A DNA stretch of 64,000 nt from Dioscorea cayenensis subsp. rotundata. Lineage: Eukaryota; Streptophyta; Magnoliopsida; Dioscoreales; Dioscoreaceae. Location of the stretch: positions 1,225,875-1,289,874 of the forward strand of contig NC_052496.1 of NCBI RefSeq assembly GCF_009730915.1. Direction: 5' to 3'. The translations under genes and the position numbers were made by a program. Of the stretch, positions 1 through 64,000 are shown in pieces; the first letter of the stretch is position 1; each line of letters opens with the position of its first letter. The notes under the pieces are model-generated. The model was given only the letters and a program-made list of their open reading frames with translations. It searched no databases and was not told the origin of the DNA.

Positions 1-1299
1 TTGTAGGCATGTAATTCTTGACGATGGACTTCAGCTGCCAAGTCTTCGTAAGAACAAGATGTTTCTCTTCCTGCCCCAATAAAAGCTTCCACTTCATCAT
101 CTTGACTTTCCAATTCAGGGGTTGGACTACTTACTGGATGATCAGCTGACTCATTTGGAATACTGCTAATACTACAACTACCAACAGATTCAGAATCATT
201 AGAGTCTAAACTCCCTAGAAAGAAATATCTGTCTTCATTAGGCCTTGCCCAGTCTGAGTCTGTTTCAAAAAATTCAGTTGCCCTATTGTTGTTTAAGGAA
301 GAATTCATGTAGTTTCCACCGAGCAGTTTACACGGTGAAGCAACGGCATTTACCTTTTTTAGGGATTTTGATGAAGCCATTACAGTCATTGTTTTGCATC
401 TTCCCTCTTTCTTGACAGTTCCAATCATCCTACAGGCTCCAATACCATCCTCAACAGGTGGAAGACAAATCCGGCATCTTTTCTTCAGGTTGATGGCATA
501 ATCTGCAGCATCATAATGTTTTTTGGCAAAAGATAAACCATCTCCAGAACAGTTTCTCGACTCAAGACATGACTGAGGCATCCCATTGCTTACATTCCTA
601 TTCTTTGACTGTCCTTTTATGGTTCCATTGTCACATTTCCTAGGCTCCTGAAAAAAAAATCATGAAATTGTAAAAACCATAAAAGGAACAGGAGAACAGT
701 CCAGAATCCTAATTAATGACAAGGAATTTTTCAGATGACTTGAGGACAAAAGAATGCTATCTGCATGAGATGCAGTATGCACAAACTAACTCTTTCCTGA
801 TAAATGCCAATTTGAACGATTAAAAAAAACTCTCCAATCATATCCCTTAATTAAGAAAAGGTTCATGGCAAAATATAAAATGAGATGTAGGTGCAACTAC
901 CTGATGAATAACAACCCATTTGTTGTCCTGCCAATCTTGCTGCAGCCGAATATTTGACATGTGGGCTCTGGTAACCTTAGTTGCCCCAAGAATCCTAACT
1001 GAGATCAAACCTCCATAAGCAACCTCTGTCACTTCTGCGACACTCCATGAGTTATTTTCAAAGACCTCAACAGAATCACCGGGGACCAAACTCCCAGGAC
1101 TATCTATTGGAGGAGGGCATGGCCTAATGGCCTTTCGCGGTACTCTTTCAATGGCATCACCCCTGTCAAATAAGGGGATATCATACTGCACTTGATAGGT
1201 ATGACCATTCCCTGAGATGATCTTAGCACAGCGCCAGGAGTGCACGGGTACCTCCTTCAGGCTCAAGATCTCAACCTTGTTTCCTTTCTTCAATCTCAT
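1..1299 (-). CDS. Agenet/Tudor-like and ENT domain protein (3' end beyond the window)
   Basis: This is probably a nuclear chromatin-associated protein: Agenet domains are plant Tudor-like histone or RNA readers, and ENT is the EMSY N-terminal fold. Read on the minus strand, exon A is 1307-901 with the ATG at 1299, and exon B runs from 647 off the left edge. The intron between them has a GT donor at 900-899 and a CAG acceptor at 650-648, and the reading frame continues across it. Exon A holds two Agenet-like blocks: 'KGNKVEILS...VHSWRCAKII' and 'PGDSVEVFENNSWSVAEV'. Exon B is a low-complexity linker with a possible cysteine cluster (CRICLPP). It then enters 'YEDLAAEVHRQELHAYK', which resembles the start of an ENT domain, at the window edge. 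Exon B is open all the way to base 1. The Agenet-then-ENT order fits plant ENT/Tudor-like proteins rather than EML proteins, where ENT comes first. The function is inferred from domains only. Confidence 0.85.
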
Positions 1300-1307
1300 G
1301 ATTGAAC

Positions 1308-2212
1308 CTGTATCAAAACTAAAATTACTTGAGAAACTCAGCCCAATGATTGGGAATTAAAAAAAAACTAACTTTAGATCAAGTCACAGACGCAATAACA
1401 TAAAATAAATAAATAAATAAATAAAATAAAGGACTGGATCGAATGAAATATAGTGAAATTGTTTTTCAAGGAGTCATCTATTCTAGAAGGATTCATGAGA
1501 GAGAAACATCAAACGATGCAATCAAGATAAGGTTGCAGAAGTACATGTAGCTATGTGTGAAATCTTGCATACTTCTAATTCCAGGTGATCCTGATCCAAC
1601 ACAGAAAGCTTGCACGCATACACTGGCAATCAAGGAACTCACATACGAATAATAATAGATTAATAATAATAATAACAAATACGATCAGGAACAGGATCAA
1701 TTTTTTCTTTGAAAAAACTGAAAATAAAATAAACTTTGTTTCTCTAGAATCATCCACGAGGAAATGAGTTCAAAGAATCCCTGCAAAACAAAAGAATGAT
1801 CACACGATCAACACCCATCGTTACCAATCGCGATCACTCAACAACCGTAGCATCAAAAACACCGATGCTCACTGGTTTCTTCAAATACTAACTAATCACC
1901 ATGAGTTCATCATCACAAAGAATCCCCAGGACACCAGTTCTAATGTCCTAATGTCCAATCATTAAACAACATAGAAACAAAAAACTCCAAGAAACAGAAA
2001 TCACCATAAAAAAAAAAAAATAACCTTTTTATATTAACACCATATAAAGTGAACCAGACCAGCGGAGGAAAAACAATATATCAGAGAAAAAAAAGGAAAG
2101 ATCATCGAGCGATCAAAACCTGCGAAACAGCCCAAACCAAGCATAGACACCAAACCACACTGCTAATCAAATTGCAACGAGAAAGAGAAGGAAAAAAATA
2201 ATTTGCACGCAC
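1308..2212 (-). other. Leader intron of the Agenet/ENT gene
   Basis: This AT-rich stretch lies between the proposed untranslated exon and the first coding exon. It contains an (AATA)n run near 1402-1428 and a T-rich segment. The short open frames inside it have no family resemblance. Confidence 0.45.
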
Positions 2213-2345
2213 CTTTGGACGATGATTGCAGCACCTCGAAATTAATCGAAGAAGAAGAAGAAGAAGAAGAAGAAGAAAATAAGAGCAAGATTCGTTTCTT
2301 TGCTGTGAAGCTGTTGTTGCCGGAGGCCGAATTCACGGTTAACTT
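2213..2345 (-). other. Probable 5' untranslated exon of the Agenet/ENT gene
   Basis: On the minus strand a GAA/TTC-rich tract is followed by a sequence ending at a good donor (CAAAG|GTGCG, with the donor GT at 2212-2211). An acceptor CAG at 1310-1308 lies 8 bases before the ATG of the coding exon. This implies a leader exon and a 0.9-kb 5'-UTR intron (1308-2212). The transcription start is not determined. The (GAA)n run at about 2248-2277 lies inside this exon. Confidence 0.5.
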
Positions 2346-3389
2346 GGGAGCAAATTTTAGGAGAAATTAAACATATTGGGATTTTTATATGCGTTTTTCT
2401 TTTTCTTTATTTTTGATTTAGTTATGGCGAAGGCGAAGACGAAGGCGTGCGTCTCAAGTTCAACAAAAAGCCTTCCCACAGTTCCCGTCGACCGTTAGAT
2501 CCTCACGATTCCTGTTTTGTCATCCTGCCCATTTTGGGCCCGAGCCGGGTCAGCTAACACGCGTGCCGGCCCGGAAACAATAACCAACCTGTACTTCATT
2601 GGGCCTATTTTTACGGTGGACTAGGCCGGTTACAGGTAGGCCTCTGGCCCAGTTAACTGGTCCTCTAGTCATTGGGCCTATTTTTTTTTTTTCATACAAG
2701 ACCCAGAATCTTTAGCCCAAATTTGGTATATATTTATTGATTAATTTACATATATTATATATACCCAATCTTGGTATCATCCTATTAGCATAAACTTGCT
2801 CTCACATATTATACATATGACTCTAGTTGTTTCAATTTCTTTTAAATTCTTTTTGATGGTTTGACTATAAATGTGAATCTCGATCAAATAAAAAGAATGA
2901 TAGAGGCATAGTTTGTTTTGTGAATCTATCAATAACAAATATCTCATGAAGCAAAGATGAAAAGATCAAACTGAATGCATAATATTTTTATTTTTTATTT
3001 TTTTGGAAAGTGTTTTAGCATTGAAATAAAATAGCGTGTATAACGCATTGTCAAAGTATATACCATAGTAGTCAAATCCGATCTGGACATTGACCCGATC
3101 AAGTTCAGGATCAGGGTCGATATGTTCGATTGGGTTGAATCGGGGTCAATAATAAAATATTTAAAAAATATATTATAATAATTAATAATGATAAAAAATA
3201 ATATAACTTATATTTTAATAATTAAAAAAACATAATTAATTAAATATTTTATTTAAAATTTTTATTTTATATATATTCGTTGATTTTAAAAATATTTAAA
3301 ATATAATTAAATTTAATATTTAAAGTTTTAATTTTATATAAAATATTTAAAAATAGAATAAAATATTAAAAAACCCTAATCATCTCCCA
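2346..3389. other. Divergent intergenic region with site II-type motifs
   Basis: About 1 kb separates the two divergently transcribed genes (Agenet/ENT to the left, TAF7 to the right). The left half is GC-richer and carries TGGGCC/GGGCCT motifs, including two copies of CATTGGGCCTATTTTT starting near 2597 and 2670. The right half (about 3060-3380) is extremely AT-rich. It is preceded by short related words (GACCCGATC, GGGTCGATAT, GGGGTCAATA) that look like the edge of a degraded repeat. No gene is seen. Confidence 0.5.
2597..2686. promoter_or_regulatory. Pair of site II-like (TGGGCC) motifs
   Basis: Two near-identical 16-base words with a TTGGGCCTA core lie about 73 bases apart, and a third GGGCCC lies near 2534. 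TGGGCY motifs are the known 'site II' elements of plant promoters for housekeeping and proliferation genes, bound by TCP factors. The position between two divergent nuclear-function genes fits, but no binding is shown. Confidence 0.4.
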
Positions 3390-3662
3390 CACTTCTCTCT
3401 TGGGACTCTCAAAGAAGAAAAAAAAAAAAATTCCCTACTCTCTCTTGACTCACGAAAGAGGGAAAAAAATCAGTGTTCTCTCTTTCTCTTTCGCGTCTCT
3501 CTCTCGTCTTTTGGATCGTACGCGGGCCTCTGGTAAGCAAAAGCGCAAAACTCCCGAACGGCCTCAATTGAAAACCCTATTTCTTCAGTTATATTTGGGA
3601 ATTGGGATGATGATTTTGTAGGTTTGGAGTCAGGAGGAGATTAGAGTGTTTGATTGTGGGGG

Positions 3663-4386
3663 ATGGAAGAACAGTTCATTCTCCGGGTCCCTCCGTCTGT
3701 TTCCGAAAGGATCGAACGCCTTTTGAACGACAGTTCCGCTTCTTCTTCGTCCGAGGATGCCTCACTTGATCTTTCCTTCACGGGTACTAATTACCATCAA
3801 TGCCTGACACTGTTTCCATAGTTTGCATATACACACTTGTTGATAGAGTATTATCGATCATCATGAAATCAATCTTTCTCTATTGATACTTATCTTTGGC
3901 GTCAGGTCTCCATTTATTCATGTCATGCAGCATGCTCTCAAAGTTTGATTTTTGTTTCATAGGATGATAGTATGATAAATCCCAAGTGGATGGTCATGCT
4001 CTATTGAGAACGACCTAGTCATTTATTAAGAGCATTGGGGATCATTGGATACGATACCGGAGACCCTGATCCAGTGATCCTTCCTATGTTTAATTATTCT
4101 AATATAATCAGAGTGAAGTGTTTGATGTAGAGGTTTGAAACTAAAATTTTCTACTTTCCTGGTTAAACTTGGATCTGACAGCAGTTTCTTAGGAGACGGA
4201 GAGTCACTTGTCAAGTCAATTGCAATTACATGTTATATGGAATTTAGACCTTTTTTTTAAAAAAATAGTTTTTTCCATGCTATATTATTTTTTCCCCCAA
4301 GACAATGTCTAGCTTGTGTTCGTGAGTGTGAACACATAGACCCATTTAATTGCCTGTTGAAATCTTTATACAGCCTTTTTCTTGTG

Positions 4387-4418
<32 letters not shown>

Positions 4419-5369
4419 TGCAGAGGATGGAAGGAGTGGTACATTTCAAATTGGCAATGAAAAGTTTTCTGCCTCCCTCTTGGATCTCCCTACTGTGGTG
4501 GAATCCTACAAAACATATGATGATAATGTGCTAATAAAAACGGCTGACATTGGTCAGGTTATACACACTCCAATTCCCATGTATTACACAATCAAATGAC
4601 CATATGGGGATTAGATTCTCATCTTATGAGTGTTAGGCAGATAATCATGGTAAGGGAAGAAGGAGATCCTGCTCCCGAAGGGATTGAGTGCAAACATGGC
4701 CTTACCCCTCCCATGAGAGATGCTCGGAAGCGAAGGTTCCGCAGAGAACCTGATCTGAATGTATGACATTAAACTCATTTGTTTATTTGTTTTCCATATG
4801 ATTGGTCATATTTTGTTTTCTTACGCAAGACTCTTTACTCTGCAGCCTGAACTTGTCCAGCGCGTGGAGAAAGATCTGCTGAACATAATGTCTGGTGGAA
4901 CAGTAGAGAATCATATTCATGGTCTATCCTGTGACTCAACACATTTCTTCTAATGAAAACATGCTTGCTAGATTTATTAGTTGTAAGATTGCAATTAGAG
5001 ACTTACTTATGGACTATCAACACTAGAACACTTATCAATATGATTAGTAGTTGATGCAAAAAAAAAAAAAAAGACTTGTAGCCAATTGAATATGCATTAT
5101 ATAAGGTGAAACAATATATTTATTTTTCTGGACGCAGCCATCCAGACCGTTGTCTTAATTCAGTCATGTCATGGATGACAAAGCACTTTTAGACAACTAT
5201 TTGTTTGTAAATCTCTAACAAAGCAGGCTTGCTTTCAGGGGGCGAGCGAGTAAAGGCCAATCCAGCACCTGCCCCAAAACCTGATGCCATCCCTGTGGAG
5301 GCTGCAGTGAACAATGGTGAAGCTGAAAGAAGTGATTCTGATGATTCACTGGAACCAGAAGAAAATTGA
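3663..5369 (+). CDS. TAF7: Transcription initiation factor TFIID subunit 7 (TAF7)
   Basis: TAF7 is a TFIID subunit that contacts TAF1 in the nucleus and regulates its activity during RNA polymerase II initiation. Five coding exons are read as 3663-3783, 4424-4557, 4641-4760, 4846-4921 and 5227-5369. All have GT..AG borders and one continuous frame of 197 residues, close to the roughly 200 residues usual for plant TAF7. The TAFII55 N-terminal domain is plain: 'MEEQFILRVPPSVSERIERL' at the start, 'LLDLPTVVESYKTYDD', 'IKTADIGQ', 'HGLTPPMRDARKRRFRREPD' and 'VEKDLLNIMSGGTVEN'. The C-terminus is a short acidic/serine tail ending SDSDDSLEPEEN. A GT follows immediately after the stop codon, so a 3'-UTR intron is possible. 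An (AT)n run in intron 1 abuts the exon 2 acceptor. No inactivating change is seen. Confidence 0.95.
4387..4412. repeat. (AT)n microsatellite in TAF7 intron 1
   Basis: An uninterrupted AT dinucleotide run ends about 11 bases before the exon 2 acceptor. Length variation here would be close to the splice site. Confidence 0.9.
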
Positions 5370-7626
5370 GGTAATCCACCTGTAATCCCCAGTACTGACA
5401 GTGAAAGTTGAAATACTGAATTATGCTGTACTCAAGGTTTTTGCTTTGCCTTTATGTTTGGGAAGGAATGGGTGCCTAGGATATAATAATGTATTTTGGC
5501 CCTTTGATTGTCCTAAGAGCTCCTGATTACTATTTCTCTTCATGCCATACATTGTTTGGATGAATCCCTGTATGATTGGCTTGTGTCTTTTCCCTCGTTT
5601 GGTTTTTATTTGATTTGGAGCTTAATAAATTTGGTTTTCTGGTTGCTGTTAGAAGCATTCATGGAGGAAGCGCAAACCTGATGCGTCTTGGATGGCTGCA
5701 CCCGCAATTATGCTATTGCTGTGAATTGTTCCTAAGTTGGAGTAGAGAAGACGCGTTTGAGAGTATTCAGCAGTCCTTCTATTCTGCATTAATGTTTGTA
5801 CTTGAGATTGCAACATAGGAGACAAGTACTAAGATTATGCAGTGCTCAATATTTCGTTGTAGGAATCTACTGATTGTGGCTTGTAATTTGTGTGTAGTAC
5901 TTTTTTTCTTTTTTGTTGAAGAAGCTTACCCTTTATTACTTCATTCCCCGGTTTTATCTTTAGTAATTGTGAAATTGTAATTCAGTCCTTGATTGGTGTT
6001 CTGCGTGCTACATAGACTTATTCAAATGAACATGTTTCTAATCACGTATCTGCTCAATGTACCTTGTAATATTCAATCTTGTATTGGCCTTGATCAACAA
6101 AGCAGCATAGCTAAGCATTGATGGAAAGCTGTGTGGGCAAGTCTGAATCATTTGTAGTGCGAAAGGTTCGATGAGAAAATCAACAGACACATCTACCACC
6201 TTCACTCACATTTAGAATGGTGTTATTTCTTACTCATATTTAGAAGAAGGTAATTCTTTCCCTTGCTAGAGGCATCTACTATCTTCATATTAGAATAGTA
6301 ATTTTTTCTCTTATTAAAGGTGGTAATTCTTTCTTTTGCTAGACACATCTACTATCTTCATATTAGAATATGGCTAATATTCACATGTAACACACAGTTA
6401 GAGCTAGTTTTTGAGCTCATTATTCTACATACTTATGTACAGTTTGAGGCTGCTTGTCTTTATGAAAAGCAGCATATGATTGCTTCATCTTATCACCAGT
6501 GTTTCTTAATCTCGTGATTCCATGTTTCTAACGTTTCTCTAACTTGATTAAAGAGGAAGCATTTTGCATTTGATCTAGGTAGAGGAATGTCGCCCTTGTG
6601 GATACTTCTCAATGTTGTGAATTACCAGTCTGGACTCTAGACTGTTGGCGGCATCTTTAAATGAAAGAATTGAAGACAACTTTGAGAAAAGATCTTGAAA
6701 TTTCATATTAGCTCTGGATAGTGATGGTGTTTATGATAAACATATATCAAAATTTCGTATTAGCTTTGGGTATTTGGAAATTTCTTAGTATTTTGAGGAT
6801 GTACCTTAAGTCATCAATATGCAAAAGGTTTGGAGTGAAGATAAATTTGTTGTTGCTTGTTTGATTGTGATGAGCATGAAGCAAGGTTTAGCTACAGATC
6901 CCTGTATTGTCTACTTGGTATAACCTTTTATCACCAAGGAACCTGTTGCATAGTATACATTATTTATGCTGTAGCCACTACTTTCTATGAATGGCTAAAC
7001 TTTCTGTGGATAATACCTATATAAGACGAGTAAACTTCTCTTTTAATATTTTGGATATGATGAACTGATCACAAAATTCTGTTTTCATGAATTTAACACA
7101 TTTTTTAACATCTAATGCATGATGGAGTTGGAAATCAAGGATTAGTTAATAATATCTTTGTGCAGAATTTATTTGGATGGTATGGCCTGCACAATAAACA
7201 TTATTTCAAGAATACCTTTAGATACAAGATAATTTTTAAAAGGATGAATCATAAAGAATAGCATTTGGAGTGGGAGTTCTAGTCCTCTGGGTTTGAAGTG
7301 GTTTGGTGATATGACTAGCAATTAACTCTGTGCAGGCTATCATTGGATATCAACTATTTCTTTATAAGACCAGTTTTTTTTCAGTCAGATGTCAACCAGG
7401 TGGCAACCCTCTTGTTTGGGCTTAGAACATTAAGAGCTTGCCTTATAATTTCATCATAGCATAATAATTCTTGTTGTTGTTGTTGTTGTTGTTCTCTTAC
7501 CTTTAATGACAAGATATCTTCTGTCATTAGTTGATTTTGAAGATCCTGTGATTCTACATGTAGAAGGTTCTTTACGTGTTTGTAGGTTTGGAACTGTTTG
7601 ATTGATGCTTATTTTGTTTCTTTCAG
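5370..7626. other. TAF7 3' region and spacer up to the COX5B fragment
   Basis: The sequence after the TAF7 stop probably includes the 3' UTR, possibly spliced. The rest is AT-rich spacer. Three related blocks near 6180-6370 share the phrase 'catctactatcttcatattagaat', which marks a small local duplication. A (TTG)n run lies near 7471-7493. I looked here for the N-terminal exons of COX5B and did not find them. Confidence 0.5.
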
Positions 7627-8230
7627 GAAGCACCTGCTATCATTCAATCTTACTATGACAAGTGCCTAGTTGGCTGTCTTGGTGGTGAAGGTGGTAAGCA
7701 CCTATCATGAAAAGATTATCAGTGATCAGATAGTTGGATCACTAATTTTGATTTTTTTTTTTAATCTTGGGCTTTGATCTTGTGTTTCATTGTTGGTTAT
7801 CTATAATATGTCTTACAGCCCATCCTTAAAAAGATGCAGTCAAAACAACAAGGTATTTTTTCTCTATTTCTTGTTGTTGTTCAACTTGCTAATAACTTTG
7901 TTGGATATTTCTTGAATGTGTGGTGTTATGCAGGAGACGAGCATGATGTTTTCTGGTTTTGGCAAGAGAAAGGCAAGCCATATGAATGCCCTGTTTGCTT
8001 TCAGTATTTCCTGGTAATGGAAATATCATGATTGATTTATACTGCATGTTTAATGTACTTTGATCTTGACCTTGCGAATGAACTTAGATAGTTTGTCATG
8101 AACCCTGTGGATTGATCTACCTTCAGGTTCACAAGATAGAAGCTGTGATGAATTTTATAACTTTTTGCAGCTTGAAGTAATTGGTGCAGGAGGATCTCTT
8201 GATGGGCATGATGATGATCATCATCATTGA
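7627..8230 (+). pseudogene. COX5B: Cytochrome c oxidase subunit 5b, C-terminal three-exon fragment
   Basis: COX5b is a zinc-binding nuclear-encoded subunit of mitochondrial complex IV. Three exons are recognisable (7627-7693, 7934-8013, 8171-8230) with conserved phases and splice borders. They encode 68 residues from 'EAPAIIQSYYDK' through 'DEHDVFWFWQEKGKPYECPVC' and 'LEVIGAGGSLDGH' to the usual D/H-rich end. The exons for the mitochondrial presequence and the first half of the mature protein are not visible in the preceding 2.2 kb, and no ATG opens exon 1. Several positions differ from the form I know: a Leu after the VGC motif where Pro is usual, Gly where Glu is usual after GGEG, and Phe after CPVC where Ser is usual. 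I read this as a 5'-truncated copy with its intron structure kept, so it arose from a DNA duplication or deletion and not by retroposition. Very distant upstream exons cannot be excluded. Confidence 0.8.
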
Positions 8231-9135
8231 GGAGAGAATGCATGGCAGTATGGGCTGCTTGAAATAAGAATTGGCCTGACAGCAGTCACAGTCAAACTGT
8301 GCAGTTTCAGGTGATTTCTGGATAAGCCTTTTGATCTGTTAACTGGTTCCTTGCCCATGAGTTGGAATAGTGCTTTCTATTAGTTCTATTTTTTTCACTT
8401 CCATGACCTAAATGGCTTCTATTTGAGCCAGGTATCTCTTGGGAACCAGTAAGCATCCTTTTTTTGGTCCATACACATCTATTTTATTGGATCAGCAGTG
8501 AATCCTCTTTTCAAAGCACCTAATTCAGGGTTCTTGAATTGCTTGCAAGTATAATATGCTAATTAATTTATAAACTACTATTCTTGCATATATTCAAATT
8601 ATTCAGGGATATTTTTTATGGTGAATTATTCCAGTAAGTTTCCTATATCAATAGTTTCACGTGCTGTTTTGAGTATTGTCTTACAATGAAAATGGCTAAT
8701 GGCTTAATAGCTTCCTGTGTCTAATTGAGTGGAAGAGGTTGTTAGAGCTTTCATGTTATGTTTTCCTGTCTTATATTATAGCTAGAAATGACCTCCTTTG
8801 TTTGATGGGGGTACATGAGGTTATATGTTGTTACTGTGAGCTAGACTTGAAAAAGGATTTGTTGGGGGAATGAGTATAATAAGGAAACAGATTCTGCTGG
8901 ATTATTTGTGTACACAAGCTGGGTTGACTGCATCTTCCTGTAGCATACTGCCTGTATTGATTTCAATTTTATTTGTTTTGCTCTTGGCATATCCAGATCA
9001 GATGGTTTGGGATTTTCGACCCAAAAATTTACTACTGTTCTGATAGCACTTCCAATTTTATGTTGGTTTGCCAAATTACTTGGAATTATTAAAAAACTTC
9101 CTTCTGTACAGACTGTACTACCCATTTGGGCGATG
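8231..9135. other. Spacer after the COX5B fragment
   Basis: AT-rich sequence. The longest open frame, on the minus strand at 8841-9164, has no recognisable family and runs into the inverted repeat that follows. No gene is supported. Confidence 0.5.
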
Positions 9136-9329
9136 AAATTTGAGGTTTTTTTTCGATATTGCAAATTTTTTATTTAATTACTGAAATAGGTAAATTTTAA
9201 AAAAACTACATATTTAGGGAAAACGGTAACTTCATTACCGTTTTACCTAAATGTGTAATTTTTTTAAAACTTACCTATTTTCGTAATTAAATAAAAAATT
9301 TAATATTTTAAAAAAAAAGCCGAAATTTA
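9136..9329. repeat. Long near-perfect inverted repeat (foldback or MITE-like)
   Basis: The left arm from about 9136 is the reverse complement of the right arm ending about 9329. The inner ~65 bases of each arm match almost base for base, around a 4-base centre near 9232 (ACGGTAA-CTTC-ATTACCGT). The outer 25-30 bases match less well. Transcribed RNA would form a hairpin of about 95 base pairs. This looks like a small foldback transposon or MITE. No clear target-site duplication was found. Confidence 0.75.
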
Positions 9330-9810
9330 AAGGTACTCTCTTTCTTATTGAATAGATTGTGGTTTGAACTGGTGTTTCATAAAACACTATATTAAGTTAG
9401 AAATAGTTTTTAACCATGGGCGCATTGCTGTTATGGTCATTATTTTAATATCTTTAGAGCTCATTCAATGAACAGTCAATTCAACAGAATGTTTTTTTTT
9501 TATTTTTTATTTTGGGAAGATTGAGCAGGCAGCGGGAATCATGAATAGGTCACAAATAATCAAATTGTTATATGTTGCACAAGTTTTGCAAAGGTTGAAT
9601 GGCAATTTTTAATTATTTGTTGAATAAATCTCAGCTATCCTGTGGATCAGGGGAGCAATGCAATTTGAAGGCAGAAGAAGAATAGGTCCAGGTCCAGCTG
9701 GTGTGTATGCTGCTGACCTTTTGTACCGGCCGGTGGTGCCTTAGTTGGGGATATCATCATCGAACAAGGGGAGGGAAGATCAAACCAACCAACGGAGACA
9801 TCATCATCCA

Positions 9811-9849
<39 letters not shown>

Positions 9850-10018
9850 TACTGAAATTAAGCACTCGATCAGCATTAGGCAAACTATTTTAATAGCTGA
9901 GTGAAAAAGAAGACCTTGGACGAAGTCACATGCTGGCAAAAGCAAGAAACAAATACAAGAAACAAGGTCAAAAGAAGAAGCAGTGGGTGGCCGTGGTCCT
10001 CCGTTCAATGAATTTCCA
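9330..10018. other. Upstream region of the receptor-like kinase gene
   Basis: AT-rich spacer with an (AT)n run at about 9815-9843. Just before the kinase ATG is a purine-rich leader, roughly 9900-10018. The kinase frame stays open upstream to about 9983 but has no earlier ATG. No separate gene is seen. Confidence 0.5.
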
Positions 10019-11326
10019 ATGGAGGGCAGGAAAGGCAAGATTGTCGCCGGCGCCACCTTCAGCAGCCTCCTGATTCTGATCATCGTCCTCTGGCTATGCC
10101 TTGGCCTATCCAAGACCTTCTTCCTCCTGGCTGGTATAGCCGTGGCTTGCATCCTCTCTGTTTTAGTGTGGGTGCTGCTACAGCATGCGGCTCTGAACCG
10201 GCGGACGATGTCACTTGTCCGGCGCTCCACTCTCGAGGGCAATGAGCTCCGTCTTGAGTATAGCTTCCTCCGCAAGGTGGCCGGTCTTCCCACCAAATTC
10301 CGTTACAAAGACCTGGAGGTCGCCACCGACCACTTCCAGGCCCTGATCGGACGCGGCGCCTCTGCCTCTGTATTCAAAGGGATTCTGGACGATGGCACTC
10401 AGGTGGCCGTCAAACGGATAGAAGGAGCCGAGCATGGTGACCAGGAGTTCCGGTCCGAGGTGTCTGCTGTGGCGAGTGTACAGCACGTGAACCTGGTCCG
10501 ACTGCTCGGCTACTGCCTCAACCCTGGAGGGCCTCGGTTCCTGGTGTATGAGTACATCCACAACGGCTCTCTCGCCACTTGGATATTCCCTGGCGACAGT
10601 AGCAGCTGCTCTGGTGATCATCATCATCGTAAGTGCCTCCCGTGGGCGCTTAGGTACTGTGTGGCCGTGGATGTAGCCAAGGCGCTCGCTTACCTACACA
10701 ACGACTGTCGCTCCCGTGTGTTGCACCTGGACATCAAGCCGGAGAACATATTGCTGGACGAGGGCTTCCGGGCTCTGGTCTCCGACTTTGGGCTGTCGAA
10801 ACTTATGGGAAGGGATCAAAGCCGGATAGTGACCACCATTCGTGGAACCAGAGGCTACCTGGCCCCGGAGTGGTTCCTGGAGAATGGCATCTCTGAGAAG
10901 AGCGACATTTACAGCTACGGGATGGTGCTTCTGGAGATGGTGGGTGGTCGTCGGAATGTTATGCTGGTGGGTGATGGGCAGCCGTCGGAGAGGCAGTGGT
11001 CCTACTTCCCCAAGATTGTATCTGAGAAGGTAAGGGAGGGAAAGGCCATGCAAGTAGTGGACGAGAGACTGCTGCAGCCACAAGGAAGTGAAGATGTTGA
11101 AGTGGAGAAGGCGCAGGTGGAGACTCTGCTTCATGTGGCCTTGTGGTGCATCCAGGAGAACCCCAAGCTTCGTCCGAGTATGGCTCGCGTGGTGGACATG
11201 CTCGAAGGCCGTATCCCTGCTGATCTGCCTCCTGAGACGGAGATGATCATCATGGACATCTTGTCTATGGATGACCTACCCACGGCTGGGACCATGAATT
11301 ATTCTTCCATCCTATCTGGACGGTAG
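10019..11326 (+). CDS. Receptor-like protein kinase without a large ectodomain (At5g20050-like)
   Basis: An intronless gene encoding a 435-residue membrane-anchored Ser/Thr kinase. I chose the ATG at 10019 because the open frame extends upstream to about 9983 without an ATG, and 'MEGRKGKIVAG' resembles the start of the Arabidopsis homologue. Two hydrophobic stretches lie at residues 12-30 and 33-54. There is almost no extracellular part. The kinase domain spans about 105-412: glycine loop IGRGASASV (109-118), VAVK Lys132, Glu147, HLDIKPEN catalytic loop with Asp238 and Asn243, DFG 256-258 and APE 282-284. The residue before the catalytic Asp is Leu, so this is a non-RD kinase. The third glycine of the loop is Ala. 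The family is loosely annotated as probable receptor-like kinase; substrate and ligand are unknown. The coding sequence is GC-richer than its surroundings. It lies next to APT, as At5g20050 and At5g20060 do. Confidence 0.93.
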   Translation: MEGRKGKIVAGATFSSLLILIIVLWLCLGLSKTFFLLAGIAVACILSVLVWVLLQHAALNRRTMSLVRRSTLEGNELRLEYSFLRKVAGLPTKFRYKDLEVATDHFQALIGRGASASVFKGILDDGTQVAVKRIEGAEHGDQEFRSEVSAVASVQHVNLVRLLGYCLNPGGPRFLVYEYIHNGSLATWIFPGDSSSCSGDHHHRKCLPWALRYCVAVDVAKALAYLHNDCRSRVLHLDIKPENILLDEGFRALVSDFGLSKLMGRDQSRIVTTIRGTRGYLAPEWFLENGISEKSDIYSYGMVLLEMVGGRRNVMLVGDGQPSERQWSYFPKIVSEKVREGKAMQVVDERLLQPQGSEDVEVEKAQVETLLHVALWCIQENPKLRPSMARVVDMLEGRIPADLPPETEMIIMDILSMDDLPTAGTMNYSSILSGR

Positions 11327-12059
11327 AATTAACCTAGACCTAGCTAGCTCTAAGGCATGTGACTGTCATCGATCATCTTATAAGCGCTATTTAATTATAT
11401 ATTCATCAGAGTCTCTACTGCACACACACACTTAGAATTCGCCTGCTAGTGGTCAGTGACTCAGTGATGGCCGATGGGTGATTAATTGATAATTATATTG
11501 GGTTATTACAACACAAAGTGATTCGGAATTTCGGATACTGAGTTGAATCCCCAGCAGCCTACAACTGTATTGGGTTTTGGTGACAGAATATCTAGCTGAC
11601 CAGATTCCTTATGACCTTGTTGCTTTCTTTCTTTCTAACGAAGAAGTTGTATCATCTCTTCTGTCTCTCTCTCTCTCTATTCACTCATCAGCCATCTTCT
11701 CTCAGGCTTGGATCTTCTCTCACAATTTTTAAATTGATAAACGACAATTCACTTTTCTCACAAATTCACAAGTCACAACTTAATTGCAATTTGCTCGCAC
11801 ACTTTATGAAAAGTGAAGCTGACTTATATTACTGAAAGAGCTCAAAGTGCTTCCAGTTCTGCTCATAAAAGAGAATTTGTAACTGACACATGATGCCCTC
11901 TGACTTCCAAACGTTCAGCCATCCTTGCACACCCGGTTTAACACCAGATTTGTGTATTTTATTACGAAAGGAGCATAAATTCGACCAACCATGAACCTTA
12001 TATTTTAATTTATAAAGATGAATCACATTCTTATGCAAATGCTCTTTGCTGAAAATTAA

Positions 12060-12092
<33 letters not shown>

Positions 12093-13830
12093 TGCAAGAT
12101 GTACTCAATTTGTTATTTAAAGTCCCTTGTTCCGTTTGAAGCCCAGAATGGAGTCATAATGAATATGAATCACTTCATTTATTATTAATAACAAATTGGG
12201 ACTATGATTCCTGCTGCACAAGGAGGAGTTGACAAACTCAGTTGCGTTGTCAGATTTCATTAACCAATATTCTCTCTTCTACATGAATGAATGAGAGCGG
12301 GAAGGTGGCAACGCATTGACTTTGAGCTCATGCCAATACTTTGGCTTGGGCGGATAGGTTATAATAAGGATTCTACCTACCATTCGCCTTAAAAGGTCCA
12401 TAAAAAGGGCGAATTTTCACAAGTCTACTTGCTTTCGTCCCCACTAAGACCAAATCTTATGTTTGTTTTGTTATGGGAGAATGTCTTTGGGTAATTGCGT
12501 GGAGATAGGATAGGGATAGAATGGTCTGTGGGACATCTAAAATGACAATGTTTGTCTATGATGATAAATATATGGTGCATGTGCCTGTGCGTTTTTTTTA
12601 AAAAGATTTTATTATACTGATTAATGATTATTTATTTTTTTGGTTTTAAAATAAAATAAAATAAAATAAAAATAAAAATAAAAGGTTGAGGACACTGTTG
12701 CAAATGGTTTGGCTGAATGCCAATACTACTTTAAGTAATACACATCTCAGAATGAACAAAATAGTCCTAATGTTAAGGTTGTTTCAGGGTTGTAACGAGA
12801 GGAGACGAGGCGGCATTTGTGGGAATTAGAAAAATGTCAGTTTCCTGGAGGCCTCCCTGAGCTTGGGCAGTGTGGGCAGAGCACACCTCCAGGTTGCCAT
12901 GTGATTTCCTTCATTCTTTTTCAAGCATCTCATCATGGACTGACTGCTCTCAATGCTCCTCACTATTTCTCTCCCTAAACACAGACAAAATCATCACTCA
13001 TGCGAAAAAAAAAATAAAGGGGAAATATGGCAGCCCACGGAAGGCAGGAATGGCAGAAAGGAGTTGTGGCCCGGGGGAATCAACTCACCTTCAGCCTCCC
13101 ACCATATTTTGCTTCCTTCTTTTATTTATTTATGTATTTATTTATTTATTTTGGGCTTTTGCTTTAGCTCTTGCTCTTGTTATTGTTATTGTTATTCCTC
13201 CTCAAAGGCTCAACCTCAATTTCAGCTCAATCTTCGCTCTTATTATAGTTAATATTATTACGTTTTGTTTTCTCATTTGCTCTTGATAGATCATTTTTCT
13301 TATTCTAACAAAAAAATAAAAAATAAAAAATAAAAGAAAAGAAAACAACCAAACCAGCTCATGGATATGATGAGCTATTACACAGAATATATTCTGGCCA
13401 CCACCATCACTATTCACTGCCCAGAAGCATTGATTCTCGTTTGCTATTTGGTAATACGGGCATCACTGATCACTCTATGGAGTTCCTTCTTAACTCATCT
13501 TCCTTTTTGTTTTATTTGCTCCATGTTTCATGCATGCATGCATGCATATATATATATATGTATGTGTATGTATGTCCTGGGCATTGGGCATCATGAGATT
13601 CCATTCTCTGCCTTGAAAAAGCCTCGGTGCTTTCCTCCCTGTCTTTATCTTTCCATATTGGGTGATGTCTTTCTTTAGTTTACTCTCATGATTTTATACC
13701 CCTTGTCAGTTGGCACTAGCTAATAAGAGCTTGCAGCTGGTGTAAGCTGGAGACTGGTGCTTGTGCTTGTGCTGGTGGTTTGATTCAGATTCATGGCTTC
13801 TTCTTATTCTTATTCTACTGCTCCCCCCAC
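11327..13830. other. Spacer between the kinase and the thioesterase gene
   Basis: No gene is recognised in 2.5 kb. It holds an (AAT)n run at about 12058-12091, A-rich ATAAA-type repeats near 12645-12683, TTTA/TATT repeats near 13120-13150, and a CATG-rich patch near 13530. The open frames at 12870-13286 and 13361-13678 are low-complexity and resemble no family. Confidence 0.55.
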
Positions 13831-13837
13831 CTACAGC

Positions 13838-13845
13838 TATAAATA
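13838..13845 (+). promoter_or_regulatory. TATA box of the thioesterase gene
   Basis: TATAAATA lies 100 bases before the ATG at 13946, in a normal position for a plant core promoter with a short leader. Confidence 0.6.
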
Positions 13846-13945
13846 GAGCTTCAATTGAACGCTTCTCCACTGCAGGACAGAGCTGCTCTGTTTGCTGGGA
13901 TACTCACCTCCACTGAGTGCTCTTTCCTCTGCTTCTGCCGCTCAG

Positions 13946-16900
13946 ATGAGCTATGGTAGCAGCTCTCGTGCGCCTGCTTTCGGTGAACTTACTTCATTTA
14001 TAGTTTTCACATCATCTAGACCTAGTTAATTATTGTATTTTTCCTTTCTTTTTTTAAAAAAAGAAAAATTATGTTCAATATTACTTCTAATGTATGGAAG
14101 CAGGCAATAGGACTGGTCGGAGGCCTTTCGAGTTCGGAAGGACCCATGTCGTCAAGCCTAAGGGGAGGCACCAGGTCACCATCGTCTGGCTTCATGGCCT
14201 AGGTGATAATGGTGCCAGGTATTTACTCATTCACTCTTTAACCATTCTCCCCTATTGTTGTTACTTTAGGGCTAACTCCAACCTTTTCCAATATTCTGCT
14301 ATGCTCATCTTGAGGTAACTTTTAGGCTTCTCTGATGTTGATATGCTCTCCATGCAAATGACCTTTTTTTTTTTTTCCTCCAAAGTTTAAGCTTACTTTA
14401 TTATTTGCTCTTGGCTATCCAATATTTGGATTTCTTTGCGAGCAAATATTAGCACTCCTTTGTTTCAGCCAGTCCTTCCAATTCATACTTTTCATGAATC
14501 TTTAACAACTTTTGTTATTCATGGTGAAGTTTTGATATGGAGACACGTGCACAGTCACAATTAGAGGGCTGCTGAAGAATTAGTTTTAGGTCCTCTTATC
14601 TTTATATTGATTCCACGGCTTTATACCCCCTTTTCTATTGAAACTGATTTTGTTATTTTCCTTTCTCTGGGCATATTCCTAGTATTGCTGGACTTTTAAT
14701 GGTTAGCCTGTTAGATAGATTTTTTTCCTCTCTCATCCGAGTCCTAACCCTGTAGCTACTGTAAAATTTTTCCAACTTTTCTTCTGAAAGAAAGAAGAAA
14801 CAAAAATATTTGAGGAATGCCAAGCACATCTTTTAGTTCTGTAAAAATCATTTTCAATGATGTGGAAAGTCTGCGTACTTTGTGGCTTGCAAAATTCCAT
14901 CCTACTTGATTCGGGAAGAAAATGAAGAAGAATTATGAACCAGATAAAATTTAACTCCAGTATCTTTCAACTTTAATTTTCTATGAATGCTTCAGAGGTT
15001 GGTTATCTTGGATTAAAACAATTATAAATTTTAAAAGAAGGCATTTTGCCTTGGAGCTTTAGTCTGGAACCGCTGCTTTCACTATCTTGATGTTTAGTTA
15101 TCCACTATGCGTAGCATCTTATTGTTCTTTGCGACACTCCTTTTTCCTGTTATGGTGAAACTCTTAAAACAAAAATATAGATGCTTATCTATTATATATA
15201 TCCATTTGTCGTCTTCACACACGCATTGTTTAATATCTCTAGCATGAATGCTTATAATTTGCCTATTGTCAAACCCTGACAAACACTAGAATGACATATT
15301 TTTGCTCAAGATTTATTCATGCTTGCTGCATAAAAACCCGGTTTCAAGGGGAGATCCTTGTTTGATTGCATAAGAATGATTTAGTTCTCTCAATAGACAC
15401 AAAGTACTAATTCTGTCAATTGTCCTTTTCTCTAGTCTATGAACAGTTCATTACTCTGCTTAGTGATGTTTTGCCTTGATTATCTATAGTCAGAGGTGGA
15501 TGGTACTGCAACTCTATGTTCATCACTTATCCTTGTAGTTATCCTCTATCATATTTAATTTCATCTCCTCATACAGAAATTTTTTTCGGGGTATTTATAT
15601 GAGGAGTTCTTAGCTTCTGTGAACTAAAGTCACTTCATTGGAAGCAGATTCTACTGTTTGATGGTGCTCTCCTTTATTTTCATTTTTATTTTCTTTTTAT
15701 CTTTCCATTTTAAGTTGTGGTTGTTGAGGTGAAGGATATACAGAAGCAACACTATGCTCACACAAGAGAATTTCATATCATGCAGTTGGTTTTCTCTGTG
15801 GTTTGATAATTTTCCTTCTGTGCATCCCTTCTGCCTATCACTTTCAGGAACTAATTCTAATCCCGGACTCAAGAAGACAGGCTCTTCTTTTCATTCTTTC
15901 CTCAGTCTGAGTTTAAACCTAAATTTTCTCAGTAGCAGAATCACATGAGATTCACACTGGCCTATATGAAGATTTTGTTTATAGATCATTGTTTAATTGG
16001 GTTAAAATTGCTTACTTTTCTCTATAGGCTCAATTACACAAATAATTAATTTTTATATGAATCACTTGCATGATTCTGCGTAGTGACTCTGCCTTGATCA
16101 GTCTTCTATAGCTGAACTGGATGACACTGCAACATTATTTTTATCCCTATAATTGGACAGATCATTTGCCATATTTTGTTCACCCGACGGGACTTTTGCT
16201 TTGTAAGTTTATATGAGCTATTAACTTGCATAATATTATCTCACTTTGTTGGATGGAGCATCTACTGCTGTTGTTATTGTGTTTTTGGCACGTGTAACTT
16301 TTTTCCAAGTTCTTTTTTTAGTCGTTGTGGTTGTGGTTGTGGTTGTGATAGAAGAGCATATATGCATTAGCAGCTGTCTGAAGTCTGAGCACATAAGAGA
16401 ATCTCATATCATGCAACTGGCTTTCTCTGCCTGCTGTGCTTCAGCGCACGGGATCTAGTCATCACTTTCATGAACTTATTCTAGTTTACAGAGGCATGAA
16501 GAAAGGCTCTCTCTGTTTATTCATCACCCTTGACTCTGATAATATATCTAGATTATTGTAGTAGACTTTGCAGCCTTAATATTGCACTGTCTGTATGCGG
16601 CTTAAATACCGGAACTTTGTTTTATCTGAAGCATCACAAATTTTGTATTTCTTCTATTACTGTTATATCTTTCTTTGTAGTGACTTGGAAAACTTGTTCT
16701 ATGATCTTCTGATCAGTAAATGATATAAGTTAATTCCTTTGCATGCTTTTCTGACTACTTGTTTACACTTTGCAGCTGGTCACAGCTTTTGGAAACACTT
16801 CCTCTACCAAATGTAAGTATTGTGATTTTGGACTGTTGCCTTTTGTAATCATGAGTTGGAACATATTCTTTCTTTTCATTTTGTTATTGTGGGGAGCTAG

Positions 16901-18787
16901 GATAGTTTTGCATGTCACCTGCCCCCCTCCATTGGCCAGCCAACTGCATGCTTTAGTTAGACGCTAACCTACTGGGAGCTTATTGATTACAGATAAAATG
17001 GATATGTCCGACTGCACCAATCCGGCCTGTAGCTGCTTTTGGTGGATTCCCTTGCACTGCCTGTAAGTTTACTCATGGTTCAGGTTGTAAAAATCCTTGC
17101 ACTGAAAAGATGGCAATTCAGAAATTTCAAAAACATTTTCCATGGTGATTGCTTTCTGTGAAACTGATTTGTACCTCATTTGTTGGTTTGTTACCTAGGG
17201 TTTGATGTAGGGGAATTTTCAGAGGATGGTTCTGATGATGTTGAGGGAAATGGATGCTTCAGCTGCACATGTTGCAAACCTTTTGTCCACTGAGCCTGCT
17301 GATAGTATGCTTCATAAGTGCAATAATATTCTTGTCTGCTTACAGATTTTTGTATTTGTTCTTTTTTTAAGAACGCATTTCAAATTCAAACAGCCGAAAG
17401 CTATAATAATTCAATGATTAATTTTTTGGTGACTGCAGTTAAGCTTGGTGTTGGAGGCTTCAGCATGGGTGCTGCCACTGCTTTGTATTCTGCCACTTGC
17501 TGCATCTACGGAAAATATGGGAATGGCAGCCAGTTTCCAATTCATATTAGTGCAGTCATTGGCCTCAGTGGTTGGCTTCCATGTTCCAGGTTTACCTCTA
17601 CACTAATACGTTTTGATTTCTGCCATGTCTGTTTTCAAGTGCCTCTGTCAATTTTTTTTTTAATTGTTTTATTTATTAGTGTAAAATTTCATGCCTCGCT
17701 CTTAAATTTTTTAGGGGCTTGAAGACCAAGGTTGAAGTGTCTCCGGAAGCTACCAGGCGAGCTGCTGTGTTACCTGTTCTGCTTTGTCATGGAAGAGGTA
17801 TTAAATCATTTTTCATATTCCTCTTTTAGAGATTTTGCCACTGTTTGTTCTCTGACCTGGAGTTTCATAACGTTAGGTCAATAGATCCTTGAACATACGA
17901 GATTAGTAAATCTGAGTCATCTACCTCTATAGTGTGTGTTATTCCTAGTTCTTTCCCTGACCACCGCACCAAGTGTAGAGTCAGTACTATAATCAGATTT
18001 ATTTAAAGATCAGTGAATATTGGGCACAAGTATATATCTATCTTCTTTTAAAAAAAAGTATATATCTATCTTTTGGTAGTCTTTACTATATTTGTTTAAC
18101 AACTTTATGTTGTAGTTATGCAGGTAGAATTAAATGTTATGTTTAAGATTAGGTTTGCTTGAAAGTATTATGCTATGCTGTGCTACTAGACAGTTACACT
18201 TTGCTTAGATCTCAAAGGTACTAATTTAGTAATGCTTATGCAGGGGCTTATTATCTATAGATGTACGTCATGCCTTAATTCCCATCTGTTTACAGTAGAT
18301 GCCTATTGTTGAAAAATATTTTTCTCTCAAATTAATAGATCGATCTATCTACCTACCTATCTATGATGATAAATCTATGCCGATTAGCTCTAAACTTGAG
18401 TGTAAATGCATCTGTTGTTTTTCTGAAACAAACGTTACAGCTGATGATGTAGTCCCGTACAAACATGGGGAGAAATCTGCAGAGGTTTTAAGATCAGCTG
18501 GATACCGTAATCTGTCCTTTAGATCCTATAACGGGTATGTATATATGTATGTATGTATGCTTTGATTTATTTATTTATTTATATTTTTTTATATGTATAT
18601 TGTTGGAGTAAATTAAATGAGATTGCGGTCATGGACAACTGAGCTAGCTGATGTACGTACGTATGTCTAAACTATGTCTACACAAATTGAAATATGCAGG
18701 CTTGGGCATTACACACTTCCTGAAGAGATGGATGACGTCTGCAAGTGGCTGACTGCCAGACTTGGAATTGCTAGTTCCCGCAATTAA
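13946..18787 (+). CDS. Acyl-protein thioesterase / carboxylesterase family (APT), frameshifted in exon 5
   Basis: APT enzymes are cytosolic alpha/beta hydrolases that release palmitate from S-acylated proteins or hydrolyse lysophospholipids. Nine exons are read: 13946-13982, 14104-14218, 16776-16812, 16993-17062, 17199-17304, 17439-17589, 17715-17797, 18441-18534, 18700-18787. Family landmarks are the oxyanion region 'TIVWLHGLGDNG', nucleophile motif 'GGFSMGAA' (Ser codon near 17462), 'GWLPCSR', acid motif 'ADDVVPYKHG' and His in 'GLGHYT' (codon near 18707). Exons 1-4 and the start of exon 5 ('WFDVGEFSEDGSDDVEG') share one frame. The expected continuation ('DASAAHVANLLSTEPAD') lies one base out of frame, at GGGAAATGG near 17246-17252. 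The uncorrected frame stops at TGA 17291-17293, before the catalytic Ser. All other exons and splice sites look intact, so this is either a recent inactivating insertion or a sequence error. Intron 2 contains an old duplication. Confidence 0.88.
15460..16520. repeat. Diverged tandem duplication inside APT intron 2
   Basis: Two stretches about 620 bases apart share the same ordered words: 'gccttgat' (about 15472 and 16092), 'tggatg-tactgcaac' (15496 and 16119), 'tcatatcatgca-tgg' (15775 and 16404), 'atcactttca-gaact-attcta' (15837 and 16461) and 'ggctct' (15883 and 16505). The order and spacing are kept but the sequence is diverged, so this is an old segmental duplication of intron sequence. 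Its function is unknown. Confidence 0.6.
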
Positions 18788-19146
18788 TTGCAAGGTTTTG
18801 CACTAGTAATACTATTGGAGGGGTGGATGTCAGAATCTAATCTATAATCTAATCTCTTATGAATAGAAAATAAATGAAAGAGATGTATATGCGTGTGCTT
18901 GCTTGGTGAGAAGATTTTGATTTGTGACTTATGCATGAGTCGTTTGTATTATTACTGTATTGTAAGATTTTTACTTTCTATAGCTAGGCTTGTGTTTACT
19001 TCATCTGCAACTTGCAATGGATTGTGGTGGTTTGTGTGTATATTAATCAATATGCTTCTTTTCATTTAATGCAGCTAGCATTCTATTATTATGTATAGAA
19101 TATGATCGATATATAGGAGTATATATATATATATATATATATATAT
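18788..19146. other. APT 3' flank up to the LINE A insertion
   Basis: This includes the probable APT 3' UTR (AATAAATG near 18868) and ends in an (AT)n run at about 19119-19145, where LINE A begins. No gene is seen. Confidence 0.5.
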
Positions 19147-19204
19147 TTTTTAAAAAGAACTTCTCAAAGAGAAGCTGTTTATTGAAAGGAACCTGGTACA
19201 GAAG

Positions 19205-19669
19205 TGCTACTAAAATTTAAAAGACAAATACGAGTTAGAATCTAAAACCAAAATTGATAAAGGATTTCATGATCCAAAATGGGAGGTCTTTCCCAAACAA
19301 GAACAAGTTGGGATGATGATGAGTTAAACCATGCATAGCTAAACCAACAGCCGGAGAGCCCCGGGAAGGCGGGATAACATGGATCGGGAGGATTTCCCCA
19401 TGAGTCCAAAAAGAAATTTCAGGTTATTAATTTGATCATCAAACCGCCATGAGGTAACATGGTCGAGTCGCGATTAAGCGGTGGATGATGTCTTGAAGAT
19501 CACGGAAGATGTGCTTGAGCGGGCTTATTAAGCTCCATTCTTTGCATTGAGAGCCGTTTCGACGACAAAAAGTGTATCCGATGAGAATTCGGGAAGATCG
19601 ACGAGAAGAGCAACCCTGCAAGGGACACCTCATAATTAACATTTGTGAAGAAGAACCTGCAGAGCTAAC
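19205..19669 (-). pseudogene. LINE A decayed RNase H domain and C-terminus
   Basis: The minus-strand reading after the ORF2 stop resembles the C-terminal region of LINE C in broken frames. 'DHVTSWRFDDQINNL' parallels 'DPVTRWRFDSRFTHI' in LINE C, and 'LAMHG...NLFLF...MKSFINFGFRF' parallels 'LAAHG...NLFLF...MKSFIDSGFKF'. This marks the former RNase H (RVT_3) domain and the true ORF2 terminus. Several stops interrupt it. Confidence 0.6.
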
Positions 19670-22600
19670 TCAGCGATCTTGATTGGAGGTTGCATGAGTG
19701 AAGAGAAAGTTGTTATCGGAAGAGGAAAAGTTGCAAAGCAATAGTTTTCTACCCCAGAGATTTGAATTACAGCGGGAAAATTCTTCAACATGAGCAGCAG
19801 CTCTGGGAACAATGAAAGAAAACCAGGGACTAGTATTTCTAAAAATGGTATCACATCGACAAAGCCAGATAAACCAGGCGCTAGCAGCAATGAAGGCAAT
19901 AATGTGCATAGAATGGCTATAATCAAGCAGCCAGCAACCAGAAGAGAAGCCGTTAGTGAAAACAATTGATGTATTTAACTTGCTAGCAATTTGATCCCAA
20001 ATATTACGAGTTCTGTTGCAGTTATAAAGTAGATGATCAATTGTTTCTCTGTGAAGCCCACAGAAAACACATGGATTATCAGGGCCAAGCTTAATGTTGA
20101 ATAAAAAAGCAGATGTAGATAAACGACCTCTAAGGCAAAGCCAAATGAAGTGTTTGATTCTAGGAGCAACATGTATTCTCCAGACAGTATTCCAGCCAAC
20201 CCAAGAATCGGAAGCAACAGATTGATTATTCAAAGTATGATAAACTGCAGAAGCAAGTTTAGTGCTAGAGGCTTTAGGCATCCAAATCCAGTGGTTAACA
20301 TTGTGAGGGTCAAATGAAACGGAATTCATAATTGCTGTGATATCAAGATTACTAATAACAAGGTTAATATCATTACTAGGCCACTGAGCAATATCGAGGA
20401 TATCAGTGAAAGAAATTTGCTCAAAATCAACATTCATATTCAGGTATGTGGGTTTAAGACCAATAGGAATATCAAATAACCAAGGATCCCAAAGGAGGGA
20501 AGTTCTCGTAGGATTCACTGATTTGATTTTGCAAAATTTTCGAATACAGATAGCTGAATTGCATAAGCCTCTAAAAAACCAAGAGCATCTGGCAGGAGCA
20601 GAATCACGCCAGAAATTGATATCACCATACTTACTATGCAAAATATCGACCCATAAGCAATCGAAATTGTTAAGGTATTTGAAAATGTTTTTTGACATTA
20701 GAGAATGTTTGGCAAGAAGAAGATTCTTGATACCTAAGCCCCCCTCAGACTTACCTTCAGTAACAATGTTCCAACTCACATTATGGATGCCCTTTCCATT
20801 ACCATTCCTACACCAAATGAATTTTCTAACTGCTCTGGAAATATCGGACAGAATGGAATCTGGGATGGGATAAGCTATTAGAGTGTAAACAGGAATAGAA
20901 AGCAAGACTGAGTTGATGAGGACCTCTTTAGCTGCAGGGGTAAGATGAAATTTTGACCATTTGGAAATCAAATTGTTTACCTTATCAACCATAGGTTGGA
21001 AAGAAAGGGAAGCCAGTCTTTTAGGAGAAATAAGAACCCCGAGATATTTGAAAGGAAAGGAGGACTGCTTGAGGTTCAGGATGGTACAAATCCTTTTAAC
21101 AATATGTTTGTTTAGCCAAGTAGGGAAAAAAATTTGAGATTTATTAAAATTAGGATGCTGGCCAGAGAAAGTACCATAAAAATTAAGACAAGCTTGTATA
21201 TTTTTTGCAACTCTATGAGAAGCAGAAGTAATTAATATCAAGTCATCAGCAAACATCAAATGGTTGAAATTGTGATGAAGATTAATATTAAAACCAGGGA
21301 TTAAATTTTGGAGAAGACCAAAGTTGAGCATGGTAGTGAGAGTTTGAGAAACAATGATAAACAGGTAAGAAGAGATAGGGTCACCTTGGCGAACACCTCT
21401 AAATGAGGGGAACCAAGGGGTAGGTTTACCATTGACTAAGAGAGAGAAATTGCAAGTTTGAAGACAAGTTTTGATCCAGGAAATCCAGAGAGGAGGAAAA
21501 TTCATGGCAGCAAGAATGGTAAGAATTGCACTCCAACTAAGGGTATCATAAGCCTTTTCGATATCCAGTTTAATGATCATCCTAGGGGGGCTATGGGTAT
21601 CAAATTCAATTGAGTGGGTAACTTCTTGCACAGTAATAATGTTATCCAAAGCATTGCGGCCAGCCACAAAACCAACTTGTTCCCTACCAATAATATGAGG
21701 TATTACCCTCTTAAGTCTATTGGCAAGAAGTTTAGATAGAACTTTGTAGCAAACGTTGCAAAGAGAAATAGGACGAAAATCTGAAACCAGTTTGGGATTA
21801 TCCTTCTTAGGGATGAGGGCGACAAAAGTTTTACCCCAGGAAACAGGGATATGCGAAGTATTAGTAAAATGCAGAATGGCTTCGAAAAGATGATTACCGA
21901 CAATAGGCCAAAAGTTTTTGTAAAACTCAACGTTGAAACCGTCGGGACCAGGGGACTTACCTGGAGGAAGATCCAAAAGAGCTTGATAGACTTCCTCAAT
22001 AGTTACATCACTGATGAGAGAAGCGCTATCAGAGTCAGAAATCTTAGGAATGTCAGGAGGGAGAGAAACTTGCCCATTGGGGGGACAGCGATCTGAACAT
22101 CCCCAAAGATGCTTATAAAAATTGATGAAAGCTTGCTCAATTCCAGTAGCATCACTGAAGACGTTGCCGTTAGAATCCTCAATTTGAGCAATATAGTTAT
22201 TGTGAGAGCGAGTACGGTAGATAGCATGGAAGAAACGAGTATTCCTGTCACCATCTGAAACCCAATTAAGACGAGCGCGCTGGGCCCATTTAATACTGTT
22301 CTGACGTTGTAAAGCGGAAAGTTTAGCATAAAGATTTTTAAGTTCATAAAAAGAATTGGGTCCAGAGTCAGCAAGTTCAAGAGAGCTAATATCATTTTCA
22401 GTTTTAGAAATAGCAGCATCTAAGTTGTTAAAACCAGCACTTTTCCAGCGATTGATATTAAAACGGGTACGGGACAAGAAATGAGAGAAAGCATGCATAG
22501 GATTGCCACGAGGAGTAAAATTCCAAGCGTCACGGATACAAGAGTGGCAATCAAGATATTCCATCCAAAAGTTCTCAAATTTGAAAAAAATGCTCCGGGA

Positions 22601-23324
22601 AACAATGGAGACACTAACTTTCAGAAAAAGCGGCGAATGATCAAAGAAGGATCGATTGAGGTGAGAAAGATTGTAAGATTTAAACATATCATTCCACTCA
22701 AGATTAACCAGGCACCTATCAAGCCTGGCCCATCTACGAGCCGAACCTTGTTGGTTATTACACCAGGTAAAAGGAGAGCCATCGTACTTGAGATCCATAA
22801 GATTATTACAGTCGATAAAAATCGTTGAAAAATCTAGCTTTACGACTGTAATAAAAGAAAGAGCCGCCCTTATGCTCAGTTCTGGAAAGAATAGAGTTGA
22901 AATCTCCCAGAATAAGCCAAGGGATCTCAAGTTTAGTGAGTTTGGAAAGCTCTTGCCAAATAAATCTCTGGTTAATACAACGAGAAGAGTTATAGACCAC
23001 AGAAATAATTAAGTTTTTAGAAAACGAAGAAGAGATCACTAAATGTAAAACACGGCGAGAAATAGAGATAGGCGTAACTCGACCGAGAACCGAGTTCCAA
23101 AGGATAAAGATACCGCCTGAGAAACCTTCTGCAAGAACCGTGGCCCATTCCCAAAGTTTAGGGATTTTTTTGCAAAGACGATCAACTCGATCCGAATTGG
23201 CACGGGTTTCAACTAAGCATACCAGAACCGGATTATGCTTTTTGATGATTCTAAGGAGACGGGAAGAGGTATCCCGATCGGAGATGCCCCTGCAATTCCA
23301 ACAAATGATTTTAATGGCGTTCAT
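19670..23324 (-). pseudogene. LINE A ORF2: endonuclease-reverse transcriptase (one frameshift)
   Basis: ORF2 performs target-primed reverse transcription. The ATG at 23324 opens an APE-type endonuclease ('IICWNCRGISDRD', 'LVCLVETRA', 'LILGDFNSIL'). A frameshift near 22810-22840 moves to the 1086-residue frame 22930-19670. That frame carries the rest of the endonuclease ('FTWCNNQQ', 'RLDRCLVN', 'FFDHSPL'). It also carries the reverse transcriptase: 'GKSPGPDGF', 'KLDIEKAYDTLSW', and the active site FADD near 21240-21255, about residue 560 of this frame. Next comes the zf-RVT zinc-binding region ('HFIWLCLRGRLSTS', 'CVFCG', 'ETIDHLLYNC', about residues 880-960). Core catalytic residues of both enzymes appear present. 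Only the frameshift and the decayed RNase H show loss. Confidence 0.85.
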
Positions 23325-23479
23325 AAAAACAAAATTATGAAGGAAAAAGAAAGAAACTCCCTTAAGAAAAGGGTGAAGAGAATAGGCTGCAACATCAAGG
23401 ACCGGAACCGCCTGGTTCCAATCTCCCTTTCTTCTGCGATGGATCATCTTCATAAACACTTTTACGAATAAGGGTCTCC

Positions 23480-23923
23480 CGTCTGACTCTAGCTTGGTAT
23501 TGAACTAACGTCATAGAGTCATCTGGTTCCTCTTCATCTTCTCATTTCTTCGTCTTCGTCTTCGTCTTCTTCGTCTTCAGTACCCTCATCCTCTTCACTG
23601 TCTTCATCCATTTCACTGGAATCAAGGGCAGAGGAGACTTGCGAAACAATGAAGTCGTGCTGTAACCCGGATGAGGGGAGACATAGATTGCCAACTGGAA
23701 CAGAAGCTTTCAAGATGGGAGGGGGGGAGATGGATCTGAGTTTGGAGCTAGAAGGGTTTGTCTGTAAAGCGGTATCTCGAGAAGGGCGAAAGGGCATGAT
23801 TTGATTGGACGAAGTGGGTGGTGAGGTTTCTCGAGAAGGAGCGTGAGCAGGTTTGTTGGCCTCGAGTGGGGTCGTCGGAGTAGTGACTTGGGGATTAAGC
23901 AAAGGTGAAGAGCTATGATCCAA
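23480..23923 (-). pseudogene. LINE A ORF1 C-terminal tail, frameshifted
   Basis: The tail overlaps the main ORF1 frame by 10 bases and continues it: a Pro/Ser-rich linker, then a strongly acidic D/E run near 23540-23620. A second frameshift near 23540 is needed to reach the conserved end motif DDSMTLVQYQ. The same motif ends ORF1 in LINE B and LINE C, which is why I treat these pieces as one broken reading frame. Confidence 0.65.
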
Positions 23924-25136
23924 AATGAGATACGCAAGGCGTTTCTACGGTCTCAAAAATTTGATTAACGGCTAGATTTTCAACGGGATTATGAACATTT
24001 AAAGTTTCAAAACTGTCAGAGTGTGGGGAAGTGTGAGGGGCGATGAAAGTGGACGACCGCCCACGACCAGTGAATTTCGAACCGCCACGTGGATTGTGAG
24101 AAGCGTCGCTTCGGGACACGTTGTTCACGGCGTCCCCACCGACTGCTGTGCGTGGAGACACATGAGAGGCATGCAAGGATCCACCTCCACGTCCCCGAGC
24201 ACGGCCACGCCGGCGAGACACCAGTAACCAAGGTCCAAAGTCGGTATCCAGATTATCGTTCTTCTCAGGGTCAAAGATAGGGTCAGAAGAATCCATGAGT
24301 TGATCAGTTTCGTTCGATACCAGGGGAGCTCTTTCTACCGGCACTCGTTCTTCACGAGAGGGCAAAGAGAACTCTCCGGCTCCGGCCGAAGCAACTCGAG
24401 TACACGACTTGCTGCCGTGTCCAATAAGCCCACAGTTATAACAGAACGTCGGCAGACGTTCGTACATCACCACAACGAAAACCTTCTGAAACTCGTCACC
24501 TATCCAGAAACCTCTACACAGCGGTTTAGATAAATCGATTTCGATGCAAACTCGAGCGTATTTAGATCTCGCCAGGGTGGAAGTGAACTCGTCGACCTTG
24601 ATGAGGGTGCCAAAGTTGCTGGCAATGGATTCAAGAACATCTCCGTCCCAGCACTCAACCGGCAAGTTATGGAACTGAACCCAAATAGCAGCAGAATTGA
24701 GCTTAGCAAAGCTAGGCTCGAAAAAAGGTTTCCATTGGGACATCTGGAGAATGATACCGTTAACAGACCAAGGTCCTTCAAGAAGAATTTGCTGCATGGC
24801 CTTCTCAGAAGGGCAACGAACTAACAGGAAGCCATTAGGGAGATCAGAGATGAGGATCTCACCAAAACTATTCCATTTATCCAGAAGCGTCTTCTTAACT
24901 TGCTCAAAAGGAGGGGATTTTCCAAACAATTTGCCGTATAGAGCGTATTGAAATTTCATTCGACCGCGGTTAATGGCGTCTTTGTCCAGCCGGACGAAGT
25001 TGGAAGTAGAAGCTTTAAGCTTGTTGAGAAGATGCTCATTGTGAAGAGGGGAACTATCTAGCGTTTGAGTCAGAGAGGCTGCGATTTGAGACCAGGATTT
25101 TTTAGGGGGGGAAGGGGGTTTACCCCCGCTTGCCAT
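23913..25136 (-). CDS. LINE A ORF1 (DUF4283 / CCHC Gag-like protein), main part
   Basis: The RNA-binding ORF1 protein of plant L1-type LINEs. The 407-residue frame starts 'MASGGKPPSPPKKSWSQIA'. A DUF4283 domain covers about residues 50-200 ('SFGEILISDLPNGFLLVRC', 'EGPWSVNGIILQMSQWKPFF', 'WVQFHNLPVECW'). A zinc knuckle CYNCGLIGHGSKSC (C-x2-C-x4-H-x4-C) follows, then the family motif 'FGPWLLVSRRRGRARGRGGG' and a Ser/Pro-rich tail. This frame stops early through a frameshift near 23915. The continuation is described separately. Confidence 0.85.
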   Translation of the reverse strand: MASGGKPPSPPKKSWSQIAASLTQTLDSSPLHNEHLLNKLKASTSNFVRLDKDAINRGRMKFQYALYGKLFGKSPPFEQVKKTLLDKWNSFGEILISDLPNGFLLVRCPSEKAMQQILLEGPWSVNGIILQMSQWKPFFEPSFAKLNSAAIWVQFHNLPVECWDGDVLESIASNFGTLIKVDEFTSTLARSKYARVCIEIDLSKPLCRGFWIGDEFQKVFVVVMYERLPTFCYNCGLIGHGSKSCTRVASAGAGEFSLPSREERVPVERAPLVSNETDQLMDSSDPIFDPEKNDNLDTDFGPWLLVSRRRGRARGRGGGSLHASHVSPRTAVGGDAVNNVSRSDASHNPRGGSKFTGRGRSSTFIAPHTSPHSDSFETLNVHNPVENLAVNQIFETVETPCVSHFGS

Positions 25137-25213
25137 GGCAAGAGGGGAAGCTCAGGGCGAGGGGAAGTGAGGCTGTTGGGATGGTTGCTATGTGCTACTA
25201 CTTTGGTTTTAGC

Positions 25214-25770
25214 ATATATATATATATATATATATATTGAAAAGGTGGATATCAATAGGAGTATATATATATATATGACATTAACAGAATTAATTAAATT
25301 TTGAATATTCAAGTTACTGAGTAAAGATGCATTTATCATTCCCGTTATGTCTAACTGGGATGTTAGCCTGTGAAATTAACTGCCCCCGATTAATTTCTTG
25401 CTTATAATTATGCCTCACTGTAACTTGGTTTAGATAAAAATTTAATTTGCTGTGTCGATTATGCGCACACAAACACACAACATCACCAACAAAAGTAAAT
25501 TAATGTCGATTTTTATCGCAGTACTTTCGCTCATCAGTGAAGCATAAGATTACTATAAATATTAATTTGACGAGAGTCAAAAGACAAAGACAGGACAGAA
25601 CAATACATCATGAGATAATTAGGATGGGAACTAGGGATCAGATACTTGAAATTACAAGCTAGCCACAGATAGTAGTAGTAGTGTAGTACATAGGATTTAT
25701 GGTAGCATAATATATAGCATTCATTCTCGATAATTAATTAATTAGGCGCATCTTCAAGATGGACCATTAA
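25214..25770. other. Spacer between LINE A and the LEA gene
   Basis: It starts with two (AT)n runs (25214-25237 and 25261-25277). The rest is AT-rich and probably includes the LEA 3' UTR and terminator region (the LEA gene is on the minus strand). No other gene is seen. Confidence 0.5.
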
Positions 25771-26539
25771 TTAGTAGTCAGGATCTGCATGGGTTGCATC
25801 CTTGTTGTTCTTATCCTCCCCTGTACATGTTGCCATGCCCAGAGTACTCTTTACCGCATCCGCTGCACCCTGTGCAGCGCTCTTCACCTTCTCTCCAGTC
25901 TGCCAATTGCATGTGCCAAACAAATATATCTATTAACGATGGAACTGGATATACTCGCGCGCATGAAGTTACAATTTGCAATCAGATCAGTTATTGTTGC
26001 TGTTTGTGCTTGTGCTTGTGCTTGTGATCAGAGAGAAATAATTAAACAGATAAATATATTATAATTAACAACGACTTACTTGCTGGAGAAGGCTACCAGT
26101 CTTCTCTTTGCCTGCTTGCGTGGTTTCTTTAGCAGACTGGGCGGTCTCAGAGGCCTTTTGTTTCGCTGCCTCAGTTTTGTCTCCCAGAAAACTACCTGTC
26201 TGGTCCTTGCCCTCCTGAGTGCTCTCCTTGTCAGCCTGTGTGGTCTCAGAAGCCTTCTCCTTGGCCTGATGTGCCTTCTCCTTAGTCGCATCCACCGCTT
26301 CCCTGCTTTTCCCCATCACCTGCTCTGTCTTCTCCTGAAGACACAACACAATACAATAACAATAACAATACACTTATGCACCGCACAACAACATTCACTT
26401 TAGTAATGCATTATGCATGCATGCGTACGTTGTAAGTATTAAAATGTTCAAGATGGAGATTTTATTTGGCTTAATTAATCACCTCAGCATGGCCTCTGGT
26501 TTCACCAGCCTTGTAGCTAGCTTGTTCCTGGGATGCCAT
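25771..26539 (-). CDS. Late embryogenesis abundant protein, group 3 (LEA_4 family)
   Basis: A hydrophilic desiccation protectant, intrinsically disordered in water and helical when dry. It probably stabilises membranes and proteins in seeds or under drought. Minus-strand exons are 26539-26483, 26334-26080 and 25899-25771, in phase 0, encoding 146 residues. It begins 'MASQEQASYKAGETRGHAEE', the usual group-3 opening. Lys/Ala/Glu/Thr-rich 11-residue repeats follow ('AVDATKEKAHQAKEKASETT', 'DKTEAAKQKASETAQSAKET'). The C-terminus has 'KVKSAAQGAADAVKSTLGM' and ends DATHADPDY. There is no signal peptide or membrane segment, so it is likely cytosolic. The upstream region carries a TATA box and a CE3-like element, consistent with abscisic acid control. 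Confidence 0.93.
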
Positions 26540-26644
26540 GGCTTGCCTGCGAATGAACTACGTACCGATCGACTATATAACAATTAATATGTATTTGCTC
26601 CAGTGAGATGGACTGACCTATGGCCACGGATGGGCGGCCGCGGG

Positions 26645-26652
26645 TATTTATA
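26645..26652 (-). promoter_or_regulatory. TATA box of the LEA gene
   Basis: TATAAATA on the minus strand, about 106 bases upstream of the LEA ATG, within GGGTTTTATAAATACCC. Confidence 0.65.
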
Positions 26653-26719
26653 AAACCCGACGATGAACTAGTTGATGGACATCTGCCCCCACACGCATGC
26701 AGGCAGCGTAGGTATTTCG

Positions 26720-26730
26720 ACGCGTGTCCT
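26720..26730. promoter_or_regulatory. CE3-like coupling element upstream of LEA
   Basis: ACGCGTGTCCT matches 11 of the 12 bases of the coupling element CE3 as I recall it from the barley HVA1 group-3 LEA promoter, where it acts with an ABRE for abscisic-acid response. It lies about 70 bases upstream of the TATA box. I do not see a perfect ACGTG ABRE beside it. Confidence 0.5.
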
Positions 26731-28496
26731 GCCATGTGTTTCATGATCCTAGGTCCACAATTTCAGTCAACAGCAACGCCTGGGGACTCGTGTCGACGAC
26801 CCTTTTCCCAGCCCAGATTCAAGAGCAGTCAATACCTCTAAAAAGAAACTGAACTGGTTAACCAACTCTTTCTGTTTTCCTTTTTTTTCCAGATAATAAT
26901 AATAATAATAATCATAATAAAGAAAATTATTATATATATATAACTTAACAAGCTTAGAGTAATTTTTTGAAATATTTGGCTGGAAATAAACAAGCGAATC
27001 TTTACTTTTCATGCTATGAATTCACGTAATCATTAAAATGATTCACATGTTACTAAATTGGATTTTTGCAGTTAGGGATCCGTTCCAAATTACACCAAAA
27101 TCAACTCAAAAGTTGAAGTGCTCGCTCGTCTTCCTGAATGCGAGATTAGAGAGAACTTCTAACGACATGGAGTAGTCTTGCCTGATTTAATGAACGTTTT
27201 TGGCAGTCTGAGTAAACTTTTGTTATCTCCTTGTAAACTATTTCTTCTCAGTTGTGTTTGCCTCTTTTTTTTTTATTTTTTCATTCTCTATTAAAAGTTT
27301 ATCACTTCTGGTGATGAATTCTTCTTTTTTAATTTTCTGATTTATTGTTATAAGTTTATTTTTTATTATTCTTGTTTTATTTATTAATTTTTTTTAATAA
27401 ATATACAGTTTATTCATTTTAATAAAATATATATATATAGCTTGATGACCAATATCACAATAGAGAATAATTGCTCCATAACCAAATCAATAAATTGCGC
27501 ACGTGAATATGCTTGTAATTCTTTATCCTATTTATTAAAATATCATCGTACTTCCCTTTTTGTAAAATTTTCAAGCAGCTGGATGGATAGCGATGCCTCA
27601 GAACTTTATCAAAATTAAAAAGATGATTTTGGTGGTCAAGTTGTTCAAGCCAGCTAAGCTTAATTTAATGTGAAGAAAACACATTAATTTATCGGTTATG
27701 TTTCCTTTTTATGCTTAGACGATGATTGGAAACATCCAATAAGAGTCAAATCAGAATGGTGCTCTGTTCCTTGCATATATCACGTACACCCTGTATATGG
27801 AAATGATTAGGACAACTAAGGAGTGGTAGAACATATTATTTTGTAATGTCAGGCACGCAGAATCCTATACATGCATGTAAATGACAAGATAAGATGGCTT
27901 TTCAAATGTAGCTCCATAAATTAACTTTCAGGTATTATAAGAATATCTTTTTAAAAGTATTTTTCTAGTCTATATGTGCATATGCATGCACTCTTCATAT
28001 CTCAAACACTAGGGATATATTCTCTTTTGCCGTCAATCCCAAATTTATCTTGCATGGTTTGTAATTTAATTACATTTTGTTGTACTAGTGAAATCGTTTT
28101 TTTTTATATAATTTTTATTTTTCATAAATTTGTGATTTATTTAAGTTATAAAAAAAAGAAAAAAAAAAGTAGTGTTGTTTTAAAGATAGATTCCAATTAA
28201 TAATGTGATTAATGGAGACAGGTTTTGTCTAGTTCCCTGCACAATGTCTACAAAATGCTCATAGGAGCCATAATCTAACGAGTTAAAATTGGTTGGCAGA
28301 GGCTGCACATCAGCACACCACACTCACATCAAATAAAGCAATAAAAGAAAACTCACATCAACAAGTAATATGTTTTCTTCCTCCTCCTCCAGATATTTAA
28401 GTTAACAACGACGGTTGAAGTGGTGAGAAGACTGAAAAAACTCATTCCTTTCAGTCATGGGGTGGAATATTCATTCACTTGTGATGCTCCTGTTTT

Positions 28497-28510
28497 GTGT
28501 GTGTGCGTGC

Positions 28511-28550
<40 letters not shown>

Positions 28551-28551
28551 G
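28497..28551. repeat. Compound (GT)n(GA)n microsatellite
   Basis: GT/GC repeats pass directly into about 11 GA repeats. The tract lies in gene-free spacer. Confidence 0.9.
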
Positions 28552-28803
28552 TACTACATGTGTGACCCGGTTCCTTCTTATCCTTTGTTCACTTGGCAGG
28601 CTAGGGGCCAAAATTAGGAAAGGGAAAAATTAATTAGCACCCCATGAGCTGACTTAATACTGGCAGCCAGATGCATGATCGATCGAGCTGAGCCTGAATG
28701 AGCCATGCATGAATGTTGTGGACCTCGTGGTCCGTCTGAGGCGGCGAAGGCCTCCGTGATGAGTCAGAGTGCACCCTCAAGCAAAGACTAGAGATTATAA
28801 AGA

Positions 28804-28995
28804 TTAAAGACTAAAGACTATAAAGAGTACTAAAGAGTAAAGAGGAACCCATATCCAATATTGCTGAGCATCTGAATTATGACCACTGGGCATCTGACCA
28901 TGGGGGCTTGTCTGCCGGGAACAATTATCTGGCATCATGTTATGCATATCATACTTGGGGAGGCTGTATCCCCCACCACCAATATCCTGTCCTTT
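28804..28995 (-). other. Orphan coding-like stretch, unidentified
   Basis: An open minus-strand frame without an ATG at its 5' side. Its composition is unlike the AT-rich surroundings. It reads through 'KGQDIGGGGYSLPKYDMHNM' and 'QTSPHGQMPSGHNSDAQQY', then degenerates into a low-complexity tail made from repeated AAAGACTA words and stops. The Gly/Met/Gln/His/Asn-rich composition resembles disordered parts of nuclear proteins. I do not recognise a family. It may be a captured exon fragment or chance. Confidence 0.3.
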
Positions 28996-29825
28996 TGATT
29001 GTCATGTGGGGTCACCTTAATTTTAGACTTTGGAATCCAAACCTTGTATTGCATACTCACTCAGCCAGAACCTAATTATATTAGAAATATAATGCGCAAT
29101 TAATGCTTCCTAGTCTTTTCTCATCCTTTTTTTTTTCAAGGCATGCATGAGCTCAATCGTATAACTAGCTAGCTAGCTTTAATTTGATAAGATCATATAT
29201 ATGTAGAGACCGTAAACCTAGCTAGTTGGTGACCAAGGGGAACTCCGTTTATATATATTGCTTCACAACCATATTATATATATATATATATATAACATGC
29301 ATGGACCAATGCAATCAGCTGACATTGAACAAATTAAGAAAGAAGATTAAATTTGGCAGGTGACAGAGAGAGAAGTAAAAACAGAGTACAGGGATGAGAA
29401 TTGTTTAAGCTTTAATTGATCTGGAACACGAGGTCAATATATTTCTGCGAGTGTGCTCCACGCATGTATGACTCTGCCGGCCTCTGTCCTTTCTTGGCTA
29501 TATATATAAATTACCATGCATGCATCATGCATGCTGCATATAAATCCCGTCTTTCCTAGCTATCTCTATTATCACGCATGCATCATGCGTGAGTAGAGGA
29601 GGCCATCAGCACCTTCTCTTTCCATGTACTCCCTCTTGGATCAATCAATCAACATGATCATGGCATTGTTTACTGTGAGACATGCATGAAAGTAGTGTGA
29701 GAATCGCATGGCACTAGCTAGCTGGCTACCTAACCATACATATTGTCCATTATAATATTACCAGGTGAGATATATACTTCACTGCTCATAACCAAGTATT
29801 TGCAGAGCTCATATTTCCTATTTTT

Positions 29826-29907
29826 AAAATCAGGGTATTTTTAGATTATGACCTATCACAGTCATAGATAAAAATCAAGGAATACCCTGATTCTGAAACC
29901 ATGCAAT
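29826..29907. repeat. Imperfect hairpin of about 80 bases
   Basis: AATCAGGGTATT on the left pairs with AATACCCTGATT on the right, and ATTATGAC pairs imperfectly with GTCATAGAT, around a small loop near 29863. The size would suit a plant microRNA precursor, but I recognise no known microRNA in it. A tiny foldback repeat is equally likely. Confidence 0.4.
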
Positions 29908-30115
29908 ATGAACTCGTAGTTATATGTCCATCTTGAACATCAAGTCTTTAACTCTCTCTCTCTCATAGTATATATTATTTTTAATTTATATATTCTAATA
30001 CAAAGTTTTTGTGATTCCAATTCAACTGAAAAAGAGAACATCCCTATGCCTCCACCAGACAAACCCAAACACAACCTGGAATCTCGATGGATTATTGAGG
30101 ATGCTTTCTCGCTGG

Positions 30116-30123
30116 TATAAATA
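30116..30123 (+). promoter_or_regulatory. Possible TATA box of the RanBP2 zinc-finger gene
   Basis: TATAAATA about 430 bases before the ATG. The leader would be long and may be spliced. An (AT)n run (30502-30533) lies just before the ATG. Confidence 0.4.
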
Positions 30124-30495
30124 GACACCCAGCCTTCGGTAGGATATTAACCAATACAACATATATACAGGCTAATTACATATATAGCAACATCTTCTTC
30201 CTTTTTTTTTCTTCTTCTTCTTCTCCTCTTTAATTTCTTGATTCTTCCCACCTTATTTTCTCACTAGTCTCCCCTTCTTGCCTTTATATAATCTTTAGGT
30301 ACTATACGTGGCCTACATTTTATTCTTGACTTCATAGTTTGCGTAATTGTTTAAACACAAGTTGCAGGAGCTGCAGCAGTAGTTTAAGCATTCTCATTCT
30401 CTGGCTTGCTTTGTAATTTAAAAAGAAAAAAGACCTGGATCTATAAACTAACTGACTAATTAAATTAATTAATGGCAGGGATATAAACTCACAAG

Positions 30496-30535
<40 letters not shown>

Positions 30536-30544
30536 AAGGAGAAA

Positions 30545-31056
30545 ATGAACAGGTATCCAGGAGACTGGGATTGCAGGGCATGCCAGCACCTCAACTTCAG
30601 CCGCAGGGATACGTGCCAAAGGTGCGGAGAAGCAAGGATTGGTGGAGGAGGCGGGAAAGTTAATGGGAGCAAGTCCTCGGACGCCAAGCCCGGGGACTGG
30701 TACTGCATGTGCGGCACTCACAACTTCGCCAGCCGTCCCAACTGCTTCACTTGTGGCACTTACAAGACCGGCTGCGTTGTGGCTGCCGGCGCCTTTGATG
30801 GTTATGGCTATACTGGTGTGCCCACTGGCTGGAAGTCTGGTGATTGGATTTGCACCATGTACTACTATACGTTATCCTCTTTCTTCTGTCTCTTTAATTA
30901 TTCCCCCATTTATGATTGATGAATACGTTAGCACGGTAGCATAAATTAACAACTAGTCTTAATTTGATATATAGGCCTGGGTGCAATGAGCACAACTATG
31001 CGAGCAGGAAAGAATGCTTTCGATGCAACACGCCAAGGGACTACTATGTATGGTAA
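30545..31056 (+). CDS. RanBP2-type zinc-finger protein, three fingers
   Basis: A small protein made almost entirely of RanBP2/NZF zinc fingers, a fold that binds single-stranded RNA or ubiquitin. Two exons, 30545-30858 and 30975-31056, join in frame (AT|G) to give 131 residues. The fingers are GDWDCRACQHLNF...CQRCG (about 6-28), GDWYCMCGTHNFASRPNCFTCG (about 51-72) and GDWICTMPGCNEHNYASRKE...CFRCN, the last split by the intron. The protein ends DYYVW. Finger 2 has Cys-x-Cys spacing, as in related plant proteins. A Gly-rich linker separates fingers 1 and 2. There is no signal peptide. It is likely nuclear or cytosolic and RNA-binding, which is inference from the family (At3g15680-like). Confidence 0.95.
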
Positions 31057-32249
31057 CCAATCAGCTTGATCTCATTAGTTCCTAGCTAGATCTCTTCAAG
31101 TACTTGCATCATTCTTTTTCCTCTACAATATTAGATAAATTAAACCAGCTGGCTCATTTATCTTGTTTCACTTGGCAAACCCCAAGTGATTTGAATTACT
31201 CAAAATGATCAAACTCATATATACAACATTAATTGTTGATGATGCATTTTTCTTCTCTGGTTTAATTTGATCCAGAACTGAAGTACAATCAAGGCTAACT
31301 GGATTAAGGATCAGAAGCAAGATGTATGAGTTCATGTTGTACTCTGAATAGACGTACAGTAGCTCTAATTAATAACTAACTTGAGAGCTTGACTCCTTTT
31401 TGATACAACTCTGAAAGTTGTACTGGCCTCTTGCGAGCGTTCTATCTTCAATAAAAATCTTAATTAGAAAATAAAGGACAATGTTCTCAAGCCCCTTTGG
31501 TTTTCTTTGTGTCATGATCCATGAAAACCAGAGATTTAATTTCTGCAAGTTCAACATTAATGAATGTACTCTAATCTCGTATGCTTTTGCTAAAGAAGAA
31601 TCTCACGTTCAACAAAGGCCTCTCCTTAATTCTCTGAATCAAAGTGAAGAAGAATTAAATATGCTTACACATGCACAGAAACAGACAGACAGACAGACAG
31701 ATGGACACAGACGCGGAAACAGACATACATGAATAATAGATAAAAAAAGATTCTTAATTATATAATGGCCCACTTTTATTCTTAAAGTGGAGTTGGAAAT
31801 ATGAAAAAGTGTTGACTGTGATGAAACAATCAAAAGCTGACTTCAATAATGCAGCGGATGGAAACCTAAAGGAATATATATATATATATATCTGAAAGTA
31901 GAGGAATAAGGATCAAATCCTTCAGGTGCTAATCTACCATGAGTTTCATGACCTTTTAGGTGATCGAGAGCACATGGGATTGGTCTTATTTAACAATGAT
32001 TACAAGTGTTGTAGTATATATTTTGGCATAAATTTGGGAGGTTGGGTTATAATAGTTTTAAGTGCACCATATAAACACCCATATTATTAAAAAAAAATTT
32101 AGATTTGGTTTATTTTCAAGTTTTTTTTCTTTAAATGGTAGTGTGGTGGTTAGCTAATAATGAGAAAACAAAAAAAATAACTAAGATTTTTGGCAACAAA
32201 GAGCTACCTGCTGGATATCCAATATGTATGCTGCTATTTTTCAATTTTT
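31057..32249. other. Spacer downstream of the RanBP2 zinc-finger gene
   Basis: Includes the probable 3' UTR. There is an (ACAG)n run near 31679-31701 and an (AT)n run near 31875-31891. No gene is recognised. Confidence 0.5.
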
Positions 32250-32512
32250 TAGGCGCTAAAGTCTCAAATCAAGCTGGCGATTCCGACCCTGATCCTGCGC
32301 AGGAGTAGTTGTTCCTTCTGCTAGTTTGGGCAGGCCTGAGGGACCAGAGGGTCTCTTCCGCCTTCCCAGCTTTCATCTTTGTACTTTTATTTCCTTGTTG
32401 TTTTTAGTTCTCTTCCTCACTTCTGGTGAGAGGATCTATCTTTTGTTTCCTATTGCTTTTTTATTCAATAAAGTTGTGGTTTATCCACATTTATTTCCCA
32501 AAAAAAAAAAAT
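32250..32512 (+). mobile_element. 3' terminal fragment of a plus-strand LINE
   Basis: The sequence opens in a reading frame ending 'GDSDPDPAQE' then a stop. It continues with a T-rich 3' UTR containing TTCAATAAAGTTGTGG and closes with a run of 12 A bases at about 32500-32511. This is the usual structure of a 5'-truncated plant LINE insertion. The 5' boundary is uncertain. Confidence 0.55.
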
Positions 32513-32989
32513 GAGAACACAACAGAGTACAGAACAAGAAGAGAAAAAGAAAAATTACTGACCACCAACTAGAGATTTATCAGAGGTGAAGACTAAAACA
32601 CTAAAGACAAGTGAAACACTTCTAGAAAAAAACAAAATACCAAAAAAGCTAAAAAACAAAAAGAATTGAAATATTATAGATCTCATTTCAGCTGTCGAAG
32701 TTAATTAGGCATCACTATAATTTTTGTGAATTAAGTGAATTTCTTGTGAATTTGAGGCTTCATTTGATTGTTGGGATAATCTCTTCGAACTTGGCCTTTT
32801 TAGCAATTGGAGCTATATTTACCTAGCCAATAAGTATACGACCAAATTTTACAGATAAAAGAAAGATGATAGTGTATTATGAAATTAAAAATGTGATTAT
32901 TTTTTTCCATCCGAATAGTCCAACAAATAACCAATAATAAGATTCCCGAGACCAGTCAATGTTAGTACATTACTGGTTTCTCAGTTAGA
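32513..32989. other. Short AT-rich spacer between LINE remnants
   Basis: A-rich sequence with no recognised feature. It separates the plus-strand LINE 3' end from the older minus-strand LINE remnant. Confidence 0.45.
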
Positions 32990-33842
32990 CCAAGCCTTCT
33001 TGAGAGGAGGAGGGGGGTATGCATAAATTATCAACGATCAAAGTTATTAACAAATGGTCCACTGTTTCCTTTGTCTCTTGGCAAAGTATGCACATAGTTG
33101 TTGAGATTTTGTTACAACCACACTTTGCGAGGTTTTTCAAGGTCAGGGTTAATTTATCACCCTAGGCAAGCCAATTGAAAATTTTAATTTTAAGAGGGCA
33201 AGTTTCTTCCCACATGGGTTTACTAAGAGGGCATCTAAAGCCACTATCGTTTAGGAAATTGTAGAAGGGTTTAATTGAGAAGGCCTCATTTATGCTCAAA
33301 TGCCAGGATTTTCAGTGTACACCTTTATTTAACATTGAGTTGACTTAGTCTTAAAGATCAAGAAAAATGTTGTTAAGGTGGACCATTGGCATTAACTGGA
33401 ATTCATAAATTGTGCTAGCTGGGTTTTGCTTTGCTTGAAAGATATCTGGCTAGATGTTTTTGGGCGCCTTACCCTCAATCCATCTATTGAGCCTGAATAG
33501 AGTGGATTTGATATTGTGTCGACTCTTTAAAGAAACCAGGTTGGCGGTTTAATATGCCTTCCAGAAGAATGATTTCTTATTTGGTGAAGTGTGGAATAGT
33601 AATTCTAATCGTTCGAACCTATTATAGTTGAAAATTACCATCGGTGACTAACACCATATTTTTCAAGAAGAGAGCTTCCAACACCATTTGCCCAAAAGGG
33701 CATGATTGAAATCTCGTAAGTTGAGCACTCCCCATTCCTTTATTTTGTAGATTTGTGACCATGAAACAAAGTGACATTTTGAACATGAAAGATCCCTATG
33801 AGTTTTATCAATCTCTTGGGTTACCCATATTGGTAGTTCAAA
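32990..33842 (-). mobile_element. Older decayed LINE remnant (reverse transcriptase C-terminal and zf-RVT region)
   Basis: On the minus strand, 'LPIWVTQEIDKTHR', 'WSQIYKIKEWGVLNLRDFN' and 'ALLGKW' match the post-reverse-transcriptase region of plant LINEs. Further on, around 33000-33200, 'IFNWLA', 'LKNLAKCGC' and 'CILCQETKETVDHLL' mark a zf-RVT zinc-binding domain. Frames are broken many times, and the element belongs to a different, older family than LINE B. LINE B abuts its 5' side, so LINE B may have inserted into it, although I cannot see the continuation beyond 38.94 kb. Confidence 0.65.
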
Positions 33843-33887
33843 AAAATTTTTTTTTTGGAAAAAAGAGCAAAAGCTCAAAAACAAAGA

Positions 33888-36800
33888 TTAAAAGATAAAA
33901 TGACGCCGAGCACACAAATCTTCAAGCCAATGCGGCCGGTCTAAGCCTTGGAAAAACAGAGAGAGCTGATTGCAATTTCTTCGGAAAGAAGCCAGCGCGT
34001 CCGCGATTTCATTGTCCTCCCTAGGAATAGTCTCAATGAAAAGGTGAGGGAAGAGACCCAGGTTCCTTTTCAACAACTGGTAATCCTCTTTGATATGCCA
34101 AGCGGTACAAACGTTGAAGTTCTTAAGGAGTTGAGCAACACCAACACAATCACAAAGAAGACTAGTAGGGAGCCATCCGTTCGAGATACAAAGTTGCAAA
34201 GCGAGGTTGATCGCAGGGAATTCAGCCATGATGGGGGAAGATGCAACCGCAGCTTTGGAACCTGCAATCAGAATGTGGTTCATAATAGAAATGATGATGA
34301 AACCTAATCCCGCAGACCTAGATTCCATACACCACGATGCATTAGTGAAAATTTTAATGAATTTGTTTAAGTGATAAGTTCTGGAAAACTCCCTGAAGGG
34401 GAATGTAGAGCGATTGCAGTGCATATTCCACGCATTGGGAACAATCGAACTGAAGTTGATAGGTTGATCACGGAAAATTAGTTTACATCTGGATTTCTAG
34501 ATGATCCAGGCAACAACAACAATAAGAGCCTTAACACGCAGGTCAATATCTCTCCCATAAACATTCTTTAAAAGCCAGCTGCCAGAGTTGAGAGTAAGAA
34601 TATCATTTTGATTCCAGCCAATCCTAGCGAACACATCATGCCAATAGCAACTGATTTTGGAACATTTCCAAATCAAATGCTCAGCAGTTTCATCAGCAAG
34701 ACCACACAAAGGGCAAGTAATTCTGGGGCCAATGTTGAGCTAATATAAGTAATCCCTCGTGGAAAGTCTCCCATGCGCAAGCTTCCAAAGAAAGACCTTG
34801 ACACGAGGAAGGGTAGGGAGTTTCCAAATAATCGACCAGCCCATCCAAGAGGTTTTAGTAATATTAGAACTTGAAGCATGATCATAAACTGAAGAGGCAA
34901 TAGAAGCTTAGCAAGAATGAAATCTCCAGACCCAAAGATTAGAACCATCCTCAATGATATTTAAATTCTCAATACTATTCCAATTAATATTGTTACCAAA
35001 CAAGCTTCTGATGGAGGCAGGACAAAACCCATTAGACTCTAAGAGATTAGGAAACATTAAATCCTCTCGATTATCAATAGACATGTTTAAAAAAGTAGGT
35101 TTTTTGGCAATAGGAAGGTCGAAAATACAAGGATCATGCCAAAGATCAATGGTCTCAGGGTTACAGGAAAGAAGCTTTATGTTAGGTCTAAGAAAGTTTG
35201 CAGAGTTGCAAACAGATTTGTAAAACCACGAGGAGTTAGAAACATGCTTCGGGTTCCAAAGATGCCAACCCCTGTACATAGATTTGAAAATATCGACCCA
35301 AATTTTGTTATCAGAATTGAGAAGGGAGAAAACATTTTTGGCCATGAGCGAGTGCTTAACATATCTCAGATTCCGAATTCCCAAGCCCCCCTCAGACTTT
35401 TTAAGTGTAGTAACTGCCCACCCAACTGAATGAAAGCCATGATTGCTGCCAGTTCTACCCCAAAGGAAATTTCCTAGCAAGTTTGGAAATATTGTCCAGG
35501 ACGGAATTGGAGAGGTTCATAACCGAAAGGATGTAATTAGGTATCGCAAAAATTGTGCTATTAATAAGGATGGTTTTGCCCGCAGTAGTAAGAGAAGAGT
35601 GGTTCCAAGAATTCAAAGTATTTTTAACTCTGTTAGGAATGTGGGTGAGCTGATTAGAGAGCAGTCTCCAAGGGGAGGTGGGCACACCAAGATAATTGAA
35701 AGGGAAGCTCCCTAATTTAATCCCAAGAATTCGAGAAATCGAGTTGGCAAGCTTATTGTTACATCAGGAATGGACAAAGATGGCTGATTTAAGAGGATTA
35801 GGCTTTTGACCAGAGATCTCCTGGTAAATTTTGAGGCAAAGAAGGCAATTTCGGGCTGAATTCCGAGAGGCATTAGTAACCAAAATGAGATCGTCAACAA
35901 ACATAAGAAGGTTAAAATTTCTAGGAAGATTAGAGTTGAAACCCTGAACCAACCCCATAGAGAGAGCTTTATTAAGAATGGCCGAGAGGTTCTGGGAGAC
36001 TAACAGGAAAAGCAGGGGGGAGAGAGGATCCCCCTGCCGAGCACCGCTATTGCTATTAAACCAAGAAGTGTGCCGACCATTAATAATAAAGGAGAAAAAA
36101 GTAGAGGAAAGACAAGCCTGGACCCAAGAAATCCACTTATCAGGAAAATGCATTCTCTGGAGGGTAACAATAATGGCTGGCCATTCAACAGTATCAAAGG
36201 CCTTTTCAATATCGATTTTACAAATCATCCTAGGGGCGACATGGGAATCGATTTCTAAGCTATGCAAGATTTCTTGGGCTGCGATAATGTTATCAATAGC
36301 GCCCCGCCCATGAATGAAACCACACTGCTCAGGTAAATCAATTTGTAACAGACATTGCAAAGAGAGATTGGTCTAAAATCTTTAACAGAAATAGGGTGGC
36401 TGATTTTGGGAATTAACACAACATAGGTTTTGCCCCAAGAGTGAGGAAGGGAACCATTGTTAAAAAAACAAGAGATAGCATTGAAGAGGTGAGTCCCAAG
36501 TAAATTTCAGTAAAAAAGATAGAATTCCACATTCATGCCTTCAGGACCAGGACGTTTGCCCCGGGACATAGACTTGAGATTACGAAAAACTTCTCCCATG
36601 GAAATGGATCTAATTAAGGACTCATGATCTATGTCCGAAAGGGTAGGTAAATCATCTGGTAAGGCATGCCTATAGAATTCAAGAGACTTAGAAGAAGAGG
36701 AAGACCAGAGATCTTTATAGTAATGAAGAAAACAGCTATCAATATTAGATTGCTTAGTAAAGATATTATCCGAGAGGTCTTTGATCGCATTGATCCTGTT

Positions 36801-37926
36801 TTTATGCCTACGGACTTTGACCGTGTTGTGAAAATATCTGGTATTAGAGTCACCCAAGTTCATCCATTGCAATTTGGCTCTTTGCCCCCAATATATGTTT
36901 TGTTGTCTCAACAGAGCGTTTTGCCTATTGTAGAGGGCATGTAACCAGACACCATTCCAGTTGTCAAACAGATTCATGTCTTCCTCCTCAATTTTCTTTA
37001 TCTCGGCCTGAATGTTGTTAAGTTCATCATCAATGTAGCCCAGGCCAGAACGCTTCCACCTGAGGATATTTAATTTGGTGTTAGCAATACAACTTATAAA
37101 GGATGGCAAGTTAGAAGTAGAAGGATCAGAATTCCAAGCTTTGATCACACTGTTGTGGCAACCCTCATAGTTAAGCCAGTAATTGTCGAATCTGAAAACA
37201 TTGTTGGAAACATTAGTAGAGTTACGGGCATTTAAATAAAGAAGGGAATGATCCGAGTTTGTGCGAGGGAGATGGTGAATAGTGAAGTTTTTGAAATTGA
37301 TAATCCACTTGGTGCTGGCAAGAAAGCGGTCAAGTCTGGCCCAACGGCGAGCAAGACCCTGTTGGCCATTACACCAAGTAAACTGAGGTCCAGTGAAACC
37401 CAAATCATGCAGATTATTATCCAAAATAAAATTAGAAAACAACTTAGCTTTACTGGCATAGTTCCTAAACTCTCCCCCTTATGCTCCTCAGAATTGGTGA
37501 TGGCATTGAAATCACCATTAAGAAGCCAGGGGAAGTCAAGCAGAGAAATTTTATTAAGAGAGCGCCAAAGACGCTTATGTTCAGAGATCACCAGGGAATT
37601 ATGGATAGTGGAGAGGATCCAGGTTTCATTATTGGTCGAGATCACCAGATGAAGGGCCGCACGAGAAACTGCAACCTGAGTAACGGTGCCCACCGAAGTG
37701 TTCCAAAGAACCAAGATACCTCCGGAGAGACTGGAAGAGTGAATAGCAGCCCATTCCCAATTCCTTTCCACCGAGAGCAATAACGTTATATTCTAAGAGG
37801 GTCAGTTTTGGTTTCAACTAGGCAGATGAAGTTGGGGTGCTTTTTCTCCATCAAATCTTTAATTCTATTCATCGTATTAAGGTTGGAGAGGCCTCTGCAA
37901 TTCCAAGAGAAAATTTTTAAATCCAT
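33888..37926 (-). pseudogene. LINE B ORF2: endonuclease, reverse transcriptase, zf-RVT, RNase H (broken)
   Basis: The start at 37926 ('MDLKIFSWNCRGLSNL') opens the endonuclease, which hits a stop after 'CLVETKTDPLRI' near 37795. It resumes in another frame (37780-37232: 'WLLNGDFNAI'; 37442-36507: 'FTWCNGQQ', 'RLDRFLAS', 'NSDHSLLYL', then the 'RGKRPGPEGMNVEF' edge of the reverse transcriptase). The reverse transcriptase core is 36360-35764 ('KIDIEKAFDTVEW', active site FVDD near 35888-35902). Its C-terminal part is 35480-34908 and the zf-RVT region is 34709-34497 ('CGLADETAEHLIWKC'). RNase H is 34424-33888 ('IFTNASW', 'AEFPAINLAL', 'IPREDNEIADALA'). The first RNase H catalytic Asp is Asn, and the second position of the reverse transcriptase box is Val where LINE A and LINE C have Ala. 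Confidence 0.78.
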
Positions 37927-38031
37927 GAAAAGCATTGTGAAGAAAATAATAATAGAGAAGAACTAGTAAATCATCTATTGATCGGGGAGCTTCTCCCTTT
38001 TTTTGGTTTCATGCTTCTTTTGGATGGAGCT

Positions 38032-38922
38032 CTACGAGCAATGGTCTGCAGATTTAGCATCCTTCTGGTAAAGAGAAAGAGTCATGTCGTCGTCAACCTC
38101 CTGTGATGAGCCAGGATCATCAGAGGAAAAGTCTTCCATTGAGCGGTCACTATGGGGAAATTCAGCCAAAACTTGCACCATCTTTTCAACTACCATTAGA
38201 TGACTATCTTCAGGCAGTAACTGTGAAGAGGAAGTTTGAAGGTTCACTGAAGTCAAAAGCATAGGTTGGGGAAGGTTAGGGTCTTTTGAAAAACTCAGAG
38301 AGGGTGGCGGGGTCTCAAAGGAGGGAGGCGGATCCAACGGGTGATTTTTCTGATTTCCCAGGTGGAGAGGAGCATTGGGAGCCGGTGAAGCCCTGTTGGA
38401 AGTGACAGCAGGAATGACCAAAGCGGAAGGCGCGAAGGTCGCCTTGGAACTAGGGTCAATGGCGCTCCTTACAACGGATAGCCCAAAAGGCGCTACCTCG
38501 GAACCAGAAACACCACCATCACCTTTCAAATTGTTCTCAACGGGAGGAAGAGCCTCGAGATTATCAACAGAAGGATTTGGGTTAAACGGAAAATAACAAG
38601 AAGCCCCCTCCAAATTTAATTGCTTGCCACGTGTCTCCTGCAAATGAGAGGAATCAACCACGTGTTGGCCTGAAGCCCATGTAGTAGGCCACCTGTCAAG
38701 CCCTCCATCGTCGTCTCCGGAGTGGCCCCTAGGAATAGGGTTTCTCGTTCCTCCCCTGTCATCACCCCGGCCCCTCGAGGCTAGCTGCCGACGTCGTGGC
38801 TTTAACCAGGGGCCAAATTCCTCCGTCTCCGAATCCGGCAAGGACACCGGCTCCACAACAAAGCCATCCTGTATTTTGTCTGCCTCATTGACATTTAGGG
38901 AATAACTGAAAGGACTGATCAA
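38032..38922 (-). pseudogene. LINE B ORF1, C-terminal half only
   Basis: This fragment begins just before the family motif 'FGPWLKPRRRQLASRGRG', so the N-terminal DUF4283 and CCHC domains are lost. A long Pro/Ser-rich linker follows. It ends with an acidic segment and DDDMTLSLYQ, the same end motif as in LINE A and LINE C. The methionine at its start is internal, so the apparent start is not a real one. Confidence 0.7.
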
Positions 38923-39175
38923 TATTATGTATGCACCTTCATATTGGGAAGAGCCCCTTACTCGGATTCAAAGTGCTTTCTCATGAAATTAATACAATAA
39001 CAATTTTCATTTGACTTTTGTGAGTTTGCTTTTTTTTTTATTATTTTTTAATTATTTTTTTATTTTTTAGCTATTGAAGAAATCTCTTTGTGGTGGAGAT
39101 AGGTTATAGTTTGCCAAATTATTACTACTATAAAATTTTGCGTCTCTCTCGGTTATTATATTTATTTTCTACTTG

Positions 39176-39177
<2 letters not shown>

Positions 39178-39232
<55 letters not shown>
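39178..39232. repeat. (ATT)n microsatellite
   Basis: About 18 ATT units in a row in gene-free spacer. Confidence 0.9.
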
Positions 39233-40064
39233 GGCTATTAGTGCAAATATTGCATAAGGGTAAACGATAATTTTTTTCATTCATGCTTGATGTTTTCTTT
39301 ATGTCTAACTATTGGAATTGAATACTCAGTGGTCTCAATGTGTATAATGAAGGGAACTGAAATTCTGAGGGTAGTAACCTCTACCCTTCACACATTTTTT
39401 TTATTTTTTATTTTTTAAAAATTTCGTAGTGCAAATGGTCCACAAGATAAGATGGCGGAACATGGGTGATCGTTCTTGAGCATAAATCCATGTGCAAGAT
39501 ATTTTGACTAAACAAAATTATACATTAACTTATTTATAAACTGAGGACAAATGGCATTTAATAAGATTTACACATGCATAGAAAGAATAAATTGCGCCAC
39601 AAAGACATAATAGTAACGGGATGTGTGGGCTTGCATGCAATATGCAAAGAGAATCAACGTGCCGGTCGCGGGGGAGTGACTAGTCATTCCTTGGACAATA
39701 TAATGGAGGAGCACCGCATGCGTAAAGAAGAGGTAACTGGTTGATCAGGAGAAGAATCTTTTATATCCTCCTGCACGCATAATTGATACATAGGTGATAG
39801 GTATATATGGGCTTTTGTCAAAGGTTTCACTCTCAGCAACACCAAGAGCTAGAAAGACCAAGTGACCAGTGCCAATGGATGAGAGGCACCCCCAATCCTG
39901 GTCCTCCTGCTCTATAATTTAAGGTCCCACAACCGATAATGCCCACCCACCACTAGCCATTCATTACACACATTGCTCCTCTCTCTCTCTCTCTCTCTCT
40001 CTCATCACTCCGAATTAATCCAATGTTATTATTGACTAAATCAATGATTAGGATTCAAACTAAT

Positions 40065-40072
<8 letters not shown>

Positions 40073-40128
<56 letters not shown>
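40073..40128. repeat. (AT)n microsatellite
   Basis: About 28 AT units, uninterrupted. Confidence 0.92.
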
Positions 40129-40129
<1 letters not shown>

Positions 40130-40643
40130 TTGTTTAGTGGACATGATAAACACGATAGGATATGATAGATTATCATATCTTGTATTTAGTGAGCCAATAA
40201 GATATGATTGTATTATCCTTTTGACTCACATTATTCTACCGCCTACATGATAATTGTCATTTTATTTGGTTACTCTCTCCTTAATCTAAGGTTTAATTGT
40301 ATCTCTTCTTTGATCTTTGAACCAGAGACTTGGGAAAAAAACTTGTCAATAACTAGTTAGACACCAATTTCACCAGAGCTTCTCGCATCCGAAGGCTTGT
40401 CGATCTAGTGCTTAAATATATTGTTTTTCATCTAAATTTTTTCTTAGATCATGTGTTCAAATTGGATGATTTTTTATTTCTATCTAATTGATTTTAATGT
40501 GATATGTTTTATTTTGCTACATATATGAATTATGGGTTCTTATAAAGAATAATTTTATCTATTTTATCATGTCCATATCCTTTCCTACTCATATCTAATC
40601 CTTACATCCTATCCACCAATATCCTATTTTCTCCACCAAATTG

Positions 40644-40647
<4 letters not shown>

Positions 40648-40713
<66 letters not shown>
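40648..40713. repeat. (AT)n microsatellite
   Basis: About 33 AT units, the longest pure dinucleotide run in the window. Confidence 0.92.
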
Positions 40714-40715
<2 letters not shown>

Positions 40716-41177
40716 CAATTAGAACGGATAAACCATGCCACTTTTAAAAAATTAAAAATAACCAAAGTATTTATAACCTAGCGGTATATAGTTCCACTGT
40801 AAAAATCAAAGGTGACACATTCAAAAGTTTCGAATTAAAGATTTAATAGAAACAATAGTGGTAACGGTTTATCATGTTGTGGGTGTAAGTTCTCATCCAA
40901 ATCTTTCGACTCTGATTGAGGGTGATTGAGGGTGTTTGGGCTATATAATCAATTCTCAACTTGTGCATATGAGTCTGATACATGGTTTCTCCATATTTTG
41001 TAAAATAAATAAATAAATAAATAAATAAAACCAACAAATTAGGCTCCTTAGCAAATGAAGTTATATTTTGATGTTTTTTTTTGGTTGGCTTTGGAATGGT
41101 TGAATCGGTAATTCATCAATGGTGAGACCGTGCTTCGAGCACAAGGCCCAAACAGTACTGTGGACATGGTGGTGGGC

Positions 41178-41210
41178 CACGTGGTAACTCTGGGCCTCTC
41201 ATCTCACGTG
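41178..41210. promoter_or_regulatory. Two G-boxes upstream of BADC
   Basis: CACGTG occurs at 41178-41183 and 41205-41210, with a TGGGCC word between them, about 230-260 bases before the BADC ATG. G-boxes are known sites for bZIP and bHLH (light, abscisic acid, clock) factors. The paired arrangement makes chance less likely, but function is not shown. Confidence 0.5.
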
Positions 41211-41382
41211 CTTCCAAAGCGCGGGCCAGAAATCATGAACGGTCGAGATCAGTTTGGATTGGAACGGATGAATTCCAAGGGAAAGTCCGTGGCGGCTCCA
41301 AATCTCTCTCCCTCTCTCGAAAGGAGAAGGTGTGTGACCGTGGTCCGTGGGTGTCTACACTAGCCTTCCTGCTTCCCAAGAG

Positions 41383-41411
41383 AAAGAGAGAGAAAGAGAG
41401 AGAGAGAGAGA
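41383..41411. repeat. (GA)n tract in the BADC leader
   Basis: A GA-rich run (AGAA interruptions, then about 7 GA units) ends 30 bases before the ATG, so it is probably transcribed in the 5' UTR. Confidence 0.8.
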
Positions 41412-41440
41412 AACAAGGAAGCGGAGACTGAGCGTCATCC

Positions 41441-44400
41441 ATGGCTTCTTGTAAGTTGATATTCCATACCTAGTTACCTACCAAACCCCCGTTTATTCTC
41501 AGGAAAAGTTAAGTTGCATATAAACTGTTTATCATGATACCCAATGAAAGCCAATTCGTATTCTCCTTCTTCTTCTTCTTCTTCTTCTTCTTCTTCATGT
41601 CTTTTTCAATTATATTTTTTTGGTGTTGATTTACTCTTCCACTGTGTTTTTTCCCATTGCATTTATTAATGTGACCACCAGGAATAGGATGATGCGTGTT
41701 GTATTATTAGCCGAGCCGGTCGGCATTGCATATTTATGCTTTCGCTAGACAGGTATTATGGTATACTTACTTGAATTAATGGCCACATATGAATGATAGG
41801 GGTATTTCCTAGTTGGAAAATTCGACCCAGAATTTCTTGTTTTTTCTCATAAAATCCTCAGTGTTATGTTTTGAGGTATAAATTTTGCATGTGTTAACAA
41901 TATTGGTTGATGAAGTATCCATCCATCCATCCATCCATCCACGAGCATCAAATGTTATTCTGTCATTAGGAATGTGGCACCTACATAGACATGCCTTTTT
42001 TTTTAAATTCTAAATACTAGAAGTACTAATATACAGGCCATTTGAATGTCTCCAGTCCAAACATGCACACCAGACATATCTCACTCTGTCAGTTTCGTGA
42101 ATGCTCTCCTGACCATCTCCTTTGTCACTGGCTTGCTTGTGTCTTAAGCAAGATTGGACATTCTTTGCTGACCTTGCAGTATCTAATTGTTTCATGAGTC
42201 ACAGAAACATCCTACTGTTTCTATAACACTTCACAACCAATGAATGGTTTCACATCATAAATCCTAATAATCCTTCAGTACGGGTTAACACCAGACATAA
42301 TTATTGGAGCATTTTAGAGAGTTTGCTGCCAGTCAACAAGTTATTCAAAATTATCTTCTCCTACATCCCTGAAGTAATCTTCTAATTTTGTTATTATCTC
42401 ATGCGATGCAGGGAGAAATATATTTGTCAATACCATTGCTTCCACATATTTTTGTTTAAACTTTAAAGAATATTATGTGTTTTACGTGCTCATTTGTTTA
42501 TCTATTTGTAGAAAATCATATTAGTGAGCCATTGGTAACTAATTCCTGTATGGAACAAGAAATTGGTGCTTTTTTTGGCTCTGCTCACCCTGGGTGGAAG
42601 GACCAGCCTTTCCTGCTTTTGATCATGACTTGCATCCTGTTTTATTTGTTATATCTTCTTCTTCTTCTTAGGAATATGGTATAGCCATTTTTGTAGAGGA
42701 AGGAAAAAAAGTGTTTGACGCTATTAAGATACTCCTTGATGCTTATTTGGAGTGCATCACATGTTCTATGTTCTTTGAGCTTAAAATCTCTGCAATAACC
42801 TTGAAATGCTTTCCAAAGTAGCACTTGTTTTACTATCTGCACGACCTCTATTTCATTCAAAATGTAGAATCCATTCTTTAAAGTGAAGAATTTTACAAAT
42901 TATCGTTCCCTGTTCTTTGAACTCATTTCTGATGTCATACTTCCAGGTAGCCTAGGAGCTTCTACAAATACCATATTACCCAACCTACTGTCTGGCTTCA
43001 AGAAGATTAAATGCTCAAGACTGGATATAACTTTTAAGGTCAATTCTGCTGGAGTGCAAACCTCATTTGGGCTGAGAGGAATTCAATTAAGCCCTGACCA
43101 AGTCCATGGCACAAAGTTTAGTTGGAAGTCTTTGCGGCCTGCATATCCAATTGTTGTAAACTGTGGCATATCTTCTGCAAGTATGTTCTTTTGTTAGTAC
43201 ATATTACTCTTTGAGGGTTTAAGGATTACTGAAATACGAATTGCTTGATATTTCACTGCAGTTTTTTTGTGTATTCTGTTTTTAATAACTTTTATTTATG
43301 TGTTCTATTTTCTTGTTATAGGTGCTTATCATGTATTGCATAATATTAACTTGTTTGTCAAGATTTTTTTGCGAAGCACTTTTTGTCTTGTTACTTTTCT
43401 TAATGCTGTTCTGTTATTTAGAAGTTTGGATGTATTACCTACCAAGTCATGGTTAACAGTGCTCTTGACATTTATGGCTTGCACATCTCCACATTCTAAA
43501 AAAACTCAACAAAGGAAGGACAAAGTGTTAGATATTCACCGGAAGATTTTATTTCATTTTATTATTGCTGCTCTGTATAGACATTTTTCTTAAATAGAGT
43601 AATATGTCTATTCTCATAACTTGGACTTATATTTATTTATATCTGGACTGGCAGAGAATGGTATAGAAGTTGGCGCTTTGGAAGAAGAGAAATCTACCAG
43701 GGATCAGCTTATTCCTTTTTCTCCAGAAGTTTGTAGCCTTTTGAATCTTTGTTGTTAGCTCCAACATAAGCATGGAATTTCAGTATTTTTTTTACCATAT
43801 TCGTGGCTGTTTGTTGTGTGGTTTTGTATTAGCTTGCATTTTACATATCTAAATTTATGCTTGAATTTGCTTTTGTTGAAAGGATAAAAGTGCATGTTGA
43901 CTGCATCATGGTTTTAACATCTTCAACTATATTGTTTCAATGTGATGAGCCTCAAATCACATGCACAACTTTTGCATGTTGCTCAATTGGTTATACTAAC
44001 TTGTTTTTATTTGCACTAGCATTGTTGCAAGTTCAATTTTTTGTTGATGGTAATGACTGTGGTAATTATTTATGGCTTATTTGAGGTTATTATTGTTAAA
44101 GAACCAACTACAATAAGGTTTTCATTCTTCATGTTGTGTTAACCTCAAAAATATGCTTAAAAGAAATTGTGCAGCCAAAGGTGTTTTAGTGTTGAAATTT
44201 AAGTCCATTTTTCACTATTTGTACTTTGACAATTTGACAATGGTGATAGCTTTTCTAGGATAAAATGTGTGTGTGTGTTTTTTTTTGTTGCTTTTTTTCT
44301 TTTGGCAATATTTGTGTGTACATGCATGCTTTTCTCATTTTCTCCTGGTCTATGTTGTATAAAGTGATTAGTGCCTCTTGTTTTTTTCAGGTGGAGTCTT

Positions 44401-45935
44401 TACTCAATGTAATTTGTGATACAACTTCTATTGCAGAGTTTGGACTGAATGTAAGTGTTGTGAAACTTCAGATACTGTGAAAGTCTATTTTTAGTTTTGA
44501 GGGTTATGAACATTGAATTGTGATCCTTTGTTCTCGCATTGATTGTTATGCATAGCTTTCTGGCTTTCGACTCTATGTAAAGAGGGATATAAATGACAAA
44601 ATGTTAAACCTGGCCGCTTCAAGTCCTCCAATCCAAATAAGTTCTTCAAACGAATTGTTGGATCAAAATGGCTTTGTATCAACAACTTCCTTGACTCTTT
44701 CTAAACCAAAACCTTCTCCAGGAAGTTTCCAACAAATACTTGACAGTTCCCATGATGAAGGATTGATGATTCTTCAATCCCCAAAGGTATGTTTTTTTTT
44801 CCCTACAAAGCATATCCATACTTTTTTACTTGATCTTTTTTTGACACTATTTCATCTTTGAAGGTTGGATTCTTTAGGAGATCCAGAACCATAAAAGGAA
44901 AAAAGGCGCCTCCATCATGTAAAGAGGTAAACGCCTTGCTTATAATTATCTTATACTGAAGCAAATGGGTTTGTTTTAGAGTTTGCAAATAAGATTTTAT
45001 TATTATTTTTATGATGATGATGATGGTGATGATGTTTTATGAAATGTAATAGCATTTTTTGAGCTGGTTATGTCATCACATATTCATTGTTACAAAATAA
45101 TTCTTTTGATTTCTTAAGTAACGCCGGAAACTTGGAATATACATGAATTACCAGAGGCACCATTTGTTTAGCCAATTATTATCTCAGACTAACAACATCC
45201 TGTTCTATTATATTGCTTTATATTGTTTTTTCTTTCAATTAGTTGTGTCTAGACTTTTAATGGGCTACTTAACTATGTCCTTGCAGTCAGTAATGTGTTG
45301 TCAGTTGCTGAAACTGGAACCCTGACACATCTTTTATTTATCTCATCAAGCCTGAAATAACTCTTGTATCATCTTCTGCGCTAAAAAATATTCTTTCTTT
45401 GAGTTTGATGTGTGCTGGTGCAATACACACCTGTGCATGCGTGCGCACACGCACACACATGCACAACAGCCACCCAAAAAAATTAAAAGGATAAAAAGGG
45501 GCTTGATCGCATTTCTCATCATTCAACCATATGATTTTCTTACAGAAGCAACAGGTCAAAGAAGGTCAAGTAATTTGTTATGTTGAGCAGCTTGGTGGGG
45601 AGATTCCAATTGAGGTGCTAAGTGGTTTTGGAATTTCTGATGTTCTTAAAAATGGAGACTGTTCTCTCATTTCCCATATTTATACATGTTTATCCATTTC
45701 AGTCAGATGTTTCAGGAGAGGTCATCAAGATATTTAGACGAGATGGTGGTAAGTAGAGAAGACTTTTGGTGGTCTTTCTGTTGTAGCATCCATATTTATC
45801 GTGGCCTTCTGTATTAGGACCATTACTATTCACATTTTGATTCATATGTGCATGATTTTTGCAGAACCAGTAGGATATGGTGATGCTCTCATAGCGATTC
45901 TCCCTTCCTTTCCAGGGATTAAGAAGCTACAGTAG
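41441..45935 (+). CDS. BADC: Biotin/lipoyl attachment domain-containing protein (BADC)
   Basis: BADC proteins resemble the biotin carboxyl carrier subunit but lack the biotinylated Lys. They occupy BCCP positions in plastid heteromeric acetyl-CoA carboxylase and restrain fatty-acid synthesis. Nine exons are read: 41441-41450, 42947-43180, 43655-43728, 44391-44450, 44556-44786, 44864-44926, 45546-45614, 45703-45748, 45865-45935, giving 285 residues. Exon 1 codes only MAS plus one base. After a 1.5-kb intron the frame reads 'MASCSLGA', matching the Arabidopsis BADC3 start as I recall it. Residues to about 80 are a Ser-rich plastid transit region. 'VESLLNVICDTTSIAEFGLN' and 'LSGFRLYVKRD' form the BCCP-like N-domain. 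A Ser/Pro linker leads to the biotinyl-like domain ('GFFRRSRTIKGKKAPPSCKE', 'VKEGQVICYVEQLGGEIPIE', 'DVSGEVIKIFRRDGEPVGYG', end 'FPGIKKLQ'). Where BCCP has EAMKM, this has EQLGG. Confidence 0.95.
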
Positions 45936-46943
45936 GGAATGGGGAGGTTACCTTCTCTTATAAGCCAAATTTTTGTTTTTTCTTTTGGATATTGATATGT
46001 ATAGGTCGTGTCTTTATCCAGTTGCATCATTTGAGAAATTTGGTAATAGTAGCAGGCTCTAGGATTATTGTGCCATGGAAACAACTCTCTATGGATTTCG
46101 ACAGGATTTGTCTATTAAGGCTGTTGGGCTATTGTGTTCGTTTGTTGCACACCCTTCGTTGAAGTATTTTAGAATTCTATTTGTTTCGTGGGTGAAGACT
46201 AGATATATTCCCTTGTGATGCGGATGTTACGTTGATTTTGTTTTACAGGAGTGCTTGGTTTCTGATATTTATTAATCTTATGTTAGAAAAATTCCCACCC
46301 CAAGAAGAGTTTATAAACAGGGCAAGCAACTGTTTCAGGAGATTTGGGAGAATGCACTAAAGAAGCAGAGTAGATGCATTTGGCAGATTGTATGAGTTCG
46401 CCATTATGCTTTTGACTTGGCTGATTCCTGACATGCTACATGGTGGGTTAATAGCTTGTCTTGTCTAGTTAGCTGGAAGTGGAACCCCATGAATTCTCGC
46501 TATGTCTTCTTCTTTAACTGACATGTAAACAAGCAGTGAATTTAGTATACTGACATTCCACAGAATTTGATTGGTTACATATGATATAAAATTTTGACAT
46601 TCATCAGTTTAGGCTGTTTAGAAGCTTAATTCACTTTTTATTTTTTAGTTTTTATTTTTATAGGAACTTGCATTTTCTGATTCTGGTCCCTTAGAAGGGA
46701 TAAGAAACAAGATAAATAAACCCAATTCAACAGAGGCACTACTACTGATAAATTCAGGGATTTACTGTTTGAGAATTTTTTTTTTTTTAAATTTAAAAAA
46801 TCTGCCATTTTATTTTGGCTGAGCAATTTGGCTAGTCCATCTGATTAGAGCATCCACACTCCATAGGGTCAATGCGTTTGTGGCAGAGTGGATCATGGTG
46901 AGGTAGATGACCGCACATGCGATCGGATGCGAGGATGACAGTG
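45936..46943. other. Convergent spacer between BADC and the racemase-like gene
   Basis: It holds the 3' ends of two convergent genes. No further complete gene is seen. The right part (about 46846-46943) is the outer copy of the racemase tandem duplication, described separately. A minus-strand frame at 46638-46826 is low-complexity only. Confidence 0.5.
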
Positions 46944-47122
46944 TTAACAGCCCTCACCAGAAGAAGTTGAGGCTGATCGAGCCCATTGTATAGTGGATCT
47001 GACAAGAGCATCCATAGGGTCAATGCATTTGTGGCAGAGGGGATCATGGTGAGGTAGAAGACCGCACAAGTGATCTGATGCGAGGATGACAGTGCTAACA
47101 GCCCTCACCAGAAGAAGTTGGA
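46846..47122 (-). repeat. Tandem partial duplication at the 3' end of the racemase gene
   Basis: Two copies of a roughly 125-base coding segment lie at about 46846-46972 and 47003-47120. Both encode 'LLLVRAV-TVILASD' and 'HHDPLCHK-IDPM'. The gene's stop codon (46946-46944) falls inside the outer copy in another frame (GEGC then stop). The outer copy keeps an open frame from 47047 to 46832. Divergence between copies is modest, so the duplication is fairly recent. Confidence 0.85.
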
Positions 47123-47443
47123 GGGCAATTCTGAGAAGATTTCTGGCGCCTTCTATATCCTTTCTGTGATATGCCTCCATGGCTGGGATTACTGTATGCT
47201 CCATGGTTGCTTTATCAGGCACCATCACCTCAAAACCCTGCGTAAAACAAACAATCAGAGCTACTGGATAATTTTTCACAATTTGTCTCATAACACAACA
47301 CTCGGCCGTCCTTCCTTTCGTGTATTTTTGTTATTCTAAGTTATAATTGAAAGAGAGCAATTAATTTGATGTGATGCGCTTGTTCATACTATTAACTTTT
47401 GAGCAGAAAAGCTTGGTTGAAAGAGGCAAACAAAATGAAGATG

Positions 47444-47481
<38 letters not shown>

Positions 47482-48285
47482 TGATAGAAGAGATGGGCAT
47501 AGGCGCTTGCTCACCTGGCTGTTGAGGCTGCTTTGATAGAAACCGGAATCAATGATGGTCTGGGTGCCAAGAATGCCAATGCAGACATTGGTTCCAGTTT
47601 GAACGGGCCTCAAGTTGGATGCTTTGAGTTCCGTGGCAACAGAGTGAGCGGCATGCAGGAAAGGCACAGAGCAACCATAGGCTATGTCGTTGAACCAGGA
47701 ATGGGAGATGTGGCAAGGCATGACGATGCATCGAGCACCGGACCTCTCAAGGAAGAGCCTCTGCTGGCGTAGTTTCTCCACAACAGGACCCGGGTCCAAG
47801 CGCCCGTGCCTGCCGTTCTTGGGATTTATGTTTAACCTGTCCCTTTCGTAGTTGGAAAGCCGCACTGGATCATTGGAGACGATGAAAGGAGGGCTCATAC
47901 CTCCTCCTCCTCCTCCTCCTCCATCATCAGCGGAACTCCATCTGACCAGCTTCTCCAAGAAACCCAGCGTAGAAAGGGGTGAAAGACCAGCGATGACGCC
48001 CACAGTAGTATTGGGAAACTGCCTGCTCATGCTCACAGGATCCTTCTCTTCTTCAGGTCTGCCGCCACTTCCAGAGCTTGATAATAAAAATGCACAAGAT
48101 TTATCATCACACTTCCTAGCTGACCAGCTTTGCACACCAACATAAAATGAATCTGATGATGGTTTTGCAAATTGCAATGCTGCTATATAATTAGGGGGGG
48201 TCGGGGTCCTACCCTTTGCGAATCCTGCCAGGCCCCAACCGTTGTTCACCATAGGACGCAGTAGCGGAGTTAAATTTCTCGACAT
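46944..48285 (-). CDS. Aspartate/glutamate racemase-family protein (altered C-terminus)
   Basis: A homologue of the plant Asp/Glu racemase family (At1g15410-like), probably plastid-targeted; its substrate is not well established. Minus-strand exons are 48285-47515 and 47237-46944, 354 residues. I placed the start at 48285 because the open frame upstream is leader with an intron-like T-rich tract, and the acceptor-plus-ATG near 48362 leads to a stop. Residues 1-90 are a basic, Ser-rich transit-like region. The catalytic fold starts at 'NTTVGVIAGLSPLSTLGFLEKLV'. First-site motif: 'GARCIVMPCHISHSW'. Second half: 'VPDKATMEHTVIPAMEAYHR', 'ARNLLRIAL', 'STVILASD', 'IDPMDALVRSTIQWA'. The second-site Cys of bacterial racemases is replaced (ASD). 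A GGA run encodes eight Gly near residue 145. A tandem duplication supplies the last residues and the stop. Confidence 0.9.
47451..47478. repeat. (GA)n microsatellite in the racemase intron
   Basis: About 14 GA units within the single intron, about 35 bases inside its donor. Confidence 0.9.
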
Positions 48286-50285
48286 CGCCTCACACGGCAC
48301 CAGTACAAGTAGCCAGTAGCTACTAGTTAGTACTACTGTTCCAGGAATTCCAGGATCCCATCTAAAGAAACCAAAATCATGTGTAGTAGCAAAAGCAAAA
48401 ATGAAAAAAATTAAAAAAAAAATTGTTAAAAGCGAGAGTGAGAGAAAAATTAAACGGTAAGATAAACCAACCAAAAATGCCCGACGTCAGGGAGAATGGG
48501 ATGTCCGAGGCGAAGAAAGAATCGAGAGAGCGGGCACACACGCATCCACACTCCAATAAGAAAAGGATCTCCTTTAATTTTTCTTAATAAAACGGCTGAA
48601 GAGCAATTGCAAAGGAAAGGGTCCCCTACCACTTTCGCTTCGTTTTTTTGTCTGCCTGCATTGAGCTCTATCGTATCATGGTGACAAAAATCCAAGGTTG
48701 CTGCTGTACTACTACTATATTATTAACATAGTGGGAATTCTGATTTCACCAAGTAACCCATGTAAATCTATGCTAGTATCCCCGCCTCCCCTGTTAATTT
48801 GCCACTGGCTTTGGATTCTCCTGGAAGTCATATACATATAGAGAAAAAGCCAGTTGAAGTTCGTCAGTCTATCCACTTAAATTAATCATGTCTGATGAAC
48901 AAAAACGAAGTAATTAACATATATATAATGCAATCTCAATAATATATTATCATGTCTAAATACATATTCAGATGCTTTCATGTATTCCGTCTAATCTCAA
49001 TAAAATTAGTACTCACTTTGTTGTCAGCTGGGCCACTCTGGCTCAACAATGTTTCAAGCAATGATTCGAGATATAAGGCGATAAAACCTTGTTTGGTTGA
49101 GGTGAGGTGGCCTCTGATCTGCTTATTAAGAGCCCTTGAACATGATGCCACGTGAAAAAGTTGGTTTGCGAGAAGAGACCCCACTGCTTCTGGCAAGCTT
49201 TAATATGCCGAGACAAGAAAGGAGCCTCCGGACTTGTCCCGTTGTGGGATCTGGCCGCTGCTAATCACATCCGAGCAACATTATATTAGATTATATTAGA
49301 TTTGATTCCACCCTGCGAGAGAGACTTCCAAATCCCGTAGATGAGCCAGTTTCAATCTTTGGATCTGAAAATCCACTGATGTTTGTTTCCAGTCATGCAT
49401 CATTTGCTTTTTGACCTCAAGGATACATATAAAAAATATTTGGTTATGATCTTTATTATGTGTTGGTTGTTGACACCTCGAGGATATATATATATATATA
49501 TATATCTGACAAAAGGATCAATTTAAAGCAGCAGGATTGCCTGAAATTAAGACTATGGTGCCTCCTTTGATCCAGTTGATCCCAAAGGACTGCTGCATTG
49601 TGCTGCCAAGTGTTGATTTTTTTTCCTTTGGATAAACTACATCTATTAAAAGAAAACAACATAGTACCCCCTCAATTCTGAAACAAGTCATTTTGAGAAA
49701 ATTTTTATATTTCAAAATAATTGTGATTGTCAGCTATTGTATAACCCAATAATATGACACAAAAGTACTAAGGGGAGAGTAAAGGTTCAAATCCTTACCT
49801 CAATAATAGTGTATGAACACTGTATACTCGAGTCCAATATTGTTCATAAATATTACTTACGGGCCTGGGTGTAGGTCCTTTGTGGGAGAAACAATGGTAT
49901 CACTCCTTCAGAATTATAGGGCATGAGAATTTTTTTAGGAGCTTTGTAAGCCACCATAATGGGTGTATTTCCGTACCGGTTTGTCTCTTTGACAATCTTT
50001 CAATGGGGGACGCTTGTGGTCTATTCGTCAACAAAATTTTATCATTTTATAATACTAAAACATATTTATTTGTTTGTTTTTTTTTCTTTCCAATTTTACT
50101 TTTTTCTTCAAATTTCTAAGTTATATAAATGAAGAGAATTATATTAATAATCACAAGAAATGGGTATGGTTAAAAAAAACATTGTAGTTATTTAATTCAT
50201 TTTTATTCTAAATTAAAAAATAATATTATTGCTAATTTTTATATAAAATTTTAAATGAATTTGTATGTCAGAATGGTGGGAATAT
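48286..50285. other. Racemase upstream region and spacer
   Basis: The leader side of the racemase gene (48286-48700) contains T-rich intron-like sequence. The remainder is AT-rich with an (AT)n run at 49485-49505. The minus-strand frame at 48978-49196 was inspected and has no recognisable family. No gene is seen. Confidence 0.5.
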
Positions 50286-50632
50286 ATCACAAAAATCACT
50301 TTTGTTTAGAGGAATCTTGAATTACATGTAACTTGAGTTACTTGATTTTAGAAATCAATTGTTTGTTTCACAGGATTTTAAAAACCCATGTAACTTAGAT
50401 TACATCCAATGAGGGATTTGGTTTTACGCCCAAATTGGGCGTAAGTTGAAATCCCGGGAGTTGAAAATCCTTAGGTGATATATATATTAATGTATATGCA
50501 TATATACACACATATACATATGCATATATACACATATATACATATACATACATACATTTATACACGTATACATATAACAATATATGGTATATTTACATAT
50601 ACATATATGTATATATGTGTATATATTCATAT

Positions 50633-50674
<42 letters not shown>

Positions 50675-50935
50675 GTATATATTGATATACATATACATAG
50701 ATGTGCGTATATACACACATATACATCCACTTATATACATGTGTTTTTTAATTTTAAATTTACAAATCCTTCCAAATAAACAAAAAAAATCTTATAATAC
50801 AGTAATTCCAGTTACACCCAACCAAACACAAGATTTGATTGCACTGTATTTTGAAAACCAAATATTTCCAATTATATTGTAATTGGAAATCCACTGTATT
50901 TAAAATTACATCCAACCTAACACCACCTTAGAGTG
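50286..50935. mobile_element. Possible non-autonomous DNA transposon (MITE-like) with microsatellite core
   Basis: The ends contain plant MITE-like wording (right end, reverse strand: GGTGGTGTTAGGTTGGATGT; also TTGGTTGGGTGTAACTGG). The interior carries a TACGCCC-AAATT-GGGCGTA palindrome near 50425-50442. The core (50465-50740) is an AT/CA/TACA microsatellite block. Terminal inverted repeats are not clear enough to fix the borders. Confidence 0.35.
50465..50740. repeat. Complex ATAC/CA/AT microsatellite block
   Basis: About 275 bases of alternating purine-pyrimidine repeats (ATATAC, CACA, TATA, GTATAT). Open frames across it on both strands are artefacts of the repeat. Confidence 0.85.
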
Positions 50936-52917
50936 ACACAACAAAGAGAAGTATAGAGTCCCTTCCAGTGGATTAACAACAATGATGCATTAAATACAAG
51001 ACAAACTCTGTTGTGATTAGAGGCTTGGATCAAATGCCCATCTAAAGTTTTTTAGAGATTACAATATGGTTCATTTCACTTATGAGCATAAATATTTGTA
51101 ATTTATAATAATGTGGTCATAATTTTTTTTTTTAAACCAAAAGCCACTTAACTTTTTTCTAATTGCACGCAAGGGAAGAGCCAGAAAATATTTTTAAGGG
51201 GGCAAATAAAAAAAAAATAATATTCAATTTTCACACAAACTTATTTAATTAATTGATGTTGCGCTTTAATCTCTCTCTCATACTACTGAAATCATTTAAA
51301 ATTGAATTAGAATTAAATTAGATAATGAAATTTCAAGTTTAGGGAAAGGATTTTAAACTTTAGGGATGGATGATGATTCGCCTTCAATAATTTATTATTA
51401 TTATTTTTTTTTTGAATCAATAGTTGATATGTTAGATTTATTAATAATTTATGAATAAAAAATATATTTTAATAATACAAAAAATCACATGCTTTCAATT
51501 ACTAATACAAATTAAAAAATAAATATAAAATGATAAAAATACTTTTTTGTATTTTAAAAAAAAATTTAACGACAATCTTGGGGATGCTCAGACAATTCAA
51601 TGACCATTAGATTTTAGTTGAATTTTATAGCAAAAATCAACCATACAAATAACATTTGGATTATCAATACCTATTTTATTTTAAATTATTAAATTATTTT
51701 ATTTACATTTTTATTACAAATAATTAAGCTTACTTTTTAACTATTATATTTATCATTTAAGGATTCTATTGGAGATAACATAATATTATGGAACTTTATC
51801 ACATTTTAGCTTGGTGAGTAAATTTATTTTGAGGAAAAATCATGATGTTGGCAAGTTAAATATTGCTATAATTAGGAAAAATTTCTGGAGGTTAATGTGT
51901 CGATCATGTTCCCCGACTTTGTTTGTTTGTTTTGTAGTTTTTGGTGCTTTGAGTGGCAAGATAATGGTTGAAATTTTTGCGGAGCAAAATTATTATAATT
52001 CGATACTTTTCTTTGATTTTCTTGAAACTAAGAAGAGACTCTAAATGATATATATGATTCTTATGTTCAGTTGTATTGCTTTTACTGAAGTAATGGTCAA
52101 TCTAGAGAATCATTATGTACTTCGAAGGTGAAATAACTAATTCTACCAGCAAAAAGATATAAAGGATCATACCTTAGTGTTTAGGAAGATTTAAGAAATT
52201 TTGATGATTATACTCCAAATATTTGTTTGAGGATGATTCAAAACAAAGTTTAAGCTTGGTAGATAATTGGCGGTTCTCGATTGGTTTTAATTTGCTTATG
52301 TTTTTCAATCAATGAGAAAATTTTAGAGTGTTCAAATATTGTTGTGGACTGGAGTATATGTATAATTTTGAAGTCTTGATGTTTGATGGTTGACAAGTTT
52401 GATCTATGAGAATCATGTCAGGTGATTTTAGTAGGCAACATTGATTCCAGTGGATGAGAAAGAAATTAATGGCATTTTAGTTTTTTTATAAACTTGTTTG
52501 ATTTAGTTATCATATCCATGGGATGATACAGGAATTGGGGATTTTTAATCGAGGTTTGATAGATTGCAATGATGGTAATGTTTTTTTGTGGCTTTAAATT
52601 CTTTTGAAGTCGGATGACAACAAACACATGATAATATATGCTCATATTGATGTTTAATCAAGGATGTTCAAAAGCATTGAATTCTATATTATGTTTGATA
52701 TGAGTTTAAGACAAATCAAAGGTTGGTTTATTGTTTTTGTGTGACCATTGTCCTTAGAAGTATCATCAATCAAGTTTTGTTTGAATCCATTGGTCTTTGA
52801 ATCTTATCATCTAATTCGATGACGCTCGAACTTTTTCATGGTCTGAATTTTACTTGAAGTCTGCTTTGATGGTTAAGTTAAGTTTAGAGGACTAAACTTT
52901 TTTTTAGGAGGGTAGAT
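50936..52917. other. AT-rich spacer left of the gypsy-type LTR
   Basis: No gene is recognised. The last dozen bases (AGGAGGGTAGAT, up to 52917) look like a polypurine tract next to the LTR. Part of 51.8-52.9 kb may therefore be decayed internal gypsy sequence, but I found no protein domain. Confidence 0.45.
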
Positions 52918-54267
52918 TGTGGGCCCCACACTTTTTTTAATTATTTTATTTTTTGTGCATGGATGGCAGTTACGGAATTTTATTTACTTATCTTTTAATT
53001 AGGTTTCAAAACCCTAGTTGCCGTCTCTTTGTTTTTCTCGTTATAGATCTTTGTTTGGATTAAGAAGAGGGAGAGATTAGTTTTTTTTTCCCTCTTCTCC
53101 TATTTTTTTCTTTTGATTTGGTGTGTGCTACCGGCGGCGAGGACGGGGATAGGTCTCTCCGTCAAGGGTTTTGTCTCGAAGAAATATCGTAAGATTTTGG
53201 GGGTTTTTGAGCGATCGACAAGTAAGTAAACCACATATAAATCTGTAAATATATGTATATGCAAATTCTGATTTTTGATAATGGTTTATATAATCAATGC
53301 AAATTCTGATTTTCGATGATGGTTTATATAATCATTTTGTTAATTTGGATTTTATTGTTTAGAAAATAAACATTTCTATATTATTTTAGTTATTTTTTAT
53401 TATTTTTTTTTACTTTAGGAAAATACGGATTCATGGTGTGTATATATATATATATATATATATTTTGAATTAGTATATTTGTTTAATTAGTTTATTTGTT
53501 TAATTCATGATTAATTGAATTTATTTGAATTACTGGGAAATGATATTTTTGTTTTAGTGAGTTATTTCCATATTTAATTAATTTTTTTTTATTTGTGTGG
53601 ATTATTATGTTAGTTAATAATAGATTATTTGATATAATTGGAATACTTTTTGATAGAAAATGGGATCACATAATTTTACTGTTTCTGCGTTGACAATAAT
53701 TTTTGATGTACAGATATATATTTTTGTATAGAAATTCGTAGTCCCCAATTAACAATGCAATAACCCTGTCACTGGGGGTTAAACACTGACCGTGTCGACA
53801 CGTACTTCTGACATAGAAACTATAGTTTCGCACCGTTCCGTCGGTGAAGAATAACGGCTTCTGATATTCTGGCTCGGGTCACCGAGGGTAAACCTATGAG
53901 TTCTGAAATCCGACTCGGGTCACCGAGTTTAAATAAATGAGTTATGGTATTTTGTTTTGGCATTAGTTGTTTGGGGGACTTATATGCTCGTTATTTTGGT
54001 AAATTAAATCTGTTTTGAACCATTTCTGATTCATGGGTTCATTTTGATATTTATTTCATTATATTACATTTTGTATGTTTTAAAGATTATTAAACATTTT
54101 GTGATCCCGATATTTTTAGTGGTTACTTACTGGGCTCCCAAGCTCATAATCCTGTTGTTAATTTTTTTAGGTTTAGAGGCCTTGTATGCCTACTTGGTTT
54201 CGGCCTTATAGGTGTGCGGCCGTTTGTTAGCGCACTGGGCCTGGTGAGCCAGGTTCGGGGCGTGACA
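52918..54267 (+). mobile_element. Ty3/gypsy-type LTR (solo or 3' LTR remnant)
   Basis: The block starts TGTGGGCCCCACA and ends GGTTCGGGGCGTGACA, so it has TG..CA ends and the wording common at plant gypsy LTR borders. Length is about 1350 bases. A polypurine-like AGGAGGGTAGA precedes it. Inside is a GC-richer leader-like stretch (53120-53215) and two copies of CTCGGGTCACCGAG (about 53872 and 53916). The phrase GCAAATTCTGATTTT-GAT-ATGG is tandemly duplicated (53261 and 53298). The five bases on each side do not match, so no target duplication is seen. No second LTR is found in the window. Confidence 0.6.
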
Positions 54268-54425
54268 GAATCTCATATATTTGCTATAGATAACAAAATT
54301 TCAAATTATACTTTATATTTTTTTAATATATGTATTCAAATTTTTGGTATATTTGCACATTATTCTTCATTTAACATAATTATTTTTTTGGATTTTTTTA
54401 TTTTTATTTTTATGTTTTGCTTTTA
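54268..54425. other. AT-rich junction between the LTR and the copia remnant
   Basis: Short T-rich sequence with no feature. There is no primer-binding site TGGTATCAGAG after the LTR. Confidence 0.4.
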
Positions 54426-55385
54426 GGCTTCAGCCCTCTTACCATCGAGTCATGGTTCCGTTCCTGAATGAGAGTTATGAGAGATTACCGGAGTTACAAC
54501 AAGAGGTTGCCAATCTTGTGAAGGAATTGACGAGGAGTCTCCATGATCATGGCCAAAAGATGAGGATGTACAAATTTTTTGTGAAGCAAAACATGTTGAA
54601 CCAGACAATGGAGAAGAGATAGGAGGAACTGGTTTAGGTGGAGAGATAATTGTGTCAATTGTGAAGTTCCATTGAGAATGCACTTGTGGTGTGACGTGGG
54701 AGGAGTGATTAGAAATAGAAAATGGAAAAATGTTTTCATCTAATAGGACATCTCCAGATATGTGTATTTTGTTGTTGTAAGTATCTAGACATAAGTAGCC
54801 ACTTTGAGCTTTGGAGTAACCTATGAAGACACATGGTTTAGATTTAGGAGCTAATTTATGATTTGTATAAGGTCGTAACCAAGGATAACATAAGCACCCA
54901 AATGTTTTCAACTTACAATAATTTCACTTTTGCTTAAAGAGAAGTTCAAATGGACATTTTCTATTTACAAGTTACAACTGTTGTTGGTAATCTGTTTAGG
55001 CATAAGTCCAATATTTCAAAGGCATAGAAATAATATGGAGTAAAGCAAGCCCTGTTTCTACAATAATTCTATGCATTCTCTCAACAATGTCATTGTGTTG
55101 TGGTGTACAAGGAGGTGTCTTGAAATGTCGAATGCCATTAAGAGCAAGAAATTGGGTTAGAGTTTCAAACTCACACCCCACAATCTGAATAAATTACACA
55201 ATAGGAGTATTAAAATATTTCTCAACAATAGATTTGAACTTAGGAAACTGAATGGAAACATTAGACTTGAACTTAAAATGATAAAACCACATGTATAAAG
55301 TGATCCACAAAGGCAACATAATACTTGTACCCATCAATAGAAGTTATTCTAGAGGGTCCCCAAACATCCATGTAAATAAGATCAA
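54426..55385 (-). mobile_element. Ty1/copia remnant, integrase part (left half of a split element)
   Basis: On the minus strand, integrase core wording runs from about 55385 downwards: 'DLIYMDVWGPSRITSIDGYK', 'YYVAFVDH', 'FLALNGIRHFKTPPCTPQHN', 'IVETGLALLH'. The post-integrase region follows at 54911-54450 ('MKTFGCLCYPWLRPY', 'SKPCVFIGYS', 'GYLCLD'). It ends at the linker before the reverse transcriptase ('HNSH'), which is missing. Stops and frameshifts are frequent. The other half lies at 61485-62275, beyond LINE C. Confidence 0.8.
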
Positions 55386-55473
55386 GTCATAAAAACCACG
55401 AGAACCGAAGGACTCGTCTCTCTTCTCTCGCTTTCATCCCGACTCTGCTCTCTCTTAGTCACTCCCCCTTGCC

Positions 55474-57261
55474 ATGGCAAGCGGGGACCGACATTCGGTC
55501 CCTCCTCCTTCCCCGGCGCAACCCAAGTCTTGGGCTCAAGTCGCCTCTTCCCTTCGTCAACCTTCGGACAATTCCCCTTGCATAATCCCCATATTCTCTC
55601 CAAACTCAAAGAAAAACACTTGACTTTTCATCAAACTTGATGGTGATTCTTTGAACGAGCACTGTCTCGAAGTTCCGAGCATGCTCTTTATGGGAAGCTC
55701 TTCGGCAAGTCCCCCCTTTCGCCGAAGTCAAAGCTGATCTTCTTGCTAAATGGAGTTCCTTCGGTGAAATTTCTATATCTGATCTTCCCAATGGCTTCCT
55801 TCTTATTCGTTGTTCTTCGCGAAAGCAATGCAAAAGCCTTCTTCTTGATGGACCTTGGTCGGTCAACGGAATTATCTTCCAACTCTCGCCGTGGAAGCCG
55901 TTCTTCGAGCCCACATTTGCTAAGCTTTCCTCTGTAGCTATTTGGATACAACTTCACAACCTTCTGTTGAGTTCGGGAAGGAGAGACCTTGGAAGCCATT
56001 GCTAATCAGTTTGGGACCCTTCTTAAAGTTGATGAATTTACCGCTGCTCTTACCCGATCCAAATTTGCTCGCATCTTTGTTGATGTTGATCTGTCCAAAC
56101 CTCTCAGTAGAGGTTTTTGGATAGGCGACGATCACCATCGAGTCTTTGTCATCGTTTTGTATGAGCGCTTACCTACCTTTTGCTATTACTGTGGTTTGAT
56201 CAGTCATGGGACCAACTCCTGTAATTCTTCTGCGACTCTCGGTGCTGCTAGACCTAATCCGTCTCGCCCAGTGTGGCAAACTGGAACTGGATCTAGTTTG
56301 GTATCAGGAGTCGAGGATCAACAAATGGATGACTCTGACCCCTCTCCGGACGCTCCCCCGTCGGCTTTTCTGGACGGCAAGAATTCTGATACTGATTATG
56401 GCCCTTGGCTCTTGGTTTCTCGCCGGCGTGGTAACACTCGCGGTCGTGGCGGTGGCGCTCGCTCCATTCGCACGACCAACGGTGTTGCAGCCGATCCGAG
56501 TCCCGAGATTGTCGTCCCCAGAGGATCCGCTCCTCGCAGCCTACGTGGCGGTAGATCCTTCACTTTTAGTGGGCGGCCCCCCACTACTCACATCAATCCT
56601 ACAGTGGAGACAGCTGTTTCCCCAGACCCTACACCCATTGATCCCTCGGTTCAAAGAACGCCCGTTATCTCCCCCTCGATTTTCGCTCCCACTCCCCTCT
56701 CCGAGTCCCAAGATGAGACCTTGCTTACTTCCAAAGTCTCTCCGCCCAGCATGACCAAGTCCCAAGACGGGACCATACTTGCTTCCAAAGCCTCACCGCC
56801 CAACTTGACCACTCAAATCACCTCCTTTCACCCTCCCCCAGAAAAAGCAGAGCGCTTCATTCCAAGGCGTCAAACCTCCCCACCTCCCACTCTTCGGTCC
56901 TCTCTCCAACCCCCTTTCACCTCCTCTTCCCATCCAAACCCTTGTTCTCATTCAGATCTAGTCGAGAAAATTTCCGTTGCTCTTGAGGTGGAGGGCATGG
57001 AAGCGAGATAGTTTGTCGGGATGAGGATTTCTCGATGAAGATGATGGCGATGAGATGTCGGAGGAAGAGATCCTTCCCGATAGTCCGGATGATGATATGA
57101 CTTTAGCTCAATACCAAACCAAGGCGGATGTGATTCTCTTGTTCGGGAAAGGGTCTAACATTCCCAGTTCGTCTCCCGAAGGGAGAGTGGAACTGGAGAA
57201 ATCGAACCCTATTCCTAGGGAGTCTTTCTCTTCCCTCCTTATTTATCTTGTTTCTCCATGA
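55474..57261 (+). pseudogene. LINE C ORF1 (DUF4283 / CCHC Gag-like), several frameshifts
   Basis: It starts 'MASGDRHSVPPPSPAQPKSW' at 55474 but stops by about 55622. DUF4283 sequence is readable in another frame around 55685-56003 ('SFGEISISDLPNGFLLIRC', 'DGPWSVNGIIFQLSPWKPFF'). The longest piece, 55989-57011, holds 'KVDEFTAALTRSKFARI', the zinc knuckle CYYCGLISHGTNSC, 'YGPWLLVSRRRGNTRGRGGG' and a Ser/Pro-rich tail. The last piece (57055-57261) has the shared end motif DDDMTLAQYQ. Confidence 0.75.
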
Positions 57262-60200
57262 ATACAACTAAAAATCATTTCTTTGGAATTGCGGGGGTAT
57301 TTACTGCGTGATACCTCCACTCGTGTTTTTCCGTCTTATGCGCTCTCACAAACCAAGCTGTTGTTTGTCTTGTTGAAACCGAGCTAACATCGATCGTCTT
57401 TTTCGTTTTGCGGAAACTTCCCAAAAACTGGGATTGGGCCGCCATTCTTTCCGATGGTTTCTCTGGCGGCATTATTGTCCTTTAGCTTCAAATCTGTTGG
57501 GGTTGTCACCCCTATCTACGTGTCTAAAGCAGCTCTCCATCTCATTATTACTATTAACTCCTCTAAAAACCTTTCTTATTTTGACTATCTATAACTCTTT
57601 TGTGTTTTTCGTAAACAATGTTGTTTTGTGGAGTGAGCTTTCGAAACTTTCCGCTTTACATATCCCCTGGCTCATCCTGGGAGACTTTAACACTATTCTC
57701 CACAGGTTCGAGCATAAAGGTGGCACATTTGCTTACTATGATCGTAAAGCTAGATTTTTTAGAAATTTTATTGAGCTTAATAACTCTGATTGCGATAATT
57801 TCTCGGCCCTCATTTTTACTTGGTGTAACAATCGGATGGGGCTTGCTGCGTCATTTGGGCCGAGACTTGATAGATGTCTGTTTAACCTTGATTGGGCCAA
57901 TTCCTTTGCTTCTAACTCTCTTAATCATCTTCCCCGGTCTTTCTCTGATCACTTGCCTCTTTTTCTCTCCTCTTCCCCGTTCCCTACCCGTACTTCTAGA
58001 ATTTTTCGCTTCGATATTAATTGGTTGAATTTTGTAGGTTGCCATGATGTTGTTTGTGATGCTTGGAACTGTCATCCCCATGGGAATCCCTTACAAGCTT
58101 TCTCGCATCTCCTCTCTCGCGCTCGCTATCAACTCTCCAACTGGCATAGATCGGGTGTCAATTCGCTTGAGACGGACCTTATGTCCAGTGAAATCACCAT
58201 TAGTAAACTTGAGAATTCTGATTTCAATTCTATATCCCAATCTCTCCTAATGCAAGAATATGCTAATTTCGCTTCTTTGCGAGTCAATGTAGTATTAAAT
58301 GGGCTCAACGTGCCCGCATGCTTTGGATCAAAGATGGCGGCCGGAACACCGAGTTTTTTTCCATGCCTCTACTCGCATTCGCTCACACTAATTTCATCTC
58401 TCAGGTTATCGATGCTAGTGGCTCCATTTGTCAAAAATCACTCTAGTATTGAAGGTGCTTTTTTTGGACTTCTACAAAAACCTTTGGTCGACCCCCACCA
58501 GCGATAGCGACATCTTAATCGATCTTCTTCCGGTCAATTTCCCTCGCCTCACTGATTCAATCGCTCGCTATCTAGTCCGGGAGGTTACCAAGGAGGAAGT
58601 ATATCTCACTCTTCTTGATCTTCTCACTGGTAAGTCTCACGGTCTCGATGGTTTTCAGTGTTGAGTTTTTATCGTAGTTTTTGGCCCATTATCGGGGATC
58701 ATTTGTTCATGGTCATTCATTTGTTTTTTTGAAAGATCCATTCTCCCTCCGTCTTGGGGTAAAACTTTCATCACTCTCATTCCTAAAAAAGATCGCCCCC
58801 TTTGTGTTTTCGATTTTTAGACCCATATCTCTTTGCAATGTTAATTTCAAAATTATTTCCAAACTTTTAGCGAATCGAATGCGACTTGTTCTCCCTAGCT
58901 TAATCGATCGAGAAGCGGTGGCTTTGTTTCCAATCGTTGCTCTTTCGATAACATTATTCTTTGTGCAAGAGATAGCCCATACTTTAGAATCTGATATCAA
59001 AAACCCCCGCAGGATGCTTATCAAACTTGACATTGAGAAAGCCTACGATACTGTTAATTGGAATGCAATCCTTGCTGTTTTTGCCCGCATGAATTTTCCT
59101 GCACTCTGGATTTCTTGGATTTCGACTTGCCTTCACTCTTGCTCCTTCTCTCTTCTTATTAATGGCAATCCTTCCCCCTGGTTCCCCTCGTCCCGGGGTG
59201 TCCGTCAGGGGGACCCTATTTCTTCTTACCTTTTTATCCTGGTTTCCCAGATCCTTACCACCAATCTCAACCACGGTCTCACTTCTGGCTTGATCCCTGG
59301 TTTTTTCCCGAATCATAATCATAATTTCAACCACCTTATGTTTGCTGATGATTTAATTCTTATAACTAATGCCTCTAGGAAAGCTGCTAGGAATATCAAC
59401 CAGTGTTTAGAGTTGTATAATCACATTTCCGGTCAACGTCCCAATCGCACCAAATCTCAAATTTTCTTTCCAACCTGGTGTAACAAACATGTTTCTTCCC
59501 GTATCTGCTCTATTCTCAATCTCACTCAAGCTTCCTTTCCTTTTAAATACCTTGGTATTTTAATTTCCCCTAAAGCGTCTTCTTTGCTTCCTCCTTTAAT
59601 CCCTTGGTTGATAGGATTACGTCACCTTTGCTCTAGATGGAGCAACTACAACCTCTCTCAAGCGGCTAAAAACCACTCGATTAATACTACTATTCTTTCT
59701 ATCCCCATCTATACCCTTTCGAGTATATCCCATTCCGACTTCATTGTCTACGAGATATCCGAGTTGTGCGAAAATTTTTTTGGTGTAGAAGCAGCAATGG
59801 AAAGGGCATTCATAACTTGAATTGGAACACTGTCACTGATAGTAAGGCTGAGGGGGTATTGGTATTAGAAATCTTTCTCTTGCTAAATATTCTCTGATGG
59901 CTAAACACTTTTTTTAATTTTTCTTAACAATGGTGATGCTATTTGGGTGGACATTTTTGCGGTTTAAATATGGTGATTTTAATTTTTTTGGAGAAACAAT
60001 CCCCCTTCCAAGTGCTCTGGTTTTTCGCTACCTCACGAGGGATTGCTACTCGAATTAAGCCTAATTGTCGTATTAACTCCATTAATCCGGACAGAACATC
60101 TTTTTTTATGGGACCCTTGGTGCTTTGAGATCCCCATTGCCCTCAAGCCTACCTTTCTTAATGTTGATCTTGATATTGATTCTCTTGCTATTTTCGATTT

Positions 60201-61230
60201 CATCAGTGGTGATCGCTGGAATGAGCCTCAGTTATTTCATGTTTTTGGCCAGAACTTTAATTTTCATGATCTCTCCTCTAGTATTATTGATTCCAATTCC
60301 TGCAATCATTGGGTTTTGGAACCCCTCCACTAAACATGACACAAGATTCTCGCCACTTGTCTATAAAGCATTTAAATCATTACGATATTACATGCGAGAT
60401 CTTGAGTGCGGTTGGCATGTCCTTTGGAAGCTGTTTGTGCCCTCGGGCTAAACATTTCCTTTGGCTCTTATTTCATGGGCGTCTCTCTACTTCTAATTTC
60501 TTATTTCAATTGAGATTGGGCCATGATAACCCTTGTATTTTTGTGTGGCTTATTCCCGAAAACAATCGAGCACCTTTTTTTGTCAATGCGGTCTTACTAA
60601 AGCAGGGTTTTGGAACTTCCTCTGCTTGAAGCTTAATGCTAGTATTTATTTCCCTAATGGGTTTGCTGAGGGCTCCTGGCTCACTAATGGGAATTTCTCT
60701 ATGCATTGCATCTACTGTCATTACCTTTGTCGCTTGGTTCATTTGGAAATCCACTTTGTGATGCCATATTTTTGAGATACTCCTATTAACATTCCTGTCA
60801 TTGATGCATGTCGAGCTCTTTCCCATGTTCGAGGGAATACACCACTTGTCACCGTGGCCTTGCCGGACAAAATCTCATCCTGCACAACTTCACCATTGCT
60901 GACGAGCTGTTCTTGTTCTCTCATTCCAATCTCAATCCGGCTTCTTGGTAGAGTTCTGCAGGGTTTTTCCTATCAAACTGTAATTATATTGTGTCTCTTG
61001 CGAGTTCTTTGCACTTTGGTTCGATCTAATTACTGCTGTTGATGAGATCTACGCCCTTGCCGTTGCACTTGAGTCCAGTCTGGATAATTTCACGAACATC
61101 AAGCACATCTTCATCAATTCGAATGAAACTATCTCTATGCTCGATCATCCCGATCCCGTCACCCGGTGGAGATTCGACTCTCGGTTTACCCATATTCGAT
61201 CTCTTCTCGCTGATTTAAATTTTTCCTAAA
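57258..61230 (+). pseudogene. LINE C ORF2: endonuclease, reverse transcriptase, zf-RVT, RNase H (broken)
   Basis: It begins near 57258 with a frameshifted 'KIIS-ELRG' version of the endonuclease start. Endonuclease pieces lie in 57434-58507 ('PWLILGDFNTIL', 'FTWCNNRMG', 'RLDRCLFN', 'FSDHLPLFL'). Reverse transcriptase pieces lie in 58560-59820 ('GKSHGLDGF', 'KLDIEKAYDTVNW', 'GVRQGDPISSYLFILVSQ', active-site FADD at 59341-59352). A zf-RVT remnant spans 60309-60629 ('HFLWLLFHGRLSTS', 'LGHDNPC'). An RNase H-like tail runs at 61040-61230 ('VTRWRFDSRFTHIRSLLADL'), then 'LAAHG' to 'MKSFIDSGFKF' at about 61380. More than six frame breaks exclude activity. Confidence 0.75.
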
Positions 61231-61484
61231 GTTCATTGTATTCCCTCTACTTGGATGATTCCCATGATCACTCTTGCAGCCCATGGAGCCAACTCCTCTA
61301 ACCTTAACTTGTTTCTTTTTTTGGTCGCGACCTCCCTCATTTGGGTTATGAAATCGTTCATCGATTCTGGTTTTAAATTCTAATGTTTGTCTTGTTTTTA
61401 TCAGTTCTTCTCCTTGTATTTTTGTTTTCTTTACTTCTATTCAATAAAACAACCCCTGAGGTTCTTTTTTAAAAAAAAAAACTT

Positions 61485-62275
61485 TGCAAACTAGAAATGG
61501 GAAAAAAAGTCAATGACTTTTATTATAGCAATAAAAATTACATAAGTTGGTGTTTATTGATGAATGACAAGGCAAAGAGGCTTGTTTTAATACTTGTTGC
61601 AAAATTGGTGAGGAAGGATGGCCAAGTCTATAATGCCAAATGGAAGAAGATGCCTTGATGCCAATTGATGCAAGAGCTGGTGGCTTTATTTGTGGTTCTA
61701 AGAAGGAAATTCATATACACCATCTTTAGTCCTCGGGTCCTCAAGTCCTTCAAACTCAGATTGCAAATTCAGATTTTGAAGATCTGGTGTGACGTGGTGA
61801 GATGCTCTAGTGCCCATTAACTAGTTATGACTTGAATTTGCAGTATGGACATGATGTGCTACTAACTTATTGCTTCTGAGTTCTGAGCTTAATCTTGAAA
61901 TAATCCTTGGCTATATTTCCTACCTTGTTACAGTATTAACATATCACTTTGTTGGAATTTTGGTTATTGAATGGGAATCTACTTATATTGATGCATGCCT
62001 TAAAGGAACATGGTTCTGATAAGACTGAGAATTAAGCCATGCAAATTGCTTTGACCCGTTATGTTGAGTTTGAGATATAGCAAAATATGCAGATGGAATT
62101 GAGATATCTAAATTTGATTCTTGATTCTATAAGGCTTCATCATAGTCAGTGAGCTTCTCAAGCAATTCTTCAAAACTGACATAACTTTCTCTTACACGAA
62201 TAACAGCTGCAATTTCCTTATACTCATGTCCAATGCCATTTAGGGCATGAATCACAAGAAATATAATAAAATCCC
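61485..62275 (-). mobile_element. Ty1/copia remnant, gag to pre-integrase part (right half of the split element)
   Basis: Minus-strand wording in order from the right: gag ('HALNGIGHEYKEIAAVIRVR', 'EELLEKLTDYDEA', about 62270-62130), a decayed zinc knuckle (C-x-YCNKVGNIAKDYFK with a stop, about 61930-61885), then gag-pre-integrase ('KDGVYEFP', 'ASSSIWHYRLGHPSSPILQQ', about 61745-61590) and 'NKSH' next to LINE C. Domain order continues into the integrase half at 55385, so LINE C interrupts one element between pre-integrase and integrase. The 5' part of gag and both LTRs are absent. Confidence 0.78.
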
Positions 62276-62808
62276 TTTGATATATTAAAAAAAAAACTAA
62301 GTTGTCAACAATAATTTTTTTTGCAAAATTTTTACCATATAACTCAATTTATAAAATGTGAAAGGGCCATACAATAAAATTTTGCAAATATTTTTTTCCC
62401 TATAACTATAATTTTTTAATGTTGTATATACTAATTCATTAAAAAAAAAAAAAAAACAAAACAAGTGGCAAACAATAATTTCTTGGAAAAAAATTTATAT
62501 AAATCAATTTGTAAAATATTAAAGAACTAAAAAAATTGTATTATGTCGCTCTTTGATATATTACACATTGGTATATATATATAATATATTTTTTAAAATA
62601 TGATTTTTTTTTTTTAGTGTAGTTTATACATATGTTTTGGATGTACCACCCTTAGAATGAGAATGGAGTGCGTTAGGAATGAATAGTGGTACTATAAAAG
62701 CATATTAATTCGCCCAAAATTAGGAGGAATGAATAGTATTAATCTTTGATAGACACTTTTGCCCCTTTGAATATTTAATTAAATAAAACTTATAAAATTA
62801 AATAATTA

Positions 62809-62844
<36 letters not shown>

Positions 62845-63335
62845 GTAAAATGATATTTTCCCATAATGGAGATTTAATTAAATTAAAATTATTAAAATTA
62901 TACTTTTACATCGGTGTATATTTAATTAAATAAAAATTATTAATTATACTAATTAAAGTGTAGTAACACTTTCTCTTATTGAGATTTAATTATATCAAAT
63001 TCAATTATTTAAATAGTTAATTGAAATAATTAAAATAATTAAACTAATAATAATTAACATGAGATATTGAATTTGAATATTTAATTATAATAAATATTTG
63101 TAATAATAATATTCAAAATATTTTTAAAAACAAAAAATTATTTATCATTAATCATATGTAATTGGATTTATGTATATCAAAGATATAAAAGTAATTTTAT
63201 CACATTCAGCATACTTTTTTCATTTCCAATAAAAATATTCTGCTAACCAAACAGTTTTCATTCTCATTTCTATTCTTATAATTTCATCCCCTTTCTATTC
63301 CATGAACTAAATGCACCCTTAGAGTTTTTTTGTTT
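62276..63335. other. Very AT-rich spacer, possibly including a MITE
   Basis: Almost no G or C over long stretches. There is an (AAT)n run at 62809-62841. The right end (63215-63325: 'ctaaccaaacag', 'ttctattccatgaactaaatgcaccctt') has the wording of a plant MITE terminus, but I could not match it to a left terminus (62640-62760 is a candidate). No gene is seen. Confidence 0.4.
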
Positions 63336-63510
63336 CTCATGAGAGGAGAACCTTTTTATGCTCGGTATCATTGTTTTTGTCTATGTTATTGTTTTTACTC
63401 CCGATGGACATCGTATTTATTTAGTTTTGCTGTTTGTGTTAGCTGTTTTGGTTTGTAATTGTTGCTTTCTTGTGTTCTAATAAATTAATAGTTTACTTAT
63501 AAAAAAAGGC
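63336..63510 (+). mobile_element. Possible 3' end of another LINE
   Basis: A T-rich 3' UTR-like stretch ends with TTCTAATAAATTAATAGTTTACTTATAAAAAAA, similar in layout to the LINE 3' ends at 32.5 and 61.5 kb. No coding part is present, so this is tentative. Confidence 0.35.
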
Positions 63511-63524
63511 AATGGCCCCCTTCG

Positions 63525-63705
63525 CCTTAGGGCTGGTAACAGGGTAAGGTGGGGGTGGGGAGGCCCCTCCTCGCTCCCATCTCCGCCAATAGTGGGGACG
63601 GGGATTCCGAGTCCCCAATTCCCCAACTAGGGAAATTGCTCCTCCATCCCTGTCCCTGAGGGGATTTCATCCCCATAGGGATCCCCACAGGGATTCCTCA
63701 TTTGC
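63525..63705. repeat. GGGGA/TCCCC-rich block
   Basis: A GC-rich island in AT-rich DNA with many GGGGAT and ATCCCC words (GGGGACGGGGATTCC, TTTCATCCCCATAGGGATCC, CCCACAGGGATTCC). Such blocks occur in plant transposable elements. No gene is seen. Confidence 0.5.
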
Positions 63706-64000
63706 AAACATTGCTATTGCATTTTATTTTATTTTTTGAAAATGTCAATAAACCACTTCAATTAAAGAAAGGAGAGAACAAACAACAAACCCCACATCAG
63801 AGACGGCGGAGACAGAACAACAGCAGACACCATACCAGTAGGCGTAGTAATGACGAAAGAACCAGAAATAGACAGAAAAAATAGAAAACACAACACAACT
63901 GAAAAAACGAGGAACATGCCTCCTCAATCCCCCAACATAAGCACAAACACCCTAACCCGCGTTCTGACCCTAACCCTATTGCATTTTAGTACTTTACTTA
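63706..64000. other. Right edge of the window, unassigned
   Basis: A-rich then C-rich sequence, ending with CCCTAACCC-like words (63950-63981). Open frames on both strands are basic or hydrophobic low-complexity and unrecognised. Confidence 0.4.

Follow-up and report, generated by a model that had tools for sequence, protein, structure and literature searches.

A row of six genes in the yam Dioscorea cayenensis subsp. rotundata, probably the best preserved among four paralogous versions of an ancient angiosperm neighbourhood

We analysed a stretch of 64,000 nucleotides from Dioscorea cayenensis subsp. rotundata, hereafter referred to as the window (C26:1225875-1289874; the assembly comprises 2249 contigs totalling 584,211,761 bases), in which genes for COX5B, a receptor-like kinase, an acyl-protein thioesterase (APT), a LEA protein, a RanBP2-type zinc finger protein and BADC follow one another. 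With considerable confidence, we regard this window as the best preserved of four paralogues that go back to one old neighbourhood of angiosperm genes, an uneroded relic that would have come down through two whole-genome duplications and fractionation. An earlier note on this DNA had seen in it an unduplicated, pre-duplication gene order. This view is contradicted by our finding that the genome itself contains three further paralogous versions of the neighbourhood. The six genes named in that note are indeed all present, and in the order stated; two of them are damaged, COX5B being represented by its last three exons only and APT carrying an extra base. In the literature searched, no paper on the block as such was found by title.

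The window is plant nuclear DNA. Read from left to right, it contains an Agenet-domain gene (minus strand), TAF7, COX5B, the kinase, APT, a LINE (minus strand), LEA (minus strand) and RanBP2, followed by a decayed LINE-like stretch (minus strand), BADC, a racemase gene (minus strand) and another LINE. At a threshold of E 0.001, Pfam names five of the six block proteins (COX5B, Pkinase, Abhydrolase_2, Zn_ribbon_RanBP and Biotin_lipoyl) and eight of the nine window proteins submitted, the exception being LEA. TAF7 (TFIID subunit 7; exons seen at 3663..4911, plus strand; Pfam TAFII55_N, E 1.5e-33) may possess one more exon, out to about 5366. The Agenet-domain gene (3..1356, minus strand; Pfam Agenet, E 2.6e-18) runs on beyond the left edge of the window and is a possible counterpart of At5g20030, which we take to encode an Agenet-type protein; in the left flank (L035 599-3526), there is a gene for a cytochrome P450 (p450 in Pfam, E 4.6e-57) that appears CYP734/735-like by eye. 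In the literature, At5g20030 goes by the name of 'RNA binding protein' (PMC3362767).

Versions of the block were detected at four places in the yam assembly, on C26 (the window), C5, C17 and C4, and the order of the surviving members agrees in all of them. The C5 version consists of a full-length COX5B, a decayed APT exon and RanBP2, that on C17 of the kinase, APT and an inverted RanBP2, and that on C4 of the kinase, APT and a diverged RanBP2 in the orientation seen in the window. The comparison with C5, C17 and C4 covers short stretches and not long segments: among our queries, only COX5B and the APT exon matched within 50 kb of C5 (8.612-8.662 Mb), and the C5 RanBP2 gene lies outside this stretch, at 8.7146 Mb. 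Among the matches listed, BADC (7/7), racemase (3/3) and TAF7 (4/4) were found exclusively at the window locus on C26, and LEA gave two matches on C26 and a weak one on C19. COX5B yielded at least eight matches (on C26, C5, C12 and C15, the latter two being small copied fragments), APT at least 24 (on C26, C17 and C4, with a partial copy on C1041) and the RanBP2 exons at least eight (two apiece on C26, C5, C17 and C4); such genome-wide counts are lower bounds, because only the best candidates were scored. Shuffled queries produced no match (0/240) in seven of the loci.

With respect to the relationships among the four copies, the sequences make C5 and C17 clearly the closest pair, because their RanBP2 proteins are 90% identical over 126 residues; the C26 protein shares 66-68% with either of them. 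The C4 RanBP2 protein is only 35-40% identical to any other copy, and its first finger was not recognisable in the stretch read. The kinase is the one member that would pair C26 with C4 (71% identity over 414 residues), RanBP2 leaving this pairing unsettled. The dS values amount to 1.04-1.16 for the APT pairs and to 1.08 for COX5B (62 codons), and are saturated or above 1 for RanBP2 and the kinase; they permit no dating. The greater yam has been described as having undergone duplications named delta (median KS 0.869) and tau (median KS 1.21), which give 4:4 patterns, and most of its chromosome 5 is said to derive from the paralogues of chromosomes 17 and 10 (PMC9010478). The situation reported here resembles these delta/tau segments in its two presumed duplications, its 4:4 pattern and its unequal gene loss, and the link between chromosomes 5 and 17 resembles the closeness of C5 and C17, with the reservation that the contigs need not be numbered as the chromosomes are. 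The block itself is not mentioned in the portion of that paper available to us (PMC9010478).

The COX5B remnant of the window (7627..8230, plus strand; exons 7627-7693, 7934-8013 and 8171-8230) comprises the last three exons with 68 residues, its splice borders and its stop codon. It covers positions 70-124 of the 129 in the Pfam COX5B profile, and hence merely the C-terminal part; a complete coding sequence with presequence is not what the window holds. A full-length COX5B gene is present on C5, from position 2036 of extract L017. When its exons were compared with the window, exon 1 gave a best E of 0.088 on the opposite strand at 9.6-9.7 kb (among the matches listed) and exons 2-3 a best E of 0.72 elsewhere in the window, both unconvincing, and in a DNA comparison of the window with C5 the part carrying exons 1-3 found no match. 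Over 57 residues aligned with chain 7jro_e, which we take to be the mung bean COX5b chain, 44 are identical in the C5 protein and 40 in that of the window; the C5 protein agrees with 7jro at six sites where the window protein differs, and the reverse is true at two sites.

The 3' part of the window COX5B gene, with introns and 3' flank (7707-8502), has been copied to C12 (L018 5283-6172; 88%), and in part to C15 (L022 4213-6625). In both copies the match ends at one point, window position 8502, and the two have roughly 2 kb more in common, a pattern suggestive of a mobile element that picked up a piece of the COX5B gene. That the window gene is itself the product of such a mobile fragment is disfavoured. 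Because the window has exon 4 upstream as well, and has COX5B at its collinear position, its gene is more likely, if not conclusively, the donor or a relative. Between COX5B and the kinase lies a near-perfect palindrome (9136-9328) with 94-base arms that are 84% complementary and separated by a 5-base gap; it possibly represents a small hairpin transposon.

The receptor-like kinase gene (10019..11326, plus strand; Pfam Pkinase, E 4.3e-42) is intronless and has an open frame of 435 amino acids. Its paralogues adjoin APT on C17 and C4 as well, at distances of 2.6 kb and 5.8 kb, respectively. For the kinase on C17, identity amounts to 45-47% over approximately 200 residues, and stops that could reflect either an intron or damage break up its reading. 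The nine-exon APT gene (13946..18787, plus strand; Pfam Abhydrolase_2, E 1e-39) encodes a protein whose closest solved chain is 6avy (APT2; E 1.6e-131). All eight introns are of the GT-AG type; a GC-AG intron was considered and ruled out, as the donor reads GT. In exon 5 of the window copy there is a single surplus base, located at about 17248-17250, so that the frame is not open over all APT exons. This base is absent from the APT genes of C17, C1041 and C4 (on C4 as judged from in-frame translation). With dN/dS values of about 0.13 against C17 and 0.10 against C4, the codons, the extra base aside, look constrained, and the extra base would therefore be either recent or an assembly error. On C5, the decayed first exon, located directly downstream of COX5B, is the sole APT exon still recognisable. 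The middle of the window gene, introns included (15602-18350), has been copied to the small contig C1041 (L021 4435-9192) with 81-90% identity, and stops are present in the copy.

The LEA group-3-like gene (25771..26539, minus strand; three exons, 146 amino acids) was called by eye and its splice sites were checked; its protein has no Pfam family match, LEA_4 included, at E 0.001. The RanBP2-type zinc finger gene (30545..31056, plus strand) has two exons (Zn_ribbon_RanBP, E 2.1e-16). In its second finger (window 30690-30760), the spacing is C-x1-C in place of the usual one, and usual zinc binding may consequently have been lost. We rejected this spacing as damage to the window gene; it is an older feature, because it is common to the copies on C5 and C17 (L043, L044). 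Eight exons of BADC were seen (42946..45935, plus strand; Biotin_lipoyl, E 3.6e-08), and its first exon was not located in the window. The protein possesses a biotin carboxyl carrier-like domain, and AMKL, the biotinylation motif (PMC11926652), is absent from the place of biotinylation. The frames of the kinase, LEA and RanBP2 genes are open, as are those of the BADC exons seen.

The block had been thought to be stretched to about 40 kb by retrotransposons. One LINE inside it is backed by Pfam, an L1-like element between APT and LEA (19673..25136, minus strand; RVT_1, zf-RVT, DUF4283 and zf-CCHC_4), yet only part of the 38 kb is explained in this way. A decayed LINE-like stretch (33888..38967, minus strand) was recognised by eye from its reading frames; three pieces of it were tested and gave no Pfam match. 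A further LINE is indicated by an RVT_1 match at 58.7-59.8 kb of the window, and a retroviral-type polymerase piece at 54453-54911 (SH3_retrovirus, E 3.3e-21) is a Copia-like relic.

Our comparison with Arabidopsis sets locus numbers printed in papers, which by convention ascend along the chromosome, against the gene order of the window and is not a direct sequence alignment. The sources place COX5b-1, -2 and -3 at At3g15640, At1g80230 and At1g52710 (PMC5877523), an APT pair at At1g52700/At3g15650 (PMC1560137), GRXS15 at At3g15660 (PMC8260144), a LEA pair termed homeologous at At1g52690/At3g15670 (PMC2292704), RanBP2 at At3g15680 (PMC7154859), and BADC2 and BADC3 at At1g52670 and At3g15690 (PMC11926652). 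The kinase corresponds to At5g20050 (PMC11615123, PMC5389163), and its neighbour At5g20060 is an APT (PMC5736716). From the number convention follow an order of COX5b, APT, GRXS15, LEA, RanBP2 and BADC3 on chromosome 3, and of BADC2, LEA, APT and COX5b on chromosome 1. The window order of COX5B, APT, LEA, RanBP2 and BADC agrees with these rows: COX5b, APT, LEA and BADC stand in matching order on both, RanBP2 is found on chromosome 3, and a receptor-like kinase adjoins APT at At5g20050-At5g20060 just as it does in the window. The Arabidopsis order given in the earlier note, an error in which had been named as grounds for giving up the block, is thus upheld by the printed locus numbers for the kinase-APT pair as it stood, and for the rows At3g15640-690 and At1g52670-At1g52700 with the amendments that GRXS15 lies inside the former and that COX5b at At1g52710 completes the latter. 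The two rows differ from the window in having no kinase beside APT, as far as the available parts of the papers go. On chromosome 3, GRXS15 is positioned between APT and LEA, whereas the window lacks CGFS, presumably the motif marking GRXS15, in every reading frame; a motif split by an intron would escape such a search. For the pairs of Arabidopsis locus numbers from the block that were looked up together, no paper was found in the literature searched. In rice, Os01g42650 is COX5B (PMC6311934) and Os01g0612500 a phospholipase/carboxylesterase (PMC7911625); the two numbering systems differ, and the positions could not be related to each other.

Beyond BADC, the window contains an Asp/Glu racemase gene (46856..48009, minus strand; Asp_Glu_race, E 5.5e-22) whose last exon is repeated. 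Two 110-base copies of this exon, 94% alike and 151 bases apart, stand in tandem (46813-47120), and there is perhaps a third. The right flank beyond the window carries a GH28 polygalacturonase gene and a peptide deformylase gene; the deformylase finds its best chains in 1zxz (E 8.9e-60), which we take to be Arabidopsis PDF1A, and PDF1A 4je6 (E 5.9e-58), and matches PDF1B 3m6o only at E 1.1e-11. Racemase and PDF1A point to a probable fourth Arabidopsis segment related to the window; the polygalacturonase weighs little as evidence because polygalacturonases form a large family. We take the regions At1g15380-At1g15410 and At1g80160-At1g80230 to be duplicates of each other, At1g15390 to be PDF1A and At1g80170 to be a polygalacturonase. 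The likeness of these regions to our segment consists of the racemase and COX5b-2 (At1g80230) on the Arabidopsis side, and of racemase, COX5B, PDF1A and polygalacturonase on that of the yam. In the literature, the Arabidopsis racemase is At1g15410 (PMC6175328), and the numbers At1g15390 and At1g80170 occur, as numbers only, in a peptide deformylase paper and in polygalacturonase papers, respectively.

The data lend themselves to a history in which two whole-genome duplications would have generated four copies of the neighbourhood, each of which would afterwards have lost genes independently and one by one, the process of fractionation; in Arabidopsis, the neighbourhood would have been parcelled out over that plant's own duplicated segments. 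Such a history would not require the row to function as a unit. A window segment that has never been duplicated since the angiosperm ancestor might be read from the occurrence of BADC, racemase and TAF7 only here among the matches listed, and is almost certainly not what we are looking at, as the collinear copies of the kinase, APT, RanBP2 and COX5B on other contigs contradict it. We also consider it highly improbable that the similar neighbourhoods stem from chance or from later small segmental duplications instead of whole-genome duplication. Copied fragments do exist, in the form of the COX5B 3' parts on C12 and C15 and of the APT part on C1041, but even with their introns these are 81-90% alike, as against dS values of about 1 or more among the four copies. 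Under random placement of the copies found, the chance that the six families all fall no more than 45 kb from the only BADC gene is 8.5e-22, and that of three extra RanBP2 copies near APT is 3.7e-10, both calculated post hoc.

Selection might alternatively have kept the genes together, for instance as an expression domain for seed maturation or for energy and fatty-acid metabolism. The places of all six members have been kept in one copy over a very long time, and a published table lists the LEA pair of Arabidopsis as expressed in seeds (PMC2292704). A selected unit, however, would not be expected to drop its members singly in each copy, and the losses seen in the four copies are separate and unlike one another: C5 has a full-length COX5B where C26 has a truncated one, only a relic of APT is left on C5, and, among the matches listed, BADC is confined to C26. 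Moreover, the six gene families belong, to our knowledge, to no one pathway. Because the losses differ between the copies and COX5B is truncated in the window, we favour an uneroded relic and judge maintenance by selection to be very unlikely. A slim chance is given to a larger neighbourhood, reaching from Agenet/TAF7 to racemase/PDF1A and spread over four Arabidopsis regions, of which one copy would have stayed near-complete through weak selection on the co-location of seed and energy genes.

Collectively, the relic that we favour would provide a compact and countable case of fractionation, in which a single ancestral row is represented four times in one genome and by several segments in Arabidopsis. 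The process can be followed in single genes: one copy has COX5B at full length and another a truncated form, and APT has been reduced to one recognisable exon. The case is a good example, but one of an already known type. Since a window of unduplicated appearance can turn out to be the best preserved among several copies, gene order alone is no proof of a pre-duplication state.
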